This document shows, piece after piece, positions 1 through 64,000 of a stretch of 64,000 nucleotides of DNA. The notes beneath the pieces were generated by a model, which saw nothing but the letters and a program-made list of their open reading frames with translations, did no database searches and was not told the DNA's origin. A program made the translations under genes and the position numbers. Numbering within the stretch: the stretch's first letter is position 1; each line of letters starts with the position of its first letter. Source of the stretch: Tunturiibacter empetritectus (GTDB taxonomy: Bacteria; Acidobacteriota; Terriglobia; Terriglobales; Acidobacteriaceae); assembly GCF_013410875.1 (NCBI RefSeq), contig NZ_JACCCU010000001.1, positions 1,178,001 through 1,242,000 on the forward strand. Reading direction: 5' to 3'.

Positions 1-2
1 AC

Positions 3-857
3 CCCCTCCCGCCCAACTTCGACTACAACACCATCCCCACCAACCTCGTTCGCTTCGCCCCCAACATCCGCACACCCTACGCCATCCAGTACAGCTTCGG
101 CGTCGAACGCCAGATCCACAAGACCGTCACCGTCACCGCAGCCTATCGCGGACAGGTCGGCGTAAAGTCCTTCCGCTCCCGCGACGCCAACGCCCCCATC
201 CTCCCGCCCGACCCCAACCTCTCCGCCAACTACCCGCGCCCCAATCTCAACTACGGCCAGATCCAGCAGATCGAATCCGGCAGCCGCGGTCTCCTCAACG
301 CACTCGACCTCTCCTTCCGCGGGCAGGCCGGACGCTGGTTCTCCGGTCAGGCCCAATACACCCTCTCCCGCTACGACAACAACACCGGAGGCATCAACGC
401 CTTTCCGCAAAACCAGTACGACCCAAATAACGAATGGGGCCGCGCCGATCTCGACCGCCGCCAGCGCTTCAACCTCGTAGGCAACATCAACCCCGACCAC
501 TGGCTTTCGCTCGGCGTCATCGCCACCCTCTACACCGGCACGCCCTACACCGAAACCACCGGCAACGATGACTTCCACACCGGCCTCGGCAACGCCCGCC
601 CCCCGGGCGTCGGACGCAACACCCTCCAGGCCGGCGGCGTCGCCTCGCTCGACCTCCTCTACAACCACGACTTCCGCCTCACCAAAGAAAAAGGAGACAA
701 AGCCAAATTTCTCTCCGCCGGCATCTCCGCCTTCAACGTCCTCAACCGCACCAACTACACCAACTACATCGGCTCGCTAAGCTCCTCACTCTTCGAGCAC
801 CCCACCGCAGCCCTCGCAGGCCGTCAGCTACAGTTCTCCATCGGCTACCGCTTTTAA
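3..857 (+). CDS. TonB-dependent receptor, C-terminal beta-barrel part (5' truncated by window)
   Basis: The reading frame is open from the left edge and gives 284 residues ending in FSIGYRF-stop. A terminal aromatic residue after alternating polar and hydrophobic residues is the usual end of an outer-membrane beta barrel. Segments such as RTPYAIQYSFGVERQ and the DLDRRQRFNLVGN block match the late strands of Oar-like TonB-dependent receptors, which import large substrates across the outer membrane using TonB energy. The plug and N-terminal domain lie outside the window. Codon use is strongly C-ending (CTC, ACC, GCC), opposite to most plus-strand genes further right. The family call is good; the substrate is unknown. 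Confidence 0.85.
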   Translation, partial: PLPPNFDYNTIPTNLVRFAPNIRTPYAIQYSFGVERQIHKTVTVTAAYRGQVGVKSFRSRDANAPILPPDPNLSANYPRPNLNYGQIQQIESGSRGLLNALDLSFRGQAGRWFSGQAQYTLSRYDNNTGGINAFPQNQYDPNNEWGRADLDRRQRFNLVGNINPDHWLSLGVIATLYTGTPYTETTGNDDFHTGLGNARPPGVGRNTLQAGGVASLDLLYNHDFRLTKEKGDKAKFLSAGISAFNVLNRTNYTNYIGSLSSSLFEHPTAALAGRQLQFSIGYRF

Positions 858-1653
858 CTCAAGCGAATACCAATGAACGAAATTTAGATCCACTCAAGCA
901 GCTGAGTAGTCGATCACTTAACTCTGATGTAGCAGCATCGGAGATCGCTGCTCAAAAGTTTGCAAGCGCCATTGAGCGTCCGAGGCAGTCCAAGTTTTTT
1001 CTGAGGCATGCGCTTAGGTGAATGGCGGTTGCTACAAAAAAATATAGCTCGCGGAGAGGCGCATCGCACTTCGCGAGCTTCTTGAATTATTGATTGCGAA
1101 GATTGGAAGAGTGGCTATGGAAAACTTTTTAGAGGCGGCCATAGCAGATCCCACCGCGTTCCCCTAAAGTCAGTCGTACGAAGTATCGAGTCAATTATTT
1201 TCAAAGTAGTTTATGGCTTAAAGGGTGTTTCAAATCTGACTTTCTACATTTTCGAATGCGAACCTGTATCGTCAAATATTCCGAATCTAGAAGGAAGATT
1301 ATATGGTTCGCAGTTCTTCGAAAAGATTCCACAACATGTCAGTACATCTTGAACAAATCTCACCCTCATAGCGTTGCAGCATAGATATCCCAGGCGTGAT
1401 GACGATCCATTCCATCTCGGATTAAAGATCTTTCGTGCGTGAGCGAAGAGTGCGTCCGGTAGGGGCTGTATCCGTCCGGTCAACGACATTCCTTCGTAGT
1501 GGACGTGATGGAACACATGCCTATCTAAAAACGACCGCGTAAATTGCCGTTGAATTTGCGAAAGGCCGGCCGAAATTTAGTTTGTCGATCCGCGGTGATG
1601 CGTCGCGGTATCGCCTTTTTTTGATTATTTTTGCGAGGCACAGGAGACGAATC
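858..1653. other. Gene-poor interval between two TonB-dependent receptors
   Basis: About 0.8 kb with no recognisable gene. Short open frames exist on both strands, for example a 90-codon minus-strand frame at 1244-1516, but none has a ribosome-binding site plus a recognisable domain. Base composition is more AT-rich than the flanking coding DNA. It probably holds the promoter region of the downstream receptor and possibly decayed sequence. Confidence 0.5.
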
Positions 1654-4600
1654 ATGAAGACACTATGTGGGTTGCTAGTACTGTTTTTTGCCACTGCGGT
1701 GATGGGAGCGGGGCAGGCGATCTCGGTTAACGGTGGATCAATCCAAGGAACTATCACAGATAGCACCGGAGCGATTGTGCCCGATGCGACAATTTTTATT
1801 CTCAGCAATGACACCAATTCCTCGAAGACTCTGAAGTCTGATAGCAGTGGTTTCTATAGCCTGGGGCCTTTGACTCCCGGACCTTATACGGTCACGGTAA
1901 GTGCTGCTGGGTTTGAGAAGCTTACGGTGAAGACTGTAGTTCGGACGGGAACGGCGACGAATGGAAATTTCAAGCTCGCGATCGGCTCCTCAACCGAGAC
2001 GGTAGAGGTTAACGCCGGAGCGCTTCAGATCAACACGGATCAGGCGGGGGTTAGTGACGTCATCACGAAGGATCAGATAGACTCGCTGCCGGTCAACGGT
2101 CGCAATTTTCTCGATCTTGCGCAGATCGAACCGGGGGTCATCCTGCAGAGTGGCGAGTCGTTTGACCCGACGAAGGCCGGCTACTCCGCGATTTCGACGA
2201 GCGGCGTTTCGGGCCGCACCACGCGTATCCTTCTCGACGGTCAGGACATCACGGATGAGAATGTTGGAACTACGATCTTCAACGTCTCTCAAGGTGCGAT
2301 CGGCGACTTTCAGTTGAACCGCTCGACGCAGGATGTCTCGGGTGACGTGACGTCTACCGGCCAGGTGTTGGTATCGACAAACTCCGGAACCAACTCGATT
2401 CACGGGCAGGCCTTCTATAACTTCCAAGATCACCGGGCGCTGTTTGCGAACACTGCTGGAGGGATTGATACTCCCTTCCAGCGTAACCAGTACGGTGGAA
2501 GCGTCGGCGGACCGATTATTAAGAACAAGCTGTTCTTCTTCGGAAATGCGGAGCGCATCAAGCAGGAGTCTCCCGTTTCGATCACTATGGCCCCAATCTT
2601 CCTTGCGATTCAGCAGGCGCACCCTACCATTCCTTCTCCTTATCGTGAAACGTATTCGACAGTTCGCCTGGACTACAACGGACCCTTGAGCGTGCACTAC
2701 TTTGTTCGTGCGAACTATGATGTCAACAAGTCCAGCTCAAACTTTGGTGCGGGCTATGAGATCTACAACAACCGCGACAATACGCCCGGTCTTGCAGGTG
2801 GCGCGGACTTCACGACGGGACACTTCACTCACTCTTTCCGTGGCAGCTATGAAAAGTTTCATAATCTTTTGGTCGACGGCACTGCGGGAAACACCAGCGT
2901 ATATAACGGATTCCAAGGGGCGAACGGACAGAACCTAAACTTCCGTCTTGCGTCGTTAGGTCTATACTCCGGTCCGAACGTTGATGCTCCTCAGAATACC
3001 TACCAGTCGGATAAACAAATACGCTACGACGGATCCTGGACCAGAGGCTCCCATCTGATCCGGTACGGATATAGCCTGAATCGTATTCTTGGTGGCGGAT
3101 TCGCCAGTTTCTTTCAGGATTCTCCTCGTGTGAGTCTCCTGGCCGGCAATCTGGTCGCAAATTGCGGGACTGGCACCCCCGGAACCTGCCCCTCTGATCC
3201 CGTGAATGGGTACTTCCCTTCCAGTGTGCGTTTTGGCAACGGAGAGGGCTTTTCCACGGAGAATCCTGGTTTTAACCTTCCGGGTGGCGGCCTCACTGAT
3301 TGGCGCCAGGGAGCCTATATCTCGGATAACTGGAAGATCAGTCCCAGCTTCACGCTTACAGGCGGTCTTCGCTGGAGTGTGGATACCGGCCGGGCCAACC
3401 AGGACCTGGCGACCCCTCTGTGCTCGGATGTCGCTCCTGGGCTGTTGTCACCGTGCTCCGGAAACGCCCCTCTGTTCGATCAGTTTCAGCCTGGGCTTGG
3501 TAAGAAGGTTCACCAGCCGGATGCAAACTTCGGTCCTCAGCTTGGATTCACTTTCAGCCCTGGCGACCACAAGACAGTGCTTCGTGCAGCATTCGGAATC
3601 TTCTACGAAAGTGACGTCTTCAACAATACTCTCAACTCCCGTGGCCCACTTCTCCAAAAGGGTCTCTTCAACGATGCAAACCACACGATCTGCGGCGGGA
3701 CCAACTCGCTGACGCTTCCGGATGGAAGCGTGGTTACGAGCGATGGCGGCGTTTCCATCGCCACTCTTTGCACAGAACCAATCAGTCAAGCAGGTCAGCA
3801 CTTCCTCAATCTTTCGAATCTCTTCCAGAAGGTGACCGCATCTGTAGGGCCTGCCAACAATGGTCAATTTGTCGGAAATACACTGACGGCTACTGCCATC
3901 TATGGGGCGCCTTACCGTACGCCGTACTCCGAACAGTGGAACGGCGGTATTCAGCGGGAGCTCTTCAAGGGCGGCATCCTCTCAGTCGATTACATTCATA
4001 ACTCAACCCTTAAGATCGTTCAACAGGTTGATGTGAATCATGTCGGGGCTGCTCGCTATCTCAATCCCGCCGCAGCCCGACACGCCATAGCAGCGACCAC
4101 CAACGGCTTCGGATGCGCTGGCGGATCCACAAGCGCGGCAATCACATGCTCCATCGGAGCGGGAGCTTCGATCCTGGACTTCGCGGGGAACGGTGTCGAT
4201 TCGGGGAGAACCTTTAACAACACCAACCCGGCATCCTACAACGGACTCACCCCCGATACCGGGGCGGTGTTTCCCGGTGCCAATCCTTTGCTGGGAGAGG
4301 GGCTTTTTCTGCTACCCGTCGGGCGATCTGGCTATGATGCGCTGCAGGTGGTCTTCCGTGAGCAGAAGGCCCATCCGGCTCCTGGCATTATGTCCTCTAA
4401 TCTGCAGATCTCCTACTCACTTTCCCGCATCGTCTCGACAGCAAACCCTGCCATCAACAACGGCAACACAGGTGTGGGGGACCAGTTCTTTGCTTCGCCG
4501 TCGTATGACTGGGACAATCCTACGCAATATATAGGCCGGAATGGATTGGATCACACGCACGCGATCTCGTTTGGCGGTTCGGCAACACTGAAGTATGGAC

Positions 4601-5247
4601 CACAGGTCGGCATCATCGGTCACTTTTACTCCGCGGCGGCCACCGATCTGAATCTTGATAATGGCGGAACCGGCGGCGGTCCAACGGCTGGTATCTTCCA
4701 GTCCGACGTAACTGGTGACGGCACGATCGGTGATCTTGTACCCGGAACGAATCCCGGATACTTCATGCACCAGTACAAGGGCACGAACCTCAATAATTTG
4801 ATTAGCCAATACAACGCGACGCAGGCCGGTCAGTTGACACCAGCTGGACAGGCTCTCGTTGCAGCCGGGCTATTTAGTCAGCAGCAGTTGGTTGCTCTCC
4901 AAGCGACACAGCAGCCTATCGTCCCAGTGCCGGAGGCTCATGGGCCCGAGAACGCGTCCTACCGTGCCCTCGATGTTAACTTCTCCTATCCGATTCGTCT
5001 CACTCGCATACGGGAGGGTCTGTCCCTGGTGCCCGGCATCGCGTTCTACAACGTCGCTAACTTCTCGAACTTCAAAGACTATCAAAACGGCACTTTGGCA
5101 AATACCACCACTGGCAATTCGAGCGGCCTGCTAAATGGGCCTAATAGTTTTAGTGATCATGATCAAAATCGCGTCCAGCGTGGTTCAGGCACATCAGACA
5201 TCGGTGGGCCTCGGAGCACGGAGTTCCAGTTGCGATTGAACTTCTAG
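1654..5247 (+). CDS. Oar-like TonB-dependent receptor with carboxypeptidase-regulatory-like domain
   Basis: Protein of 1197 residues. The ATG at 1654 is chosen because the sequence just upstream contains CAGGAGACG and the resulting N-terminus, MKTLCGLLVLFFATAVMGAG, is a good Sec signal peptide; the frame stays open further 5'. Residues about 28-110 form a CarboxypepD_reg-like beta-sandwich (SIQGTITDSTGAIVPDATI). Next comes a TonB plug (ITKDQIDSLPVNGRNFLDLA, about 135-155) and a long barrel ending ...TEFQLRLNF with the terminal Phe typical of outer-membrane proteins. This architecture is characteristic of Acidobacteriota and is thought to serve uptake of complex organic matter. The substrate cannot be read from the sequence. 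Confidence 0.92.
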   Translation: MKTLCGLLVLFFATAVMGAGQAISVNGGSIQGTITDSTGAIVPDATIFILSNDTNSSKTLKSDSSGFYSLGPLTPGPYTVTVSAAGFEKLTVKTVVRTGTATNGNFKLAIGSSTETVEVNAGALQINTDQAGVSDVITKDQIDSLPVNGRNFLDLAQIEPGVILQSGESFDPTKAGYSAISTSGVSGRTTRILLDGQDITDENVGTTIFNVSQGAIGDFQLNRSTQDVSGDVTSTGQVLVSTNSGTNSIHGQAFYNFQDHRALFANTAGGIDTPFQRNQYGGSVGGPIIKNKLFFFGNAERIKQESPVSITMAPIFLAIQQAHPTIPSPYRETYSTVRLDYNGPLSVHYFVRANYDVNKSSSNFGAGYEIYNNRDNTPGLAGGADFTTGHFTHSFRGSYEKFHNLLVDGTAGNTSVYNGFQGANGQNLNFRLASLGLYSGPNVDAPQNTYQSDKQIRYDGSWTRGSHLIRYGYSLNRILGGGFASFFQDSPRVSLLAGNLVANCGTGTPGTCPSDPVNGYFPSSVRFGNGEGFSTENPGFNLPGGGLTDWRQGAYISDNWKISPSFTLTGGLRWSVDTGRANQDLATPLCSDVAPGLLSPCSGNAPLFDQFQPGLGKKVHQPDANFGPQLGFTFSPGDHKTVLRAAFGIFYESDVFNNTLNSRGPLLQKGLFNDANHTICGGTNSLTLPDGSVVTSDGGVSIATLCTEPISQAGQHFLNLSNLFQKVTASVGPANNGQFVGNTLTATAIYGAPYRTPYSEQWNGGIQRELFKGGILSVDYIHNSTLKIVQQVDVNHVGAARYLNPAAARHAIAATTNGFGCAGGSTSAAITCSIGAGASILDFAGNGVDSGRTFNNTNPASYNGLTPDTGAVFPGANPLLGEGLFLLPVGRSGYDALQVVFREQKAHPAPGIMSSNLQISYSLSRIVSTANPAINNGNTGVGDQFFASPSYDWDNPTQYIGRNGLDHTHAISFGGSATLKYGPQVGIIGHFYSAAATDLNLDNGGTGGGPTAGIFQSDVTGDGTIGDLVPGTNPGYFMHQYKGTNLNNLISQYNATQAGQLTPAGQALVAAGLFSQQQLVALQATQQPIVPVPEAHGPENASYRALDVNFSYPIRLTRIREGLSLVPGIAFYNVANFSNFKDYQNGTLANTTTGNSSGLLNGPNSFSDHDQNRVQRGSGTSDIGGPRSTEFQLRLNF

Positions 5248-5278
5248 CGTTTGCGGCTGGATGCAGATCGAGGAGCGC

Positions 5279-6775
5279 TTATGGAACGATGACGTCGAAG
5301 GCTCCGGTCTCGATGGTCGCGCCGTGCTTCATCTGGATGAAGATTCGATAGCGGCCAAGGGAGGGAAACCCATACGGGAACACGACGATGTTGGAGAGCG
5401 GCTCGTTGTGCGTACTCATGTCCGTACTCATGTCCATACTCATATCTCCGTGGCCGCTTGCGTCCCTACCGTTCGCGAGCATGAGCGCAGCCATCGCAGC
5501 GGACCCTTCAGGATGAGTGTGAGCAAAGACGGTGCCGTCCGTCTTAACAAATGCCGCGTGACCTGCCATGCCCATGTAAGGCTGGACATCCGGAGCGGGT
5601 CTACCATTCGCGTCCAGCAGATGGAATCGAAAAGCATATGCAGTGCTCGCGCTGATGGTTGAGGGGCAATCCCACACCATCACGTATCCATCGGGTAGTT
5701 TGTATGAGTTGCCAAGCTCGCCGCGGCTCAGAGGCGTAGGAGAGCCATTCGCATCATCGGGACCAAGTGGCCCGCCTGGCATATTCAGAGGAACGGTGAT
5801 GGCAGAGACTAACGTTTCAGGGAAGCCATTAGCGTGGACGATGTCGCCATAGAGCTTGTAATCTCCAGCTGGCATTGAGGGCAATGCAATACGGAAGTCT
5901 CCTGGTGCTGTTAGTTCGGGATGCAAGTGGAAGACTTCATCCATCTCAGGCTCACGGATGGCATAGAGATGCATCAAGTGGCCGTGATCGAGGAGAAGAT
6001 CCCTATTGGAGCGCGAGCTTCGCTCTTTGCCGCCCTCGTCGGCGACTACCTTGAGATTGAGCAGATTGCCAGAAAGCGTTGTCTCGACTGACATGGGGTG
6101 ATAGACATTCAAGGAATAGGTTGCGGCCTCGACGTTCCACCAGATCGCGCCGCCCCAAATCAGAAGAGCCATGAATGCGAGACTGCCGACAGTAGCCAGA
6201 ATGGCTTTTCGTCTTCGACTAGGCGATGGAGATGCGCCGGGCTCAAGTCGCGCATCACGGACGGCCGCAGCAACGATACCCGCCATGCTGACAACTAGAA
6301 AGAGGCCAAGGATTCCTAGTGTGAGACCAAGGCCGTGCTGCATCTTCAAAGTCGAGATGGCGACAGCTGGCACGGGAACCGACGTGATCTGATCTCCGGC
6401 ATCTCCTGCAATCTCGAAGCGAACCTGCCAGGAACCGGAGGCCATCATCCAGATGCTGCCAGTGAAGAACGCGGGATCAGCAGTAGAGCTCGTCATCGGG
6501 TCTGATGTTGGAGGATGCTTCGATGCCTCGCCGGTGATGGGAAGCGGCGTGATGTGAATGTTTCTGACGGTGGCGCCGCTGGAACGTACTTCGACCGAGG
6601 CCACGCCGGGTATCACAGTCGGCATACGAATCGTGACGAAGAGCTTGTAAGGGCCGGCGTTGATCTGCTCAAAGACGTCCTTACTGCCGACGTGGGCGTG
6701 GGCTAAATGAGGAGCGGCAAAGAGACAAAGTATCGAGAGCAGGAGAAGGCGAACCGGGCTGGACAAAGGGCTCAC
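5279..6775 (-). CDS. Membrane-anchored FixH/YtkA-like protein with His/Met-rich C-terminus
   Basis: Protein of 498 residues with a signal peptide (about 1-27, ending AHLAHAH). An extracytoplasmic domain (about 30-140) resembles FixH/YtkA-like folds (FFTGSIWMMASGSWQVRFEI). Two membrane segments follow near 153-173 and 190-210, then a second extracytoplasmic domain. That domain carries many His/Met pairs (HGHLMHLYAIREPEMDEVFH) and a Met/His/Asp cluster near residues 440-457. Such clusters suggest copper or other soft-metal binding; this is inference. Its start overlaps the stop of the upstream membrane-protein gene by four bases, so the two are translationally coupled. No specific named family was recognised. 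Confidence 0.75.
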   Translation of the reverse strand: MSPLSSPVRLLLLSILCLFAAPHLAHAHVGSKDVFEQINAGPYKLFVTIRMPTVIPGVASVEVRSSGATVRNIHITPLPITGEASKHPPTSDPMTSSTADPAFFTGSIWMMASGSWQVRFEIAGDAGDQITSVPVPAVAISTLKMQHGLGLTLGILGLFLVVSMAGIVAAAVRDARLEPGASPSPSRRRKAILATVGSLAFMALLIWGGAIWWNVEAATYSLNVYHPMSVETTLSGNLLNLKVVADEGGKERSSRSNRDLLLDHGHLMHLYAIREPEMDEVFHLHPELTAPGDFRIALPSMPAGDYKLYGDIVHANGFPETLVSAITVPLNMPGGPLGPDDANGSPTPLSRGELGNSYKLPDGYVMVWDCPSTISASTAYAFRFHLLDANGRPAPDVQPYMGMAGHAAFVKTDGTVFAHTHPEGSAAMAALMLANGRDASGHGDMSMDMSTDMSTHNEPLSNIVVFPYGFPSLGRYRIFIQMKHGATIETGAFDVIVP

Positions 6776-7953
6776 CTTTGCACGCTCCGCATCCAGCGAC
6801 CGAAGCTCAGTCCGATCCAGGTTCCGATGGAACCGTAGACAGCAGCGCGCAGCAGACCGCCAAATAGGACGGTGCCATGGTCAGGCTCGAAGAAGATGCG
6901 CATCCGGTCGACGCCATTGGGACGGGAGTTGTAGTCGAAGTAGCCGGTGCCGAATAACCGGTTTTCCGATGCTTTGGATAGCAGGAAGTTTGCGAACGGC
7001 CATTCAACAACCATGAGGACCGCGATGAATAAGAAGCCGGAGACCAGAGCGACCATCCAGGGCTTCCATTCGCGGGTGCGTTGCCAGAGGAGATCAAGTG
7101 CGAGTGCAGGAACAACGATCAGGATAGGGAACTTCGCAGGAACCATGTGCGTGACTGGATAGAAAACAGGTCCGAGCTTCGGTTGCGCCGGGAAGAGAGG
7201 CAAGATGAGAATCTCACAGATAGCGACGATCATGTACACAGCGGCGGTTGAGGTCGCGGCCCATTTGTACCGCGACGCCTGCGAGAGCATTGCGAAGATA
7301 ACTGGGAGAGCGATTCCCATCGCGACGTAAGGACTTACCGAGTGAAGCTTCACGTCCCAGGTGTATTCCATCAGGAAAAACATCTGGCCGCCTATGAATA
7401 GTCCGCCGACATACAGAAAGAGACGCTGGAGAGTTTTGAAGGTGCGCTCGCTCGATTCTTCAGCGGAGGCTCGATTCATTGCGGCGAGAATCAGAAAAAG
7501 TATGCCGATTGCGACGCAACGAATGCCGAGAATCAGCAGCGTGTGGGGTGGGCTGACGATTTTGACATCAAGGCCGTACGCGGCGTGCCACCAGTTGTCG
7601 AACGGGGCCGAAGTGATCATCGCGATACCACCCCAGGCGGCGATGAAGGCGCCAAGAGGGGCGCGAAAGCCGAGAACATTCACTGAGGCTGCGCTCCCTC
7701 GTGAAGAGCGCCCGAACGTATTGACCAACATGAGATAGCCGCAAATGATCGCGGCCAGAACTCCGCAGGCGTAGATAGCCATGTGTGCTGGAGTCCAGAA
7801 GCTGTCCCGGCCGATGGAGCGATGCCAGGAGACGTCCCACGCTCCGCCGATCGAGGAGGAGGTGACGGCAAGCGCGCCGCACCAGATATACCAGGGAACG
7901 CTCGCGGCCTTCGCACTATCAGCGTACGGAATTGGGAAGGTAGAGGAAGCCAT
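6772..7953 (-). CDS. Polytopic membrane protein of unknown function
   Basis: Protein of 393 residues with roughly nine or ten hydrophobic segments spread along its length. Conserved-looking aromatic and His motifs occur near the membrane faces, including WDVSWHRSIGRDSFWTPAHM (about 39-58), SAPFDNWWHAAYG and FFEPDHGTVLFGG. The start ATG at 7953 follows GTGAGGTTTC, which supplies a Shine-Dalgarno GAGG. It is the middle gene of a TetR, membrane protein, His/Met-rich protein series, 85 bp after the regulator and overlapping the third gene. The several Trp/His residues could bind a metal or a haem-like ligand, but no family was recognised. It is clearly a real gene of unknown role. Confidence 0.72.
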   Translation of the reverse strand: MASSTFPIPYADSAKAASVPWYIWCGALAVTSSSIGGAWDVSWHRSIGRDSFWTPAHMAIYACGVLAAIICGYLMLVNTFGRSSRGSAASVNVLGFRAPLGAFIAAWGGIAMITSAPFDNWWHAAYGLDVKIVSPPHTLLILGIRCVAIGILFLILAAMNRASAEESSERTFKTLQRLFLYVGGLFIGGQMFFLMEYTWDVKLHSVSPYVAMGIALPVIFAMLSQASRYKWAATSTAAVYMIVAICEILILPLFPAQPKLGPVFYPVTHMVPAKFPILIVVPALALDLLWQRTREWKPWMVALVSGFLFIAVLMVVEWPFANFLLSKASENRLFGTGYFDYNSRPNGVDRMRIFFEPDHGTVLFGGLLRAAVYGSIGTWIGLSFGRWMRSVQR

Positions 7954-8038
7954 GAAACCTCACTGTCGAAGCTGCGATGGCCCTATCTTATATGTTGCCG
8001 AGCTTCAAGTTATCTCACTTTCGCAACCGGAGGCTGGC

Positions 8039-8731
8039 CTACTCCTTTCTGAGAATGAGGGCATCGATGCGTGAACTACTTTTTTGTTTCGCGAAGAGCG
8101 CGGGAGACAATTTTTTCCTTACTGCTTGGCGCGGGGATCCGAGATGCCGGAGTGTTCCGTTTCGTCCTCTTCCGTGGATCGCGTTAGCCACGGCATGAAG
8201 GGCTTCGTTGGAAAATTCGAGATCGTCGACGACGCGGGCGATGACGACAGCGCCGACGAGACTGGCGTAAAGTGCGATGGCGCGTTCGCGACGAAGACTT
8301 GCAGATCTGCCCTGAACGATTTCGGAGAGGTAGTTGATGAAAGGCTTCAGTTCTTCGGTCACGGCGTGTCGCGCGACCGAACCTTGACGTGCAATCTCGG
8401 AGCCGAGGGCGGCTATGGGACAGCCCCGGCCAGCGTTGTCCCGATGTTTGGCAGTGAGATACTCATTCGCGAGAGTTTCTAGGGGAGCACTCGAGTGATC
8501 CATGGTGCGGATCCAGTTGTCACGCATCCGGGCGACAGCGCGTCCGCACGCCTGTGCGACGAGATCTTCTTTTGATTTGAAGTGGCCGTAGAATCCGCCA
8601 TGGGTGAGACCGGCGCTCTTCATGAGATCGGCAACCCCAATACCGTCGATGCCGTGCTCTCGAAAGAGTTTGGTTGCAACGTCAAGGATTCGTTCGCGGT
8701 TCTGCGCTGCCTGGATTCGGCTTACTCTCAT
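8039..8731 (-). CDS. TetR/AcrR family transcriptional regulator
   Basis: Protein of 230 residues if translation starts at the ATG at 8731 (MRVSRIQAAQNRERIL), about 10 bases after an AGGG; the frame is open 47 codons further upstream, but that part has no domain. The N-terminal helix-turn-helix is clear: AADLM-type recognition region with GVADLMKSAGLTHGGFYGHF (about 36-55) followed by KSKEDL. The C-terminal half contains RGCPIAALGSEIARQ, typical of the TetR_C group around AcrR-like repressors. It precedes the membrane and His/Met-rich genes on the same strand and diverges from the amine oxidase gene, so it may control either. The ligand is unknown. Confidence 0.85.
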   Translation of the reverse strand: MRVSRIQAAQNRERILDVATKLFREHGIDGIGVADLMKSAGLTHGGFYGHFKSKEDLVAQACGRAVARMRDNWIRTMDHSSAPLETLANEYLTAKHRDNAGRGCPIAALGSEIARQGSVARHAVTEELKPFINYLSEIVQGRSASLRRERAIALYASLVGAVVIARVVDDLEFSNEALHAVANAIHGRGRNGTLRHLGSPRQAVRKKLSPALFAKQKSSSRIDALILRKE

Positions 8732-9026
8732 CGAAGATCGACCCTGAAGTTGATTGAAGTTCGGATGATATTTTATGACGATCATCATCTTTGTCGCATG
8801 TGGCGCTTGCGGCGTTACATTCATTGCTGAAATTTGCTGACCAGTATCGAAGTTTTGCGATAGAGTAGACATATCTTTTCGAAAAACTGGTTTCTTTAGC
8901 TCCGTGCTTCAGGCGATGCGGCTTCCGCGAAGTCTTTGCGGAGCTTCCATTCCTTTCCGTTCCGCCAGGATGTTCGTTCTCTTGCAGCTGCATCAGGAGT
9001 TGAATTCATTGGAAGAAAGAGGTGGC

Positions 9027-10613
9027 ATGATGGGAATCTCCCGACGCGATTTTCTGATGCGAGTGGGTCAGGTGGGTGGCTACAGTGCCGCGTTTGCAAC
9101 GATGCAGTCTCTCGGGCTGATGCCGATGAAGGGCGCGGAGGCTGAGCCGATTCAGGCGGCGGCTGGGTCCGGCAAGGGCGTGAAGGTGGTGGTACTGGGC
9201 GGTGGGATCGGGGGCCTGGTCTCAGCCTATGAGCTGCAGAAGTTGGGATACGAAGTGACTTTGCTGGAGGCACGCGAGCGTCCGGGCGGGCGTAACTGGA
9301 CTGGGAGGGCAGGACAGGAGGTTTGTTTCTGCGATGGAAGCAAACAGGCGATCAACTGGGAAGAGGGAAACTATCAGAACCTCGGCCCCGCGCGGCTGCC
9401 TAGCACTCATTGGACGATGCTTGGATATTGTCGCGAGCTCGGCGTTCCGATGGAGGTGGAGATCAATACATCGCGTTCCACCCTACTTCAGAACGACCGG
9501 GCGAATGATGGGAAGCCAGTGCCGCAGAGGAAGGCGATCAACGATACGCGCGGGCATGTTTCGGAGCTGCTTTCGAAGTGCATTGCGCATGGGGCGCTGG
9601 ACTCGGAGTTAACCAAGGAAGACCGTGAACGGATGACGGCATTTCTGAAGGTCTACGGACCGCTGAACGATAAGGGTGCGTATACGGGTTCCGACAGGGC
9701 AGGATATAAGACGCCGCCGGGGGCGGGGTCTCAGGTGTCTGTGCCGGAAGCACCGATGGATATGCGGGTGTTGTTGGATGAGAACTTCTGGTTTGATCTG
9801 TTTACGGAAGAAGCTTGGGACTGGCAGGCGACGATGATGCAGCCGGTGGGCGGGATGGATCGGATCCCATATGCCTTTGCGAAGGCGCTGGGACCGGTGG
9901 TGCAGTACAACTCGCCGGTGACCGAGATTCGGAAGACATCGAATGGCGTTCGCGTGTCGTATACGCAGGGCGGCGAGACGAAGCAGGTGGATGCTTCTTA
10001 CTGTATTATCGCGATGCCGTTTTCAATCTTGAAGAAGACTCCGAATGACCTGTCCCCGGCGTTCAAGAGGGTTGTGGACGAGAGCACGATGGGCGGCGCC
10101 TACAAGATTGCGTGGGAGAGCAGAAGGTTCTGGGAGCAGGACTACAACATCTACGGTGGGCTGTCGTATCTGATGCAGGGTCCAAGCCCGATCTGGTATC
10201 CGTCGTCGCGGTTGATGCACCAGACGGGTGTGGTGGTATCGGGTTATACAGATGAGCTGAATACACCGTTCTACGATATGACTCTAGATGAAAAATTTGC
10301 GGCATCCCGAGCTTCGATCGAGAAGATTCATCCGGGCCATGGAAAAGAGTTGATGAATCCCGTGTTCTGTGGATGGAGTCGAGTGCCTTGGAATGAGGGC
10401 TCGTGGATCAACAAATATGGCGGCGGCAAGAGCGGGTATGACGTGATCATCCAGGCGGATGGGCCGATCTACTTTGCCGGCGACACGGCCAGCCACATTG
10501 TGGGATGGCAGGAGGGTGCGGCGTTGAGTGCTCGTCGTGCGGTTGGAATGATCTCTGAAAAAGTGAAGTCAGCGAGACTGGCCGGTGCTGCCACTGGTGC
10601 AGTGCTCAGCTAA
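9027..10613 (+). CDS. Tat-exported flavin monoamine oxidase family protein
   Basis: Protein of 528 residues. The ATG at 9027 is preceded by GAAAGAGGTGGC and begins a twin-arginine signal (SRRDFLMRVGQ). The FAD-binding Rossmann motif VVVLGGGIGGLVSAYELQKL follows near residue 55, and LEARERPGGRNWT is the second flavin-contact motif of amine oxidases. The C-terminal IYFAGDTASHIVGWQEGA matches the conserved FAD-binding end of the family. It should oxidise an amine or amino acid to an imine with release of peroxide, in the periplasm. A RidA homologue starts 28 bases after its stop codon, suggesting an operon. The substrate is not evident. Confidence 0.9.
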   Translation: MMGISRRDFLMRVGQVGGYSAAFATMQSLGLMPMKGAEAEPIQAAAGSGKGVKVVVLGGGIGGLVSAYELQKLGYEVTLLEARERPGGRNWTGRAGQEVCFCDGSKQAINWEEGNYQNLGPARLPSTHWTMLGYCRELGVPMEVEINTSRSTLLQNDRANDGKPVPQRKAINDTRGHVSELLSKCIAHGALDSELTKEDRERMTAFLKVYGPLNDKGAYTGSDRAGYKTPPGAGSQVSVPEAPMDMRVLLDENFWFDLFTEEAWDWQATMMQPVGGMDRIPYAFAKALGPVVQYNSPVTEIRKTSNGVRVSYTQGGETKQVDASYCIIAMPFSILKKTPNDLSPAFKRVVDESTMGGAYKIAWESRRFWEQDYNIYGGLSYLMQGPSPIWYPSSRLMHQTGVVVSGYTDELNTPFYDMTLDEKFAASRASIEKIHPGHGKELMNPVFCGWSRVPWNEGSWINKYGGGKSGYDVIIQADGPIYFAGDTASHIVGWQEGAALSARRAVGMISEKVKSARLAGAATGAVLS

Positions 10614-10641
10614 ATTTTTCTGCAAGCATAGGGAGTGATTG

Positions 10642-11133
10642 ATGAAGCTTAAGACTGGTGTGATGGCGGCAGCGCTGATGGCTGTTGCATGTGGAGTGCA
10701 GGCACAGGTTGTGGTGAAGCATCTACAGCCAAATGAGAAGTCGCCTATCGCGAATGGCGTGTGGGCTGGCGATACCCTCTACTTGAGCGGGCAGCTGGCT
10801 TCGCCGGTGACACCTGCGGATGAGGCGAAGGGAACTGCTGCGGTTTACGGCGATACGAAGACGCAGGCCTTGAGCGCGTTGAACAAAATTCAGGCGCTAC
10901 TGAAAGAGCAGGGGCTGGATATGAAGGATGTCGTGAAGATGACGGTGTTTCTGGCGGGAGATCCGGAGAAGGGCGGCAAGCTGGATTTTCCGGGTCTGCA
11001 GGCGGCGTATACCCAGTTCTTCGGCACGAAGGATCAGCCGAATAAGCCAGCGAGGAGTGCTTTTCAGGTGGCGGCACTGGCTGCTCCCTGGGCGTTGATT
11101 GAGATAGAAGTGATTGCAGTGAGAGGGAAGTAG
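10642..11133 (+). CDS. Exported RidA (YjgF/YER057c/UK114) family protein
   Basis: Protein of 163 residues. The ATG at 10642 follows AGGGAGTGATTG, a good ribosome-binding site. Residues 1-22 (MKLKTGVMAAALMAVACGVQA) form a Sec signal peptide, so the protein acts outside the cytoplasm, unlike classical RidA. The rest is a full RidA domain: NGVWAGDTLYLSGQL, the helix QALSALNKIQALLKEQGLDMKDVVKMTVFL and the C-terminal ARSAFQVAALAAPWALIEIE with the conserved arginine. RidA enzymes hydrolyse reactive imines and enamines. Directly behind a flavin amine oxidase, it could deaminate that enzyme's imine product; this is inferred from context. Confidence 0.9.
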   Translation: MKLKTGVMAAALMAVACGVQAQVVVKHLQPNEKSPIANGVWAGDTLYLSGQLASPVTPADEAKGTAAVYGDTKTQALSALNKIQALLKEQGLDMKDVVKMTVFLAGDPEKGGKLDFPGLQAAYTQFFGTKDQPNKPARSAFQVAALAAPWALIEIEVIAVRGK

Positions 11134-11185
11134 GCTCGTTGCCGCAAAGTATGTAGTAGGCGTTTGAGGACACACATTCAGCCGC

Positions 11186-11225
11186 CGGGAGGTAGAGCTT
11201 CCTACAGGAAAGGCTCTACCTCCCG
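11186..11225. terminator. Long perfect hairpin 3' of the ridA-like gene
   Basis: A 13-base perfect inverted repeat (CGGGAGGTAGAGC at 11186-11198 and its complement at 11213-11225) encloses a 14-base loop that itself contains TTCCT-ACA-AGGAA-type pairing. TTGTTT follows. It lies 52 bases past the stop codon, between convergent genes, so a rho-independent (possibly bidirectional) terminator is the simplest reading, although the U-tract is short. Confidence 0.6.
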
Positions 11226-11320
11226 TTGTTTCTGGAACGATTTTCCAAGGCATTTAGCTGGCTGGCGACAGAGAGGACGACACAGTCCTTGCGGGACGGG
11301 TCGGCATGTGTGTTGGCGAT

Positions 11321-11596
11321 CTACCTTAGGTGCTGCCAGGCGTCGAAGGTGAAGATGCCGATGATGCCTGCGGTCATAACGGCTGCCGCAACGCCAAAGA
11401 CGCGAACAAATGGGGCGATTTTAGTAACCTTGCGGACAATCTCGGTCTGCATTTGTTGAGAGTGAGCCGAGACGCCGTCACTGAGGAACAGTTGGTCCTC
11501 TTCATAGCGGGTGAGCTGTCCCTTGTAGGCGAGAAGCGCGAGGAAACAGGCTGAAAACACCGCCCAGACGATTAGTAGAACAGGTAAAACGCTCAT
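11321..11596 (-). CDS. Small two-helix membrane protein of unknown function
   Basis: Protein of 91 residues. An N-terminal hydrophobic helix (SVLPVLLIVWAVFSACFLALL) is followed by a polar stretch rich in charged residues (YEEDQLFLSDGVSAHSQQMQ) and a second helix near residues 66-85 (VFGVAAAVMTAGIIGIFTF). This suggests a hairpin with a central soluble loop. It lies downstream of another tiny membrane protein on the same strand. No named family is recognised; the balanced topology and codon use make it a credible gene. Confidence 0.6.
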   Translation of the reverse strand: MSVLPVLLIVWAVFSACFLALLAYKGQLTRYEEDQLFLSDGVSAHSQQMQTEIVRKVTKIAPFVRVFGVAAAVMTAGIIGIFTFDAWQHLR

Positions 11597-11772
11597 AGCG
11601 GTTCCTCCGCCCTGTTACAGGGCCGACGTTCTTTTTTCGGGCGATATGCGTTCCGATGGAGCGATGGTTCCCGATGTTTCGGAGCAGGCCGTCCGCCGCA
11701 ATCATACGCTCTGGAGGGTGCGGTTCGACAGGGTTTTTCGGGGGGAGACTAACTTATAACGAGCCTGAAACG

Positions 11773-11946
11773 TTAGTGCTGAGAGGCCCAGCGGATGGCC
11801 AGAAGTGCAATGGTCACAACTACAGTGAGCACGGCAGACAGCATGAGGAAGATGAACCATGCTGCACGATTTGCAGCCTTGGGAGAGGGCTGGGTGATGC
11901 CCATGGTGTTGATGAAAGCGTTCGAGATGAAGAGGAGGAGCTTCAC
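11773..11946 (-). CDS. Tiny single-helix membrane protein
   Basis: A short minus-strand frame ends with TAA at 11773-11775. An internal ATG at 11904 gives 43 residues (MGITQPSPKAANRAAWFIFL... then a valine/leucine-rich helix ending AIRWASQH). A GTG at 11946 gives 57 residues. Most of the protein is one predicted transmembrane helix with an Arg/Trp-flanked end. It precedes the 91-residue membrane protein on the same strand, so the two may be co-transcribed. No strong Shine-Dalgarno sequence marks either start, which limits confidence. Confidence 0.45.
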   Translation of the reverse strand: MKLLLFISNAFINTMGITQPSPKAANRAAWFIFLMLSAVLTVVVTIALLAIRWASQH

Positions 11947-12102
11947 ATTGATTAGATGGAATTACCGGGGAATCGTAGCAGGATTCTTAGGCAAGCAGTT
12001 GAATCGGAACAAGCTGCGACGCATCTTATACACAAGGGCTTGCCGGAGCGGTGGCGGGCGCATACACTTAAAGATGTCTGAATGAGACAAGGAGATTTGC
12101 TG

Positions 12103-12483
12103 ATGGCTACTGCATCCGTTACCCCCGAAGTTGTTGTTGGAGCGCCAGTTTCGACTACGCCTGTGACCCTGACCCCGGCTGCGATCAATAAGGTTCGGGA
12201 GATTATGGCAACGCAAACCCCGGTTCCTGCAGGGCTTCGGATTGGTGTGGTTGGCGGCGGATGCTCGGGTTTCCAGTACTCCATGTCGTTCGAAAATCAG
12301 AGCGGGATGATGGACAAGGTCTATAAGTTCGAGGATCTAAAAGTGTTTGTGGACGCGACCTCAGCAATGTATTTGCAGAATTGCACAGTGGACTATGTGG
12401 AGACGCTCGAGGCGGCTGGCTTCAAGTTTGAGAATGCCGCGGTGAAGAGCACCTGCGGTTGCGGTTCGAGCTTCAGCGTCTAA
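12103..12483 (+). CDS. A-type iron-sulfur cluster carrier (IscA/ErpA/HesB family)
   Basis: Protein of 126 residues. The ATG at 12103 is chosen because AAGGAG lies 10 bases upstream; an in-frame start seven codons earlier lacks one. The conserved cysteines of A-type carriers are all present: GGGCSGFQYSMSF in the middle and CGCGSSFSV at the C-terminus. These proteins receive Fe-S clusters from scaffolds and hand them to apo-enzymes in the cytoplasm. The N-terminal 20 residues (TASVTPEVVVGAPVSTTPV) are an extension relative to E. coli ErpA. It is transcribed alone and ends in a strong terminator. Confidence 0.92.
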   Translation: MATASVTPEVVVGAPVSTTPVTLTPAAINKVREIMATQTPVPAGLRIGVVGGGCSGFQYSMSFENQSGMMDKVYKFEDLKVFVDATSAMYLQNCTVDYVETLEAAGFKFENAAVKSTCGCGSSFSV

Positions 12484-12522
12484 TAAGACTCACCTGAAAT
12501 TCTAGAAAAAGGTAAGAAAAAA

Positions 12523-12548
12523 ATCCCCGGCTGGTGCCGGGGATTTTT
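12523..12548 (+). terminator. Rho-independent terminator after the Fe-S carrier gene
   Basis: A nine-base GC-rich stem ATCCCCGGC/GCCGGGGAT with a four-base loop is followed by TTTTT, 39 bases after the stop codon. It is directly followed by one copy of the ~140-bp dispersed repeat. Confidence 0.88.
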
Positions 12549-12550
12549 CT

Positions 12551-12692
12551 GCGTTTAATGGGCGTTTTTTGAGGGTGTTTCAGGAAAAAGCGGTGTTTCG
12601 ACGTGGTGTTTTGATGGTGTAGATGTGGTGGCTTGCGTGGTGAAGATGGTGTTTTAGCAGTCACATTTTGAGGTCCGAAAAATACGCCACGG
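12551..12692 (+). repeat. ~140-bp dispersed repeat, copy 1 (post-terminator element)
   Basis: This segment aligns along its whole length with the reverse complement of 40120-40260. Shared landmarks in order are TTTTTTGAGGGTGTTT, GAAAAAG, CGTGGTGTTTTG, GTGGTGGCTTGCGTGGTGAA, TTAGCAGTCAC and CCGAAAAATACGCCA. GTGGTG is iterated four to five times at irregular spacing. It begins within a few bases of the terminator hairpin of the upstream gene, the same arrangement as the other copy. It is probably non-coding because open frames are not preserved between copies. Confidence 0.75.
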
Positions 12693-13062
12693 CTTTCAGG
12701 TTTATTTTCAGGGTCTTCTGGGGTGAGGAGCTCGAGTCAGATCTCGGGGTATCGGTCGGGAAGCGGCCAAGAAAGCCAGAAAGAGCAGTCGGCGGAACCC
12801 TCCGATTGGGGTAATGAGATAGCACGGAAGGTGTAGTAATCTCGAAGATCTTTGCGGCTATCTTGGCTAGAGATTCATCTTTCGCTCCTCATTGGACGTT
12901 GAGCCATATACCAAGGGGATGGGCCCAAGCTAAAAATTGCAGTTCCGTCCAGGAGCCCCCGTGCTTAAACCAGCTGCGTATGTTGATTCGCTCACCTCTT
13001 CGTCACTCTTCCCTTCGCCCCGCGGCATTTCAGGTGGCGGAGGACGATCAAGCCGTTCGGCT
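12693..13062 (+). other. Leader region of the Ig-repeat lipoprotein gene
   Basis: About 370 bases without a recognisable gene. The reading frame of the downstream lipoprotein is open from 12937 but codes there for a low-complexity stretch with no domain, so this is more likely untranslated leader and promoter. No clear regulatory motif was identified. Confidence 0.4.
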
Positions 13063-15420
13063 ATGCTTTGGTCGTGCAGCCAGCTTCTGGCGGTCACCTT
13101 GCTGCTGGTGATGACAGCCTGCGGCAAGAGTGCGAAAGACCCGTTCGCTAAGTTCCCCACCATTACGAGCCAGCCTGCGAATCAGAGTGTGACTGTAGGA
13201 CAGACGGCTACGTTCAGCGTTACTGCGACCTCGACGGTCATGCCGTTCACTTATCAGTGGTTCGATAACGGAACCGCAATCGCAGGAGCCACTTCAAGCA
13301 CCTACACCACTCCTGCCGCGGCGATTGGAGACAATAGTTCTCAGTTTAAGGTCACTGTATCCAATACTTCCGGGTCGGCTACCAGCAATCCCGCCACGCT
13401 TACGGTGACGGTTGGCCTGCCAATGATTACGACGCAGCCTGCAAATCAGAGTGTGACTGTTGGACAGACTGCTACGTTTAGCGTTACCGCGACCTCGACG
13501 GTCATGCCATTAACCTATCAGTGGTTCGATAACGGAACCGCAATCGCCGGAGCCACTTCAAGCACCTTTACCACTCCTGCCACGACGGCTGGAGACAATA
13601 GTTCTCAGTTTACCGTCACTGTATCCAATACTTCCGGGTCGGTTACCAGCAATCCTGCCACACTTACGGTCACGGCTGGCGTGCCGCCGGCGATTACGGC
13701 GCAGCCAACAAGCGTGAATGTTTGCACTCATGCTTCGACAACGCTCTCTGTATCGGCGCTGAACGCAGGGACCTACCAGTGGTTCCTCAATGGATCGCCG
13801 ATTGGGGGCGCCACGAGTTCGAGCTACTTCATCGCCAGCGCCGCCGCAACAGATGCCGGCAGCTATACCGTGGCAGTTACAAATGCTGCGGGTACCGTCA
13901 CCTCGCAAGCGGCCACGGTCTCAGTAGGAACGTCGATCACGACGAATCCTATGAGCCTTTCGATCGCCCAGGGTCAGACTGCAGCATTCTCGGTTGCGGC
14001 TGCGGGCGAGGCTCCGTTTAGCTACCAGTGGTACCTTATCGCTTCCGGCACTTCGAGTGGAGTTGCGATCAGCGGTGCGACCTCGAGCACTTATACGACC
14101 CCGGTAGAGGGCGTTAGTTCCAGCGGCTCAAACTACTACGCCACGGTGACCGATACCTGCGGGAATGCTCTTACCAGCACCTCGGCAACCCTGACAGTGA
14201 CTACGGGCAATGTGCCGCCCACCATCGTCACGCAGCCTGTTAGCCAAACGGTCGCCAGTGGCAGCACTGCAACCTTTACAGTGACTGCTAGCGGACCTGG
14301 AACGCTTACCTACCAGTGGTATCGCATTCCGGCAGGAATGATCAACGGGGTAGCGATCTCTGGCGCAACCGGCACCACCTACACAGTTCCTGCGTCGAGT
14401 ACTGCCCTCAGCAACGACCAGGATGGCTACTATGTCATCGTAGTGAACAGTTACGGACAGGCCACATCCCAGACAGCCATTCTTTCGATTGGCAATGGAA
14501 TTCAGATAACGAAGCAACCAGTGAGCGTATACGTCAGCGCGGGGCAACCAGCTACTTTCTCCGTAACGGCGACTTCTTTGCTGCCCCTGACCTATCAATG
14601 GTTTGAAGCCGCGGCTGGAACCTCCACCTTCACCGCGATTGCAGGGGCGACGGGTGCGAGCTATACGCAGGCTACGACAGCCACCACCGACTCCGGCTCG
14701 GTCTTTTATGTGGTCGTCAGTAACGGGTCTTCTACTCCTGTCACGAGCACCTCTGTCTTACTTTCCGTTGGACCTCTAGGAGGTATCAGCAATTTTTGCT
14801 CTGGATGGGCACCGGTGGCTGGCAGTACAACTACCCCTACCCCTAATGCTAACTGCGAGGTCCAACTTTCCTCAGCTGCGAACGATCAAAGCTCGGCAAT
14901 CGTCTGGCCGAACCTTATCCCAACGGGCAACCTTCAACTCAGCTTCACGTTCACGACCACCGATGCGAGCACTCCGCCCGCGGATGGCTTTGCCATGACG
15001 TTGGGAGACCCCTCTCTCGGAGCAACGACCAGCAGCATTGGAACGGCGGGAAGCGGCCTGGGAGCTGAGACAATTCCCGGAGTCGTGCTCGTCTTCGACG
15101 ATTACCGTGATGGCCCCGATCCAGCCGTTCCTTATATCGCCGTGGGTCGAGGAGAGGGCGCGCTGTGGGAAAAGCCGTACACTCTCATCAATGGCAATAT
15201 CCCTCCGCTTGCCACGGCAGGGGCCACGGTCTCACATGATTATGTCGTCTCCATCGTTCAGGGGATGATGACTGTCACGATGGATGGCCAGCAGCTGTTT
15301 TCAGGCAGCGTCGCTGTTCCTCCTGTCGCCTACCTCTACTTCAGCGCAGCTACCGGCAGATACTATGAACAGACAACCGTCAGCAACTTCTCAGCCACAG
15401 TTGGCGCACCGTCAAATTAG
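13063..15420 (+). CDS. Surface lipoprotein with tandem Ig-like domains and lectin-like C-terminus
   Basis: Protein of about 785 residues. The ATG at 13063 is preferred because it gives a lipoprotein signal with lipobox LLVMTAC; an earlier in-frame start at 12937 would bury the signal, though no good ribosome-binding site is seen at 13063. About six Ig-like domains follow, each with the signature TVGQTATFSVTA...YQWF (first about 30-117, second about 118-205). The first two are nearly identical in DNA, with an 88-residue period. The last roughly 210 residues (about 573-785) form a beta-rich L-type-lectin-like domain (DGFAMTLGDPSLG, VVLVFDDYRDG, GQQLFSGSV). A cell-surface adhesion or polysaccharide-binding role is likely. 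Confidence 0.78.
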   Translation: MLWSCSQLLAVTLLLVMTACGKSAKDPFAKFPTITSQPANQSVTVGQTATFSVTATSTVMPFTYQWFDNGTAIAGATSSTYTTPAAAIGDNSSQFKVTVSNTSGSATSNPATLTVTVGLPMITTQPANQSVTVGQTATFSVTATSTVMPLTYQWFDNGTAIAGATSSTFTTPATTAGDNSSQFTVTVSNTSGSVTSNPATLTVTAGVPPAITAQPTSVNVCTHASTTLSVSALNAGTYQWFLNGSPIGGATSSSYFIASAAATDAGSYTVAVTNAAGTVTSQAATVSVGTSITTNPMSLSIAQGQTAAFSVAAAGEAPFSYQWYLIASGTSSGVAISGATSSTYTTPVEGVSSSGSNYYATVTDTCGNALTSTSATLTVTTGNVPPTIVTQPVSQTVASGSTATFTVTASGPGTLTYQWYRIPAGMINGVAISGATGTTYTVPASSTALSNDQDGYYVIVVNSYGQATSQTAILSIGNGIQITKQPVSVYVSAGQPATFSVTATSLLPLTYQWFEAAAGTSTFTAIAGATGASYTQATTATTDSGSVFYVVVSNGSSTPVTSTSVLLSVGPLGGISNFCSGWAPVAGSTTTPTPNANCEVQLSSAANDQSSAIVWPNLIPTGNLQLSFTFTTTDASTPPADGFAMTLGDPSLGATTSSIGTAGSGLGAETIPGVVLVFDDYRDGPDPAVPYIAVGRGEGALWEKPYTLINGNIPPLATAGATVSHDYVVSIVQGMMTVTMDGQQLFSGSVAVPPVAYLYFSAATGRYYEQTTVSNFSATVGAPSN
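13160..13680 (+). repeat. Tandem duplication of a 264-bp Ig-domain unit
   Basis: The segment starting CAGCCTGCGAATCAGAGTGT at 13171 recurs at 13435 with very few substitutions over about 240 bases, an offset of exactly 264 bp (88 codons). Both units encode the same Ig domain, pointing to recent duplication or gene conversion. Confidence 0.8.
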
Positions 15421-15700
15421 CGGACGAGGAGAGATCGAAAGAGTTGCCTTGTCAGTAGGTGTCTTATAGTCCGGAGGCACGGCAGCAGCGGCGTGCCCCG
15501 GGCAGTCGTCACGACTTAAACACAGGGCGGAGTTACTCTTCATGGTGGGCTCCTGTGGCCGGCGTCGGCGAATCAGGGAACTACCAGTTGCCTAGTTCCT
15601 CAGATAGCGACTCTTGCGCCCGGTTCCTGGTTCCATGCCACTGAGAAGTCCCGACAAGCCGGCAGGAGCTATGCGAAATTGTTGTCGATCCAAGACTAGG

Positions 15701-17380
15701 TCAGTGGGCTTCTTCGGACTTGCCGCTGGGTTTGAAGGCTTTGGTGAGCAGGACTATCGGGGCTGCGATGAGGGTGATGATGCCGATGATGTGGAAGCAG
15801 TCCATGAAGGCGAGGAGCTGGGTTTGGGCGTGGAGCTGGTCGTAGACACGTCCGTAGGCTGCGCTGATGGCGTCTGCTGGGGAGAAGCCGTGAGATTGCA
15901 GGTAGGAGGCCGTCTGGTTGATGTTCTGCTGCAGGGTGCCGTTGGAGGAGGCGAGGTTTGAACCTACGCGCTCCTGGTGAAAGCTCTGGCGCCGGTCGGA
16001 CATGGTGGTGATGAAGGCGATGCCGAAGCTGCCACCCCAGTTACGGAAGAAGTTGGTGAGGGAGGAGGCCTTGTTGTTTTGTGCCGGGCTTAGCTGCGAG
16101 TAGGCGATGACCGAGAGCGGCACGAAGAAGAAGCCGTAGCCGAGGCCTTGCAGGGCGCGGGCGAGGGCGTAGTGTTTGTAGTCGGTGTCGAGGTTGAAGT
16201 GGCTGTAGTGGAGGAACGACATGCCGACGATCATGACGGCTCCGAAGAGCAGGATGCGGGGCTTGACGATGCCTCGCTGAACCAGTTGCGCGCCTACGGG
16301 GGCCAGGAAGGTGATGACTAAGGCTCCGGGTCCGAGGACTAGGCCGGCGTCGATGGCGCGGTAGCCGTAGAGGGACTGGAGGAGCTGCGGGATCATGGTG
16401 GTGGAGGCGAAGAGGCCGAAGCCGAAGATGAAGTAGAAGAAGTTGGCGATGGCGAAGTTGCGGATCTTGAGGAGGCGGAAGTCGATGATGGGGTCGGGAA
16501 CGTGGAGCTCCCAGAAGACGGCAGCGGTGAGACAGCCGATACCGATGACGAAGCACCAGATGATGAAGGGGGAGCCGAACCAGTCGTCGATCTGGCCGCG
16601 GTCGAGGAGGACTTCGAGGGCTGCGGAGCCGAGGCCGACGAGGGCGATGCCGATGCCGTCGACGCGGAGTTTTCCGGGCTTGCCATTGAGGGCAGGGCCG
16701 CGGACGGTCTTGCGCTCTTCGGCGTAGCCCTCGGGATCGTGAACGAAGCGGTTGGTGAGGAAGAGGGAGAGGATGCCGACGGGGATGTTGATGAAGAAGA
16801 CCCAGCGCCAGTTGTAGTTGTCGGTGATCCAGCCGCCGAGGACGGGGCCGATGGCGGGGGCGGTGACAATGGCGACGGTGTAGAGGGCGAAGGCGGAGGC
16901 GCGTTTGGCGGGAGGGAAGGCGTCTACGAGGATGGCTTGCTCGACCGGGGCGAGGCCGCCGCCGCCGATGCCTTGCAGGACACGCGAGAGGAGCATGATG
17001 CCGAGGGTGGGGGCGATTCCGCAGAAGAAGGACGTGATGGTGAAGAGGGTTACGCAAGCCATGTAGTAGGTCTTGCGGCCGAAGACGCGGGAGAGCCACG
17101 CGGACATGGGGAGGACGACGGCGTTGGCGACGAGATAGGTGGTGAGGATCCAGGTGACTTCGTCGTAGGAGCGGCCGAGGCCGCCGGCGATGTAGGGGAG
17201 GGAGACGTTGGCGATGGAGGTGTCGAGCAGCTCCATGAAGGTGGCGAGGGTGACGGTGAGGGCGACGACCCAAGGGTTGATGAGGGGACGGGCTGGGCGC
17301 TGGGCGGCGGACTTGGCAGGCTGCGGGGGAGCGGCGGGCTGAACGGGCTTCGGTGGCTCGATGAGGGTGGCGGTGGCCAT
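15701..17380 (-). CDS. DHA2-family (EmrB/QacA) MFS drug efflux transporter
   Basis: Protein of 559 residues with about 14 membrane segments, the length of the DHA2 family. Motif LLDTSIANVSLPYIAGGLG (about 50-68) is the family's TM1 signature (LDxTIVNVALP type). SWLSRVFGRKTYY carries the loop 2-3 motif A, and RVLQGIGGGGLAPVEQAIL is motif B. GPVLGGWITDNYNWRWVFFIN is motif C followed by the NWRWIFFIN-type signature. It should export hydrophobic compounds by proton antiport in the inner membrane. The gene diverges from a TetR regulator with 160 bp between the starts, a classical repressor-pump arrangement. A membrane-fusion partner is not in the window. Substrates are unknown. Confidence 0.92.
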   Translation of the reverse strand: MATATLIEPPKPVQPAAPPQPAKSAAQRPARPLINPWVVALTVTLATFMELLDTSIANVSLPYIAGGLGRSYDEVTWILTTYLVANAVVLPMSAWLSRVFGRKTYYMACVTLFTITSFFCGIAPTLGIMLLSRVLQGIGGGGLAPVEQAILVDAFPPAKRASAFALYTVAIVTAPAIGPVLGGWITDNYNWRWVFFINIPVGILSLFLTNRFVHDPEGYAEERKTVRGPALNGKPGKLRVDGIGIALVGLGSAALEVLLDRGQIDDWFGSPFIIWCFVIGIGCLTAAVFWELHVPDPIIDFRLLKIRNFAIANFFYFIFGFGLFASTTMIPQLLQSLYGYRAIDAGLVLGPGALVITFLAPVGAQLVQRGIVKPRILLFGAVMIVGMSFLHYSHFNLDTDYKHYALARALQGLGYGFFFVPLSVIAYSQLSPAQNNKASSLTNFFRNWGGSFGIAFITTMSDRRQSFHQERVGSNLASSNGTLQQNINQTASYLQSHGFSPADAISAAYGRVYDQLHAQTQLLAFMDCFHIIGIITLIAAPIVLLTKAFKPSGKSEEAH

Positions 17381-17426
17381 GGACTTCTGGATCTCCTCTC
17401 GGTTTAGGGCGGCGTTCTGGGGTGCG

Positions 17427-17442
17427 GTCTCAAAAAAGAGAC
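17427..17442. promoter_or_regulatory. Candidate TetR operator in the pump/regulator divergent region
   Basis: GTCTC-AAAAAA-GAGAC is a perfect five-base inverted repeat with a six-base spacer, lying between the divergent starts of the DHA2 pump and the TetR gene. Position and size suit a TetR dimer site; the sequence itself is not diagnostic. Confidence 0.4.
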
Positions 17443-17540
17443 TGAACGGTTTCTTTAAGCATCTGATTCATTTGAGGCGCCGCTTGATTCGTTTTGTTGC
17501 TGTAGGATTTCGGGGCGGCCGCGAGGGTGAGGATAGAGAT

Positions 17541-18128
17541 ATGGGAAAAGGGGAGTTAACGCGGCAGAGGATTATCGAGGAGGCGGCGCCGATCTTTAAT
17601 CAGCGGGGGTTTGCCGGATGCTCGATGCAGGATGTGCTGGATGCTACGGGGCTGGAGAAGGGTGGGGTGTACCGTCACTTCGAGAGCAAGGAGGAGCTGG
17701 CGGCGGAGGCGTTTCGGTATGCGTGGGGGCGGGTGGCGAAGGCGCGGCGGGAAGGGCAAGACGCGATTCCGGGTTCGGTGGAGAAGCTGAGGTACTCGGT
17801 GAGGCGGTTTGCGGAGACTCCGGGGATTTTTCCGGGGGGGTGTCCGCTGATGAATACGGCGATCGATGCGGATGATGGGAATCCGCTGCTGCGGAGTTTG
17901 GTTTGTGCGGCGATGAAGGAGTGGAAGGCTCGGCTGGCGAGCATTGTGGAGGCTGGGATTGCGGCGGGGGAGATTCGGGGTGAGGTTCAGCCTCGGCGGG
18001 TTGCGAACGTGATCATTGCGACGTTGGAAGGCGCATTGATGATCAGCCGTCTGGAGGGGAACCGGGTGGCGGTACAAGACGCGAGGGACGGGCTTGAGAT
18101 CATGCTGGGTCAGATTGTGGCGGCTTGA
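17541..18128 (+). CDS. TetR/AcrR family regulator of the adjacent efflux pump
   Basis: Protein of 195 residues. The ATG at 17541 is chosen because the TetR domain begins at once (GELTRQRIIEEAAPIFNQRG) and GTGAGG lies about ten bases upstream; the open frame extends 60 codons further without meaning. The helix-turn-helix SMQDVLDATGLEKGGVYRHF followed by ESKEELAAEAF is canonical. The effector half includes GGCPLMNTAIDADDGNP, similar to the YcdC/TetR_C subset that often controls efflux genes. Divergence from a DHA2 pump implies local repression relieved by a pump substrate; that link is contextual inference. Confidence 0.88.
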   Translation: MGKGELTRQRIIEEAAPIFNQRGFAGCSMQDVLDATGLEKGGVYRHFESKEELAAEAFRYAWGRVAKARREGQDAIPGSVEKLRYSVRRFAETPGIFPGGCPLMNTAIDADDGNPLLRSLVCAAMKEWKARLASIVEAGIAAGEIRGEVQPRRVANVIIATLEGALMISRLEGNRVAVQDARDGLEIMLGQIVAA

Positions 18129-18147
18129 TAGGGCGATGCGAGACACG

Positions 18148-18179
18148 AAAAATCCCCGATTGAATCTCGGGGATTTTTT
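18148..18179. terminator. Rho-independent terminator after the TetR gene
   Basis: AAATCCCCGA pairs with TCGGGGATTT around a short loop and ends in TTTTTT, 20 bases past the TetR stop codon. The A-run on the left side could also let it serve the convergent FG-GAP gene. Confidence 0.85.
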
Positions 18180-18231
18180 GTTGGTGGAGGTTTGGTGGCG
18201 ACTTTATTCTTCGCTGTCGATCAGCTGCCGG

Positions 18232-21200
18232 TTATTGGACCGTCACCTGGAAGTTGATGGCGTGTGAAAGGTTGCCGGAGGAGTCTGTCGTGGTCAGGGT
18301 GACGGTCTGGACACCTACTGGGGTGCCCGGATTGGTGGGAGGGTTAGAGGGTGAGGAAGAACTGCAGCCTGAGAACGACAGCAGACCAGCGGCCAACAAG
18401 AGTGTGAGCAGGCTTGCGCGTGCGAGACGGCGATTGAGTCTGAAGATCCGGCGCGGGGTGAGGGTCAGGAAGAGAAGACTGGCCCAGGCGATCCCTTGCA
18501 GCGGACCGGATAGGTTACGCAGGAAGGCAGTCGGTGGTGCGGTTGTCGTGATGGTTAGAGTGGAGGTTGCCGAGCCGGTGGACGGCGTTATGGAGGATGG
18601 AGCGAAGTTGCAGGTCACTCCGGTGGGCAGGGTACCACAGGAGAACTTGACCGTGCCCGTGTAGCCACCCACAGGGGTAACGGTGAGGGTGGTGGTGGCG
18701 GATTGTCCGGCCTTGATGGTTGCGGAGGACGGGGAGGCGGTGACGGTATAGTCCGGAGCGGGGATGGTGACGGTGACCGGTGCGGAGACGCTGCTCAGGT
18801 TGGCAATGTCGCCTGCGTAGCTTGCTGTGACGGTGTAAATGCCAGCGGCTGTGAAGGTGAAGGGCAGGACTGCTACTCCGTTGGTCACAGGAGCTGTGCC
18901 AAGGATCGCGGTTGCGGAGGCAAAGGTTACCGTTCCGGTCGGATTGAGTCCTGAGACGGATGCGGTGAGGGTGAGCTGTTGGTTCGTTCCGGCGCTCGCC
19001 GCAGAGACGGAGAGAGTGGTCGTCGAGCTTACCGGAGCGACGACGATCGAAACTGCGTTTGAGGAGCTTGATGTGTTGTTGGTGTCTCCGGCGTAGTTGG
19101 CGATGACGGGGTAAGTGCTTGCCGTCGCGAAGGACGTGGCGAGTGTGGCACTTCCGTTGATAATGGACGCTGTTCCGAGTGCTTTGCCATTGCTGGCGAA
19201 GGAGACTGTGCCAGTTGGTGTGGCTCCTGTGACCGTGGCGGTAAACGTGAGTTGCTGACCGGGTGCTGCGCTGTTAGCTGAGGCCGCGAGTGTGGTTTTG
19301 GAGGGAAGTAGTGCTGGAGGAGTCGACGCAGGGTTGAGTTGGTTCAGGAGCGAGTACACGGCTTGGCCAAGCGAGTATGCTTGGCCACTGAAACTGAGGT
19401 AATCCAATTTGTTGTCGCCTGGCAGGTTTGGCGCCTGATTATTCAACCGGGCGAGTTGACCGAGAGGACCGACATTGACAGGATAGGTGTTCGGGTCAGC
19501 AGTGAAGTTGCCTTTACCATCTCCGAAATAAATGGTGACAGATGAATTTAGGCCACCTGTCGCAGGGTTGAGCAGATCGAGGTGTCCGTCTCCGTTGAGG
19601 TCGCCGACCGCTGTGCCAAAGCCAGCTTTTGTAAAGAAGGGCGTCGTCTGAAAGGTTCCGTCACCGTTTCCGGCATAGATCCCGCCTCCGGCAAGCAGGT
19701 CGGGGATCCCATCCCCGTTCAGATCGCTTGTAACAACCCCTCCAGTGGGCCAGGGCTGTTCCTGGAAGGTGCCATCACCATTTCCCAAACTGAGGGTATT
19801 GCCGCCAATGATATCGAGCTTCCCGTCGTTATTCACGTCTACGACTTGTCCAAGAGTGGATTGATCGTACCCGACCGGGGGTGCCGAAACCGCTATGGGA
19901 GCGGCGAAGGTTCCGTCTCCCTTGCCTGCAAAAAAGAAAGTTCCTGTGGGAAAAGCGGGGTTCTCGTGGGCGTCGAGTCCGCCGTAAGGTACAAGAAGGT
20001 CGAGCTTGCCGTCGCCGTTGAAATCGCCGACTGCAGGTGTGCCTGCCCCATAGAAGCTCAGAGCTGCTGGGGCGGGACTCGCCTTGAAGGTGCCGTCGCC
20101 GTTACCGCTGTAAAAAAACATCTGTGCGTTTGCGGTAATGACTTCCCCATGGGAGTCAAGTGATCCGGGCAGGATGATGATCGCGTCCGGCTTGCCGTCG
20201 CCATCGAAATCTCCTGTGACGATGACTGGCGGGTTCTTTATATATTGCGGCGGTTGGGTGCTCCCGGTATTTTGCGTGGTGACCGCGAACCTCCCGTTTC
20301 CGCGCCCCAAGGCGGCTATCAAATTTCCGCCAAAGTCAACACCGAGCACATCGGTGAGGCCATCTCCGTTAAGATCCGCAGTGATAGGAGTTCCGATTTG
20401 TTGTGTCGATGTCGATGCGTACGGCAGAACGGTCGCTGGGGATGCTTGAAAGGTGCCGTTTCCGTTGCCGACAGCGGTTACCGATTCTACATTTGACTGA
20501 AAGTAGAGGTTGATATTGCCGTTGGCTCCCGACAAGGCTACGGCATAGGTGGACAAGCTATAGCTCTCTCCCATGGAGAGGCCACCATTCCCGTCATTGA
20601 TAGCGATGGAGGTAACACCGCCGACCAGGGCGAAGTTCGTGACGCTGCTCGTAGTTGTGTTCTGGAAGGGAACGATCTGCGCATAATTCATGGACGGGTT
20701 GAGAGCAAGGGTCGCGCCAGTCGTAAAGTTTTTACTTGGATCCCCAAGTAAAATCTGAAGTGATATGGCAGGAGCTGACGGGTCCTGGCTCTGTGGGTCC
20801 GAGCTGAGATATGCAACATCTGCCAGTCCGTCTCGGTTGAAATCTCCAGTGACGAAACTCTGGCCTATTGAATTTGTAGCGACGCTCGCGGTTATAAGCT
20901 GTGGAGAGTTTAATGTCCCATCTCCCTTGCCGTAGTAGACCGCTAGTTGCGCATTGCCTGCGATGATGTCCTGTTTGCCGTCACCGTTGAAGTCACCGGC
21001 GCCGATGAACCTGAAGGTGACATTTGTTGGGGCGGAATATAAGACGGACGAAGAGAGCGATCCTGGTTTTCCGCTGCCTTGGTTCAGCAGTACACCAACT
21101 TCGTCGCTGTTCGCGATAACGGCAATATCAAGATAGCCGTCTCCATTCAGGTCGATGGCAATTACCTGGGTCAAGATGGGAGCAGCCGCGCCTGGAATTG

Positions 21201-21627
21201 TGACAGCGTAGTAGGACGCCGGTTGAAAGGTGCCGTCGCCGTTCCCGAGCAGCACGCCGATGTATCCACCTCCACACGAGAATGCGAGATCAAGCTTAGT
21301 GTCGTTGTTCAGATCTGACGCCAGAACATACTGCGGGGTGCATGACAGTGGGATGCTTGTAAGAGTTGGTGACGACGTCGGGCCGTTGTTCAGACTTATA
21401 CCCATGGCGTTGATGCCGTTGGACGTAGCTTCGTCGATTCGACCATCGCCGTTGAAGTCGCCCAGGGCCATATTGGGCTGCGGGGAAAGGGCAAAGTTAT
21501 ACGGAAGAACTGGGAAGATGGGAGTTTGAGTCTGAGCGATGGCGGGGAGGGTGAGGAGAATGGCGATCAGAGAGACGAGGAGCGATCGGGCTCCGGAGGG
21601 GGTCTTGCACCAAGGGGTCGCAGTCAT
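18232..21627 (-). CDS. Secreted FG-GAP/VCBS repeat protein with Ig-like domains
   Basis: Protein of 1131 residues with an N-terminal signal peptide (LLVSLIAILLTLPAIAQ). About eleven calcium-loop repeats of the DFNGDGKLDLLV type occur between about residues 55 and 700 (for example ALGDFNGDGRID, AIDLNGDGYLDIAV, TGDFDGDGKPDAII, VGDLNGDGHLDLLN), which should form an integrin-like beta propeller. Two bacterial Ig-like (BIG3) domains follow near 775 and 869 (PTGTVSFASNGKALGTA, PTGTVTFASATAILGTA), then a domain with GGYTGTVKFSC. Near the C-terminus are hydrophobic segments, including LLLAAGLLSFSGCSSSS, an internal lipobox-like string, then a further beta segment. A role in surface binding or sensing is plausible but unproven. 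Confidence 0.85.
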   Translation of the reverse strand: MTATPWCKTPSGARSLLVSLIAILLTLPAIAQTQTPIFPVLPYNFALSPQPNMALGDFNGDGRIDEATSNGINAMGISLNNGPTSSPTLTSIPLSCTPQYVLASDLNNDTKLDLAFSCGGGYIGVLLGNGDGTFQPASYYAVTIPGAAAPILTQVIAIDLNGDGYLDIAVIANSDEVGVLLNQGSGKPGSLSSSVLYSAPTNVTFRFIGAGDFNGDGKQDIIAGNAQLAVYYGKGDGTLNSPQLITASVATNSIGQSFVTGDFNRDGLADVAYLSSDPQSQDPSAPAISLQILLGDPSKNFTTGATLALNPSMNYAQIVPFQNTTTSSVTNFALVGGVTSIAINDGNGGLSMGESYSLSTYAVALSGANGNINLYFQSNVESVTAVGNGNGTFQASPATVLPYASTSTQQIGTPITADLNGDGLTDVLGVDFGGNLIAALGRGNGRFAVTTQNTGSTQPPQYIKNPPVIVTGDFDGDGKPDAIIILPGSLDSHGEVITANAQMFFYSGNGDGTFKASPAPAALSFYGAGTPAVGDFNGDGKLDLLVPYGGLDAHENPAFPTGTFFFAGKGDGTFAAPIAVSAPPVGYDQSTLGQVVDVNNDGKLDIIGGNTLSLGNGDGTFQEQPWPTGGVVTSDLNGDGIPDLLAGGGIYAGNGDGTFQTTPFFTKAGFGTAVGDLNGDGHLDLLNPATGGLNSSVTIYFGDGKGNFTADPNTYPVNVGPLGQLARLNNQAPNLPGDNKLDYLSFSGQAYSLGQAVYSLLNQLNPASTPPALLPSKTTLAASANSAAPGQQLTFTATVTGATPTGTVSFASNGKALGTASIINGSATLATSFATASTYPVIANYAGDTNNTSSSSNAVSIVVAPVSSTTTLSVSAASAGTNQQLTLTASVSGLNPTGTVTFASATAILGTAPVTNGVAVLPFTFTAAGIYTVTASYAGDIANLSSVSAPVTVTIPAPDYTVTASPSSATIKAGQSATTTLTVTPVGGYTGTVKFSCGTLPTGVTCNFAPSSITPSTGSATSTLTITTTAPPTAFLRNLSGPLQGIAWASLLFLTLTPRRIFRLNRRLARASLLTLLLAAGLLSFSGCSSSSPSNPPTNPGTPVGVQTVTLTTTDSSGNLSHAINFQVTVQ

Positions 21628-21894
21628 TGTGGCATGTCCTTCAAAAGATGCTCGGCGGGAACGGGTTTGTGAAGCTCGTACTGTGCGCTTTATGCGGCGT
21701 CATGCCGCCAAAAAGATTTATTTATGGCGACGAAATGTCACCCAGATAATACAGGAGCGGGGTTTGCGGTCGTTGAGAAATCTTATGACCTGTTTGGGGG
21801 ATAGTAACGTGTGTCCTTCGGAGACGCGTTTTGGATGTGGGAACGTCTAAGATGGACGAAGTAGCTTTGAGCGGAGACGGGTGCCGTAGGTTCT

Positions 21895-23094
21895 ATGACT
21901 GAGTTTGTGATCAAGCTGGCGGATGAGCGTGGACGGGTGATGGAGCAGAGCCATGCGGCGGCTACCGCGGAGGAGCTGAAGGCGCGGTTTACCCATGCAG
22001 GATACTTCGTGTATTCCGTCAAGGCGAAGAGTGCGCTCGGGGCTAGCAAGAAGAAGGTGAAGCTGGAGACGTTCCTGGTCTTCAATCAACAGTTTCTGAC
22101 GTTGATTAAGGCTGGGTTGCCGATTTTGGGGTCGCTGGAGCTGCTGGGCAAGAGGCAGAAGATTCCGCACTTTCGCGCGCAGCTGGAGGACGTGGCGGCG
22201 CGGGTGAAGACGGGGGAGTCGATCTCGCAGGCGTTTGAGGCGCAGGGCGGATTTCCGATTGTGTATACGACGACGCTGCTGGCGGGGGAGCGGTCGGGAA
22301 ATCTGGAAGAGGTGTTGCAGAGGTTTCTGGACTTTCAGCGTGTGTCGCTGACGTTCCGCAAGAAGCTGAAGGCGAGTTTGATCTATCCGGCGCTGCTGGT
22401 AGTGATGGTGATTGGGTTGTTTATCTTTCTGATCACGTTTGTGGTGCCGCGGTTTGCGCAGCTCTATGACCAGCTGGGGACGAAGCTGCCGGCGCTGACT
22501 ACGTTTCTGCTGGACCTGGGGCGGGAGGCGCAGGCTTACGGGATTTATGTTGCGGTGGTGGTGGGGGCGGTTGGATTTTTGCTTTATCGGTGGTCGAAGA
22601 CGGATGCTGGGGCGAGCCTGATCGATAAGATTCGGATCAAGCTGCCGGTGTTTGGCAGTGTATGGCTGAAGTATCAGGTGGGGTTGTTTTCGCGGACTCT
22701 GTCTACGCTGTTGACGGGTGGTTTGCCGTTGGTGCCTTCGCTTGAGACGGCGGCGAAGTCGATTGATTCGCGGCAGATTGCGAGTGCGGTTTACAAGTCG
22801 GTGGAGACGGTTCGCGAGGGCAAGGGCTTGTCGGTGAGCTTGCAGGCGACGAAGGTATTTCCGGAGCTGGCGATCGAGATGATCGAGGTGGGCGAGTCGA
22901 CTGGTGCGCTGCCGCAGATGTTGAACTCGGTGGCGGAGTTCTTTGAGGAGGATGTGCAGACTAATCTGACGGCGGCGATGAGTCTGATTGAGCCGCTGAT
23001 CTTGATCATGATGGGGCTGGTGGTGACGACGATTTTGATTGCGCTTTATCTGCCGATCTTCAGTTTGAGTGCGGGTGGTTCGGGCGGCCAGTAG
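21895..23094 (+). CDS. gspF: Type II secretion/type IV pilus inner-membrane platform protein (GspF/PilC family)
   Basis: Protein of 399 residues, the normal length of GspF/PilC. Two repeats of the T2SSF domain are visible. The first is about residues 60-180 (FNQQFLTLIKAGLPILGSLELL, GESISQAFEAQGGFPIVYTTTLLAGERSGNLEEVL). The second is about 260-385 (GLFSRTLSTLLTGGLPLVPSLETAA, FPELAIEMIEVGESTGALPQML). Three membrane helices sit at about 165-185, 220-235 and 370-390 (LILIMMGLVVTTILIALYLPIFSL). It organises the assembly ATPase beneath the pseudopilus. The ATPase and PilMNOP-like genes lie 2.7 kb downstream on the same strand, separated by unrelated genes. Confidence 0.93.
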   Translation: MTEFVIKLADERGRVMEQSHAAATAEELKARFTHAGYFVYSVKAKSALGASKKKVKLETFLVFNQQFLTLIKAGLPILGSLELLGKRQKIPHFRAQLEDVAARVKTGESISQAFEAQGGFPIVYTTTLLAGERSGNLEEVLQRFLDFQRVSLTFRKKLKASLIYPALLVVMVIGLFIFLITFVVPRFAQLYDQLGTKLPALTTFLLDLGREAQAYGIYVAVVVGAVGFLLYRWSKTDAGASLIDKIRIKLPVFGSVWLKYQVGLFSRTLSTLLTGGLPLVPSLETAAKSIDSRQIASAVYKSVETVREGKGLSVSLQATKVFPELAIEMIEVGESTGALPQMLNSVAEFFEEDVQTNLTAAMSLIEPLILIMMGLVVTTILIALYLPIFSLSAGGSGGQ

Positions 23095-23104
23095 ATGATC
23101 TTGG

Positions 23105-23272
23105 CCTTCCGGCCGGGACCGCTACGCGCGGGGCGGTCACTTCGTGACGGGTATACCTCCTTTGGATCGCTGCTCCCGGTGGTCGCTTGAAATCTATGTG
23201 CCGACCATCGGGAGGTCTAGGGCGAAGCCGGTATACACGTCACGAAGTGACCGCTGCCCGCGCAGGGCGCAC
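23105..23272. repeat. REP/BIME-like palindromic element, copy A (two arms)
   Basis: The left arm contains GCGGTCACTTCGTGAC then GGTATACC. The right arm is its inverted counterpart (GGTATAC, GTCACGAAGTGACCGC). Between them are GTGGTCG- and CCGACCATCGGGAGG-type boxes in opposite orientation. It lies just 3' of gspF. Related to the copies at 24796, 33223, 37773, 46623 and 56400. Confidence 0.75.
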
Positions 23273-23350
23273 CTGAAGGTACTTCGCTGCGTATTCTGGT
23301 TGCCCTCGCAAGTCTGCGCGGGGGTTTGTAGCTCAAGGATAGGAGGGCAT

Positions 23351-24022
23351 ATGAGCGCTAATGCTCCGGTAGAAGGGGTGGCTCGTGGTGTCTATCCTGC
23401 GTGGCTGAAGGTGGGCTTCTGGATCTGCGTTGTGATTGCGGTTGCGGTGGTGCTGCGTCGAGTGGCGGTGCTTGCTCATCCTGGGCAGGGTGGGTCTGGT
23501 GGATTGTCGCCTACGGCAGCCCTTGATGCAGTGTTTGCGTCGCACGCTGCTTTGACGCTGGCGCATATTGTTCCAGCGATGGCGTTTGTTCTGCTGAGTC
23601 CGTTGGTGTTGTTGCAACGACCGACGACGATGTGGGCGGAGCGGTTGTTCTTTCCGCTGGGAGCCTGGGTGGGAGTTACCGCGTATGCCATGAGCGCTTA
23701 TCCGGTAGGAGGGTGGGTGGAGCGGTCGGCGGTTCTGTTGTTCAATAGTCTCTTCCTGTTTTCGCTGCTGCGGGCCTTCGTGGCTGTGCGACGCGGCGAT
23801 GCGGTTGAACGGATGCGCTGGATGTTGCGGGCGGTTGCGATTCTTCTTGGTATTGCAACCACGCGGCCGGGGATGGGTGTGTTTTTTGCGACGAGCCGGT
23901 TGACGCATCTCGAGCCGGCGCAGTTCTTCGGCATTGCATTCTGGATTGGATTTTCGATCAACACGATTGCTATCGAACTGTGGCTGCGCTCGAGGGGCAA
24001 TCGGCTTCCTGTTGCAGGTTAG
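23351..24022 (+). CDS. DUF2306-like polytopic membrane protein
   Basis: Protein of 223 residues. The ATG at 23351 directly follows a perfect AGGAGG at suitable spacing; the frame is open further upstream only through the palindromic repeat. Roughly six membrane helices are visible. ASHAALTLAHIVPAMAFVLLSPLVLLQR matches the H...H-containing core of the DUF2306 membrane family, which has no known biochemical role. A charged loop (VRRGDAVERMRWMLRAVA) lies between later helices. It separates gspF from the rest of the secretion genes but shows no link to secretion. Assignment to DUF2306 is from recalled pattern, not a search. Confidence 0.65.
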   Translation: MSANAPVEGVARGVYPAWLKVGFWICVVIAVAVVLRRVAVLAHPGQGGSGGLSPTAALDAVFASHAALTLAHIVPAMAFVLLSPLVLLQRPTTMWAERLFFPLGAWVGVTAYAMSAYPVGGWVERSAVLLFNSLFLFSLLRAFVAVRRGDAVERMRWMLRAVAILLGIATTRPGMGVFFATSRLTHLEPAQFFGIAFWIGFSINTIAIELWLRSRGNRLPVAG

Positions 24023-24121
24023 AGATTGATTCGGGCTGATCTTCCGTTGATTCAAGAGATTCGGGTGGATTCGGGGGAGAGGTTACAATTCGTCAAGCTT
24101 GGACGGGTGGAGGAGTTGACT

Positions 24122-24787
24122 GTGATCTCTCGGCGTTGGGTGTTGCGAGGCGTGGCGGCGGTGGCTCCGCTGATGTTGCTGAGTGGGTGTACGAGCTCGT
24201 ACTACAAGGCGATGAAGACGTTTGGCAAAGAGAAGCGGGACATTTTGGTGTCGCGCGTGAAGGACTCGAAGAAGGATCAACAGCAGGCGAAGGAACAGAT
24301 CAAGACGACGATGGAGTCGTTCCAGGCGTTGACCGGGTTTCAGGGTGGGTCGCTCGAGAAGAACTACAAGAAGTTGAATGGAGAGTATGAAAAGGCTGCG
24401 GATAGTGCGCAGAAGTTGCATAACCGCATCGACTCGATCGATCAGGTTTCGGGGGATCTCTTCAAGGAGTGGCAGAAGGAGATCGATGGGATGGAGAACA
24501 AGAAGCTGAAGGCGCAGTCGGCGGTGATGCTACGGCAGTCGCGGCTGAGTGAGGCGGGGTATATCAAGTCGATGCGGCAGACGGAGGCGCGGATGACGCC
24601 GGTGATTACGGCGTTTCGGGATCAGGTGACGTTTTTGAAGCACAATTTGAATGCGCGGGCGATTGGGTCGTTGAAGGGGACTTCGGCTCAGATGTCGACG
24701 GATGTAGATGTGCTGATGGTGAGTCTGGATGCGTCGATTGCGCAGGCGGATACGTTGATTAATTCTTTGAATGCGGATCAGCCTTAA
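24122..24787 (+). CDS. DUF2959-family lipoprotein
   Basis: Protein of 221 residues starting at GTG 24122, with GGAGGAG about ten bases upstream. The N-terminus SRRWVLRGVAAVAPLMLLSGC has a lipobox ending in Cys at about residue 22. The mature part is almost all charged helix (SYYKAMKTFGKEKRDILVSR, IKTTMESFQALTGFQGGSLE, FLKHNLNARAIGSL), matching the DUF2959 pattern in length and landmarks, notably the KRDIL and LKHNLNA motifs. It is predicted to be a periplasmic, coiled-coil-rich envelope lipoprotein of unknown role. Confidence 0.8.
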   Translation: MISRRWVLRGVAAVAPLMLLSGCTSSYYKAMKTFGKEKRDILVSRVKDSKKDQQQAKEQIKTTMESFQALTGFQGGSLEKNYKKLNGEYEKAADSAQKLHNRIDSIDQVSGDLFKEWQKEIDGMENKKLKAQSAVMLRQSRLSEAGYIKSMRQTEARMTPVITAFRDQVTFLKHNLNARAIGSLKGTSAQMSTDVDVLMVSLDASIAQADTLINSLNADQP

Positions 24788-24795
24788 AAGATGAT

Positions 24796-24988
24796 GTCCT
24801 GCCGGACGGGCCCACTGCGCGTGGGGCGGTCACTTCGTGACTTGTATACCGGTCCTGGCAGGATCATCAGCATGGGGGCCTCGCGATGCTCGGCGTCATC
24901 TTCCTTCCGACCAACGGGAGGAGCAACCGAAGGGGTACACGCGTCATGAAGTGACCGCTCTCCGCGTAGGAGGCCCGTCCGGCAGGAC
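24796..24988. repeat. REP/BIME-like palindromic element, copy B (most complete)
   Basis: An inverted repeat of about 55-base arms: GTCCTGCCGGACGGGCCC at the left edge is mirrored by GGCCCGTCCGGCAGGAC at the right edge. Inside both arms is GCGGTCACTTCGTGAC or its complement and a GTATACC-like box; the centre holds CCGACCAACGGGAGG. It sits between the convergent DUF2959 and HdeD genes. Confidence 0.85.
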
Positions 24989-24996
24989 GCTATCTT

Positions 24997-25560
24997 TTAG
25001 AGGCTTTGATTAAGCGCGCGTTTGGCAGCGAGCGAGAGCATGAGGCGCGAGAAGCCGCTAAAGATCATGCTGATGCCGACCAGCGTTCCAATGACCCAGA
25101 CCGTGCTCGCAGGCCACGAGCGCCAGATCATGATGGCGAGGATCAGCGTGATGACGCCGTCGAACAACAGCCAGCTCGCTCCGTGGCGGGGGCGAAGCTG
25201 GAACGACTGGATGATCTCCACGATTCCTTCGAAGACCAGGTAGACGGCAAGGATCAGCGTGAGGACGATGAGCGCGTCGAGTGGGTGCAGCAGAAGATAG
25301 ATTCCGGTGAAGAGGTAGATGGCGCCGACGAGCAGCTCCCAGAGCACGCCGCCGGTGGTATGGGTCTTGAAGGCGAAGACGAAGTGGGTGATTCCGCTGA
25401 TGATCATGGCCCACGCGAAGATGAGGGTGACCGCGAGGCCGGAAAATGGCGGAACGAGGATCGCGAAGAGGCCGGCCAGGATCAGCAGAATACTGAGGGC
25501 GATGGACCAGTTGATGGCTTTTGGAGCGAGAGCGGAGAGGGTCGGCGGGTAGGTACTCAT
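24997..25560 (-). CDS. HdeD-like acid-resistance family membrane protein
   Basis: Protein of 187 residues. The ATG at 25560 follows GGAGGACTACTCT, a strong ribosome-binding site; a much longer open frame upstream is a shadow of the gspE gene. Six membrane helices arranged as pairs are visible (WSIALSILLILAGLFAILVP, GLAVTLIFAWAMIISGITHF, VLWELLVGAIYLFTGIYLLL, VLTLILAVYLVFEGIVEII, WLLFDGVITLILAIMIW, WVIGTLVGISMIFSGFSRLM). This helix-pair repeat and the short loops match the HdeD/DUF308 family. The role of HdeD outside enterobacteria is unclear. Confidence 0.85.
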   Translation of the reverse strand: MSTYPPTLSALAPKAINWSIALSILLILAGLFAILVPPFSGLAVTLIFAWAMIISGITHFVFAFKTHTTGGVLWELLVGAIYLFTGIYLLLHPLDALIVLTLILAVYLVFEGIVEIIQSFQLRPRHGASWLLFDGVITLILAIMIWRSWPASTVWVIGTLVGISMIFSGFSRLMLSLAAKRALNQSL

Positions 25561-25797
25561 AGAGTAGTCCTCCAAAAGACGTAGGTTGCTGAGCCCAAAC
25601 GTAGTTGGGCGGAGGATACCATAAGAGGTGATTCTGCTGAATAATAGAAGACTGGACGACAGTTTTCGTCTTCGACGAGTCCTGGATTTTGAGCAAAGTT
25701 TTCGTAGAAACGGTTCGCGTAGAAAAAGCCGTTTGAACACACTGTGAATGACGCGAAGGTGTGAGTGACGGTTAGTTACAAAGGGAGTCTTACGGAT

Positions 25798-27432
25798 ATG
25801 GCAATGGCACCGTTGGCAATACCGATCAATGAAGCGGGGATGGGCGAGGTGGAGCGGGCGCAGCTGCTGGCGCGGCGCTATCGTGCTGATTTTGTGGACC
25901 TGAAGAACTTCAAGATCTCGCATGAGCTGTTCAAGAGCGTGCCTGTGGACATGATGTTCCGGTACAACTTTGTGCCGCTGGAGCAGATGGAGGGCAAGCT
26001 CGCCATCGCGGTCTCCGATCCTTCGAAGCTGATGGTGCTGGACGAGATCTCCGGGCTGTTGGGGCAGCGGCTGGTGACACGGGTCGCAACCCTGAGCCAG
26101 ATCACCGAACTGCTGAAGAAGACCGAGCAGAGCCAGCGGGTGCTCGACGAGGCCAGTGAGGGTCTTGCATTCGACGTGTTGTCGGGAGACGACAACCAGG
26201 ACTCGAATATCTCGATTGAGCGGCTGACCAGCGAAGACGATATCTCGCCAATCATTCGTCTGGTGGATACGACGATCTTTACCGCGCTCGAGCGGCGCGC
26301 CTCGGATATTCACCTTGAGACTTTTGATGATTCGTTGCTGGTGAAGTACCGCATCGACGGCGTGTTGCAGCAGGCGATGGCTCCGATTGCGCGGGAGCAT
26401 CACCAGACGATTCTTTCTCGTATCAAGGTTATGAGCGAGCTGGATATTGCAGAGCGGCGCGTGCCGCAGGACGGACGTTTCCGCGTTCGCTACAAGGGCA
26501 GGTTGATCGACTTTCGTGTGTCGATTATGCCGACGGTGCATGGCGAGAATGCTGTGCTGCGTGTGCTCGATAAAGAGTCGATGTCGGAGAAGTTTAAGTC
26601 GCTGTCGCTAGATGTGGTGGGGTTTGCGGCGAAGGATCTTGAACGGTTTCGGCGGTACATCAAAGAGCCGTATGGCATGGTGCTGGTGACTGGGCCGACG
26701 GGTTCGGGTAAGACGACGACTCTTTACGCGGCGTTGAACGAGATCAAATCGGAAGAAGATAAGATCATCACGATTGAAGATCCGGTCGAGTATCAGATCC
26801 GCGGGATTACGCAGATTCCGGTGAACGAGAAGAAGGGGCTGACGTTTGCGCGAGGGCTGCGGTCGATTCTGCGGCATGACCCGGACAAGATTCTGGTCGG
26901 AGAGATTCGCGATGCGGAGACGGCGCAGATTGCCATCAACTCCGCGCTGACGGGACACCTTGTGTTTACAACGGTGCACGCGAATAACGTGGTCGATGTG
27001 CTGGGTCGGTTTTTGAACATGGGTGTTGAGCCTTACAACTTTGTTTCGGCGTTGAACTGTATTCTGGCGCAGCGGCTGGTGCGGCAGGTTTGTGAATTTT
27101 GCGTGAGAGATGTGCACTATAGCGATGCCGAACTGTTGGCGAGCGGTCTGGATCTGCACGAGTGGCGCGGGTTCAACTTTCGCGAGGGACCGGGTTGCAT
27201 TGAGTGCGGCGGGACGGGGTATCGTGGGCGGTCGGCGATCCACGAACTGCTGGAGCTGGATGACGAGATTCGCGAGATGCTGTTGGCGAAGAAGCCGGGA
27301 AGCGAGATTCGCAAGAAGGCCAAGCAGAAAGGGATGGCTTTTCTAAGGGATTCGGCGCTGGAGAGAGTAAGGGACGGGATTACGACGCTGAAGGAGATCA
27401 ACAAGGTTACGTTTATCGAGGCAGGACGGTAG
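25798..27432 (+). CDS. gspE: Type II secretion/type IV pilus assembly ATPase (GspE/PilB family)
   Basis: Protein of 544 residues. The ATG at 25798 is favoured because AAGGGAG lies about 12 bases upstream; a GTG at 25765 is in frame but has no site. Residues 1-140 form a GspE N-terminal domain. The ATPase core has Walker A TGPTGSGKTTT (about 298-308), the Asp box IITIEDPVEYQI, Walker B ILVGEIRDAETAQIA and the His box GHLVFTTVHAN. A zinc knuckle CEFC...CIECGGTGY (about 430-470) follows, as in GspE/PilB. It is the cytoplasmic motor for pseudopilus or pilus assembly and is followed by the pilM-like gene. Confidence 0.93.
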   Translation: MAMAPLAIPINEAGMGEVERAQLLARRYRADFVDLKNFKISHELFKSVPVDMMFRYNFVPLEQMEGKLAIAVSDPSKLMVLDEISGLLGQRLVTRVATLSQITELLKKTEQSQRVLDEASEGLAFDVLSGDDNQDSNISIERLTSEDDISPIIRLVDTTIFTALERRASDIHLETFDDSLLVKYRIDGVLQQAMAPIAREHHQTILSRIKVMSELDIAERRVPQDGRFRVRYKGRLIDFRVSIMPTVHGENAVLRVLDKESMSEKFKSLSLDVVGFAAKDLERFRRYIKEPYGMVLVTGPTGSGKTTTLYAALNEIKSEEDKIITIEDPVEYQIRGITQIPVNEKKGLTFARGLRSILRHDPDKILVGEIRDAETAQIAINSALTGHLVFTTVHANNVVDVLGRFLNMGVEPYNFVSALNCILAQRLVRQVCEFCVRDVHYSDAELLASGLDLHEWRGFNFREGPGCIECGGTGYRGRSAIHELLELDDEIREMLLAKKPGSEIRKKAKQKGMAFLRDSALERVRDGITTLKEINKVTFIEAGR

Positions 27433-27544
27433 GGCGGGAAGATAAGGGCGGGACGGTACAGGCGGGCCGCGAAGTACGATTTGACACAGCGCACCATGTT
27501 GGTGACGTAGTGACAATCGATAGAGCAAGGTAGTCTAGGACGGA

Positions 27545-28669
27545 ATGGAAATTTTACCGAAGACATTGGGCACGCGGCCGCGGCTGGCGGTTGAGGTTCG
27601 CGCAGAGGGCGTTGTGGCGGCGCGGGCCGAGGATGCGGCGGCTCTGCTGACCTCTGTGGCACGAGTGGATCTGGCGAATGGTGTGGTTGCGCCGGGGCTG
27701 AAGGCGGGCAATCTCGTCGATAAAAGTTCGGTGACTGCTGCGGTTAAGAAGGCGCTCGATACGGTCTCGGGGCGCGGAGTGGAACGGGCGGAGCGGGGTG
27801 CGGGCCGGTTGCGCGATGTGACCCTGATTGTGCCGGATTCGGCGGTGCGGGTGCTGTTTCTGGACTTCGAGCAACTACCTACCAAGGCGGCCGAGGCGCT
27901 GCCGCTGGTGCGGTTTCGTTTGAAGAAGCTGTTGCCCTTCGACGCGGATGACGCGATGGTGAGCTACCAGGTGATGTCGAGCGAGAAGGGAACGATCCGG
28001 CTGCTGGCGGTAGCGATGCCGAAGGCTGTGCTCGAGGAGTATGAGGCGATGGTGCTGGCTGCGGGGTATCTGCCGGGCGCGGTGCTGCCGAGTACGCTGG
28101 CCGCGCTGGCTGGCCTCGATGAGACGCCGTCGCCGGTGCTGGTGGTCAATGCTGGGTTGGGTTCGGTGACGACGGCGATCGTGCAGGCGGGAGTTCTGCT
28201 GCTGCATCGGTCGGTGGATCTGGGCGCGGGGGCTGGTGGTCCGGTGGAGCTTGTTGGGAGTGCGTTACCGCTGGTGGACCGGGAGAGTTCGGTGCAGGAG
28301 TGGGCGCGGCAGGAGCCGCTGGGGCCGGAGGGATGGGAGCAATTTGATGCGCCGTCTGCGATGCCACCTTCGGTGATGAACTCGGCTTTGGTGCGGGAGA
28401 TTGAGGCCCAGGCGGCAGCGCGAGAGGTGGCGCAGGCGGTGAGTGTGGCGGCAGCTTACTTTGAGGATTCGTTGCAGTCGGCACCGGAGCAGCTGTTGAT
28501 GGCGGGAACGCTGGATGCGGGGACGCTGACGACGGCGGCTGAAGAGAATGGGCTGGAGGGCCTTCGGGTGCGCGAGATGATGGACGCAGGAATGATGGAG
28601 GCGGGAGCGGTGACGGCGAGTGTGCCGCGAGGCTGGCTGGCCGGCGTCCGGGGAGCGCTGAAGAACTGA
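27545..28669 (+). CDS. PilM-like actin-fold protein of the secretion/pilus cluster
   Basis: Protein of 374 residues, with AGGA seven bases before the ATG. The order and motifs fit a divergent PilM/GspL cytoplasmic domain: VTLIVPDSAVRVLFLDFEQLP, VRFRLKKLLPFDADDAMVSYQV and a later VLVVNAGLGSVTTAIVQAGVLLLHRSVDLG resembling the phosphate-binding part of the actin-like fold. Classical PilM begins with a DIGS motif, which is missing here, so the identification rests on the pilM-N-O-P order and general fold. It overlaps the pilN-like gene by one base. Function: cytoplasmic adaptor binding the PilN tail. Confidence 0.75.
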   Translation: MEILPKTLGTRPRLAVEVRAEGVVAARAEDAAALLTSVARVDLANGVVAPGLKAGNLVDKSSVTAAVKKALDTVSGRGVERAERGAGRLRDVTLIVPDSAVRVLFLDFEQLPTKAAEALPLVRFRLKKLLPFDADDAMVSYQVMSSEKGTIRLLAVAMPKAVLEEYEAMVLAAGYLPGAVLPSTLAALAGLDETPSPVLVVNAGLGSVTTAIVQAGVLLLHRSVDLGAGAGGPVELVGSALPLVDRESSVQEWARQEPLGPEGWEQFDAPSAMPPSVMNSALVREIEAQAAAREVAQAVSVAAAYFEDSLQSAPEQLLMAGTLDAGTLTTAAEENGLEGLRVREMMDAGMMEAGAVTASVPRGWLAGVRGALKN

Positions 28670-29424
28670 TGCGGATCTCTGTCAATCTTGCGAACCGACC
28701 GTTTATTGAGCTGAGGCCGTTGTTTGCGAAGCTGCGGCTGGCGATGGTGGTGCTGGCTCTGCTGGCGGTGGGGCTGGGGTTTGCGCTGCACTCGTTGAAT
28801 GCGAAGGCGAAGGTGGCGCAGGGGCAGATGGATGCGCTGAAGGCGAAGACGCAGAGGTTCCAGCAGGAACGTCAGGCGAACGAGGCCAGGATGCGGCAGC
28901 CGCAGAATATGGCGGTGCTGGAGCGATCGCGATATCTGAATGAGATATTTGCGGATAAGAGCTTCAGCTGGACGGCCGTGATGATGGATCTTGAACGTGT
29001 GCTTCCGGTTGGGGTGCAGGTGACGAGCATCGATCCTGTGATTACGAAGGAAGGCGATGTGAATATTCGGCTGCGGGTCAGTGGGGATCGCGACAAGGCA
29101 GTGCAGCTGGTGAGGAATCTGGAGACGTCGCAGCGGTTCCTGTCGCCGAGGCTGGCGTCGGAGCAGGCGCAGACGCAGGAGGGCAATCGGAGTGCGGCGC
29201 AGGTGACGGTTCCGGGCGCGGTGCAGTTCGATGTGTTGAGCGGATATAACCCGCTGCCGGAAAAATCAACGAAAGATGTTGCAGCTAAGGTCAAAGGCGG
29301 CACAGCGAAGAGTGATTCGCCTGCGGATGGCGTGAAGAAGAAGAGGGCTCTGAAGAGTGTTTCTCCTGCCGCATCTCCAAGGACCGGCGTGAAGGCTCCA
29401 ACGCAGAAGGGAGCGCCACGATGA
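28669..29424 (+). CDS. PilN-like alignment-subcomplex protein
   Basis: Protein of 251 residues starting within the pilM-like stop codon (TGATG). The N-terminal MRISVNLANRPF resembles the PilN motif (INLLP-type) that docks into PilM. One membrane helix follows (about 22-44, LRLAMVVLALLAVGLGFAL), then a coiled coil (about 45-85) and a ferredoxin-like periplasmic domain (SWTAVMMDLERVLPVGVQVTSID). The C-terminal 60 residues are Lys/Ser/Pro-rich and probably disordered, an extension relative to typical PilN. Confidence 0.8.
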   Translation: MRISVNLANRPFIELRPLFAKLRLAMVVLALLAVGLGFALHSLNAKAKVAQGQMDALKAKTQRFQQERQANEARMRQPQNMAVLERSRYLNEIFADKSFSWTAVMMDLERVLPVGVQVTSIDPVITKEGDVNIRLRVSGDRDKAVQLVRNLETSQRFLSPRLASEQAQTQEGNRSAAQVTVPGAVQFDVLSGYNPLPEKSTKDVAAKVKGGTAKSDSPADGVKKKRALKSVSPAASPRTGVKAPTQKGAPR

Positions 29425-30119
29425 CAACGGTAGCGGAGAAGAAACGGTCCGCAGTTGCGGCCAAGCAGTGGGCCGAAAAGGCAAGCCGTCTGGGCACGCT
29501 GAAGAACTTCCACATCGCTGGAGCGGTGGCGCTGGGGCTGGTGAATCTATACCTGCTGGCGCACATGGCGTTTGCGTGGCGAGCAGCGAACAGCGAAGAT
29601 GCGGCTGCGCTTGCGGATCAGACAGTGCAGATGAAGACCGCCGAGATTGCAAAGCAGCCACTGGAAGGTTTGGACGAGAAGCTGGCGCAGGCTACCAAGG
29701 ATGCGGACAAGTTCTACAAACAGCGTCTGCCGTTTGCGAACTCCGAGGTGGCCGGCGAGCTGGGTGCGTTGGCGAAGAAGCAAGGGGTGAAGCTCACGCG
29801 GGTGCAGTATGCCTACTCTCCGGTGATGGATGGGACCGCCGGCGCGCTGACCGAGGCGCGCATGGATGCAAGTTTGAGCGGAGATTATCGGCCGCTGGTG
29901 GTGTTTATCAACTCGCTGGAGCGGGACAAGATGTTCTTCCTGATCACCGGGCTGACGCTGACTGGACAGCAGAGTGGGACGGTCGGGCTGCGGCTGCGGC
30001 TGACGACGTATCTGCGGTCGCCGGTAGGGACCGAAGGCTCGGAGAAGATTTTGGCGGGTGCGGAGGAGAAGGCGGCTGACAGCGCCTCGGAAGGTACTGC
30101 TGCGGGAGGCCGGCGATGA
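29421..30119 (+). CDS. PilO-like alignment-subcomplex protein
   Basis: Protein of 232 residues overlapping the preceding gene by four bases (ATGA). After a short cytoplasmic N-terminus rich in Lys/Ala, one membrane helix (about 32-54, HIAGAVALGLVNLYLLAHM) leads to a coiled coil (about 60-105) and a periplasmic ferredoxin-like domain (YRPLVVFINSLERDKMFFLITGLTLTG) typical of PilO/GspM. Together with the PilN-like protein it would bridge the inner-membrane platform to the periplasmic part of the machine. Confidence 0.78.
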   Translation: MTTVAEKKRSAVAAKQWAEKASRLGTLKNFHIAGAVALGLVNLYLLAHMAFAWRAANSEDAAALADQTVQMKTAEIAKQPLEGLDEKLAQATKDADKFYKQRLPFANSEVAGELGALAKKQGVKLTRVQYAYSPVMDGTAGALTEARMDASLSGDYRPLVVFINSLERDKMFFLITGLTLTGQQSGTVGLRLRLTTYLRSPVGTEGSEKILAGAEEKAADSASEGTAAGGRR

Positions 30120-30748
30120 TGGGGCTGACTGCGGATCAACAGAAGAAGGGCGGTATCATCGGCGCGTTCGTGCTGGTAGCGGCAGGAATTTTGTACTACG
30201 AGCTGCGTGACGACAGCCCTGCACCGATCGCGCCTCCTGTTGTCGTGACGGCTCCTGCTAGATCTGCTCCTGCTGCTGGAGCGGCTGTCGCACTGCCGTC
30301 GGGAAACATCGCGGGCGCGGCGGCGAAGAAGCTGGGGACCACCTCGGCACAGCTTGATCCGACGCTGCGAATGGATGCGATGCTGGTGACTGAGTCGCTG
30401 GTGTACTCGGGCAGCGGACGAAATATCTTCTCGGCGAACTCGGCGCCGGTGGAGATTCCGAAGCCGATAGCGTCGGTGCGAGCGGTAAAGGCTCCGCCGC
30501 CGGGTCCACCGCCACCTCCTCCAGGGCCGCCACCGCCACCTCCAATCGACTTGAAGTTCTTCGGCACAGCGACTGCCGCGAATGGAACCCGCCGGGCGTT
30601 TCTTCTGCATGGAGAGGATGTGTTCCTGGCCTCCGATGGCGACATCGTGCAGCGGCGGTATAAGGTTGTGACGATCTCAGCCAACTCGGTAGTCGTTGAG
30701 GACATGGCGAATAACAACACGCAGACATTACCGCTGCTGGCGCGGTAA
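30116..30748 (+). CDS. PilP/GspC-like periplasmic protein
   Basis: Protein of 210 residues overlapping the pilO-like gene by four bases. One N-terminal membrane helix (about 12-30, GGIIGAFVLVAAGILYYEL) is followed by a proline/alanine linker and a striking run of prolines and glycines (about 122-142). A C-terminal small beta domain (IDLKFFGTATAANGTRRAFL, DGDIVQRRYKVVTISANSVV) matches the homology region of GspC/PilP that contacts a secretin. Secretin itself is not encoded in the window. Confidence 0.75.
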   Translation: MMGLTADQQKKGGIIGAFVLVAAGILYYELRDDSPAPIAPPVVVTAPARSAPAAGAAVALPSGNIAGAAAKKLGTTSAQLDPTLRMDAMLVTESLVYSGSGRNIFSANSAPVEIPKPIASVRAVKAPPPGPPPPPPGPPPPPPIDLKFFGTATAANGTRRAFLLHGEDVFLASDGDIVQRRYKVVTISANSVVVEDMANNNTQTLPLLAR

Positions 30749-30774
30749 AGCAGCTGACGCCTGAGGTAGACGTG

Positions 30775-31974
30775 ATGAAGAGACTTTGCTCCCGGTTTTT
30801 TCTCGAGGATCGTATCCCGCGCGATCTTGCGCAGGCTGCTGTGTGCGCCGACGAGTGGCAAGGGGAGCAAGGCTTCATGCTCGTGGGGCTGATCGTCGCG
30901 ATCTTCATCATTCTGCTGGTGCTGAGTATTGCCGCCCCAAAGGCGGTGCAGGGGCTGCGCCGCGAGAAAGAAGTAGAGGCCGTGCATCGCGGAAACCAGT
31001 ACGTGCGCGCGATCCAGCTCTACTACCGCAAGAACAACACGTATCCCGGCACCATGGATGCGTTGGCCAAAGGCACTCCCGTGAAGTATCTGCGGCAGGA
31101 GTATGTAGACCCCTTCACGGGCAAGGCGGACTGGCGATTGATTCACGTCGGCGAGGCGAAGACGACAGTGAAGGGATTCTTTGGCCAGCCGCTGACGGGC
31201 CTTGCGCCTGGGTTGGGTTCAGCCGCGGGACAGGCCTCGGCAGGAGGTATCGGCGCAGGGGCCGCTGGTTCGAACTCCGCGTTTGGCTCTGCGAGTGGGA
31301 GCGCGTTCGGTTCGTCGGGGTCGAGTGGGTCGAGCGCATTTGGTGGTTCTTCCGGAGCTACGTTAGGAGGCTCAAGCTCCGCCGGAGCGAGTTTGGGGAG
31401 TACGGCGGGAGCTGGAGCTTCTGGCTCAGGCGCGGGAGGGGGCACGGCGACGGGAGCGACCACCGGGTCAACGGATAACTCAGGAACGGCCTCGACTGGG
31501 ACGGGTGCTCCCAGCACACTGGGGTCGGCAGCCGGGATTGCCAGCCAGTCGTCCGGTGGGTTTTCGGGAGGCGGCGCGCCGTTTGTCGGCGTGGGAATCC
31601 CGAAGGAGGGGACGTCGATCAAGGTGTTGAATGAGCAGACGTCGTACAACACGTGGGAGTTTATCTACGATCCTCGGATTGAGCAGATGAAGGCGGCTGC
31701 GGGGCTGCTGGGCGGAGGAACCCAGGGTCTGGGGTCTGCCGGTTCACTGAACTCCGGGGTTGGAGGCGCAGGGACGGGAACCTCAAGCTTCGGCTCATCT
31801 GGTTCCTCGAGTTTCGGATCTTCTTCAGGATCGTCGTTTGGGTCTTCTTCTGGCGGCTCTTCTTCAGGCTCAAGCTTTGGATCGTCGTCGGGTTCGAGCT
31901 TCGGATCGTCTCCGACTTCGGGTACGCAAGGGAGTGGAACAACGACGCCGACTACGCCACAACAGCCTCAGTAG
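30775..31974 (+). CDS. GspG-like pseudopilin with long Gly/Ser tail
   Basis: Protein of 399 residues (an in-frame GTG one codon earlier is possible). A 33-residue leader ends GEQG, followed by FMLVGLIVAIFIILLVLSIAAP, a prepilin-type helix. Position +5 after the cleavage site is Gly instead of the usual Glu. The pilin-like part (EAVHRGNQYVRAIQLYYRKN, YPGTMDAL, YVDPFTGKADW) resembles GspG. From about residue 145 onward the protein is dominated by Gly/Ser/Ala low-complexity sequence with FGSSSGS-type repeats, interrupted by one structured stretch (about 265-305, TSYNTWEFIYDPRIEQMKA). It is the last gene of the cluster. Confidence 0.8.
   Translation: MKRLCSRFFLEDRIPRDLAQAAVCADEWQGEQGFMLVGLIVAIFIILLVLSIAAPKAVQGLRREKEVEAVHRGNQYVRAIQLYYRKNNTYPGTMDALAKGTPVKYLRQEYVDPFTGKADWRLIHVGEAKTTVKGFFGQPLTGLAPGLGSAAGQASAGGIGAGAAGSNSAFGSASGSAFGSSGSSGSSAFGGSSGATLGGSSSAGASLGSTAGAGASGSGAGGGTATGATTGSTDNSGTASTGTGAPSTLGSAAGIASQSSGGFSGGGAPFVGVGIPKEGTSIKVLNEQTSYNTWEFIYDPRIEQMKAAAGLLGGGTQGLGSAGSLNSGVGGAGTGTSSFGSSGSSSFGSSSGSSFGSSSGGSSSGSSFGSSSGSSFGSSPTSGTQGSGTTTPTTPQQPQ
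31270..31965 (+). repeat. Low-complexity Gly/Ser-coding repeats in the pseudopilin gene
   Basis: Two blocks, about 31270-31470 and 31760-31965, consist of irregular 12-24 bp units coding FGSSSGS- or GSSGSS-like peptides. Short-unit repeats like these are prone to length change by slippage. Confidence 0.7.
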
Positions 31975-32019
31975 TTCTTTGCGGCTCGATGGCGGGCCGG
32001 GAATCGTTGTCATCGGCGA

Positions 32020-33126
32020 CTACGGTTTCTTTGTCACGATTGTCTTTTGATCGATAGCGCGCAGGCGGCCAATACGTCCATGCGGACCTACGACGAAGGG
32101 AAGCGAGAGCGCATTCCAGTTCTTGTCAGCATCCGCAGGATCAGTGGATGAGGGTGTAAGCGGACGCCAGTTCTTTCCGTCGTCGGTGGAGATATCAGTG
32201 CCGTTGGGGCCTACGGTGATCCATAGTTTTTGGGTGGCGTCGTAGGCTACGGCTGAACGGTAACCGTGGGGCAGAGTCTGGGCGGGATGCCAGTGTTGAC
32301 CAAGGTCTGGAGAGAACGCGGCGGTTCCTACGGAGAGATCAGGTAGTTTGTAGTCACCACCAACAGCGATCTGTGTCCAGTTGAATGCTGCGAGAGAGAA
32401 GATACCTGCAGAGTCGCTGTCATGAGCGATGGGTAGGCGCGCTTTCTGAAAATCGAAGAGATCGATGCAGGACTGAGGATGATCTTGTACGAGGCCCATC
32501 GTGCAGGTAGAGCCGCCGCCATAGAGCCATCCACGGGCTGTACCAAATAGGAGAGGCAGCTGAGCGACGAGCAAGGAGTTGCTGGCAGCAAAGGCTCCGC
32601 CTCCGCCCTCCGGTTCGGCGAGCCCGGGCTGTTTCACGGACTGCCAGTGAAGACCGCCATCGAAGGTCGCGAGCAGGATGAACTGATGGTTCACTGGATC
32701 GCCGAGTATCCATCCCCAGGAATTTGTCTGGAACTTAATCGCGTCCCAGAAACCATCTTTGTCCGGATTAGTGAAGACCAGCTTCCACGTTTGGCAGCCG
32801 TCGGTGGTTTTGTAGAGGCGGGATTGGTCGCCGGGGCCGCTGGACATGACGATGGCGGTGTTTTCGTCGAAGGCCTGGACGCCGCGGAAGTCGAGCTTGT
32901 CTGCGCCGGGCGGGATCGTGCAGGTCTGCCAGAGATAGCCGCCGTCTTCGGTGCGGAGCACTGTGCCGTTGCTGCCGCTGGCCCATGCGACTCCTCCGCC
33001 GACGTTGTGAATGCCACGCAGGCTGGCCGTGGTGTGGGACTCTTCGATATCCCACTGTGCGTAGGCCAAGCTTGCAGCTTGTGTAGTCGTCAGAGTGAGG
33101 GCCAGAAAAAGGTGAGAGGATCGCAT
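32020..33126 (-). CDS. Secreted YCF48/BNR-like beta-propeller protein
   Basis: Protein of 368 residues with a signal peptide (about 1-23, ending AYA). It has repeated propeller units of the type GSNGTVLRTEDGGYLWQ, SRLYKTTDGCQTWKLVF, ILLATFDGGLHWQSV and TDISTDDGKNWRPL, the BNR (Asp-box-like) signature found in YCF48-like and sialidase-related propellers. No catalytic sialidase residues could be identified, so an enzymatic role is not claimed. It is likely periplasmic or outer surface. A palindromic element separates it from the penicillin acylase gene upstream on the same strand. Confidence 0.78.
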   Translation of the reverse strand: MRSSHLFLALTLTTTQAASLAYAQWDIEESHTTASLRGIHNVGGGVAWASGSNGTVLRTEDGGYLWQTCTIPPGADKLDFRGVQAFDENTAIVMSSGPGDQSRLYKTTDGCQTWKLVFTNPDKDGFWDAIKFQTNSWGWILGDPVNHQFILLATFDGGLHWQSVKQPGLAEPEGGGGAFAASNSLLVAQLPLLFGTARGWLYGGGSTCTMGLVQDHPQSCIDLFDFQKARLPIAHDSDSAGIFSLAAFNWTQIAVGGDYKLPDLSVGTAAFSPDLGQHWHPAQTLPHGYRSAVAYDATQKLWITVGPNGTDISTDDGKNWRPLTPSSTDPADADKNWNALSLPFVVGPHGRIGRLRAIDQKTIVTKKP

Positions 33127-33222
33127 CTGCTGATTAGTGTATGACGGGTTCGTCTGCGGTTAGAAGGTGCCGAAGAGCTAACTCGGAGACGATCGACAGA
33201 CGTGTGGCAACAACGTTCCAAG

Positions 33223-33320
33223 GTCCTGCCGGACGGGCGCCCTGCGCGGGCGGCGGTCACTTCGTGACTTGTGTACCTTTTCTTGGTTGGGGGGACGATG
33301 CTGGTCCTCCCGTTGGTCGG
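33223..33320. repeat. REP/BIME-like element, copy C (single arm)
   Basis: GTCCTGCCGGACGGGCG, then GCGGTCACTTCGTGAC, a GTGTACC box and, after a spacer, CCTCCCGTTGGTCGG: the same order as one half of copy B. It lies 3' of the penicillin acylase gene. Confidence 0.8.
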
Positions 33321-33337
33321 GGGAAATAGGCGCGGCA

Positions 33338-35977
33338 TTACCTTGGCGTGAGGGTCAGGGTGTGGGTGGTGGCGGCATCGACTGCGGCGTGGCTGAAGGG
33401 CATGGAGAAGGTTGTGCCGTGGTACCAGGCAGGCCATTGATCCATGAACCAGGCACTCATTGGATTTGAGGACTCGCCGAGGACGAGGTTGAAGGTGCTG
33501 TGGTCGAGATCGGAGAGGTCGGCGGTGAAGCGCTCGGAGGGGCCGAAGCTGCGGCCTACCTGCTTGACGGTGACGTCGTCGCCGCTCTGGGGCTGGAGGC
33601 CGGGGCTGGTGGGCAGGCCAAGGACGCGCTGAAGGATCGGAGACTGGCTGTAGATGGGATGCTCGATGTCGATGGGACGGAACTGACCATAGCGCCACTT
33701 CGCGAGGTCGACGGGAGCGTGGTTGTCGGCGAGGGCCTTTGAGACGGCGGCAGTGAGCAGGTCATCCCAGGTGGAATACGCCGGGGGAAGCCAGCGGCCG
33801 GGCGTGTGCATGATGAGCCACTCTTCTGCGTAGGCCTTGTTGCCCCAGGTATAGAGAGCTGCTCCGGTGCGAGGGCCGTTAGGCTGAAGGTCCGATTTGG
33901 TTTGAGGCTGCGCGCTGAGTTGCGGGTCGAGCAGGAGCGACCACAGCGCGGCTCGAGTGGCGACCACGATGGCGGGGGCGGCAGCATCTGCGTCGACGTT
34001 GCCGTTCCAGTCGCGGAGGAGATCCGCCGCCTGATGAAGATGCTTCGAGGCAGTCTTTTCGGTCGTGAACTCGGACTTGGTGACGTGATCGATGGCGTAG
34101 GCAAGACGCTGCGCGATGACGTGATCGACGTCAGAGTACACGTCGGTCTGGAGCGCTAGCATGTCGGCCGCCGTGAGGTGGTCTTTCGTCTCGGCGGCGC
34201 GTGCCGTAAGAACCTTCCAGATGCGTTCGTTGCGATAAGGAGCGGTCCAGTTTAGGGTGATCGGATAGGGGTAGTCGTCGCCGGTGACACGTGCATTGGC
34301 GGTGGCGAGGATGCCGTTGGACGGGTCCACCGCACGGGGAAGCATCTCGTAGGGAATCGTGCCAGCCCACTCCTGCGTAGCGTCGAGTGCGTCGCTGGGA
34401 ACCGGGCTGATGGGGCTTGGTGTCGCAATATTGCCGCGAATCGGAATCTTTCCGACGGCATGGTAGCCGATGTGACCCTGATCGTCCGCATAGACGAGAT
34501 TCTGCGCAGGGCCGCCAAAGCTGGAGAAAGCAGCGACCAGGCCGACGCCGTCAGTCGCCGTATCGATGGCCAAAAACGATGGTGTGATGTTTGCAGGGTC
34601 GTAGATCGTCCAACGGAGGGAGAGGCTGCGCTTCTCGCTGGGAAAGATGCCCGAGATGATCGGCGTATTCACGCCGCCGTGTTGAGTCGCAGGCACATCA
34701 AGAACAACATCCTTCGCCCCTTTGACGTGGAGAACCTCCTGCTGATGAATCACCGCATGCCAGCTGTTGTCTGCCGCTTGATACTCCATCGCGTCGCCGC
34801 TGCCACGCGTGTGTTCGACATACACGTCCTGCACCTCGGCGCCGAGATTCGTGAACCCCCACGCAACATGGGCGTTGTGGCCGACGATGATAAACGGGAC
34901 CCCCGGCAGCGAGACGCCGGAGACGTGAAGATCTCCATTCGGCACAGGCGCTTCGAGATCCGCCTGATACCAGATCCCCGGAATATTGTGCGTCAGATGC
35001 ATGTCATTTGAGAGCAGTGGCTTGCCGGTAGCCGTATGCGCGCCCGCGACAACCCAGTCGTTCGACCCTGCAAAACAGCCCTCGCAGACTGGGTTCTTGA
35101 GCGTCTCCTGCAGCGCAAGCAGATCCTCCGCACTCACCGTAGAAAGCTCCGGCCTGCGAAGCTTCGTCTGCGATTCATCAAGCGGAATGTCCGGAATATC
35201 CTGCTGCGGCGCTGTGAGATCAACCATAGGCAGAGCCGGCGGGTGGTCGCGCCACGAGCCCACAGGATAGAGATCCCCAACCAGATGCGACGGAAGCCGC
35301 GCAGTCAGCGCCTCGCGATTCAGCTGCTGCGGAAAGCTGTTGGTCAGATCCTGAAACATCACCAGCCCAATCAGAAGGCTGTCCCGCGGTGTCCACGGTG
35401 CGGGCTCATAACGCAGCAGGCGAAACTCCAGCGGCAGATGTGCGCTCTGGTCGGCGATGGACGCATTCACGCCAGCGGAGTACCGCTCCAGCAGATGAAG
35501 CTGATCAGCTGGAAGAGTAGCAAGCGCACGGTCGGCGGAGGCGCGAATCCGCAGAGTACGCTGCGCCCGATCATGCGGAATCAGCGGCGCTCCAAGTATC
35601 TCCGCAAGACTGCCGGACGCATGCCGGCGCAGCGCATCCATCTGCCACAGCCGATCCTGCGCCGTCACGTACCCCTGCGCCATCACCAGATCGTCCAGCG
35701 AACTCGCCCGAAGGTGCGGAACTCCATGGTCATCGCGCTCGACCGAGACCGGCGCGGACAACCCCGCGACAGAGATCGCTCCATCCACCTGCGGCAGAGC
35801 ATCCCGCATTGCCTTGCGCGTCCAGTGCCGCGCATAGAAGAAACCAACCAGGCCGAAGATCAATACAAGCAAAGTAAAAATGACCACAAGTCGATAAAAG
35901 ATCCGTCTGCGTCGAACCTGCAGGGCGGTGCGGGCTTCTTCCGGGGAGGCTGCGGCGATCGATTCGTACGGATTCAT
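33338..35977 (-). CDS. Membrane-anchored penicillin acylase family (Ntn-hydrolase) protein
   Basis: Protein of 879 residues from the ATG at 35977 (MNPYESIAAASPEEART); the frame is open 23 codons further but without a ribosome-binding site for either start. A single membrane anchor lies at about 28-50 in place of a cleavable signal. The A-chain region has VSVERDDHGVPHLRASSLDDLVMAQGY and AQDRLWQMDALRR. Autoprocessing should occur before Ser in CFAGSNDWVVAG, the family's catalytic N-terminal serine of the B chain (Asp replaces the more common second Asn). The family cleaves acyl amides, including acyl-homoserine lactones in some members; the substrate here is unknown. Confidence 0.88.
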   Translation of the reverse strand: MNPYESIAAASPEEARTALQVRRRRIFYRLVVIFTLLVLIFGLVGFFYARHWTRKAMRDALPQVDGAISVAGLSAPVSVERDDHGVPHLRASSLDDLVMAQGYVTAQDRLWQMDALRRHASGSLAEILGAPLIPHDRAQRTLRIRASADRALATLPADQLHLLERYSAGVNASIADQSAHLPLEFRLLRYEPAPWTPRDSLLIGLVMFQDLTNSFPQQLNREALTARLPSHLVGDLYPVGSWRDHPPALPMVDLTAPQQDIPDIPLDESQTKLRRPELSTVSAEDLLALQETLKNPVCEGCFAGSNDWVVAGAHTATGKPLLSNDMHLTHNIPGIWYQADLEAPVPNGDLHVSGVSLPGVPFIIVGHNAHVAWGFTNLGAEVQDVYVEHTRGSGDAMEYQAADNSWHAVIHQQEVLHVKGAKDVVLDVPATQHGGVNTPIISGIFPSEKRSLSLRWTIYDPANITPSFLAIDTATDGVGLVAAFSSFGGPAQNLVYADDQGHIGYHAVGKIPIRGNIATPSPISPVPSDALDATQEWAGTIPYEMLPRAVDPSNGILATANARVTGDDYPYPITLNWTAPYRNERIWKVLTARAAETKDHLTAADMLALQTDVYSDVDHVIAQRLAYAIDHVTKSEFTTEKTASKHLHQAADLLRDWNGNVDADAAAPAIVVATRAALWSLLLDPQLSAQPQTKSDLQPNGPRTGAALYTWGNKAYAEEWLIMHTPGRWLPPAYSTWDDLLTAAVSKALADNHAPVDLAKWRYGQFRPIDIEHPIYSQSPILQRVLGLPTSPGLQPQSGDDVTVKQVGRSFGPSERFTADLSDLDHSTFNLVLGESSNPMSAWFMDQWPAWYHGTTFSMPFSHAAVDAATTHTLTLTPR

Positions 35978-36145
35978 AGCTTTGATCGAAGTGTAAATGG
36001 AGAGCGGGATCGACGCGCAAACTCGACAGATCACTGCACACATCATTTAATCTGATTTACTTAGCATCAACTACATCAGTACGAGATGTGATCTGGTTTG
36101 GAACGCGGTGCGGGCCTGGAACCGGGTGTCATGAACGGGGGTGTC

Positions 36146-37768
36146 ATGGAAGCTGGATCGAGTCTTCATGCTGTCGAGACGGTCATTCTGCTGCTGCTGA
36201 TGCTGGTCGCCTGCTTTGCGGCAATGGCGCGGCGGCTCAAGGTGCCTTATCCCATCGTGCTGGTGCTGGCGGGGCTCATCATCAGCTTCCTGCCACGCAT
36301 GCCACGCGTACCGCTCGATCCCGACGTTGTCTTCGTCGTCTTTCTGCCGCCGCTGCTTTACTCCTCCGCCTGGTCGATGTCTTGGCGCGAGTTTCGCCGC
36401 AACGGAGTAGTAATCGGCCTGCTGGCGTTCGGCCTGGTCGGCTTCACCGTCTGGGGAGTCGCCTTCTTCTCTGACCACTTCATCACCGCGCTCGACTGGA
36501 AGGCAGGCTTTCTGCTCGGCGCCGTGGTCGCCACAACAGATGCGATCGCCGCGACCTCGATCGCAAAATCCATCGGCCTTCCCCGACGCATCGTCGACAT
36601 CCTCGAAGGGGAGAGTCTGCTCAACGATGCTACCGGCCTGCTCGCCCTCGAGATAGGGATTGGCATCATCCAGGGGGGACAGACGCCAACTCTCGGCGGC
36701 GGTCTCTTCAGACTGCTGTATCTAGTCATCGGAGGGCTTCTAATCGGCCTGCTGATCGGCATTATCGTCGGCTGGCTGGAGAAGTTCATCGACGACGGCC
36801 CGGTCGAGCTGGTCGTCAGTCTCGTCGTTCCCTACGCAGCCTACCTCGCAGGAGAGCACGCGAAGGCATCGGGAGTTTTAGCAGTAGTCGCGTGCGGAAT
36901 CTACATGAGCCGCAAGAGTACAGAGTTCTTCTCGCCGGCAGTGCGGTTACAGGTCGTTGGGGCGTGGGATGCGTTGACCTTCATGTTGAATGGGCTGGTC
37001 TTTGTGCTCATCGGCCTGCAGCTCCCCTATGTGCTGGCCGGAATCCACGGACGGTTCAGCAAGGGAACGCTGATCTTTTACGGAGCCGTCTTCAGCGTCG
37101 TGCTGATCGTGTTGCGAATGGTATGGGTCTTCCCGGTCTTCAAGATCGCAGCGTTTGTCGATCGACGCTGGATGAAACACAAGGAAGAGGAGTTGCAGCC
37201 GCGCGAGGTCTTCGTCGTGGGCTGGACAGGGATGCGCGGGGTACTTGCGCTGGCAGCTGCAATCTCAGTTCCCGAGATACTCGGAGACGGCAGGTCCGAG
37301 ACGAGAAACCTGATCGTGTTCCTCGCCTTCTGCGTGATCCTCGTCACCCTGGTACTGCAGGGTCTCACGCTGCCCGCTTTGATTCGTGTGTTGGGCCTTG
37401 CAGGAAACGCGGGAATGGATCCTGAGGAGAAGGAGGCGCGGCGCATCGTTCTACGGGCGGCTGTTCACCATCTCGAAGAAGGGCGTAAGCGCGATGGCCA
37501 TGATGCGGAGCATTTATACGACGACCTCATCCATCGCTACCGGCACAAACTCGCAGCCGTCGGCGGAGGCGCTGAGGGGGATCTGGAGGCTGTTGATAGG
37601 GAGACGATGACGCGACTGCGAAGCATTATGGAAGATGCCCTGCAGGCCGAGCGACGCACGCTCATCTCTCTGCGGGATAACGGACGCATTGGAGACGATG
37701 TGCTCCGAACGATGGAGCGCGAGCTCGACCTTGCAGAGACGCGATATCAGGGAACGCCGATCGCGTAA
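36146..37768 (+). CDS. CPA1-family Na+/H+ antiporter
   Basis: Protein of about 540 residues. ATGs at 36131 and 36146 are both possible; the latter follows GGGGGTG. Around twelve membrane helices occupy residues 1-400. The family core ATTDAIAATSIAKSIGLPRRIVDILEGESLLNDATGLLALE contains the acidic TDxxA and ND motifs of CPA1 exchangers. The C-terminal 130 residues are cytoplasmic and helical (EKEARRIVLRAAVHHLEEGRKRDG), as in NhaP/NhaG-type proteins. It exchanges cytoplasmic Na+ or K+ for protons in pH and salt homeostasis. It stands alone and converges on a CPBP protease gene. Confidence 0.9.
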   Translation: MEAGSSLHAVETVILLLLMLVACFAAMARRLKVPYPIVLVLAGLIISFLPRMPRVPLDPDVVFVVFLPPLLYSSAWSMSWREFRRNGVVIGLLAFGLVGFTVWGVAFFSDHFITALDWKAGFLLGAVVATTDAIAATSIAKSIGLPRRIVDILEGESLLNDATGLLALEIGIGIIQGGQTPTLGGGLFRLLYLVIGGLLIGLLIGIIVGWLEKFIDDGPVELVVSLVVPYAAYLAGEHAKASGVLAVVACGIYMSRKSTEFFSPAVRLQVVGAWDALTFMLNGLVFVLIGLQLPYVLAGIHGRFSKGTLIFYGAVFSVVLIVLRMVWVFPVFKIAAFVDRRWMKHKEEELQPREVFVVGWTGMRGVLALAAAISVPEILGDGRSETRNLIVFLAFCVILVTLVLQGLTLPALIRVLGLAGNAGMDPEEKEARRIVLRAAVHHLEEGRKRDGHDAEHLYDDLIHRYRHKLAAVGGGAEGDLEAVDRETMTRLRSIMEDALQAERRTLISLRDNGRIGDDVLRTMERELDLAETRYQGTPIA

Positions 37769-37772
37769 GACT

Positions 37773-37928
37773 GTCCTGCCGGGGCGTTCGCACGCCTTTT
37801 TACTGCTTTGCGTGGTCCTCCCGTTGGTCGGAATGATCATCTTCGCGACCAAAGGGAGGACCACGCGGAGCGGTATACATGTCACGAAGTGACCGCCCCA
37901 CGCGAAGTGGGCCGGTCCGGCAAGGCAG
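37773..37928. repeat. REP/BIME-like element, copy D (two arms)
   Basis: It starts GTCCTGCCGG and contains CCTCCCGTTGGTCGG with an inverted CGACCAAAGGGAGG 14 bases later. It ends with GGTATACATGTCACGAAGTG and a GTCCGGCAAGGCAG mirror of the left edge. It lies between convergent genes. Its left arm shares a TTCGCACGCCTTTTTACTGC variant with copy E. Confidence 0.82.
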
Positions 37929-37932
37929 TATC

Positions 37933-38967
37933 TTATGACTCGGCGGGACGCTCCGGCAGCCTGATATAGCCGGCATTAGTGCGAGGCAGCGTAAACACGA
38001 TGACGGCAACGATGAGCACGATGATCGGCAGAATGAGGATGCTGCCTTCAGGACCCGTCGTGCCTCCACTCAGCAGAGGCTTGCCGACGGGATGGGTAGC
38101 GAGCAGATGATGCTTAATCATGATGCCGCTGTCGGCTACTCCGTAAAGAAACGATTGGCCCCAGTCCCAGGTGGTATGGAAGCCGATCGCCCACCAGAGA
38201 GAGCCCGTGCGCCACAACACAAGGCAGAACATCATCGCAGCGAGCCCGGCAGTCAGCAGTCCGACGGGCGACTCACCAGGGTTGCTGCCGTGGACCAGGC
38301 CAAAGAGAATCGAAAAGAAAAGTGCCGAAGCCCAGAAGGCGAGCACGTTGCTGTGCGCGGTCTTGAAGACCGATCGAAAGAGGCCGGCCAACCCTCGAGT
38401 AAGCGTGTACTGCAGATAGCCGCGAGTGACGTACTCCTCCAGCAGGCCGACAGCAAAGAACATGGCAAGCCACTGCGCACCGTAACGCAGTATGTCGCTG
38501 CCAAAAAGAAGGCGGCCATCGAAGACAAGAAAACCGGCCTTCCAGAGGATGAGGATGAACGGCGTAAGACAGATGATGCCCCAGGCGAGGCCCGCGACAA
38601 AGTGAGGAAGTTTCCTGGTGCCTCCAAGCCCGTAGACGCCAACCGGGCGGCGTTCTACCTTCGACATGATCCAGGTAACGATTCCAACTACCAACAGCGG
38701 AACGGCTTCGTTCAGAAACATGAAGTAGAAAGGGATGGTGTGGTCTGGTGAGTTCTGATGTGTCGGTGGATGAATCTTCACTGCAATAAGGTGCGCGACG
38801 AACATAAACGCCGCGAACATAGCAATGAAGAGCAGGATGCTCCAGCCAGCACGAAGCCCGTCGGTGCCGAAGAACACATGGCGCGCTGGCGAGGGGCGCT
38901 CGATCGTAGATTGCGGGCTGGGAGGCAGCGGATTGTCGGACGATGGAGACTGGGTATCGGTCTGCAA
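37933..38967 (-). CDS. CPBP family intramembrane glutamic protease
   Basis: Protein of 344 residues starting at TTG 38967 with GAGGA eight bases upstream. After a polar N-terminus there are about eight membrane helices. The Abi/CPBP (Rce1-like) signature is complete: LLEEYVTRGYLQY (EExxxR), FGLVHGSNPG (FxxxH) and GFHTTWDWGQSF (HxxxxxxQ-like third motif). The family includes CAAX-type prenyl endopeptidases and bacteriocin-immunity proteins; in Acidobacteriota the substrates are unknown. The ATP-free catalytic residues are the two Glu and the His seen here. Confidence 0.88.
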   Translation of the reverse strand: MQTDTQSPSSDNPLPPSPQSTIERPSPARHVFFGTDGLRAGWSILLFIAMFAAFMFVAHLIAVKIHPPTHQNSPDHTIPFYFMFLNEAVPLLVVGIVTWIMSKVERRPVGVYGLGGTRKLPHFVAGLAWGIICLTPFILILWKAGFLVFDGRLLFGSDILRYGAQWLAMFFAVGLLEEYVTRGYLQYTLTRGLAGLFRSVFKTAHSNVLAFWASALFFSILFGLVHGSNPGESPVGLLTAGLAAMMFCLVLWRTGSLWWAIGFHTTWDWGQSFLYGVADSGIMIKHHLLATHPVGKPLLSGGTTGPEGSILILPIIVLIVAVIVFTLPRTNAGYIRLPERPAES

Positions 38968-39112
38968 GGGAATCCTCGTGGAGATGGATTAAAGTACGAG
39001 AAGATCTCGCGAAAAGTTCCGCGAAGCGATAGGTATCAGCAGTCATTCAGGTGCGCTATGCTGGACTCTTCACACCTTCCGGAAAGGTGTTAAGCGCGGG
39101 AGAGAGCCGATT

Positions 39113-40114
39113 TTGGACTGCAAGATCTTTTATCACGATAAGTGCTTCGATGGAGCCTGTTCGGCTTCGCTGTTCACGCGGTTCCACCGGGAGTGCGTGA
39201 AGACGGCGACCACGTACTCCTATCACGGACTCGTGCACCGGACCGGCGCGCTGTTCGACGAAGGCGACTTCGGCAGCGGCGAAAATGCAATCGTGGACTT
39301 CAAATACTCGGCCTCACCCAAAGTGACGTGGTGGTTCGATCATCACCAGAGCGCGTTTTTGACGCCAGAAGACCAGAAGAACTTTGAAACAGGACAGGCC
39401 GATGGATCGCAGCGTATGCGAAAGTTCTTCAACGCGAACTACATCTCCTGCACCAGCCTGATCGCAGACATCGCGCAGCTAAACTTCGGCTTCAACACAG
39501 CCCCCGTGCTGGAGCTGATCCAGTGGGCCGACATCGTCGACGGTGCACGGTACGAGAGCGCCAAGGCTGCGGTAGAGATGGCCGCCCCGGCGATGAAGCT
39601 GACGATGGTGATCGAAAGTTCCTCGGACCCGACCTTGGTGCCGAAACTGATTCCTATCTTGACCGAGATGAGTCTGCAACAGGTACTGGACCAAGGGATC
39701 GTGCAGGCGCTGTTGGGTCCGTTAATGGACCGCCACTGGGCAGCGCTCGAGCTGATCAAACAGCGAGCCACCGTCGACCATGGTGTGATCACCTTCGACA
39801 TCACCGACCAGCCGACCGAGGGTTATAACAAGTTCATACCGTACTATCTGCATCCCGACGCAACCTACAACGTGGGACTTAGCAAGTCGAGCTTTCGTAC
39901 CAAGGTGTCGGTTGGCACTAACCCGTGGACCAAGCGGATGACCTCCGAACTGGTCAATCTCGCTGCCATCTGCGAGCGCTATGGCGGCGGCGGACACGCT
40001 CGTGTAGGCGCAATCAGCTTCCCCCCTGATCGGGAAGACGAAGCGCGAAAGGCCGTCGGCGAGATCGTGGCTGAGCTGCAAGCAGCTTCCACCGGGCATG
40101 AAAAAAATAGTTGA
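39113..40114 (+). CDS. DHH family phosphoesterase
   Basis: Protein of 333 residues starting at TTG 39113, with GGGAGAGAG about ten bases upstream and no better start. The N-terminus KIFYHDKCFDGACSASLF holds the DxDG-like metal site, and WWFDHHQSAF (about 72-81) is the name-giving DHH motif. The C-terminal GGGGHARVGAISF (about 289-301) is the DHHA1 substrate motif. The family hydrolyses phosphodiester bonds in short RNAs, cyclic dinucleotides or pAp using Mn2+. The substrate cannot be resolved from the sequence. Its stop is five bases from a copy of the ~140-bp dispersed repeat. Confidence 0.85.
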   Translation: MDCKIFYHDKCFDGACSASLFTRFHRECVKTATTYSYHGLVHRTGALFDEGDFGSGENAIVDFKYSASPKVTWWFDHHQSAFLTPEDQKNFETGQADGSQRMRKFFNANYISCTSLIADIAQLNFGFNTAPVLELIQWADIVDGARYESAKAAVEMAAPAMKLTMVIESSSDPTLVPKLIPILTEMSLQQVLDQGIVQALLGPLMDRHWAALELIKQRATVDHGVITFDITDQPTEGYNKFIPYYLHPDATYNVGLSKSSFRTKVSVGTNPWTKRMTSELVNLAAICERYGGGGHARVGAISFPPDREDEARKAVGEIVAELQAASTGHEKNS

Positions 40115-40119
40115 GAAAG

Positions 40120-40260
40120 TTGGCGTATTTTTCGGTCGCGAAAAAGTGACGGCTAACGCACCACGTTCACCACGCATTCCACCACGTTCTCACCAGCAAA
40201 ATACCACGCCAAAACCGCTCTTTTTCTAAAACACCCCTCAAAAACATCAGCAAAACACAC
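40120..40260 (-). repeat. ~140-bp dispersed repeat, copy 2 (inverted relative to copy 1)
   Basis: Reverse complement of this segment aligns end to end with 12551-12692: TTTTTGAGGGGTGTTTT, GAAAAAGAGCGG, GGCGTGGTATTTTG, GTGGTGGAATGCGTGGTGAA, TTAGCCGTCAC and ACCGAAAAATACGCCA occur in the same order. Read on the minus strand it directly follows the hairpin behind rseP, reproducing the gene-terminator-repeat order seen at copy 1. Confidence 0.75.
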
Positions 40261-40303
40261 AAAACCCCGGAGCGAACCATGCTCGCTCCGGGGTTTATTT
40301 TTT
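40261..40303. terminator. Bidirectional rho-independent terminator behind rseP
   Basis: AAACCCCGGAGCGA pairs with TCGCTCCGGGGTTT around a short loop. An A-run on the left and a T-rich right side let it work for the minus-strand rseP gene (stop at 40312) and for transcripts arriving from the left. Confidence 0.85.
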
Positions 40304-40311
40304 CTAAATTC

Positions 40312-41706
40312 TTAAGGTTTAAGCTTCGTAAACAGGTTGAGTTTTGTCAGGTCGTTGAAGATGACAAACGCAAAGAACGCCAGCAGGCAAACAAACGCAA
40401 CCTGATACACGCGCTCCTTGATCTGCTGATTCACATCCCGCCGCATGATCGTCTCGATCAACAAAAACAGGATCATTCCGCCATCGAGAATCGGAATCGG
40501 CAGCAGGTTGAAGATCCCAAGATTCAATGAGATATAGCTCATCAACCCAATCAGCGGCATCCATCCGGGCATCTGCGCCGCCTGATGAATCTGCTGTCCA
40601 ATCCCAATCGGGCTCTGCAGACTCTTCACCGAAACTTGCCGCGTAAACAGCCGCTTGAGCACTTCAACAATCAGCAAGGAACCTTTTTTGTTGAACTCCC
40701 ACGAAGCAACCATCGCCTTACCTAGCGGCAGCCGCTCCACCTTAACAGGTGGCTGCACTGCAACAAACCCTAGGCGATAGTCCTTTTGCTTAGGTCCTCC
40801 AGGCGTCTCCGCTAGCTCCGGAGTCACTTGAATCGGCAGCGTCTGCGTTGCGCCATCGGCGGCAGTGCGTTCAATCACAAGGTCTGCGGGTTTGCCAGCC
40901 TGATCCTGAAGGTAGGACAGTAGCGCAGGAACAGAGTGCATCTGGAGCCCGTCGATGCTGACGATCTTGTCGTGTGGCTTGAGGCCGGCGCGAACTGCAG
41001 GCATGTTGGGCTCAAGCGAGTCGACTTGAACCGGCGTCGTCTGCATCTTCGGAATGATGCCCAGATTGTCGAGGGAGAAGTCGTCTGGAGCGCCCTTGTT
41101 TTCGACAAAAAGTTTGGTGTCGACACGCTGACCGTCGTGGAGGAAGGAGAAGGGAACGGTCTGGTTGAGGTTTAGAAGAGAACGGGTGCCGACTTGGTCC
41201 CATGTTGGATTTTCGATGGTGTCGTAGTGGATGATGGTGTCGCCGCTATGGATACCGGTGCGGGCTGCGGGTGTGTTGGGGGTGATGTAATCGGTGTAGG
41301 CGGGGCCGTCGATGAACTCCTGCACCTCGTTGTGGAGCATCGAGACGCCGGTCATGAGGCCGAGGGCGAGCAGGAAGTTGGCGAACGGGCCTGCGAGTGC
41401 GACGAGGATACGCTGCCAACGGGGGTGCGCGTTGAAGTCACCAGGATCGGTGGGGGCGACACTGCCGGGGGTAAGTTCATTGCCGGCAAAACCCATCTCA
41501 CCGGCCATCTTGACGTAGCCGCCGAGGGGGACTGCGGCGATCTGGTACTCGGTGTCGCCGCGGCGGAAGCCGAAGAGGCGCTTGCCGAAGCCGATGGAGA
41601 AGACCTCGACGCGGATGCCGCAGAGCTTGGCGACGGCGAAGTGGCCGAACTCGTGGACCAGAACCATGATGCCGAGGACGATGAGGAGCTGGACGATTGT
41701 TGCCAT
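40312..41706 (-). CDS. rseP: RIP metalloprotease RseP (site-2 protease)
   Basis: Protein of 464 residues. HEFGH at about 18-22 in the first membrane helix and NLGIFNLLPIPILDGG (about 405-420) form the zinc site of site-2 proteases. Two PDZ domains lie between (for example NTPAARTGIHSGDTIIHYD and MPAVRAGLKPHDKIVSIDG). RseP cuts transmembrane anti-sigma factors and signal-peptide remnants within the inner membrane. It starts 39 bp downstream of dxr on the same strand, the common dxr-rseP arrangement. The 3' part of the gene uses C-rich plus-strand sequence while its 5' part is G-rich. Confidence 0.95.
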   Translation of the reverse strand: MATIVQLLIVLGIMVLVHEFGHFAVAKLCGIRVEVFSIGFGKRLFGFRRGDTEYQIAAVPLGGYVKMAGEMGFAGNELTPGSVAPTDPGDFNAHPRWQRILVALAGPFANFLLALGLMTGVSMLHNEVQEFIDGPAYTDYITPNTPAARTGIHSGDTIIHYDTIENPTWDQVGTRSLLNLNQTVPFSFLHDGQRVDTKLFVENKGAPDDFSLDNLGIIPKMQTTPVQVDSLEPNMPAVRAGLKPHDKIVSIDGLQMHSVPALLSYLQDQAGKPADLVIERTAADGATQTLPIQVTPELAETPGGPKQKDYRLGFVAVQPPVKVERLPLGKAMVASWEFNKKGSLLIVEVLKRLFTRQVSVKSLQSPIGIGQQIHQAAQMPGWMPLIGLMSYISLNLGIFNLLPIPILDGGMILFLLIETIMRRDVNQQIKERVYQVAFVCLLAFFAFVIFNDLTKLNLFTKLKP

Positions 41707-41745
41707 GAAGTTCGGAAGGACCTCGTTACCTGGTTAGCTGCAGAC

Positions 41746-42936
41746 TTACCGTTGGGCGCCGGTGAGTTGGCGGGCAATCACTTCGCGGGCAGAGGCGCGC
41801 GCGGCAAGATCTGCATCAAGCACATCGAGGATAGACGCTGGAGATTGACCGGAAGTTAGCTGCAGCACAGCCTCTATTGTACGCGGGATGCCGAGGAAGG
41901 GGATACGTCCTTCGAGGAATGCGGCTACGGCAATTTCGTCGGCGGCGTTGAGGGCGATGCATGCTTTTCCGCCCGCTTCGGCTGCTTCGTAGGCAAGTCG
42001 AAGGCAGGGGAAGCGGGTGAGGTCGGGCTGAGAGAAGTCGAGTTGCGAGAGTGTGGTGAGGTCGAAGGTGAGGGACTCTTTTTCAGTCACGGCGACCCGC
42101 TCCGGGTAGGCGAGGGCGTAGAGGATGGGGAGGCGCATGTCGGTGACTGAGATCTGGGCGAGGATGCTGCCGTCGACGAACTCGACCAGGGAGTGAACCG
42201 TGGATTGAGGGTGGATGGTGGTGCGGACTTGGGCAGCCGGGAGGTTGAAGAGGCGGCAGGCTTCGATGACCTCGAAGCCTTTGTTCATCATGGTGGCTGA
42301 GTCGATGGTGATGCGCTGGCCCATGACCCAGGTGGGGTGTTTGAGAGCTTGTTGTGGGGTGATGTGCTCGAAGTCGGCCAGGGGCGTATTGCGAAAGGGG
42401 CCGCCGGATGCGGTGAGCCAGATCTGCTTTACTTCGGCTGCGGTGCCGCCGCGCAGACACTGATGTACGGCGTTGTGTTCAGAGTCGATGGGGAGGAGGG
42501 CTACGTTGTGCTGCCTGGCGGCGGCGAGGATGAGCTCGCCTGCGGCTACGAGGCACTCCTTGTTGGCCAGGCCGATGGTCTTGCCGGCGCAGACTGCGGC
42601 GTAGGTGGCTTCGAGGCCGGCTACGCCTACGATGGCTGAGACTACGAAGTCGACCTCGGGCAAGGTGGCAACGTGGATGGTGCCTGCGCTGCCGTGGACG
42701 ACTTCGATGTTGGTGATGCCTGCGGCTTTCAGGCGCGTCAGCAGAGTGGCTGCGAGGGCTTCGGTGGCGAGGGAGATGACCCTGGGGCGCCATCGGAGGC
42801 ACTGGGCGAAGGCGTCGTCGATGTTGGTGCCTGCGGCGAGGGAGACGACCTGGTAGCGGTCGGGGAAGGATTCACAGATGGATAGGGTGCTGTGGCCGAT
42901 GGAGCCGGTCGAGCCGAGGATTGCGAGCTTTTTCAC
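41746..42936 (-). CDS. dxr: 1-deoxy-D-xylulose 5-phosphate reductoisomerase
   Basis: Protein of 396 residues, normal for Dxr, starting at GTG 42936. The NADPH-binding motif LGSTGSIGHSTL is at the N-terminus. Further hallmarks are GLANKECLVAAGELI, LLPIDSEHNAVHQCL (metal-binding Asp/Ser/Glu), LTASGGPF, HPTWVMGQRITIDSATMMNKGFE and IHPQSTVHSLVEFVDGS. The enzyme converts DXP to MEP, the committed step of isoprenoid synthesis. Neighbours rseP, cdsA and uppS belong to the classical envelope/isoprenoid cluster, though an inserted block separates dxr from cdsA here. Confidence 0.97.
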   Translation of the reverse strand: MKKLAILGSTGSIGHSTLSICESFPDRYQVVSLAAGTNIDDAFAQCLRWRPRVISLATEALAATLLTRLKAAGITNIEVVHGSAGTIHVATLPEVDFVVSAIVGVAGLEATYAAVCAGKTIGLANKECLVAAGELILAAARQHNVALLPIDSEHNAVHQCLRGGTAAEVKQIWLTASGGPFRNTPLADFEHITPQQALKHPTWVMGQRITIDSATMMNKGFEVIEACRLFNLPAAQVRTTIHPQSTVHSLVEFVDGSILAQISVTDMRLPILYALAYPERVAVTEKESLTFDLTTLSQLDFSQPDLTRFPCLRLAYEAAEAGGKACIALNAADEIAVAAFLEGRIPFLGIPRTIEAVLQLTSGQSPASILDVLDADLAARASAREVIARQLTGAQR

Positions 42937-43803
42937 GAGGCGTGGGCCTCGGGGGCTATGGGGTACTTCGGGTACTCAAGGTGGCTGGCGGCGTGCAGCA
43001 CGGCTGGCCGGAGGAGGGCGGCCCCCCCCCTCCTATTACCGGCGCGTAAGTCTTTTCTTTGCATGGAGATGGAGGTCGTGGCGTCTCGTAAAATATTCAT
43101 ATACAAAGGGTTACTTGCAGATTATTCCAAACAAAGGAGTTACGTCGCATCCCTGGTAAACGTCAATGTTTGCTTCGGAGCGACTTTCAAAACTACTTCA
43201 AGTATAGCTGGTTGAGGGAAACTAATACGCCACGCGAATTCTCCTGATTGGCGCGGGTTTTAGGGGCATTGGGGGTTGACAGGATTTGGCTTGAAGTACA
43301 GGTAGTGGTTCAGTTGGGAGTGTAATGACTGAGGTTGCCGAAAATGGCTTTCGGGGAGGCTCGGAATCAACTTCCGAAAAGCCGGTTCACCGGCCACTTG
43401 GCAAGAGGCAGATAGCTCTGATTAGGTCAATGAGTGCTATGGCCTGTTGTCGCCAGTTGACACTCCGAGGTCAGCTTCTCTTACTTCATATCCTGCTCGT
43501 CAATCCTCCATCTCTTACGTGCACCATTCAACAGATCGGTCTCGAATAGAAGTAGCCGCGAAGAGTCAATTTTTCGCGCCACACGCAGAGTTCGCGCATA
43601 CGCCTCAATCAAGGGCAGTAATTCATTGACAACCATCTAGTCGTGCCATAGAAGCCGTGCGAGGTAAGGCCGTCAATCCATAGGTGCACAATCTTGCACG
43701 CGCCGGGATATTTTCTTTCCCGTTGACACGAACTCGGGACGGGGCCACCATAGGTTGCCGTCCAGCAAGTACAAGCACGTGGATCATTATCCTGGGAGGG
43801 GTT
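42937..43803. other. Gene-poor interval between dxr and a PEP-CTERM gene
   Basis: Nearly 0.9 kb without a recognisable gene. It contains a nine-C homopolymer at 43022-43030 preceded by GGAGGAGGGCGG, which can fold into a hairpin. TTGACA boxes occur at about 43275 and 43723, of which the second could be the -35 element of the downstream gene. The DNA is less GC-rich than the flanking envelope genes. Confidence 0.45.
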
Positions 43804-44418
43804 ATGCGCTTGCGTCTTTTTCTTGTCGCTGTATGTTTGTTTGCGATAAACACTGTCGCTCAAGCAGACGTTCTTTATACCTTTACGATCTCAGGTGCCC
43901 CCGGAACTCTTCTATCTGAGTTTAACGGGACTGCGACATTTGTCGAACCATCCATCCTGACTACGACGACCGAGATTTCGGGGGCTTCTTTGACTACCAC
44001 GGAGGTTTTCGCCGGCGCGCGAATTATTGATCTCATCCTCGATCCTGTAAGTGAAACTGGATGCGGGGCTCTTGGAACGTCAGATCCTTTCGGGTGCGTG
44101 CAAGTTGGCTTTGCCGATGGTCTCGGGATAGCAGAAGAGTATGGCACTCTTCTTACCTCTCTCGGCACATATAATGGCGAAGATGTCACCCCCAATGGCA
44201 CAGTAGATGGCTCCACCACTCTTTCGATCACTCAAGTTACACCTGAGCCATCTTCTATAAGCCTGTTTGGAACGGGGTTGTTGGGGTTGGTTGGTGTTGC
44301 GCGACGCCGATCTTCTCAGAAAAAAACAGCCGGTTTGGGGCCTGATGACGAAGGTTGTTTATTACCCTCAGCAGAAAGCTCGCGTTATCGATATTGCATA
44401 CGGCATCATCGAGCATAG
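43804..44418 (+). CDS. PEP-CTERM sorted secreted protein with atypical tail
   Basis: Protein of 204 residues. The ATG at 43804 follows GGGAGGGGTT and starts a signal peptide (MRLRLFLVAVCLFAINTVAQA). The body is beta-rich and Thr-rich with one Cys pair. Near residues 158-182 is a full PEP-CTERM signal: TPEPSS, hydrophobic helix SLFGTGLLGLVGVA and RRR. Such proteins are normally sorted by an exosortase (none in this window) and end right after the Arg cluster. Here about 30 extra residues follow, reading through DNA that in another frame encodes a DinB remnant, so the native stop has probably been lost. Confidence 0.75.
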   Translation: MRLRLFLVAVCLFAINTVAQADVLYTFTISGAPGTLLSEFNGTATFVEPSILTTTTEISGASLTTTEVFAGARIIDLILDPVSETGCGALGTSDPFGCVQVGFADGLGIAEEYGTLLTSLGTYNGEDVTPNGTVDGSTTLSITQVTPEPSSISLFGTGLLGLVGVARRRSSQKKTAGLGPDDEGCLLPSAESSRYRYCIRHHRA

Positions 44419-44497
44419 CGGAGAACACTACGGCCAGCTCGTTGTGTACTACCGCCTCGCAGGGCTTGTGCCGCCGGAGTCGCGGCCCAAGAAGTAA
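44345..44497 (+). pseudogene. C-terminal remnant of a DinB-family protein
   Basis: About 50 codons ending at TAA 44495. The peptide includes YGIIEHSGEHYGQLVVYYRL followed by AGLVPPESR, which matches the C-terminal part of DinB/DUF664-like four-helix-bundle proteins, including the metal-ligand His region. The upstream three quarters of such a protein is absent, replaced by the PEP-CTERM gene, whose tail overlaps it in a different frame. An ATG at 44345 could allow translation, but a functional protein of this size is unlikely. Confidence 0.6.
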
Positions 44498-44714
44498 AGC
44501 TCAAGTGCGATCCTTCGATCTTCCACAGGGTGTCAATGAGTGAATTATCGCCAAGTCACTCACCTACAAATACGCGGAATTTTACTTGTCTGAATAGTCG
44601 GCTTATCGGACAAGTGGCGTTCCGTAGTTCCTTGAAAAACGGGGTTGTAGGTAACTCTGGTTACCCCGGACTTTCAAACTGACCCACTACTGGAGGACAG
44701 AACCGTTTTGGGGG

Positions 44715-45578
44715 TTAGAAGCGGCCTAGGCCGAAGTAGTCCTTGAGGAGAAGGATGTACCAGAGGACCGGGGCGGCGAGTAGGAGGGCGTCGATGCGGT
44801 CTAGGATGCCGCCGTGGCCGGGGAGCATGGTGCCGGAGTCCTTGACGCCTGCTCCGCGCTTGATGGCGGACTCGAGGAGGTCGCCTAGCTGGGCGGCGAT
44901 GTTGAGGATCGCGGCTAGCAGGAGCGATTGCCAGATCGGCTCGGTGACGTGGAGCAGGGTGTTGCCGTGGGCGGTGAGGGTGTCGGCGATGGCGATGACG
45001 ATGCCTCCGGCGATCATGCTGCCGGCGATGGAGGCGATGGAGCCGGCCCAGGTCTTGCCAGGGCTGAGACGGGGGGCGAGCTTGCGTTTGCCGAAGGCTC
45101 GGCCGATGTAGAGGGCTGCGATGTCGCCGGCCCAGACGCAGACCATCAGAAAGAGCACGAGGGCGGGGCCGTCTTCCTGCTTCCAGAGCAGAGGCACGAG
45201 GGTGAGCGGGTAGGCGATGTAGATGAGGCCGAAGAGGCCCTGGGCGGTGTCTGGCAGGACTTGGATGAGGGGGGCGCGGAAGCCGTTCCAGGCGAAGAGA
45301 ACCAGGGTGAGTGCGCTGAGTACGGGGAGCTGGGCTTCCACTGGAAAGTTAGGCAGGGTGACGACGAAGGCGAGGGCGGTTCCGAGGATCATCCACCAGG
45401 TGGGGATGCGGAGCTTGGCGCCGTGGGCTTCGGCCCCTACTGCGGCCAGCTTGAGGTACTCGTAGGCTGCGAGTTCTGCGACGATGGCGCTGAAGAGGGT
45501 GATCATCCACAGCTGTCCGAAGAAGATGAGGGCGAAGACAGCGAGGATGAGAACTAAGGCAGTGAGAATGCGTTTCAT
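44715..45578 (-). CDS. cdsA: Phosphatidate cytidylyltransferase
   Basis: Protein of 287 residues with about eight membrane helices. The CdsA signature is present: GRAFGKRKLAPRLSPGKTWAGS followed by LGDLLESAIKRGAGVKDSG and MLPGHGGILDRIDALLLAAP, which carries the conserved acidic residues for CTP and magnesium. It makes CDP-diacylglycerol for phospholipid synthesis in the inner membrane. It shares strand with uppS, dxr and rseP and its start faces the padR promoter at 45.6 kb. Confidence 0.95.
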   Translation of the reverse strand: MKRILTALVLILAVFALIFFGQLWMITLFSAIVAELAAYEYLKLAAVGAEAHGAKLRIPTWWMILGTALAFVVTLPNFPVEAQLPVLSALTLVLFAWNGFRAPLIQVLPDTAQGLFGLIYIAYPLTLVPLLWKQEDGPALVLFLMVCVWAGDIAALYIGRAFGKRKLAPRLSPGKTWAGSIASIAGSMIAGGIVIAIADTLTAHGNTLLHVTEPIWQSLLLAAILNIAAQLGDLLESAIKRGAGVKDSGTMLPGHGGILDRIDALLLAAPVLWYILLLKDYFGLGRF

Positions 45579-45636
45579 GAAGTCCTGAACAGGATATATC
45601 GGGCAATACGTTGAACTGGGAAAGATTATTTTATTT

Positions 45637-45679
45637 TATATCTTGACTTATAAAGATATATCTTAGTACTATTCACGCA
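45637..45679 (+). promoter_or_regulatory. padR promoter with candidate operators; leaderless start
   Basis: A -35 TTGACT (45643-45648) and -10 TACTAT (45667-45672) with an 18-bp spacer place transcription start close to the ATG at 45679, with no Shine-Dalgarno, suggesting a leaderless mRNA. TATATCTT occurs at 45637 and again exactly 20 bp later at 45657; the second is half of the perfect palindrome AAGATATATCTT (45653-45664). Two half-sites two helical turns apart inside the promoter fit autorepression by PadR. Confidence 0.55.
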
Positions 45680-46281
45680 TGAGAAAACTACATGAACACT
45701 TACACGAACATTACAGAGGTTGCCACGGCGGAGAAGAAGGCCGTGGTGAGAGACACAGGGACGATCAACGAGGCGGTTTTGGTGACTTTGGCGGAGGCCG
45801 GCATGGTTTTCGCGGAGGACGCGGAGGCCCGATGCGATTCTTCGGGGCCGGCGACCTTCGCTACGTGATCCTGCAGCAGATTGCGGAGAAGCCGAGTCAT
45901 GGCTACGAGATCATCAAGTCGATCCAGGAGAGGCTGGGAGGGATGTATGCGCCGAGTCCGGGCGTGGTGTATCCGATGCTGACGATGCTGGAGGAGATGG
46001 GACATGCGACCGTGGTCTCCGAGGGCGCGAGGAAGCTTTATACGATCACGGAGGAAGGGGCCAAGTCGCTGGCTGAAAACAAGGCGATGGTAGATGCGAT
46101 CTTCGCGAGGATGGACCATGCACGCAGTGAGCAGGGGAGTGGTCGATCTCCTCAGATCGAACGCGCGGTGGAGAACTTCCGGATGGCGCTGCGGATGAAG
46201 AAGGGTCCGTTGACGACCGAACAGACTCACGCGATCACAGACATCATTGACGCTGCTGCCAAGCAGATTGAGAGGGCTTGA
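45679..46281 (+). CDS. PadR family transcriptional regulator with His/Gly-rich N-terminus
   Basis: Protein of 200 residues. The first 50 residues are unusually rich in His, Gly and Arg (HEHLHEHYRG, GGFGDFGGGRHGF). The winged-helix PadR domain follows (LRYVILQQIAEKPSHGYEII, PSPGVVYPMLTMLEEMGH, RKLYTITEEG), then helices for dimerisation. His-rich extensions of this kind in PadR proteins may bind metal ions; this is inference. The gene appears to start at or near the transcript's first base. It is immediately followed by a DUF3861-like gene, and diverges from cdsA. Confidence 0.88.
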   Translation: MRKLHEHLHEHYRGCHGGEEGRGERHRDDQRGGFGDFGGGRHGFRGGRGGPMRFFGAGDLRYVILQQIAEKPSHGYEIIKSIQERLGGMYAPSPGVVYPMLTMLEEMGHATVVSEGARKLYTITEEGAKSLAENKAMVDAIFARMDHARSEQGSGRSPQIERAVENFRMALRMKKGPLTTEQTHAITDIIDAAAKQIERA

Positions 46282-46602
46282 ATGAACTCCTACCGTTACA
46301 AGATCACGGTTGAGGCGCTGACTGGAGCGAAGGGAGAGCCGGTGGAAGGACGGACTCTCTCGTTCGAGGCTGCGAATCATGACGATATTCTGGGGATTGT
46401 GGAGCGAATGCAGACGCGGTTGCCATTCGATAACGATACGGTCGCGTCGCTGGGAGTTGGGCTGAAGTTGTTCTCTGAGGTGGCATTGATGCAACGCAGC
46501 GACCCGATGTTTGCGGAGATTCGTCCGGCGCTGGGGGAGTTTGTGCGAGGGTTGAAGCAGCGGCCTGACGCCGTTTCTGATGGGCCCGGTCGGTTGCTTT
46601 AG
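46282..46602 (+). CDS. DUF3861-like small protein
   Basis: Protein of 106 residues starting on the base after the padR stop codon, so translation is probably coupled. The start MNSYRYKITVEAL and the block LSFEAANHDDILGIVERMQ resemble DUF3861, a small cytoplasmic alpha/beta family with no known function. No signal or membrane segment is present. The family call is from recalled pattern. Confidence 0.65.
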   Translation: MNSYRYKITVEALTGAKGEPVEGRTLSFEAANHDDILGIVERMQTRLPFDNDTVASLGVGLKLFSEVALMQRSDPMFAEIRPALGEFVRGLKQRPDAVSDGPGRLL

Positions 46603-46622
46603 GCTTAGGGGATGCGGAGCGT

Positions 46623-46706
46623 GTGTCCTGCCGGACGGGCCCGCTACGCGCGACGCGGGCGTTCACACGCCTTTTTACTGCTTCGCGTGGTCCTCCCGTT
46701 GGTCGG
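46623..46706. repeat. REP/BIME-like element, copy E (single arm, variant)
   Basis: It starts GTCCTGCCGGACGGGCCCG, then has the variant ACGCCTTTTTACTGCTTCGC shared with copy D, and ends CCTCCCGTTGGTCGG. It lies between the convergent DUF3861-like and uppS genes. Confidence 0.8.
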
Positions 46707-46736
46707 TGGAGATGCGCCAAGACTATTGTTAGCTTT

Positions 46737-47723
46737 TTAGCGGCGGGTGAGGACGGCGTCGGGCTTTGCTTCTGATTTGCTCTCGGCTTTGGCGTCCGAT
46801 TTGGGGATGAGGTGGTCCTTGATCTCGGCGGCTACCTCTTCGGCGGGCTCGAGGTTGTTGAGGTCTTCATCGGTGAAGCTTTCGCCGAGGCCGCCGAAGC
46901 GGCGCTCGCGATGCTGGTAGGCGTTGATGGCCTCGAGCAGGTGGAGGCCGTTGAAGTCGGGCCAGAGGCGGTCGGTGACGAATATCTCGGAGTAAGCGAT
47001 CTGCCAGAGGAGGAAGTTGGAGATGCGCTGCTCGCCGGAGGTGCGGATGACGAGGTCGGGGTCGGGCATGTGCGCGGTGTAGAGGGCGCGTGCGATGGTG
47101 GGCTCGTCGAGGGACTCGAGGGCGCCGGCGCCGAGGAGGTCATCTACGGAGCAGCCTCGGGTGTGGGCTTCGGTGGTGAGGTCGGTGAGGATGGTGCGGA
47201 CGGCGTCGACGATCTCGGACCGGGCGCCGTAGTTGAGGGCCAGGGTGAGGGTGGTGCCGGTGTTCTTTGCGGTGGACTCGGAGGCCCACTGCATGGTGTC
47301 CTGAACCTCCTGCGGCAGGTCGTGCGTGCGACCGATGTAGGCCATACGGACGTTGTTATCGTTCATGCGCTTGACGTTGCCGACGAGGTAGCTTTTGAGC
47401 AGCTTCATGAGGAAGCTGACTTCGGATTTCGGACGGCGAAGATTGTTTTCGAGCGAGAAGGCGTAGAGGGTGAGCCAGGGCAGGTTGATGCGCGAGGCAG
47501 TCTCTACGACAAACTGAACGGACTCGGCGCCCTTCTGGTGGCCGAGGAAGCGCTTGAGGGCGCGTTTTCCGGCCCAACGGCCGTTGCCATCCATGATGAT
47601 GGCGACGTGTTGCGGAATTTTGGCTGGATCCAGCTGCCGGTAGACGCTCTGCTCTTCGGCAGAGAGCTCATGGCTGCGATTGGGGACGCGGCTGGAGTTC
47701 GGTAGGGGTGTTGATGCGCGCAA
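46737..47723 (-). CDS. uppS: Isoprenyl transferase (undecaprenyl diphosphate synthase)
   Basis: About 328 residues if translation starts at TTG 47723, which has GAGG five bases upstream; the frame is open to 47840 but without a ribosome-binding site. The cis-prenyltransferase core begins HVAIIMDGNGRWAGKR, with catalytic Asp and the Arg/His pocket, followed by WLTLYAFSLENNLRRPKSEV, RMAYIGRTHDLP and DLVIRTSGEQRISNFLLWQIAYSE. It builds the C55 lipid carrier for cell-wall polymers. N- and C-terminal extensions of about 40 residues each (the latter Lys/Glu/Ala-rich) exceed the E. coli enzyme. Confidence 0.93.
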   Translation of the reverse strand: MRASTPLPNSSRVPNRSHELSAEEQSVYRQLDPAKIPQHVAIIMDGNGRWAGKRALKRFLGHQKGAESVQFVVETASRINLPWLTLYAFSLENNLRRPKSEVSFLMKLLKSYLVGNVKRMNDNNVRMAYIGRTHDLPQEVQDTMQWASESTAKNTGTTLTLALNYGARSEIVDAVRTILTDLTTEAHTRGCSVDDLLGAGALESLDEPTIARALYTAHMPDPDLVIRTSGEQRISNFLLWQIAYSEIFVTDRLWPDFNGLHLLEAINAYQHRERRFGGLGESFTDEDLNNLEPAEEVAAEIKDHLIPKSDAKAESKSEAKPDAVLTRR

Positions 47724-47907
47724 AGCGACCTCGCAGATATTGACGCTAGCACACCGCTGGGGGGCGCGCAATGAACGCCCTATACATCTTTCGTGCGTGA
47801 GAGGCGAGGAGTTGAGGGGAGAAGGAGAGGAAGGCGTCACGGTGAGTGCTGACGCCTCCCTGGAGGTCGTGGGGCAGTGGTGCGGGCCGGTGTTGCAGGG
47901 ACGCTAT

Positions 47908-48441
47908 TTAGGCCGTACGACGGCGTCCTGCGGCCAGCTCACGAACATGATTCAGGAAGATGGACCGCTGTAGTTCGTCGAGCTGCGAGGTGTACATGGC
48001 GATCTCTGCGAGGAAGGGATCGGTCATGAGGACTGCGGTCTCGTCGCGATGGCGAGTGTTCGAGTCGCGCAGCAGGGCGGAGATGTCGACCTGGAGGGCG
48101 CGCGCGAGGCGATCGAGGGAGGACAGAGTCGGCATGGCCTTGCCATTCTCGATCTTAGAGATGTAGGTGCGAGGGACTCCCATGCGAGCTGCGAGCTGAC
48201 GCTGCGAGAGATTGCGCACATGGCGCAGGTCTCGCACGGCGTGGGCAACTTGCAGGCCGCCTTCCTGGGTTGATGGTGGGGGAACCAGCACCAGTGGTGC
48301 GGGAGCTGGTTCGGGCTCTTCGACCTCGAGGCATTTGTGGCAGCGGCGGCACAGCGCATTGGCTGTCCGAAACTGCACCAAACTGCAGTGGTCGCAACGT
48401 AGTACCTCACGTTGTTCGACAGGTGCCATCATGGTTGCCAT
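47908..48441 (-). CDS. XRE-family regulator with N-terminal zinc ribbon
   Basis: Protein of 177 residues from the ATG at 48441 (a second ATG lies four codons in; no strong ribosome-binding site). Residues about 14-36 contain LRCDHCSLVQF...CRRCHKCLE, a four-cysteine zinc-ribbon arrangement. After a Pro-rich linker comes a helix-turn-helix of the Cro/CI type (LSQRQLAARMGVPRTYISKI followed by ENGKAMPTLSSLDRLARAL). The C-terminus is helical. It diverges from an HD-domain hydrolase gene with about 230 bp between starts. The target is unknown. Confidence 0.82.
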   Translation of the reverse strand: MATMMAPVEQREVLRCDHCSLVQFRTANALCRRCHKCLEVEEPEPAPAPLVLVPPPSTQEGGLQVAHAVRDLRHVRNLSQRQLAARMGVPRTYISKIENGKAMPTLSSLDRLARALQVDISALLRDSNTRHRDETAVLMTDPFLAEIAMYTSQLDELQRSIFLNHVRELAAGRRRTA

Positions 48442-48669
48442 AAGTTGTGTGTTGCGAAGGGACCCAGAGCAAGGACCCAGCACATGTCCGATAACGGAAC
48501 ATATGATGTGCCTAGATTGACACCCGTATCGAGTGTGAGTCAAGAAGAAAGCCGCAGATTTACACAGAAAGACCTAAAAAAACCGAATAGGAACCAAGTT
48601 GGTAACTTGCTTACCATGCGGGAAGGCGATAGCTCGCGATCGCGTTAGATTGTTGAAGAGGAGTTTTGC

Positions 48670-49287
48670 ATGAGCGATGGTTTTGGGCGAGAGCAGGCGC
48701 TGGTGTTGCTGGAGGAGTGGACCATGGGCGAGAGCCTGCGGAAGCATGGGCTGGCGGTATCGGTTTGCACGGAGGCCTATGGCGTGAGGGAGGCTTCGCG
48801 GTTGGAGCTTGTGGGTGAGGCGGCTGCGGAGTTTGTCGGACGATATGCGAGCGCGGGGCTGCTGCACGATATGGACTATGAGCGGCATCCAACGCTCGAG
48901 GAGCATCCGTTTTTTGGAGTGGCGCATTTGCGTGAGTTGGGATGGCCGGAGGAGGTGCTGCATGCGATTCTGGCGCACGCGGATTATTCGGGAACGCCGC
49001 GAGAGTCGCATCTCGATAAGGCGCTGTTTGCTTGTGATGAGCTGGCGGGATTTTTGACGGCGTGTGCGCTGGTGAAACCTTCGAAGTCGATTCACGAGGT
49101 AGAGGTGGCAGGGGTGAAGAAGAAGATGAAGGATAAAGCGTTCGCGCGGGCGGTGAAGCGGGAGGACATAACCGATGGCGCGGAACTGCTGGGGTTGAGC
49201 GTGGAGGAGCATGTGGGAAATTGTCTGCGAGCGATGCAGGCGCGGGCGGGGGAGTTGGGGCTGGAGGGCCATGCCAGCCAGGGTTAG
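48670..49287 (+). CDS. HD (HDIG-type) domain hydrolase
   Basis: Protein of 205 residues with GAAGAGGAG before the ATG. The N-terminal helix REQALVLLEEWTMGESLRKH leads to GLLHDMDYERHP (about 63-74), the metal-binding HD pair, and HAILAHADYSG with further His ligands, then KALFACDELAGFL. This resembles stand-alone HDIG hydrolases annotated as hydrolase or putative nucleotide phosphohydrolase. Phosphomonoester or nucleotide hydrolysis is expected; the substrate is not deducible. Confidence 0.82.
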   Translation: MSDGFGREQALVLLEEWTMGESLRKHGLAVSVCTEAYGVREASRLELVGEAAAEFVGRYASAGLLHDMDYERHPTLEEHPFFGVAHLRELGWPEEVLHAILAHADYSGTPRESHLDKALFACDELAGFLTACALVKPSKSIHEVEVAGVKKKMKDKAFARAVKREDITDGAELLGLSVEEHVGNCLRAMQARAGELGLEGHASQG

Positions 49288-49318
49288 CTTTGTGTCATGC
49301 CGTCTTCGACCTGCTTGT

Positions 49319-49687
49319 CTAGCGGCAGCTATGGAGGACGACGAGCCAAAGAAGCGATAGGAAGATAGAACCGATAATGCCGATGATGAGGATGGGCGGC
49401 CGGGTTGTTTGGAATGCGGTCCCGGAGCCTTGGCCGCGGCTGTTTTGCTCGGGGTGGAGCGGGTTGTAGGTGATAGGGATGTGCTCGTTCTGGGGGATGG
49501 CGGTAGGGGATTGGAACTCGTCGGAGTAGAGGCGGCCGTGTGCATAGTAGTCGAAGGCTATGCGGAACTTTTCGCCGGTCTGGAAGCCGAAGGCGAGAGT
49601 GCTTAGGCCGGGAGACTGGTAGCGGCAGGCAGTGACGGTGGCTTCGGTGGCGATCCAGGGTTGGTCGGTCACAGGTTGGTCAGTCAC
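49319..49687 (-). CDS. DUF3592-like membrane protein
   Basis: Protein of 122 residues from GTG 49687, overlapping the nicotinamidase stop by three to four bases (GTGA). The soluble beta-rich part (ATEATVTACRYQSPG, FRIAFDYYAHGRLYSDEF, HIPITYNPLHPEQN) has the strand pattern of DUF3592. It is followed by one C-terminal membrane helix (ILIIGIIGSIFLSLLWLVVL). Usual DUF3592 proteins have helices at both ends; only the second is seen. Function unknown. Confidence 0.6.
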   Translation of the reverse strand: MTDQPVTDQPWIATEATVTACRYQSPGLSTLAFGFQTGEKFRIAFDYYAHGRLYSDEFQSPTAIPQNEHIPITYNPLHPEQNSRGQGSGTAFQTTRPPILIIGIIGSIFLSLLWLVVLHSCR

Positions 49688-50307
49688 AGATTGTTAGATG
49701 TGATGCGTGGAATGCTCGCGACGGCGAAGGCTTTGTTGGTTTCATCTACGCTTCCGGGCAGGTTGACTGCGCGGGTGGCGTCTTCGAGGACTATGGTTTC
49801 GAAGCCGAGGGCGTGGCCGTCGAGGGCGGAGTAGCGGACGCAGAAGTCGTAGGCGAGGCCGCAGAGGAAGAGGCGGGTGAGGTTGCGTTCTCTTAAGTAC
49901 CCTGCAAGACCCGTGGGAGTTTTGTGGTCGTTTTCGAGGAAGGCGGAGTAGCTGTCGATATGGCGGCGGAAGCCTTTGCGGAGGATGAGTTCGGCGTGGG
50001 GGATGTGGAGGCTGGGGTGGAAGGCTGCGCCTTCGGTGTGTTGGAGGACGTGTTCGGGCCAAAGGGCCTGCGGGCCGTAGGGGGCTTCGATCACTTCAAA
50101 GGGTTGTCTATTTGAATGGGTGGTGGCGAAGGATATGTGTTGTGGTGGGTGCCAGTCTTGGGTGAGGATCACGTGGTCGAAGTTTTTTGCGAGGGCGTTG
50201 ATGATTGGGACTACGGCGTCGCCGTCTTTGATGGGCAATGCGCCGCCGGGCATGAAGTCGTTCTGAACGTCGATGACGAGAAGGGCGTCGGTGGGTTGGA
50301 GTTGCAT
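49684..50307 (-). CDS. pncA: Nicotinamidase
   Basis: Protein of 207 residues from the ATG at 50307; the frame is open 20 codons earlier without signal. Motifs of PncA are complete: ALLVIDVQNDFMPGGAL (catalytic Asp), TQDWHPPQHISFA (metal-binding Asp/His/His), LILRKGF (catalytic Lys) and LCGLAYDFCVRYSALD (nucleophile Cys). The enzyme hydrolyses nicotinamide to nicotinate for NAD salvage in the cytoplasm. The downstream DUF3592-like gene overlaps its stop codon. Confidence 0.93.
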   Translation of the reverse strand: MQLQPTDALLVIDVQNDFMPGGALPIKDGDAVVPIINALAKNFDHVILTQDWHPPQHISFATTHSNRQPFEVIEAPYGPQALWPEHVLQHTEGAAFHPSLHIPHAELILRKGFRRHIDSYSAFLENDHKTPTGLAGYLRERNLTRLFLCGLAYDFCVRYSALDGHALGFETIVLEDATRAVNLPGSVDETNKAFAVASIPRITSNNL

Positions 50308-50443
50308 CGTGACTTGATGGTAGTGCAACGAGGGATGAGTACGGCCGTCCTGCGGACGATGCCACATCTCAAAATCGAGATATGGGGCACCCGGGCGTCA
50401 TCGAAGATGAAGATGAGTCTGACATTGCTGCCAGCGCTCATGC

Positions 50444-50917
50444 TTACGGTTTGAGGTTTGTGGTGTCCTGGATGGTGCCGATTTTTATGTCGGAGCTTCT
50501 GCAGTTTTTGTCGAGGCAGAAGCCGGTGATCCAGACTTCGCCGTCGCCTAGCATGACGCCCTGGGAGTTGACGAAGAGAGCATCGTATTTTTGCTTCAGG
50601 ATGACCGAGGAGATATGGTGGGTGATGATGCGGTCGTAGTCCTTGACGAAGGCCTTGGGGGATTTGATGGTGATGGGACGCTTTCCGGGGTTGACCTTGA
50701 TGGGATAGTGAACGAGTGCGGCGACGGCGGCTGGGTCGTGCTGGGCGACGGCTTGCTGGAGGTTGAAAAGAAGCTGCTGAACTTTGGCGTGGCTACCGAC
50801 CGAGAGGTCGATGGATTTGTCGAGTTCCGTGGTGGGAGTTTGAGCGATGCCGCGGGCTGGCAGGAGAAGTGCGCCGGAGATCAGGATTAGTTGTACGAGT
50901 TTGGTTCGGAGGTTCAT
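50444..50917 (-). CDS. Small secreted protein of unknown function
   Basis: Protein of 157 residues; GGAG precedes the ATG at 50917. A signal peptide (about 1-25, LVQLILISGALLLPARGIAQ) leads to a compact alpha/beta domain (VQQLLFNLQQAVAQHDPAAV, YPIKVNPGKRPITIKSPKAF, GDGEVWITGFCLDKNCRSSD) whose helix-then-sheet pattern suggests an NTF2/SnoaL-like fold. Two Cys near the C-terminus could form a disulfide. No specific role is evident. Confidence 0.6.
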   Translation of the reverse strand: MNLRTKLVQLILISGALLLPARGIAQTPTTELDKSIDLSVGSHAKVQQLLFNLQQAVAQHDPAAVAALVHYPIKVNPGKRPITIKSPKAFVKDYDRIITHHISSVILKQKYDALFVNSQGVMLGDGEVWITGFCLDKNCRSSDIKIGTIQDTTNLKP

Positions 50918-51066
50918 TCTGTGTCTCCGTGGTAGAGGTCTGAACTATCTCTGGATTCAGTTCGAAGATAGGGTACACGGGTTCGGAGGAGACGGTGAAC
51001 GTATTGTGCGGCTAAGATGCTAGGCTGGCGCGCTTTTGTGAATGGCCGGTTATCGGAGGATGGAAG

Positions 51067-52773
51067 TTGGAGAGTTCGTTGGGTTCGAAGCTGGATGTGA
51101 AGGCGGCGCGGTTCGGTGCGAATTGTGCAGCGTTGCAGGTGTTGATGGCGGCTTTGCGGGTCTCGGAGGACGAGATTCGGCTGGGTGGTGGGGCGAAGGC
51201 AGCGGAGGCGCAGAAGGCCAAGGGGCGGCTGACGGTGCGGGAGCGGCTGGCGTTGCTGCTGGATGAGGGCAACGAGTTTCTGGAGCTTGGGCTGTGGGCG
51301 GCGCATGGGATGTATGGCGAGTATGGCGGTGCGCCGGCGGCTGGGGTGGTGACTGGGCTGGGACGGGTGAGTGGACGGCTGTGCATGATCGTGGCGAATG
51401 ACGCGACGGTGAAGGCAGGGGCGTTTTTTCCGATGACAGCGAAGAAGGTGCTGCGGGCGCAGACGATTGCGCTGGAGAACCGGATTCCTACGCTGTATCT
51501 GGTGGATTCGGCGGGGGTGTTTCTCCCGCTGCAGGAGGATGTGTTTCCAGATACGGATGATTTTGGCAGGGTGTTTCGCAATAACGCGGTGATGAGTTCG
51601 CTGGGGGTGCCGCAGATTACGGCGATTATGGGGATGTGCGTGGCGGGTGGGGCTTATCTGCCGGTGATGACGGATACGGTGTTGATGACGGAGGGGTCGG
51701 GGTTGTTTCTGGCGGGGCCGTCGCTGGTGCAGGCGGCGATTGGGCAGAAGACGGACGCCGAGGAGCTGGGTGGGGCGGCGATGCATGCGGAGATCTCGGG
51801 CACCGTGGACTTCAAGGAGCCGAATGATCATCTGTGCCTGGCACGGTTACGTTCTCTGGTAGGGAAGATTGGTTCGCCGGCGAAGGCTCCGTTTAGTGTT
51901 GTGGGGTACGACGCAGCGAAGGATGCTCCAAAGTATGCGGCGGAGGATTTGTATGGGTTGATCGATCCCGATCCGGCGAAGGCTGCGAGCAATGTGTACG
52001 ACATGCGCGAGGTGATTGCGCGGATTGTGGATCGCTCGGAGTTTGATGAGTATAAGGCGGATTTTGGGCGGACGGTGTTGTGTGGATATGCGCGGATTGG
52101 CGGGCGGGCCGTGGGGATTGTGGCGAATCAGAAGGTGCACCAGTCGCAGACGGTGGCTGTGGGACCGCAGGCTGGGGAGAAGAGGACGGAGTTTGGCGGG
52201 GTGATCTATACGGAGAGTGCGCAGAAGGCGGCGCGGTTCATTATGGATTGCAACCAGAGTCTGGTGCCGCTGATCTTTCTGCATGATGTGAATGGGTTCA
52301 TGGTGGGGAAGGATGCGGAGTGGAGCGGGATTATTCGTGCTGGCGCGAAGATGGTTTCGGCAGTGAGTACTTCGGTTGTGCCCAAAATAACCGTGATTGT
52401 AGGCGGGAGCTTTGGGGCGGGGCACTATGCGATGTGCGGGAAGGCTTATGATCCGCGGTTTTTGTTTGCGTGGCCTACGGCTCGGTATGCGGTGATGAGC
52501 GGAGCTTCGGCGGCGAATACGTTGGCTGAGGTACGGGCGAAGCAGATGGAGCGTGGGGGAAAAGTGCTGTCGGATGCGGAGAAGAAGGCGCTGCATGACG
52601 AGATCAAGTCGTCGTATGATGCGCAGGCTGATCCGAGGTATGGGGCCGCGAGGCTTTGGATTGATTCGATTATTGACCCTGTGAAGACGCGGGAGGTGCT
52701 GATGACGGCGCTGGAAGCGGCTAGTTTGAATCCTGAGGTGGCGCGGTTTAATCCGGGGGTTTTGCAGACGTGA
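51067..52773 (+). CDS. Acyl-CoA carboxylase carboxyltransferase (beta) subunit, probably methylcrotonyl-CoA carboxylase
   Basis: Protein of 568 residues from TTG 51067, with GGAGG about ten bases upstream. The carboxyltransferase fold is clear: RLTVRERLALLLDEGNEFLE, LENRIPTLYLVDSAGVFLPL, SLGVPQITAIMGMCVAGGAY, LFLAGPSLVQAAIGQKTDAE, VPLIFLHDVNGFMVGKDAE and GGSFGAGHYAMCGKAYDPRF, binding the CoA ester and carboxybiotin. HMG-CoA lyase and an enoyl-CoA hydratase follow, which points to 3-methylcrotonyl-CoA as substrate (leucine degradation). The biotin-carrying alpha subunit is not in the window. Confidence 0.9.
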   Translation: MESSLGSKLDVKAARFGANCAALQVLMAALRVSEDEIRLGGGAKAAEAQKAKGRLTVRERLALLLDEGNEFLELGLWAAHGMYGEYGGAPAAGVVTGLGRVSGRLCMIVANDATVKAGAFFPMTAKKVLRAQTIALENRIPTLYLVDSAGVFLPLQEDVFPDTDDFGRVFRNNAVMSSLGVPQITAIMGMCVAGGAYLPVMTDTVLMTEGSGLFLAGPSLVQAAIGQKTDAEELGGAAMHAEISGTVDFKEPNDHLCLARLRSLVGKIGSPAKAPFSVVGYDAAKDAPKYAAEDLYGLIDPDPAKAASNVYDMREVIARIVDRSEFDEYKADFGRTVLCGYARIGGRAVGIVANQKVHQSQTVAVGPQAGEKRTEFGGVIYTESAQKAARFIMDCNQSLVPLIFLHDVNGFMVGKDAEWSGIIRAGAKMVSAVSTSVVPKITVIVGGSFGAGHYAMCGKAYDPRFLFAWPTARYAVMSGASAANTLAEVRAKQMERGGKVLSDAEKKALHDEIKSSYDAQADPRYGAARLWIDSIIDPVKTREVLMTALEAASLNPEVARFNPGVLQT

Positions 52774-52789
52774 TTTCGCGAGGTAAAGG

Positions 52790-53203
52790 ATGACTCTCAA
52801 AGAACTAGAAGACACTTTGCCCAACGGCTTTCATGACGCACAAATAGGCAGTATCGCAGTAGATTTCCTCACTTCTAGCGCGACACTGAGGTTGAAGATA
52901 CTAACGAGTCTTCCGGACACGGAAGAAGAAACAGGTGTTTTGTATAGAGAGATCGCTATACAGCTGGAAGGGCTTCGAGGAATCCATCTGACCAGTTTTG
53001 GAAGCATGAAAAATTACCCAAATCTAAATTGCTGGATGAAGGTTCAGGGATTCAAACCAACTGAAGATTCACTGAGCGTACCGAACATGAGAGGTTTAGA
53101 CAGCGATACTTTCTATGGGTTCTTTGTTCATGATTGGAATGACTCCATCTATCTCTCAGCAGAGACTGCGACACTCATCGAATCGTGGTTGTTGCGGATG
53201 TAG
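52790..53203 (+). CDS. Imm50-like small protein
   Basis: Protein of 137 residues; GAGGTAAAGG precedes the ATG at 52790. LPNGFHDAQIGSIAVDF near the N-terminus is a motif found in Imm50-type immunity proteins and related orphan proteins. The remainder alternates short strands (ATLRLKI, IAIQLEGLRGIHLTSFG) and a C-terminal ETATLIESWLL helix. Codon use is more AT-rich than the flanking leucine-catabolism genes, suggesting a later insertion into this operon. No toxin partner is adjacent. Function is unverified. Confidence 0.6.
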   Translation: MTLKELEDTLPNGFHDAQIGSIAVDFLTSSATLRLKILTSLPDTEEETGVLYREIAIQLEGLRGIHLTSFGSMKNYPNLNCWMKVQGFKPTEDSLSVPNMRGLDSDTFYGFFVHDWNDSIYLSAETATLIESWLLRM

Positions 53204-53211
53204 GGGTGCTT

Positions 53212-53346
53212 ATGGAAATCGTTCGAAAGAATGGAATCGACAGTAAAGTTTGTTCGCGCTGCCGAGTATGGAAGCAGCTTAACAATTTTTCAAGGGATCA
53301 AATCCATGGAATTGCTCAAGGTCATCGGCATTTTCGGTGTAAGTAG
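53212..53346 (+). pseudogene. Short zinc-knuckle peptide, probably truncated
   Basis: A 44-codon frame ending at TAG 53344. It reads KVCSRCRVWKQLNNFSRDQ, then ends HFRCK. CxxC...RCK resembles the start of HNH/zinc-ribbon proteins of the type CxxCxxxKPLxxFxxD...CKxC, but the last Cys and everything beyond are missing. It follows the Imm50-like gene by nine bases. It is either a tiny protein or a decayed fragment. Confidence 0.4.
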
Positions 53347-53377
53347 TGTCACAGTGATGTTCGAAAGTTGAGAGCTA

Positions 53378-54241
53378 ATGGTAAAGATTATTGAGTGTCC
53401 GCGGGATGCCTGGCAGGGGCTGCCGAAGAATATGCCGGCGGAGGTGAAGGCGGACTACCTGCGGGTGTTGGTTGCGGCGGGGTTCAAGCACATCGATGCG
53501 GTGAGCTTTGTTTCTCGGTCGGCGGTGCCGCAGATGGCGGACTCTGAGCTGGTGCTGGAGTATCTGGACCCTCCGGATGATGTGGAGATTATTAGCATCG
53601 TGGTGAATGCGAAGGGTGCGGAGCGGGCGGTGAAGACGGGGAGCGTGCAGACGCTGGGGTTTCCTTATTCGGTGTCGCCGACGTTTTTGCAGAGGAATCA
53701 GGGGCAGACGCCGGAGGAGGCGCTGGAGGAGCTAGAGAAGATTGGCACGCTAGCGTACAAGGCGGGGATGGATGTGGTGGCGTATATCTCGATGGCGTTT
53801 GGGAATCCTTATGGCGAGGCGTGGGATATCGACGAGGTGGTGGCGGCTTGCGATCTGTTGGCGGATAACGGCGTGACGCAGATCTCGCTGGCGGATACGG
53901 TGGGGCTGGCGACACCGAAGCAGGTGAGCGATCTGGTGGCGGATGTGATGGCGGTGCATGAGGGGATTGAGATTGGGGTGCATCTGCATGCGAGGCCGGA
54001 GGAGGCTGCGGAGAAGATTCGGGCGGCGTATGAGGCTGGGTGCAGGCGGTTCGATGCGGCGATTGGCGGGCTGGGCGGGTGTCCGTTTGCCCAGGATGCG
54101 CTGGTGGGGAATGTCGCGACGGAGGTGTTGCTGGCGGAGTTGAAGGGGCTGGGTGCTGAGTTGGAGCCGCTGCGGCCGTTGGATGGGTTGCTGGCGGCGA
54201 GCGCGGAGATCTTGCGGAAGTATGGGGAGAGAGTGCAGTAG
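53378..54241 (+). CDS. Hydroxymethylglutaryl-CoA lyase
   Basis: Protein of 287 residues. The TIM-barrel HMGL-like domain begins IIECPRDAWQGLPKNMPAEV; here the usual EVGPRDGLQ is EC-PRDAWQ. FKHIDAVSFVSRSAVPQMAD and VTQISLADTVGLATPKQVSD follow. HLHARPEEAAEKIRAAYEAG carries the metal-binding His pair, and RRFDAAIGGLGGCPFAQDAL the catalytic Cys region. It cleaves HMG-CoA to acetoacetate and acetyl-CoA, the last step of leucine degradation. It sits between the carboxylase beta subunit and an enoyl-CoA hydratase. Confidence 0.9.
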   Translation: MVKIIECPRDAWQGLPKNMPAEVKADYLRVLVAAGFKHIDAVSFVSRSAVPQMADSELVLEYLDPPDDVEIISIVVNAKGAERAVKTGSVQTLGFPYSVSPTFLQRNQGQTPEEALEELEKIGTLAYKAGMDVVAYISMAFGNPYGEAWDIDEVVAACDLLADNGVTQISLADTVGLATPKQVSDLVADVMAVHEGIEIGVHLHARPEEAAEKIRAAYEAGCRRFDAAIGGLGGCPFAQDALVGNVATEVLLAELKGLGAELEPLRPLDGLLAASAEILRKYGERVQ

Positions 54242-54243
54242 GG

Positions 54244-54280
54244 CAGCGAGTCAGCGAGTTAGCAAGTCAGCGTCAGCAGC
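54244..54280 (+). repeat. Imperfect octamer tandem repeat
   Basis: CAGCGAGT occurs twice in a row at 54244 and 54252, followed by TAGCAAGT and partial units (CAGCGT, CAGCAG), in the gap between the lyase and hydratase genes. Confidence 0.6.
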
Positions 54281-54306
54281 CTGATCGAGTAGAGTTAGGA
54301 GGTTTT

Positions 54307-55089
54307 GTGAGTTATGTAACTATTTTGGTTGCTGATGTGGACGGGGTTCGGATGATTACTTTGAATCGTCCGGAGCGGCGCAATGCGATGACGCCCGAGA
54401 TGCAGCAGGAGCTGATTCAGGCGATGGAAGAGGCTGCCTCTAGCGACTGCAGCGTGGTAGTCTTCGCTGGCGCAGGAGATGCGTTTTGTGCGGGATTAGA
54501 TTTGAGCGCGCTGCAGGGGATGAATGATAAGTCCGCTGCGGAACATACCGCGGATGCGGAGCGGATTGCACGGCTGTTTCGGACTTTGTATGAGCTGCCG
54601 AAGCCTACGATTGCGGCGGTGAATGGAGCGGCGATTGCGGGTGGGACCGGCTTGGCCACGATGTGCGACTTCACGCTGGCGGTGCCGGGGGCGAAGTTCG
54701 GATATACGGAGGTGAAGATTGGATTTGTGCCGGCGGTGGTGTCGGCTTTTCTGGTGTTGCAGATTGGGGAGAAGCCGGCTCGGGACCTGCTGCTGACGGG
54801 GCGGATCTTTACCAGCGAAGAGGCGTCGCGGCTGGGGCTGGTGAATGAGGTTGTCGACGCGGAGAAGCTGACGGCGCGCACGCTGGAGCTGGTGGGGATG
54901 TTGCGGGCAAATAGTCCGGAGGCGATGGCGGCAACCAAGCGGCTGCTGAGGGCGCAGAATAAGCCGTGGCTCGATGCGGCGATTGCGGAGGCGTTGGCGG
55001 CGAATGCGGAGGCCAGAGGGACGCATGATTTTCGCGAGGGTGTGGCGGCGTTTCTGGAGAAGAGGAAGCCGGTTTGGGGCAGGGACTGA
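54307..55089 (+). CDS. Enoyl-CoA hydratase/isomerase family protein, probably methylglutaconyl-CoA hydratase
   Basis: Protein of 260 residues starting at GTG 54307 with TTAGGAGG seven bases upstream. Crotonase-fold hallmarks are present: TLNRPERRNAMTPEM, VVFAGAGDAFCAGLDL (oxyanion hole), PTIAAVNGAAIAGGTGLATM, FGYTEVKIGFVPAVVS (catalytic Glu) and LLLTGRIFTSEEASRLGLVN. Position between HMG-CoA lyase and other CoA genes makes 3-methylglutaconyl-CoA the likely substrate, which would yield HMG-CoA for the lyase. Confidence 0.9.
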   Translation: MSYVTILVADVDGVRMITLNRPERRNAMTPEMQQELIQAMEEAASSDCSVVVFAGAGDAFCAGLDLSALQGMNDKSAAEHTADAERIARLFRTLYELPKPTIAAVNGAAIAGGTGLATMCDFTLAVPGAKFGYTEVKIGFVPAVVSAFLVLQIGEKPARDLLLTGRIFTSEEASRLGLVNEVVDAEKLTARTLELVGMLRANSPEAMAATKRLLRAQNKPWLDAAIAEALAANAEARGTHDFREGVAAFLEKRKPVWGRD

Positions 55090-55166
55090 TAGTGTGGGGA
55101 TCCCAGCCGCTGCCCGCTGGAGGTTCGTCGATCTGAATTGTCGTTCAGATTAGGTAGACTGTCTGG

Positions 55167-55640
55167 ATGACTGAAGTAGTTGCAGAGAAGCGTGTGGGGG
55201 AGGCCCGCATACGGGTTCGGTATGCCGAGACCGATCAGATGGGCGTGGTGTATCACTCGAACTACCTGATCTGGTTTGAGGTGGGGCGGGTGGAACTGAT
55301 CCGCAGCATGGGGCTGGACTATAAGCGGATGGAAGTGGAAGAGGGCTGCGGGATTGCGGTGGTGGACGTGCATGTGCGATATCGCTCGCCGGCCCGGTAT
55401 GACGATGAGTTGGTGGTGGAGACGAGGTTGGTGGCGGCTCGTGGAGCGGTGATCAAGTTCGGGTATAGGGTGCTGCGGATTGGAGATGGCACGCTGCTGT
55501 GCGAGGGCGAAACGGTGCATGTGGTGGTGGGCAAGGAGATGAAGAAGAGAGGTCTGCCGCCAAAGTATGCGGAACGTTTTGCGGCTTATCTTAAGGCTCA
55601 TGCATCCGATGGAGTAGATGGTTTGCAGTCAGATCGGTGA
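55167..55640 (+). CDS. YbgC-like acyl-CoA thioesterase (4HBT family)
   Basis: Protein of 157 residues with a hot-dog fold. RVRYAETDQMGVVYHSNYLIWFEVGR contains the catalytic Asp of the YbgC/4-hydroxybenzoyl-CoA thioesterase group, and VVDVHVRYRSPARYDDEL follows. It hydrolyses short or branched acyl-CoA esters in the cytoplasm. It lies 77 bp after the hydratase in the same direction and 14 bp before an SDR gene, suggesting membership of the CoA-catabolism operon. Confidence 0.88.
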   Translation: MTEVVAEKRVGEARIRVRYAETDQMGVVYHSNYLIWFEVGRVELIRSMGLDYKRMEVEEGCGIAVVDVHVRYRSPARYDDELVVETRLVAARGAVIKFGYRVLRIGDGTLLCEGETVHVVVGKEMKKRGLPPKYAERFAAYLKAHASDGVDGLQSDR

Positions 55641-55654
55641 TGAGGTGAGGTTAG

Positions 55655-56392
55655 ATGAGTACTGACAAGAAGGTTGCGCTGATTACGGGTGGGAATAAGG
55701 GAATTGGCCTCGAGACGGCTCGGCAGCTTGGCAAGCTTGGGATTACGGTGCTGATTGGCGTTCGCGATGAAGCTAAGGGTGAAGCTGCGGTTACAGAGCT
55801 GAAGAAGGATGGCGTCGAAGCGCGGGCGGTGAAGCTTGATATGGATAATTCGGCGGACTATGCGGCTGTGGCGAAGTTGATCGAGAAGGACTATGGACGG
55901 CTGGATATTCTGGTCAACAATGCCGGTATTTTTCTCGACGGTCGGAAGGGAAATGAGACCACCAAGACCTCGAAGGAGATTCTGCAGAAGACTTTTAATA
56001 CAAACTTCTTTGCAGTGGTGGGGCTGACGCAGGCGTTGCTTCCTCTGTTGAAGAAGAGTCTGGGTGGGCGGATCGTAAATCTTTCGAGCATCCTGGGTTC
56101 AAATACGCTGCATGCAACGCCAGGATCGTTTATCTACGATGCGAAGACGTTTGCTTATGACGCTTCGAAGGCGGCGCTGAACTCGTTTACGATTCACCTT
56201 GCGCATGAGTTGAAAGATACGAAGATCAAGGTGAACTCGGCGCATCCGGGGTGGGTGAAGACGGAGATGGGCGGCGAGGGCGCACAGCTCGACATCGAGA
56301 CCGGTGCCAAGACCTCGGTCGAGCTGGCGACGCTGCAGGACAGCGGGCCGAATGGTGAGTTCCTTCACCTTGGCAAGGCATTGCCCTGGTAG
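55655..56392 (+). CDS. SDR family NAD(P)-dependent oxidoreductase
   Basis: Protein of 245 residues. The cofactor motif ALITGGNKGIGLETARQL, the NNAG motif (DILVNNAGIFLDG), the catalytic Ser in NLSSILGS and the YDASKAALNSF Tyr-Lys motif are present. VNSAHPGWVKTEMGG is typical of carbonyl-reductase-like classical SDRs. The substrate is unknown. It is the last gene of the co-directional series before a palindromic element and a convergent gene. Confidence 0.92.
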   Translation: MSTDKKVALITGGNKGIGLETARQLGKLGITVLIGVRDEAKGEAAVTELKKDGVEARAVKLDMDNSADYAAVAKLIEKDYGRLDILVNNAGIFLDGRKGNETTKTSKEILQKTFNTNFFAVVGLTQALLPLLKKSLGGRIVNLSSILGSNTLHATPGSFIYDAKTFAYDASKAALNSFTIHLAHELKDTKIKVNSAHPGWVKTEMGGEGAQLDIETGAKTSVELATLQDSGPNGEFLHLGKALPW

Positions 56393-56399
56393 GTGCTTT

Positions 56400-56496
56400 G
56401 TCCTGCCGGACGGGCCCACTGCGCGTGGGGCGGCCACTTCGTGGCGTGTATACCTTGTTTGGGCAGGTTATCGGCGCGGAACCTCCCGTTGGTCGG
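56400..56496. repeat. REP/BIME-like element, copy F (single arm)
   Basis: GTCCTGCCGGACGGGCCC, then GCGCGTGGGGCGGCCACTTC with the compensated hairpin GGCCACTTCGTGGC, GTGTATACC and, after a spacer, CCTCCCGTTGGTCGG. It lies between the convergent SDR and B12-binding protein genes. Confidence 0.82.
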
Positions 56497-56524
56497 CACT
56501 GACTCTAGTTTGCGACCAAGTTTT

Positions 56525-56941
56525 TCAGAGTGCAAAAGTTCGAGGTTTTACGTTTTCGCGGATGAAGGTGATGGTGGTTTCAAGCGGCGTTCCCGGTCCG
56601 AAGATGGCCGAGACGCCGTTTTCTTTTAATTTCGGCTGGTCCTCGTCGGGGATGGTGCCCCCCAGGACTAGGAGGATGTCTTCGGCCTTCTGCTCGCGGA
56701 GGAGAGCCGTGATGCGGGGCACGATGACGTTGTGGGCACCGGAGAGGATGGAGAGTCCGATGCAGTCGACGTCCTCCTGGATGGCGGCGGAGACGATCAT
56801 CTCGGGGGTCTGGCGGAGGCCGGTGTAGATGACTTCCATGCCGGCGTCGCGGAGCGCGCGGGCGATGATTTTGGCGCCGCGGTCGTGGCCGTCGAGGCCG
56901 GGTTTTGCGACGAGAACGCGGATTGGAAGCTTGTTAGGCAT
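56525..56941 (-). CDS. Stand-alone cobalamin-binding subunit (methylmalonyl-CoA mutase C-terminal-like)
   Basis: Protein of 138 residues consisting only of a B12-binding Rossmann domain. [20 protein letters not shown] carries the DxHxxG motif whose His ligates cobalt. [11 protein letters not shown] and [13 protein letters not shown] are the SxL and GG motifs. This is the small subunit of split methylmalonyl-CoA mutase or a related acyl-CoA mutase, the large subunit being elsewhere. Proximity to the leucine-degradation genes suits branched-chain acyl-CoA metabolism. Confidence 0.92.
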
Positions 56942-57016
56942 TAAAGAGCGAGTATATCTGTGTGTTGCGAAGATTGGACAATGCGGCGCATGACTGAGAT
57001 AAGTTGTCTGGTTGAA

Positions 57017-59524
57017 CTAGAAGTTGTCTTCGTCGCCGATGGGCATGCCGGGTGGGGCTTCGATGGGTTTAGCGGGGATGAACTTGGCGGGGTCGCGGTT
57101 GAAGTCGTTGATGCGGTCGATGAGGGCGGCGCGGTGGATGGCTTCGGCGGTGTCGGGGAGCTGGGCCGCGGTGGTCCACTGCTTGAGAAGATCGTTGATG
57201 TGAGAGCGGGCTATGGCGCGAGCTTGCGTGGAGGCTTGCGGGTTGACGGCGAGAGAGAGCATGGCTTCGAGGGCGCGGAATTCTACGGCTCGTTCTACTT
57301 CCGAAGACATGGTGTGTCCGCCTTCTGGACGCTCGGCGGTGGTCTTGGAGATGGCTTCGAGGACGCCGCGGAGGGAGGGGGCGTCGGCGAGGCGCATGTG
57401 GTACTGGACGAGGCGCGAGGCGCGGGCTGGGTCGAGTAGGACGTTGAGGGTGAGGTCGGCGGCGGACTCGGCGGTGGCGATGGGGTCGAAGGTGAGGCCG
57501 GTCTCGGAGGGGAAGGATTCGCGTGTGCGGGGGAGGCCGGGTGGGCGTGGTGGGAGGATTTTTAGTAGGGTCTCGGGCAGGGTGAGGGTCTCGGGGGAGA
57601 GAGTTTTGAGGACGGCGGTGAGGGCTTTCTTCTGCTCGGCAGAGGAGACGATTCCGGGGTTGGGTTGGCCGTCGCCGCGGAGGTTGTAGCGGTAGTCGAG
57701 GCCGCCGATCTCTTTGATGGTCGCTTCGGTTTGGTAGCGGTGGAGAAGGTAGAGGGGGACGAGGGTGTCTTCGAGCTGCGCCATGGGGGTGCCTGTGGTG
57801 ATGGCGTTCTCGTTGAAGCGGGCTAGGGCGGCGGTGCGGATGGTTAAGATGCGGTCGAGTTCGTCGGCGGGATCAATGCCGTTGTCCCAGAGGTGAGCAT
57901 GGGGGTGCGCTCCGCCGAGGGGGCGCGCGTCTTCATCAGTGATGTAGAGGAGGCCGGTCTTTTCGCTGGCTTCGAGGATGTTGTTTAGAGCGGCGGGGTC
58001 TTCGGTCGGATGTTTATTGGTATCGAATTCGCGGTAGCCGTAGTCGATGGCGACCTTGTCCCAGATGCCGATGTTGACGCCGTAGCTTTCGGTGAGGCTG
58101 GGGATGCCTTCTTTGTTGAGGGTGATGTAGGGATGGGGGTAGTCCATGACGGAGACGGACTCTTCGGGGGTGTGAGGGAAGGAGCTTGCGGCGAAGTTGT
58201 GCGCGAGGCCGAGGGTGTGGCCGGTCTCGTGCGCGGCTAGCTGGCGGGTGCGGGCTAGTGCCATTGCCAGCATGGGATCGGTTGATGGTGGGAGTGGCTT
58301 GCCGTTGACGTAGGGGCTGAGGAGGGCTTCGGCGATGAGGTAGTCCTGACGGCTACGGAGGGAGCCGAGGGTGACATTGCCTTTGATGATTTCGCCCGTG
58401 CGTGGGTCGGCGACGGCGGAGCCGTAGCTCCAGCCACGGGTGTAGCGGTGGACCCACTGGATGATGTTGTAGCGGATGTCCATGGGGTCGGCGTCGGCGG
58501 GGAGGATGTCGACGCGGAAAGTGCCTTTAGCCCAGCCTGCGGATTGAAAGGCCTGATCCCACCAGCGCGCGCCTTCGAGGAGAGCGGTGCGGATGGGCTC
58601 AGGGGCGCCGCGGTCAACGTAGTACTGGAGGGGGGTGACGGCTTCGCAGCTTTGTTTGCAGGATGGATCTTTTTTGATGAGGCGGTGGCGGATGATGAAC
58701 TGCTGGTCTAAATTCGCGCCTAACGGCGCCGCGTAATCTCTGTAGGTGGTGGGGAAGTAGCCGGCGCGGGGGTCGAAGCGGCGAGGGGTGAAGCCGGGGC
58801 CGGGGAGTTCGATGAAGGACTGGTGTTCGCGGAGGGTTATGGCGTGGGGGTCGGGCGTGACGTTGGTGACGAACTCTGCTTTGGTGGGGTCGTCGGTGGT
58901 GAAGGTGAGGATGGATTCTACTTCGGTGTTTTTGGGGAAGGCTTTGGTGGCGTCGAGGGCGATGGTAGAGCGGTCGGCGTCAAGTTTGTAGGTGCCTTGC
59001 TTGGTGGTGGTGAGGGTTTCGGCTACGCGGTGGGCGTCGCGGAGGTAGAAGTCTGTCGCGTCGATGAGGACGGCGCCGCTGGGGTCTTCGGCCTCGACTT
59101 TGAAGCCGTAGAGGATGGACTCGGGGAAGGATTGGCGGACGGCTAGTTGCTCGAGTGGGTCGGTGGAGCTGGAGCGGAAGGATTGGTTGGGTTCGACGAG
59201 GAGGACTTTGGGGCCAGTGCGCTCGAAGTGGAGGATCTCGCCGGAGGAGATCTGGCCGCGGTCGAGGCCGAGGTCGTTGGAGCCGGTGCCGTAGGGGAGG
59301 GAGTGGGTGTAGAGGAGGTCGGGGCTGCGGCCGGAGGGATCGAGGTGGGGAATCTCGAGGTAGAGCTTGCCGGCTTTGGCGTCCCAGTCGAGCGGGAGGT
59401 AGCCGTCGAGGTGCTTCATGCCGGAGGTCTTGGCGGCGATGGTCTGCGCGGAGATTGTAACCGGAATAGCTGCATAAAAAAATGCGGAGATGGCGAGGAG
59501 GGCCAGGGTCATGCGTTTGGGCAT
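57017..59524 (-). CDS. Secreted zinc-dependent metalloprotease
   Basis: Protein of 835 residues with a signal peptide (about 1-26, ending ISAQ). The catalytic motif HETGHTLGLAHNFAASSFPH (near residue 430) is HExxHxxGxxH with the third His ligand, as in metzincins, and is followed by SVMDYPHPYI, a Met-turn-like segment. The N-terminal domain (DLLYTHSLPYGTGSND, FERTGPKVLLVEPNQSFR) matches the long propeptide-like region of the DUF5117/DUF4953 proteases common in Acidobacteriota and Bacteroidota. It is likely periplasmic or exported. It starts 29 bp after the glycosyltransferase stop codon. Confidence 0.88.
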   Translation of the reverse strand: MPKRMTLALLAISAFFYAAIPVTISAQTIAAKTSGMKHLDGYLPLDWDAKAGKLYLEIPHLDPSGRSPDLLYTHSLPYGTGSNDLGLDRGQISSGEILHFERTGPKVLLVEPNQSFRSSSTDPLEQLAVRQSFPESILYGFKVEAEDPSGAVLIDATDFYLRDAHRVAETLTTTKQGTYKLDADRSTIALDATKAFPKNTEVESILTFTTDDPTKAEFVTNVTPDPHAITLREHQSFIELPGPGFTPRRFDPRAGYFPTTYRDYAAPLGANLDQQFIIRHRLIKKDPSCKQSCEAVTPLQYYVDRGAPEPIRTALLEGARWWDQAFQSAGWAKGTFRVDILPADADPMDIRYNIIQWVHRYTRGWSYGSAVADPRTGEIIKGNVTLGSLRSRQDYLIAEALLSPYVNGKPLPPSTDPMLAMALARTRQLAAHETGHTLGLAHNFAASSFPHTPEESVSVMDYPHPYITLNKEGIPSLTESYGVNIGIWDKVAIDYGYREFDTNKHPTEDPAALNNILEASEKTGLLYITDEDARPLGGAHPHAHLWDNGIDPADELDRILTIRTAALARFNENAITTGTPMAQLEDTLVPLYLLHRYQTEATIKEIGGLDYRYNLRGDGQPNPGIVSSAEQKKALTAVLKTLSPETLTLPETLLKILPPRPPGLPRTRESFPSETGLTFDPIATAESAADLTLNVLLDPARASRLVQYHMRLADAPSLRGVLEAISKTTAERPEGGHTMSSEVERAVEFRALEAMLSLAVNPQASTQARAIARSHINDLLKQWTTAAQLPDTAEAIHRAALIDRINDFNRDPAKFIPAKPIEAPPGMPIGDEDNF

Positions 59525-59553
59525 GGTTTTGTTTTACACCAGAGCGCGCGGGG

Positions 59554-60339
59554 CTAACGAGAGCGAGCGGTCTGCCAGGCCTTGGCGTACTGCCAGCTGG
59601 TGTAGGTGGAGTGGTAGAGGTGGAGCAGGAGACCTTCGCGGCCGTCGAGGAAGCCGAGGCGGAGGAGATAGTTTCGGAAGAAGGTTAGGGTGGGGAGGAT
59701 GAGGACGTTGTGGAGGAGTGCGAGGCGTGAGTAGCTGGTGTGGCCCTTTTCGATGACGGTCTGCGCGCCGAGGGTGCTGTAGCGGTTGAGGCTTTCGATG
59801 TAGCTCTCGAGGGTGGGGTAGGCGTGGTGGACGATGTCGTGTTTGAGGGTCTCGGTGATGCCGTCGAGGGCGATGGTCTCGTGGACGGGGCGATCGGTAA
59901 AGCGGGCGGGGGGCGCGAAGTTGGCGGAGTGGCGGCGGAAGAGGCGGAGGTGGGGATCGGGATAGAAGCCGCCGTGACGGATCCAGCGGCCGAGGAAGAG
60001 ATTGCGTCGGCGGAGGAGGTAGGCGTCGGCGGTGGGAGAGGCGGCGAGGAGAGCGCTGATCTCGGCTTGCAGCTCGGGGGTGAGGGCTTCGTCGGCGTCG
60101 AGGGAGAGGATCCAGGTGCCGGTGCAGCGCTCGATGGCGAAGTTCTTCTGTGCGGCGAAGCCCTGCCAGGGCTCGAGGAAGAGCTTGGCCTTGAATTCGG
60201 CGGCGATCTCGAGGGTGCGGTCGGTGGAGCCGGAGTCGACGACAATGATCTCGTCGGCGAATTGAACGCTGGCGAGGGTGCGGGCCAGATTGGCCTCTTC
60301 GTTGAGCGTGATGATCGCTACGGACAGCTTCGGCGTCAT
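59554..60339 (-). CDS. Family 2 glycosyltransferase (WaaE/KdtX-like)
   Basis: Protein of 261 residues. The GT-A fold starts LSVAIITLNEEANLARTLAS, followed by EIIVVDSGSTDRTLEIA and the metal-binding WILSLDADEALTPEL. EPWQGFAAQKNFAIE matches the LPS beta-1,4-glucosyltransferase (WaaE) branch. HGGFYPDPHLRLFRR is also typical of that branch. It probably adds a sugar to lipopolysaccharide core or another envelope glycan at the cytoplasmic membrane face. No membrane helix is obvious; the C-terminus is amphipathic. Confidence 0.88.
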   Translation of the reverse strand: MTPKLSVAIITLNEEANLARTLASVQFADEIIVVDSGSTDRTLEIAAEFKAKLFLEPWQGFAAQKNFAIERCTGTWILSLDADEALTPELQAEISALLAASPTADAYLLRRRNLFLGRWIRHGGFYPDPHLRLFRRHSANFAPPARFTDRPVHETIALDGITETLKHDIVHHAYPTLESYIESLNRYSTLGAQTVIEKGHTSYSRLALLHNVLILPTLTFFRNYLLRLGFLDGREGLLLHLYHSTYTSWQYAKAWQTARSR

Positions 60340-60473
60340 GATGGCTATCCCATCCTCCCAAGTACGGGAGCGAAGATCTCTGGTTGTGCTTTATGCTCAG
60401 TGGCCGGGATGGCCGCTTGAAGGGTTTAGTTTATTACGATTTTTGCGAGTTGGAGATTCATTTTTTCTACTTC

Positions 60474-60812
60474 TCAGGGGAGGGTGATGGTGGCGTCTTT
60501 GAGATGCTCGCGGAGGAGGCGCTGGGTGAGGGTCTTGAGGTTTTCTCCGGTTTTGGTGAGGGTGAAGGCGGCGGTGGCTTCGGCCCAGTCTAGTTTAAAG
60601 CTGGTGGATTGCGCGGAGATCCAGACCTGGCGGATGGGCGTGTTGGGCGTGATGACGAACTTGCTGGAGCCGTTTTCGAAGATGATGTTCATGACGCCGT
60701 TGTTGTCTTCGAACTCGAAGCCGGCGCCGTCGTCTTCTGCGGCGATGAGGGACTGCTTGAGGGACTCGAGGGCTTTGTCGGATTCGCGGCGGAAGGTGGC
60801 TTCGTCGATCAT
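60474..60812 (-). CDS. cyaY: Frataxin-like iron donor protein CyaY
   Basis: Protein of 112 residues, the length of bacterial frataxin. An acidic N-terminal helix region (ATFRRESDKALESLKQSLIA followed by EDDGAGFEFED) provides the iron-binding surface. The sheet carries NIIFENGSSKFVITPNTPIRQVWISAQSTS and FKLDW, matching the frataxin PxRQIWLSS signature. It regulates or feeds iron to Fe-S cluster assembly. It starts 29 bp after the crcB stop on the same strand, so it probably shares the fluoride-controlled transcript. Confidence 0.85.
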   Translation of the reverse strand: MIDEATFRRESDKALESLKQSLIAAEDDGAGFEFEDNNGVMNIIFENGSSKFVITPNTPIRQVWISAQSTSFKLDWAEATAAFTLTKTGENLKTLTQRLLREHLKDATITLP

Positions 60813-60841
60813 GAGGTTAGTTTACCCGGTGTACTTTTCTT

Positions 60842-61264
60842 TTAGCCGGTGTACTCTTCCCGGGCTGTTTCGGCGATGGCCTGGGCCGGGACGGTGCGGT
60901 GGGCGAGGAGATGGCCCGCGGCTACTGCGGCGACGCACAGGATAACGGAGAGAAAGATGTTGGCGAGGGCTCGGCCCCATGCACCGGATCGCATCAGGTC
61001 GAAGGTCTGCAGGCTGAAGGAGGAGAAGGTGGTGAAGCCTCCGCAGATGCCGACCATGACGAAGAGGCGGAGGTTTTCGGAGGCGGGATAGCGGCCGCTT
61101 TGCAAGGTGAGGGTACCGAAGTAGCCGATGACGAATGACCCGAGCACATTGATGAGAATGGTGCCGAAGGGAAATCCGATGCTGTAGGTGAGTGTGAGAC
61201 GCGTGATGGCGTAACGCAACAGGCCACCCAGTGCACTGCCGATTGTGACCCAGAGATAGGACAT
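60842..61264 (-). CDS. crcB: Fluoride efflux channel CrcB (Fluc)
   Basis: Protein of 140 residues with four membrane helices. Fluc landmarks are present: GSALGGLLRYAITR, FGTILINVLGSFVIGYF (the GTxxVNxxGxFxxG motif with the channel Asn) and GICGGFTTFSSFSLQT, which holds the fluoride-coordinating Phe residues and the central sodium site break. It forms an antiparallel dimeric channel that expels F- from the cytoplasm. A fluoride riboswitch lies about 40 bases upstream of the start. Confidence 0.95.
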   Translation of the reverse strand: MSYLWVTIGSALGGLLRYAITRLTLTYSIGFPFGTILINVLGSFVIGYFGTLTLQSGRYPASENLRLFVMVGICGGFTTFSSFSLQTFDLMRSGAWGRALANIFLSVILCVAAVAAGHLLAHRTVPAQAIAETAREEYTG

Positions 61265-61301
61265 CGTCTGCCTCGTTGTTCCTCAGATTGCGAAGATCGA
61301 A

Positions 61302-61358
61302 TTGGCAGAGGTCATCAGCCGGGTGCTAACGGCGGTTTTGAGAGACCTCATTCCCATT
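61302..61358 (-). promoter_or_regulatory. Fluoride riboswitch (crcB motif)
   Basis: Read on the minus strand the sequence runs GGGAATGAGGTCTCTC, AAAACCGCCG, a short loop, CGGCTGATGACCTCTGCC. This follows the crcB-motif aptamer order (GATGAGGCCC..., AAACTGCC..., GGCTGATGGCCTCTAC in the recalled Thermotoga petrophila example). The P1-like GGGA/TCTC pairing, a GCCG/CGGC hairpin and the GAGGTC/GACCTC pseudoknot all form. It precedes crcB by about 40 bases, the expected place. Confidence 0.88.
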
Positions 61359-61595
61359 GCTTCTATCGTAGCAGTGTTTATCAGTCTTATGATTTGCTTG
61401 CAGAGAGGCTTCTGAATTTAAGGGTCTTCCCGCAGTCTTTTTTTAGATACCTATTGCTATGCCATAGGGGAAGTGCGAATATGTATGGGTTGGCAATAGG
61501 AGCGGTCCATTGAGAGTCAGCGAGATCACGATGCTTGCGGGGCAGCGCACTTTGGTTCTGGTCTCAGTTCGGTTCTCTGCTGTGGAGGAGGGTTA

Positions 61596-64000
61596 ATGCG
61601 AAGATTGCGCGCGTTCTGGATGCGGGTTCTTGGGGCTTTGCGGGGCAGAGGCACGGAACTGGCCGACGAGCTGGAGAGTCATCTTCAGATGCACATCGAG
61701 GATAATGTCCGGTCGGGCATGTCCGCAGATGAGGCTCGACGGCAGGCTTTGATTCGGCTTGGGGGATTGGAGCAGACGAGGCAGGCCTATCGTGAGAGGC
61801 AGGGGCTGCCTGGCGTCGAGACGCTGTGGCAGGATGTTTGGTTTGGCCTGCGTGTGCTGGGGAAGAGTCGTGGATTTACGGTCGTGGCGGTGCTGACGCT
61901 GGCGCTGGGAATTGGAGCGAACACAGCGCTGTTTTCAGTGATCAATGCCGTGCTGCTGAATCCGCTTCCTTATCCTCACTCCGAGGAGCTGCTTACGGTC
62001 CATGCGGCTAAGCAGAACTTTAACGAAGGCTCCATCTCCTACCTGAACTTTCGCGATTGGCAGCGCGATAACAAGACCTTAAATGCACTGGCTATCTCGC
62101 GGGGCACTGGATACATCCTGACGGGTACGGGCGCTTCGGAGGAGGTGCGGGGAGAGCTTGTCTCTTCGGACTTCTTTTCTCTCCTGGGAGTGAAGCCGGT
62201 GGCTGGGCGGCTGTTTGCTCCGCATGAAGACGAGATTGGCAAGAGTCCTGTAGCTATGATCAGCGCGGGGTTCTGGAAAAGGAAGCTTGGAGGGCGGCCT
62301 GATGCGATCGGGAAGGCGCTCACGCTGGATGGACGTGACTATATTGTTGTCGGGGTAATGCCTGCGAGCTTCAACCTTGCGATCAATAACTTTCGTGCCA
62401 GTGATATTTATGTGCCGATCGGTCAGTTTCAAAATCCTGCGTTGAGTGACCGGGCTGCGGGGCTTGGCATACACGGTATTGCGAGGCTGAAGCCGGGAGT
62501 GACGCTGGAGCAGGCACAGGCGGACATGGAGAGAGTTTCGCGAGGCGTTGAGGCGGCTTTCCCGGCAGAGGATCAGGGGATTCGTGCCAGGCTGGTGTCG
62601 TTCAAGGAGTCGCTGGTACGCGAAGTACGCCCGCTGCTGGTGGTCTTGATGGGGGCTGTCGTGTTTGTGCTGCTGATTGCCTGCGTCAACGTTGCGAACC
62701 TGCTGCTGGCGAGATCAAATGTCCGCGCGCAGGAGTTTGCGGTCCGGTCGGCTCTGGGAGCAAGCCGGGGGCGGTTGCTGCGGCAGTTGCTGACGGAGAG
62801 TCTAATTCTTTCCGCGCTGGGTGGAGGTTTGGGCCTTGTGCTGGCTGCTGTGGGAACACATGTACTGGTAAAGATGGTGCCGCAGGGACTGCCGCGTGCC
62901 GCGGAGATTCATCTGAACTGGCTGGTGCTGTGCTTTACGGCATTGATCTCGCTGGCTTCGGGGACGCTGTTTGGTTTTGCGCCTGCTATGAGGATGTTCA
63001 AACAGAATGTACAGGGCGCGCTGAAGTCCGGGGGACGCGGGACTGGCGTTGCAAGCCACCGCATGCAGGATTCGTTGGTCATCCTTCAGATGGCTTCGGC
63101 TTTGGTGTTGTTGATCGGTGCGGGGTTGATGATTCGCAGCATGATGAAGCTGTCGAACGTGGATCCGGGCTTCCGGTCGAAGGGCGTGATGACATTTGGT
63201 CTTGAGGCTGCGCCGGAGATGAAGGGCGCTAACCCCGATGCGGTGCGAGCCTATCTGCGCGAGGCGCGGCGGAGGATCGCTCCTACGCCTGATGTTGAAG
63301 CGGTATCGTTTTCGTGGGCCGCGCTGCCGATGATGTCGGACGATGAGCAGAACTTCTGGCTGGAAGGGGAGCCGAAGCCGGCCAGCCAAAATGCGATGCG
63401 AACGGCGATACGATACCTCGTGGGGGCCGACTATCTGCGGGTGATGAGGATTCCTTTGCTGCGGGGCCGATTTCTGATGGACACCGATGATGAGAAGTCG
63501 CAGCGGGTGATTGTGATTGATGACGTGTTTGCGCAGAAGTTTTTCGGGGATGCCGATCCGATCGGCAAGCGCATTGCTCTGGATCAATTTAATGATCCGG
63601 CGCTGGTGGTGGGAGTTGTGGGGCATGTGAATCAATGGGGGCTTGATAGCGACCTGGCAAGTTCGCTTCGTGCCGAGACGTATCAATCCATGCTGCAGTT
63701 GTCGGAGGTCCAGTTGAGTATGGTTGTCCACGGAATGGACACGGTGGTCCGTTCGAAGTCCGGTGGTACTCCGAGCTTCAAGAGCATCGAGAGATCGGTA
63801 ACTCAGATGAATCAGGAGCAGGTGGTTTATAACCCGGAGACGATGGAAGACGTTATCTCCGACACGCTTGCTACGCGGCGGTTCGCGATGATTCTGCTGG
63901 CGGTGTTTGCAGGTACAGCGCTGGTGCTGGCGAGCATTGGGATGTACGGCGTGATCTCTTATCTTGTGGGACAACGTTCGCGCGAGATCGGAATACGCAT
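61596..64000 (+). CDS. ADOP-type ABC transporter permease (3' truncated by window)
   Basis: ATG 61596 follows GGAGGAGGG. The frame is open to the window end (about 800 codons). Residues 1-75 form the ADOP N-terminal helical domain (ELADELESHLQMHIEDNVRS, DEARRQALIRLGGLEQTR). A MacB-like periplasmic core domain follows the first helix (RGFTVVAVLTLALGIGANTA, LLNPLPYP, DFFSLLGVKPVAGRLF). FtsX-type permease helices (VRPLLVVLMGAVVFVLLIAC, NVANLLLARSNVRAQEFAVR then SALGASRGRLLRQLLTE) are repeated in a second half beginning near residue 490 (MQDSLVILQMASALVLLIGA). The sequence stops inside the second FtsX domain. It is found in many Acidobacteriota paralogues; the substrate is unknown. Confidence 0.9.
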   Translation, partial: MRRLRAFWMRVLGALRGRGTELADELESHLQMHIEDNVRSGMSADEARRQALIRLGGLEQTRQAYRERQGLPGVETLWQDVWFGLRVLGKSRGFTVVAVLTLALGIGANTALFSVINAVLLNPLPYPHSEELLTVHAAKQNFNEGSISYLNFRDWQRDNKTLNALAISRGTGYILTGTGASEEVRGELVSSDFFSLLGVKPVAGRLFAPHEDEIGKSPVAMISAGFWKRKLGGRPDAIGKALTLDGRDYIVVGVMPASFNLAINNFRASDIYVPIGQFQNPALSDRAAGLGIHGIARLKPGVTLEQAQADMERVSRGVEAAFPAEDQGIRARLVSFKESLVREVRPLLVVLMGAVVFVLLIACVNVANLLLARSNVRAQEFAVRSALGASRGRLLRQLLTESLILSALGGGLGLVLAAVGTHVLVKMVPQGLPRAAEIHLNWLVLCFTALISLASGTLFGFAPAMRMFKQNVQGALKSGGRGTGVASHRMQDSLVILQMASALVLLIGAGLMIRSMMKLSNVDPGFRSKGVMTFGLEAAPEMKGANPDAVRAYLREARRRIAPTPDVEAVSFSWAALPMMSDDEQNFWLEGEPKPASQNAMRTAIRYLVGADYLRVMRIPLLRGRFLMDTDDEKSQRVIVIDDVFAQKFFGDADPIGKRIALDQFNDPALVVGVVGHVNQWGLDSDLASSLRAETYQSMLQLSEVQLSMVVHGMDTVVRSKSGGTPSFKSIERSVTQMNQEQVVYNPETMEDVISDTLATRRFAMILLAVFAGTALVLASIGMYGVISYLVGQRSREIGIR

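Follow-up and report, generated by a model that had tools for sequence, protein, structure and literature searches.

A selection-kept, GT-rich DNA site in about 70 copies per genome of some Acidobacteriaceae, mostly at gene 3′ ends and linked to upward jumps in GC skew

Most dispersed intergenic repeats of bacteria are either palindromes that fold or remnants of mobile DNA, and those of the REP/BIME type in enterobacteria stand behind genes and between convergent genes. Chi sites are frequent GT-rich octamers, orientation-dependent and with a reach of about 10 kb, and replication origins of the iteron type have direct repeats beside an AT-rich stretch. Gyrase cleavage is reported in BIME-2, gyrase gathers on BIME-2 and downstream of transcribed units, and the E. 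coli gyrase motif is 130 bp long, phased and degenerate, with periodic arms on either side of a core (PMC6379681); the RhoTermPredict rule describes a stretch of about 78 nt with C in excess of G and a C every 11–13 nt (PMC6407284).

The element that we describe here is a clade-specific, non-coding DNA site, present in about 70 copies per genome, kept by selection and standing mostly at gene 3′ ends. It resembles REP/BIME in being a dispersed intergenic repeat, but REPs are short folding palindromes whereas the element is made of direct repeats over about 150 bp and has no consensus fold; a palindromic hairpin unit of the REP/BIME kind does not show in it (0 pairs in a 30-copy consensus). With iteron-type origins it shares direct repeats beside an AT-rich stretch and a skew that rises outward, the difference being that it has about 70 chromosomal copies. 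Like Chi it is GT-rich and orientation-dependent, with an effect over about 10 kb, but it is about 150 bp long and has about 70 copies, whereas Chi is a frequent octamer. A Chi reading was rejected because the E. coli octamer GCTGGTGG is not over-represented in 1.26 Mb (231 occurrences against 241 expected), a count that concerns the E. coli consensus and perhaps not the Chi of this group, which may differ. No such repeat of Acidobacteria is named in the titles and abstract openings of the papers listed, and papers on GC skew may mention one further into their text.

The window, by which we mean the whole stretch of 64,000 nucleotides analysed here, holds two copies in the following surroundings.

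12082 to 12483, plus strand: gene of an ErpA/IscA-type Fe-S protein, in front of copy 1 (translation; NCBIfam TIGR00049, 1.9e-33; Pfam PF01521)
12522 to 12545, plus strand: terminator-type hairpin, AATCCCCGG..CCGGGGATT and then TTT, between the erpA-type gene and copy 1
12561 to 12712, GT strand plus: copy 1 of the GT-rich element (model R1, 109.2 bits, E 3e-31, whole genome)
39113 to 40114, plus strand: convergent gene with its 3′ end inside copy 2 (from the sequence)
40100 to 40247, GT strand minus: copy 2 of the GT-rich element (model R1 and the sequence)
40263 to 40295, minus strand: terminator-type hairpin, AACCCCGGAGCGAGC..GCTCCGGGGTT, 3′ of rseP
40312 to 41706, minus strand: rseP, in front of copy 2 (TIGR00054, PF02163)

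A preliminary description of this DNA had reported a repeat that occurs twice, each time directly behind a terminator hairpin, and much of it stands: the two segments are homologous (blastn from copy 1 to copy 2, E 1.4e-22, 79% identity), both CCCCGG-type hairpins are where it placed them, and the genes in front, which it named as an Fe-S carrier gene and rseP, are of the ErpA/IscA type and RseP, respectively, by the families listed above. Its positions are sound, with the boundaries given here being the better ones, and the segment end that it set at CCGAAAAATACGCCA has to be moved, as the family extends about 20 bases further, up to TTTATTTT. The right end of copy 2 overlaps the 3′ end of the plus-strand gene at 39113–40114, which matches no Pfam family at E 1e-5 and which we take, from its motifs, to be a DHH-type phosphoesterase (nrnA-like). 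What holds for both window copies does not hold for the family, however: a hairpin of −8 kcal/mol or lower followed by T is found at 33 of 87 gene ends before a copy and at 33 of 160 gene ends without one, and this 1.8-fold enrichment, which is all that is left of the suggestion that the element targets terminators, has a Fisher p of 0.004 that is too small because the 87 gene ends include orthologous sites of related genomes. A copy is present at the erpA-type site in 8 of 30 fetched loci and at the rseP site in 6 of 30; a near hairpin was seen by eye behind the erpA-type gene in 18 of 22 copy-free loci of the genus.

The window copies are far from alone. In the window's own genome (5.07 Mb, five contigs), blastn with copy 1 gives 40 matches, and model R1, a sequence-only covariance model built from 30 copies, finds 77 places at E ≤ 0.1; eight of these, weaker than 1e-3, were excluded (one is C1 371589, 8.8 kb from a copy and left out of the close pairs described below), and 69 copies, one only 69 bases long, were kept after fetching and a second search, so that the search for more copies proposed in the preliminary description did find them. 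The count is again 69, at E ≤ 1e-4, in a second genome of the species. Among 84,980 species genomes, an exact 32-base pattern of the element occurs in 76 stretches, all of them in Acidobacteriaceae, the carriers being Edaphobacter lichenicola X5P2, M8US30 and M8UP30, Granulicella sp. S190 and L60, KBS 89 and an Edaphobacter MAG. Model searches with stricter filters, which may have missed weak copies, matched 14 of 61 genomes at the genus level (own included), all of the same genus, and 9 of 299 at the family level, one of them from another genus; besides the own genome, the genus search returned six genomes with at least 49 matches, one with 46, one with 22 and five with 1 to 6 weak ones. The family has thus been seen only in carriers of the Edaphobacter/Granulicella group.

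What, then, is the element made of? Over its length of about 150 non-coding bases, the GT strand (33% G, 37% T, 12% C, 18% A) presents in order an A or T tract, TTTTTG..GGGG.TTTTGG.AAAA, five GTGGTG-like units with GG at columns 42, 53, 64, 76 and 85, an AT-rich piece (TTTTT..G...CGAAAAATACGCCA) and a right end (TTTT..TTTATTTT). The units stand between A/T tracts, and the G period of 10.8 bp is about one helical turn; within the repeat block the period is 10.8–11.0 bp for G and for G+C, and over the full element the G+C period peaks at 13.9. Length is well kept, 43 of 69 copies having no indel in well-filled columns and 52 of 69 the same net length, with an indel of 10–12 bases, about one unit, in six of the 69. 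The small RNA that had been put forward as one candidate finds no support, and a structured RNA was rejected: an RNAalifold consensus of 30 copies, folded as the GT strand, has 0 pairs, and no Rfam family came near its gathering score. A left-end hairpin is strong in a minority of copies only, its mean lying near that of shuffled sequence; when 142 copies were divided by a rule of our own, the 94 of type B averaged −7.7 against −6.1 kcal/mol for shuffled sequence and the 48 of type A did no better than shuffled. The absence of an RNA fold, the scarcity of indels and selection on single columns bear out the earlier view that this is a DNA-level element and not a gene, and from the selection, the phasing and the missing RNA fold we regard the element as very probably a DNA-binding platform.

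The present copies are old, site-stable and under purifying selection. At least 58 of 77 copies in named genomes, picked by the exact 32-base pattern, stand at a site that is likewise occupied in the window's genome (G000), a lower bound because the ‘unmatched’ copies that were examined included a shared site. Of the 58, 43 were recognised by both flanks, 12 by the left only and 3 by the right only; two of the left-only sites have no right flank to test, and among the sites with both flanks testable, 10 share the left flank alone and 3 the right. Three of the 19 copies with no matching G000 site were examined: L142 lies at a site common to G000, with a 1.5-kb insert; at L130, the G000 copy stands between two pieces of the L130 right flank; and L114 has a homologous left flank in G000 with no listed copy near, its right flanks differing between carriers. 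In the comparison with L142, the 1.5 kb is extra in the window's genome, directly before the shared copy (contig 3, about 633.6–635.2 kb). Across 57 orthologous pairs, columns that vary between copies have a substitution rate of 0.285 and conserved ones a rate of 0.051 (Spearman rho −0.80; columns of the 32-base pattern excluded), and in 42 such pairs the element shows 86.4% identity and 2.1 gap events per 100 bases (pattern columns included), against 82.1% and 7.1 in the neighbouring non-coding DNA. Substitutions thus avoid the columns that are conserved between copies, which argues for purifying selection and not for a decaying mobile repeat, because decay would erode all columns equally. 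Different copies have a median similarity of 77% (closest pair 93%) against 86% for orthologues, so there is no homogenisation among copies.

An unexpected property of the copies lies in the DNA around them, which we followed in 1.26 Mb of sequence in three stretches (27 copies) and in 10-kb loci. GC skew of 0.2–0.4 fills domains of tens to hundreds of kb (window 45000–63000 and 16000–34000, and stretches of the contigs), being mostly +0.2 to +0.4 in the window between 45 and 63 kb and mostly −0.2 to −0.4 across 230 kb of contig 2. The skew is independent of gene strand, since neighbouring genes on opposite strands correlate at 0.79, and genes show no preference for the locally G-rich strand (382 of 817). 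In the profile, several rises look sharp and several falls gradual, and low-GC islands are near zero. Within the 1.26 Mb, a copy stands within 3 kb of 9 of 20 up-jumps and of none of 21 down-jumps, where about 13% would be expected (p 5e-4 and 0.05, respectively); with low-GC islands removed, a copy stands within 3 kb of 5 of 11 up-jumps and of none of 16 down-jumps, and within 5 kb of 8 of 11 up-jumps and 1 of 16 down-jumps. Measured over 8 kb, skew rises by +0.117 in 26 copy-bearing gaps against −0.021 in 326 control gaps (p 1e-7), all controls being over 6 kb away from the nearest copy, which by itself pulls their mean slightly below zero, and the random-position null being centred on 0. 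At third codon positions the rise is +0.264 against −0.050, and T–A skew increases across copies as well. Own copies with sufficient room (n=65) give +0.081, and copies of other genomes that could not be matched to a G000 site give D +0.128 (s.e. 0.029, n=14, a set that includes at least one shared site). The rise lies on the 3′ side of the GT strand, which is G-rich in 83%, and fades by about 12–16 kb (n=27); its mean is positive in all four gene arrangements, that of <E< not significantly so (+0.045, p 0.056). The three pairs of copies less than 10 kb apart (matches with E < 1e-5) all face outward, and each has an up-jump either between its two copies or no more than 2.3 kb away.

C2 83529/87663: outward-pointing copy pair
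C2 343772/345086: outward-pointing copy pair
C1 2383912/2389571: outward-pointing copy pair

This leading-strand-like rise across the site holds on average and not at every copy. Over a 2-kb span, 27 copies give +0.025, which does not reach significance (p 0.10), over 2.5 kb the rise is small and significant for 67 copies, and copy-free gene ends of the same 10-kb loci have a mean of +0.039 at 2 kb (n=189). The copies at C1 1356k, 1404k, 2047k and 2183k lie inside uniform skew domains with no jump, and those of the window have their nearest jump at 4.4 and 7.4 kb, the skew behind copy 1 (window 13–14 kb) falling first. Relatives with no or few weak matches also show strong skew domains (G023, with one weak match at E 0.0088, is an example), so skew does not require the element. 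Beside the gene at 39113–40114, the one contrast of this kind that was followed, the skew of carriers departs from that of non-carriers to the left as well as to the right of the site, which amounts to one phylogenetic event.

How might all this fit together? Starting from what is established, namely the family, its selection and phasing, its placement at gene ends and its polar link to upward GC-skew jumps, we favour the prediction, to which we give a probability of roughly 35%, that the element is a directional site on the chromosome, bound by protein and serving as a point of departure for DNA synthesis. A DNA-binding protein, or several subunits of one, would occupy the row of GTGGTG units, which would lie roughly on one face of the helix beside the AT-rich right end, and from this polar site synthesis would leave toward the 3′ side of the GT strand, be it by replication restart, recombination-dependent replication or secondary initiation. 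In the following 10–15 kb or so, the GT strand would turn G- and T-rich over evolutionary time, as a leading strand does; it is from the outward rise of G and T, seen also at third codon positions, and from its polarity that we infer leading-strand synthesis moving away from the site. Of the three candidates in the preliminary description, the nucleoid or replication-related binding site comes nearest, on account of helical phasing and skew jumps, with binding itself a prediction from sequence.

The placement of the copies invites another explanation. Genes were called with our own dicodon caller (coding fraction 0.78 in the loci), which is not a curated annotation, and the sample comprises 146 copies including orthologous sites of relatives, 137 of them with both neighbours; L127, which overlaps a called gene, was left out, and eight more have no neighbour in the stretch. 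Among the 137, 53 lie between convergent genes, 37 and 27 between codirectional and 20 between divergent ones, and background gaps of at least 150 bases are convergent in 59 of 425 and divergent in 139 of 425 (Fisher p 3e-9 for the convergent excess and 3e-5 for the divergent deficit, values that overstate independence because orthologous sites are counted). In the own genome alone 24 of 69 copies are convergent. The left gene reads toward the copy in 94 of 141 cases, and 92 of these 94 genes end within 130 bases. Could the element be a transcription boundary, whose GT strand slows or stops readthrough and whose C-rich strand is a Rho loading (rut) site for the convergent gene, so that operons are insulated? 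We consider this possible, if on the unlikely side. The orientation of the left genes and the convergent excess speak for it, as does the hairpin enrichment before copies, and the complementary strand, C-rich and G-poor because the GT strand is 33% G and 12% C, has C groups about every 11 nt, so that composition and spacing come near the RhoTermPredict rule. But just 81 of 141 copies have a right gene that reads into the C-rich strand; RNA loading needs no fixed spacing, whereas the element, unlike a rut site, is conserved letter by letter with near-constant spacing and mostly the same net length; and the skew jumps, positive on average in every gene arrangement, go unexplained.

Convergent placement would also suit a site at which gyrase wraps DNA, set where positive supercoils accumulate downstream of transcribed genes and between convergent ones. 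The element's length of about 150 bp and its period, 10.8–11.0 bp for G/C in the repeat block, resemble the helically phased strong gyrase sites of E. coli and phage Mu (SGS), with about 130–150 bp and phasing near 10.7 bp, and gyrase binding of the element is on these grounds a prediction. We nevertheless think it rather unlikely, as the element is a strict, one-way row of repeats whereas the E. coli motif is described as degenerate and two-armed, and as neither the skew jumps nor the polarity would be expected.

A rearrangement hotspot, in which the copies are breakpoints of inversions or insertions and the skew changes by history, is improbable in our view. It would account for the right flanks, which vary among carriers at the erpA-type site (by eye) and at L114, and for the excess of left-only flanks. 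Inversions, however, predict up- and down-jumps alike, and the bias toward up-jumps described above persists without the low-GC islands.

An old MITE-like element that spread once in an ancestor and now merely persists is very improbable, for although many dispersed copies restricted to one group and the excess of left-only flanks are in its favour, and although a mobile ancestor plausibly explains the spread to about 70 copies (the part of the earlier mobile-element candidate that survives), the copies are old, site-stable and selected column by column, their similarity speaks against a recent burst, their ends show by eye weak, imperfect similarity and no convincing terminal repeats, and no clean empty site with a target duplication was seen at the two sites compared. 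A phage or plasmid origin was rejected, as phage and plasmid records hold no match at E 0.01.

A bolder proposal, which we hold to be quite unlikely, is that these Acidobacteriaceae start a meaningful share of their chromosomal DNA synthesis at many dispersed, protein-bound, polar sites and not at one origin only, and that the family marks these sites and would have left N-shaped GC-skew domains. To our knowledge, N-shaped skew domains are known from vertebrate replication domains and not from bacterial chromosomes. A long, unfolded, polar site of about 70 copies, selected letter by letter and found preferentially at origin-like jumps, would indicate a previously unknown chromosome-organising DNA-binding system in a group of soil bacteria, and if the skew link is causal, the start or restart of bacterial synthesis at many fixed sites becomes directly testable.

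Some other patterns of placement were considered and set aside. Even spacing was rejected (gap CV 0.82 against 0.98 ± 0.11 at random), and so was a fork trap or replichore-oriented motif, orientation in G212 being random, with 39 runs against 35 expected and a two-arc bias p of 0.90. Insertion next to tRNA genes was rejected as well: 60 of the 68 own loci that had been fetched were scanned, and they contain one tRNA and one tmRNA; the tmRNA ends 75 bases before its copy.

As for the neighbouring genes themselves, 40 on the left and 32 on the right were chosen, and functions were looked up for 20 and 10 of them, respectively. Ten of the 20 in front are core genes (gyrA, rseP, erpA-type, hemL, holB-like, ilvB, lon, groEL, ribBA and typA), the other ten including regulators, transport, sugar enzymes and three with no family, and dnaA and NAD kinase are core genes among the ten on the right. 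The genes polA, mreB and metG and that of the ATP synthase epsilon subunit also adjoin copies but were picked by eye, and the five additional genes looked up after such recognition make no fair sample. The best-scoring copy of the genome (L229, 5000–5148) stands 23 bases behind gyrA, its left end forming a long perfect hairpin, and another (L240, 5077–5228; contig 3, about 322 kb) stands 217 bases behind the 3′ end of dnaA. The window itself also holds a fluoride riboswitch aptamer, at 61299–61364 on the minus strand (43.8 bits).
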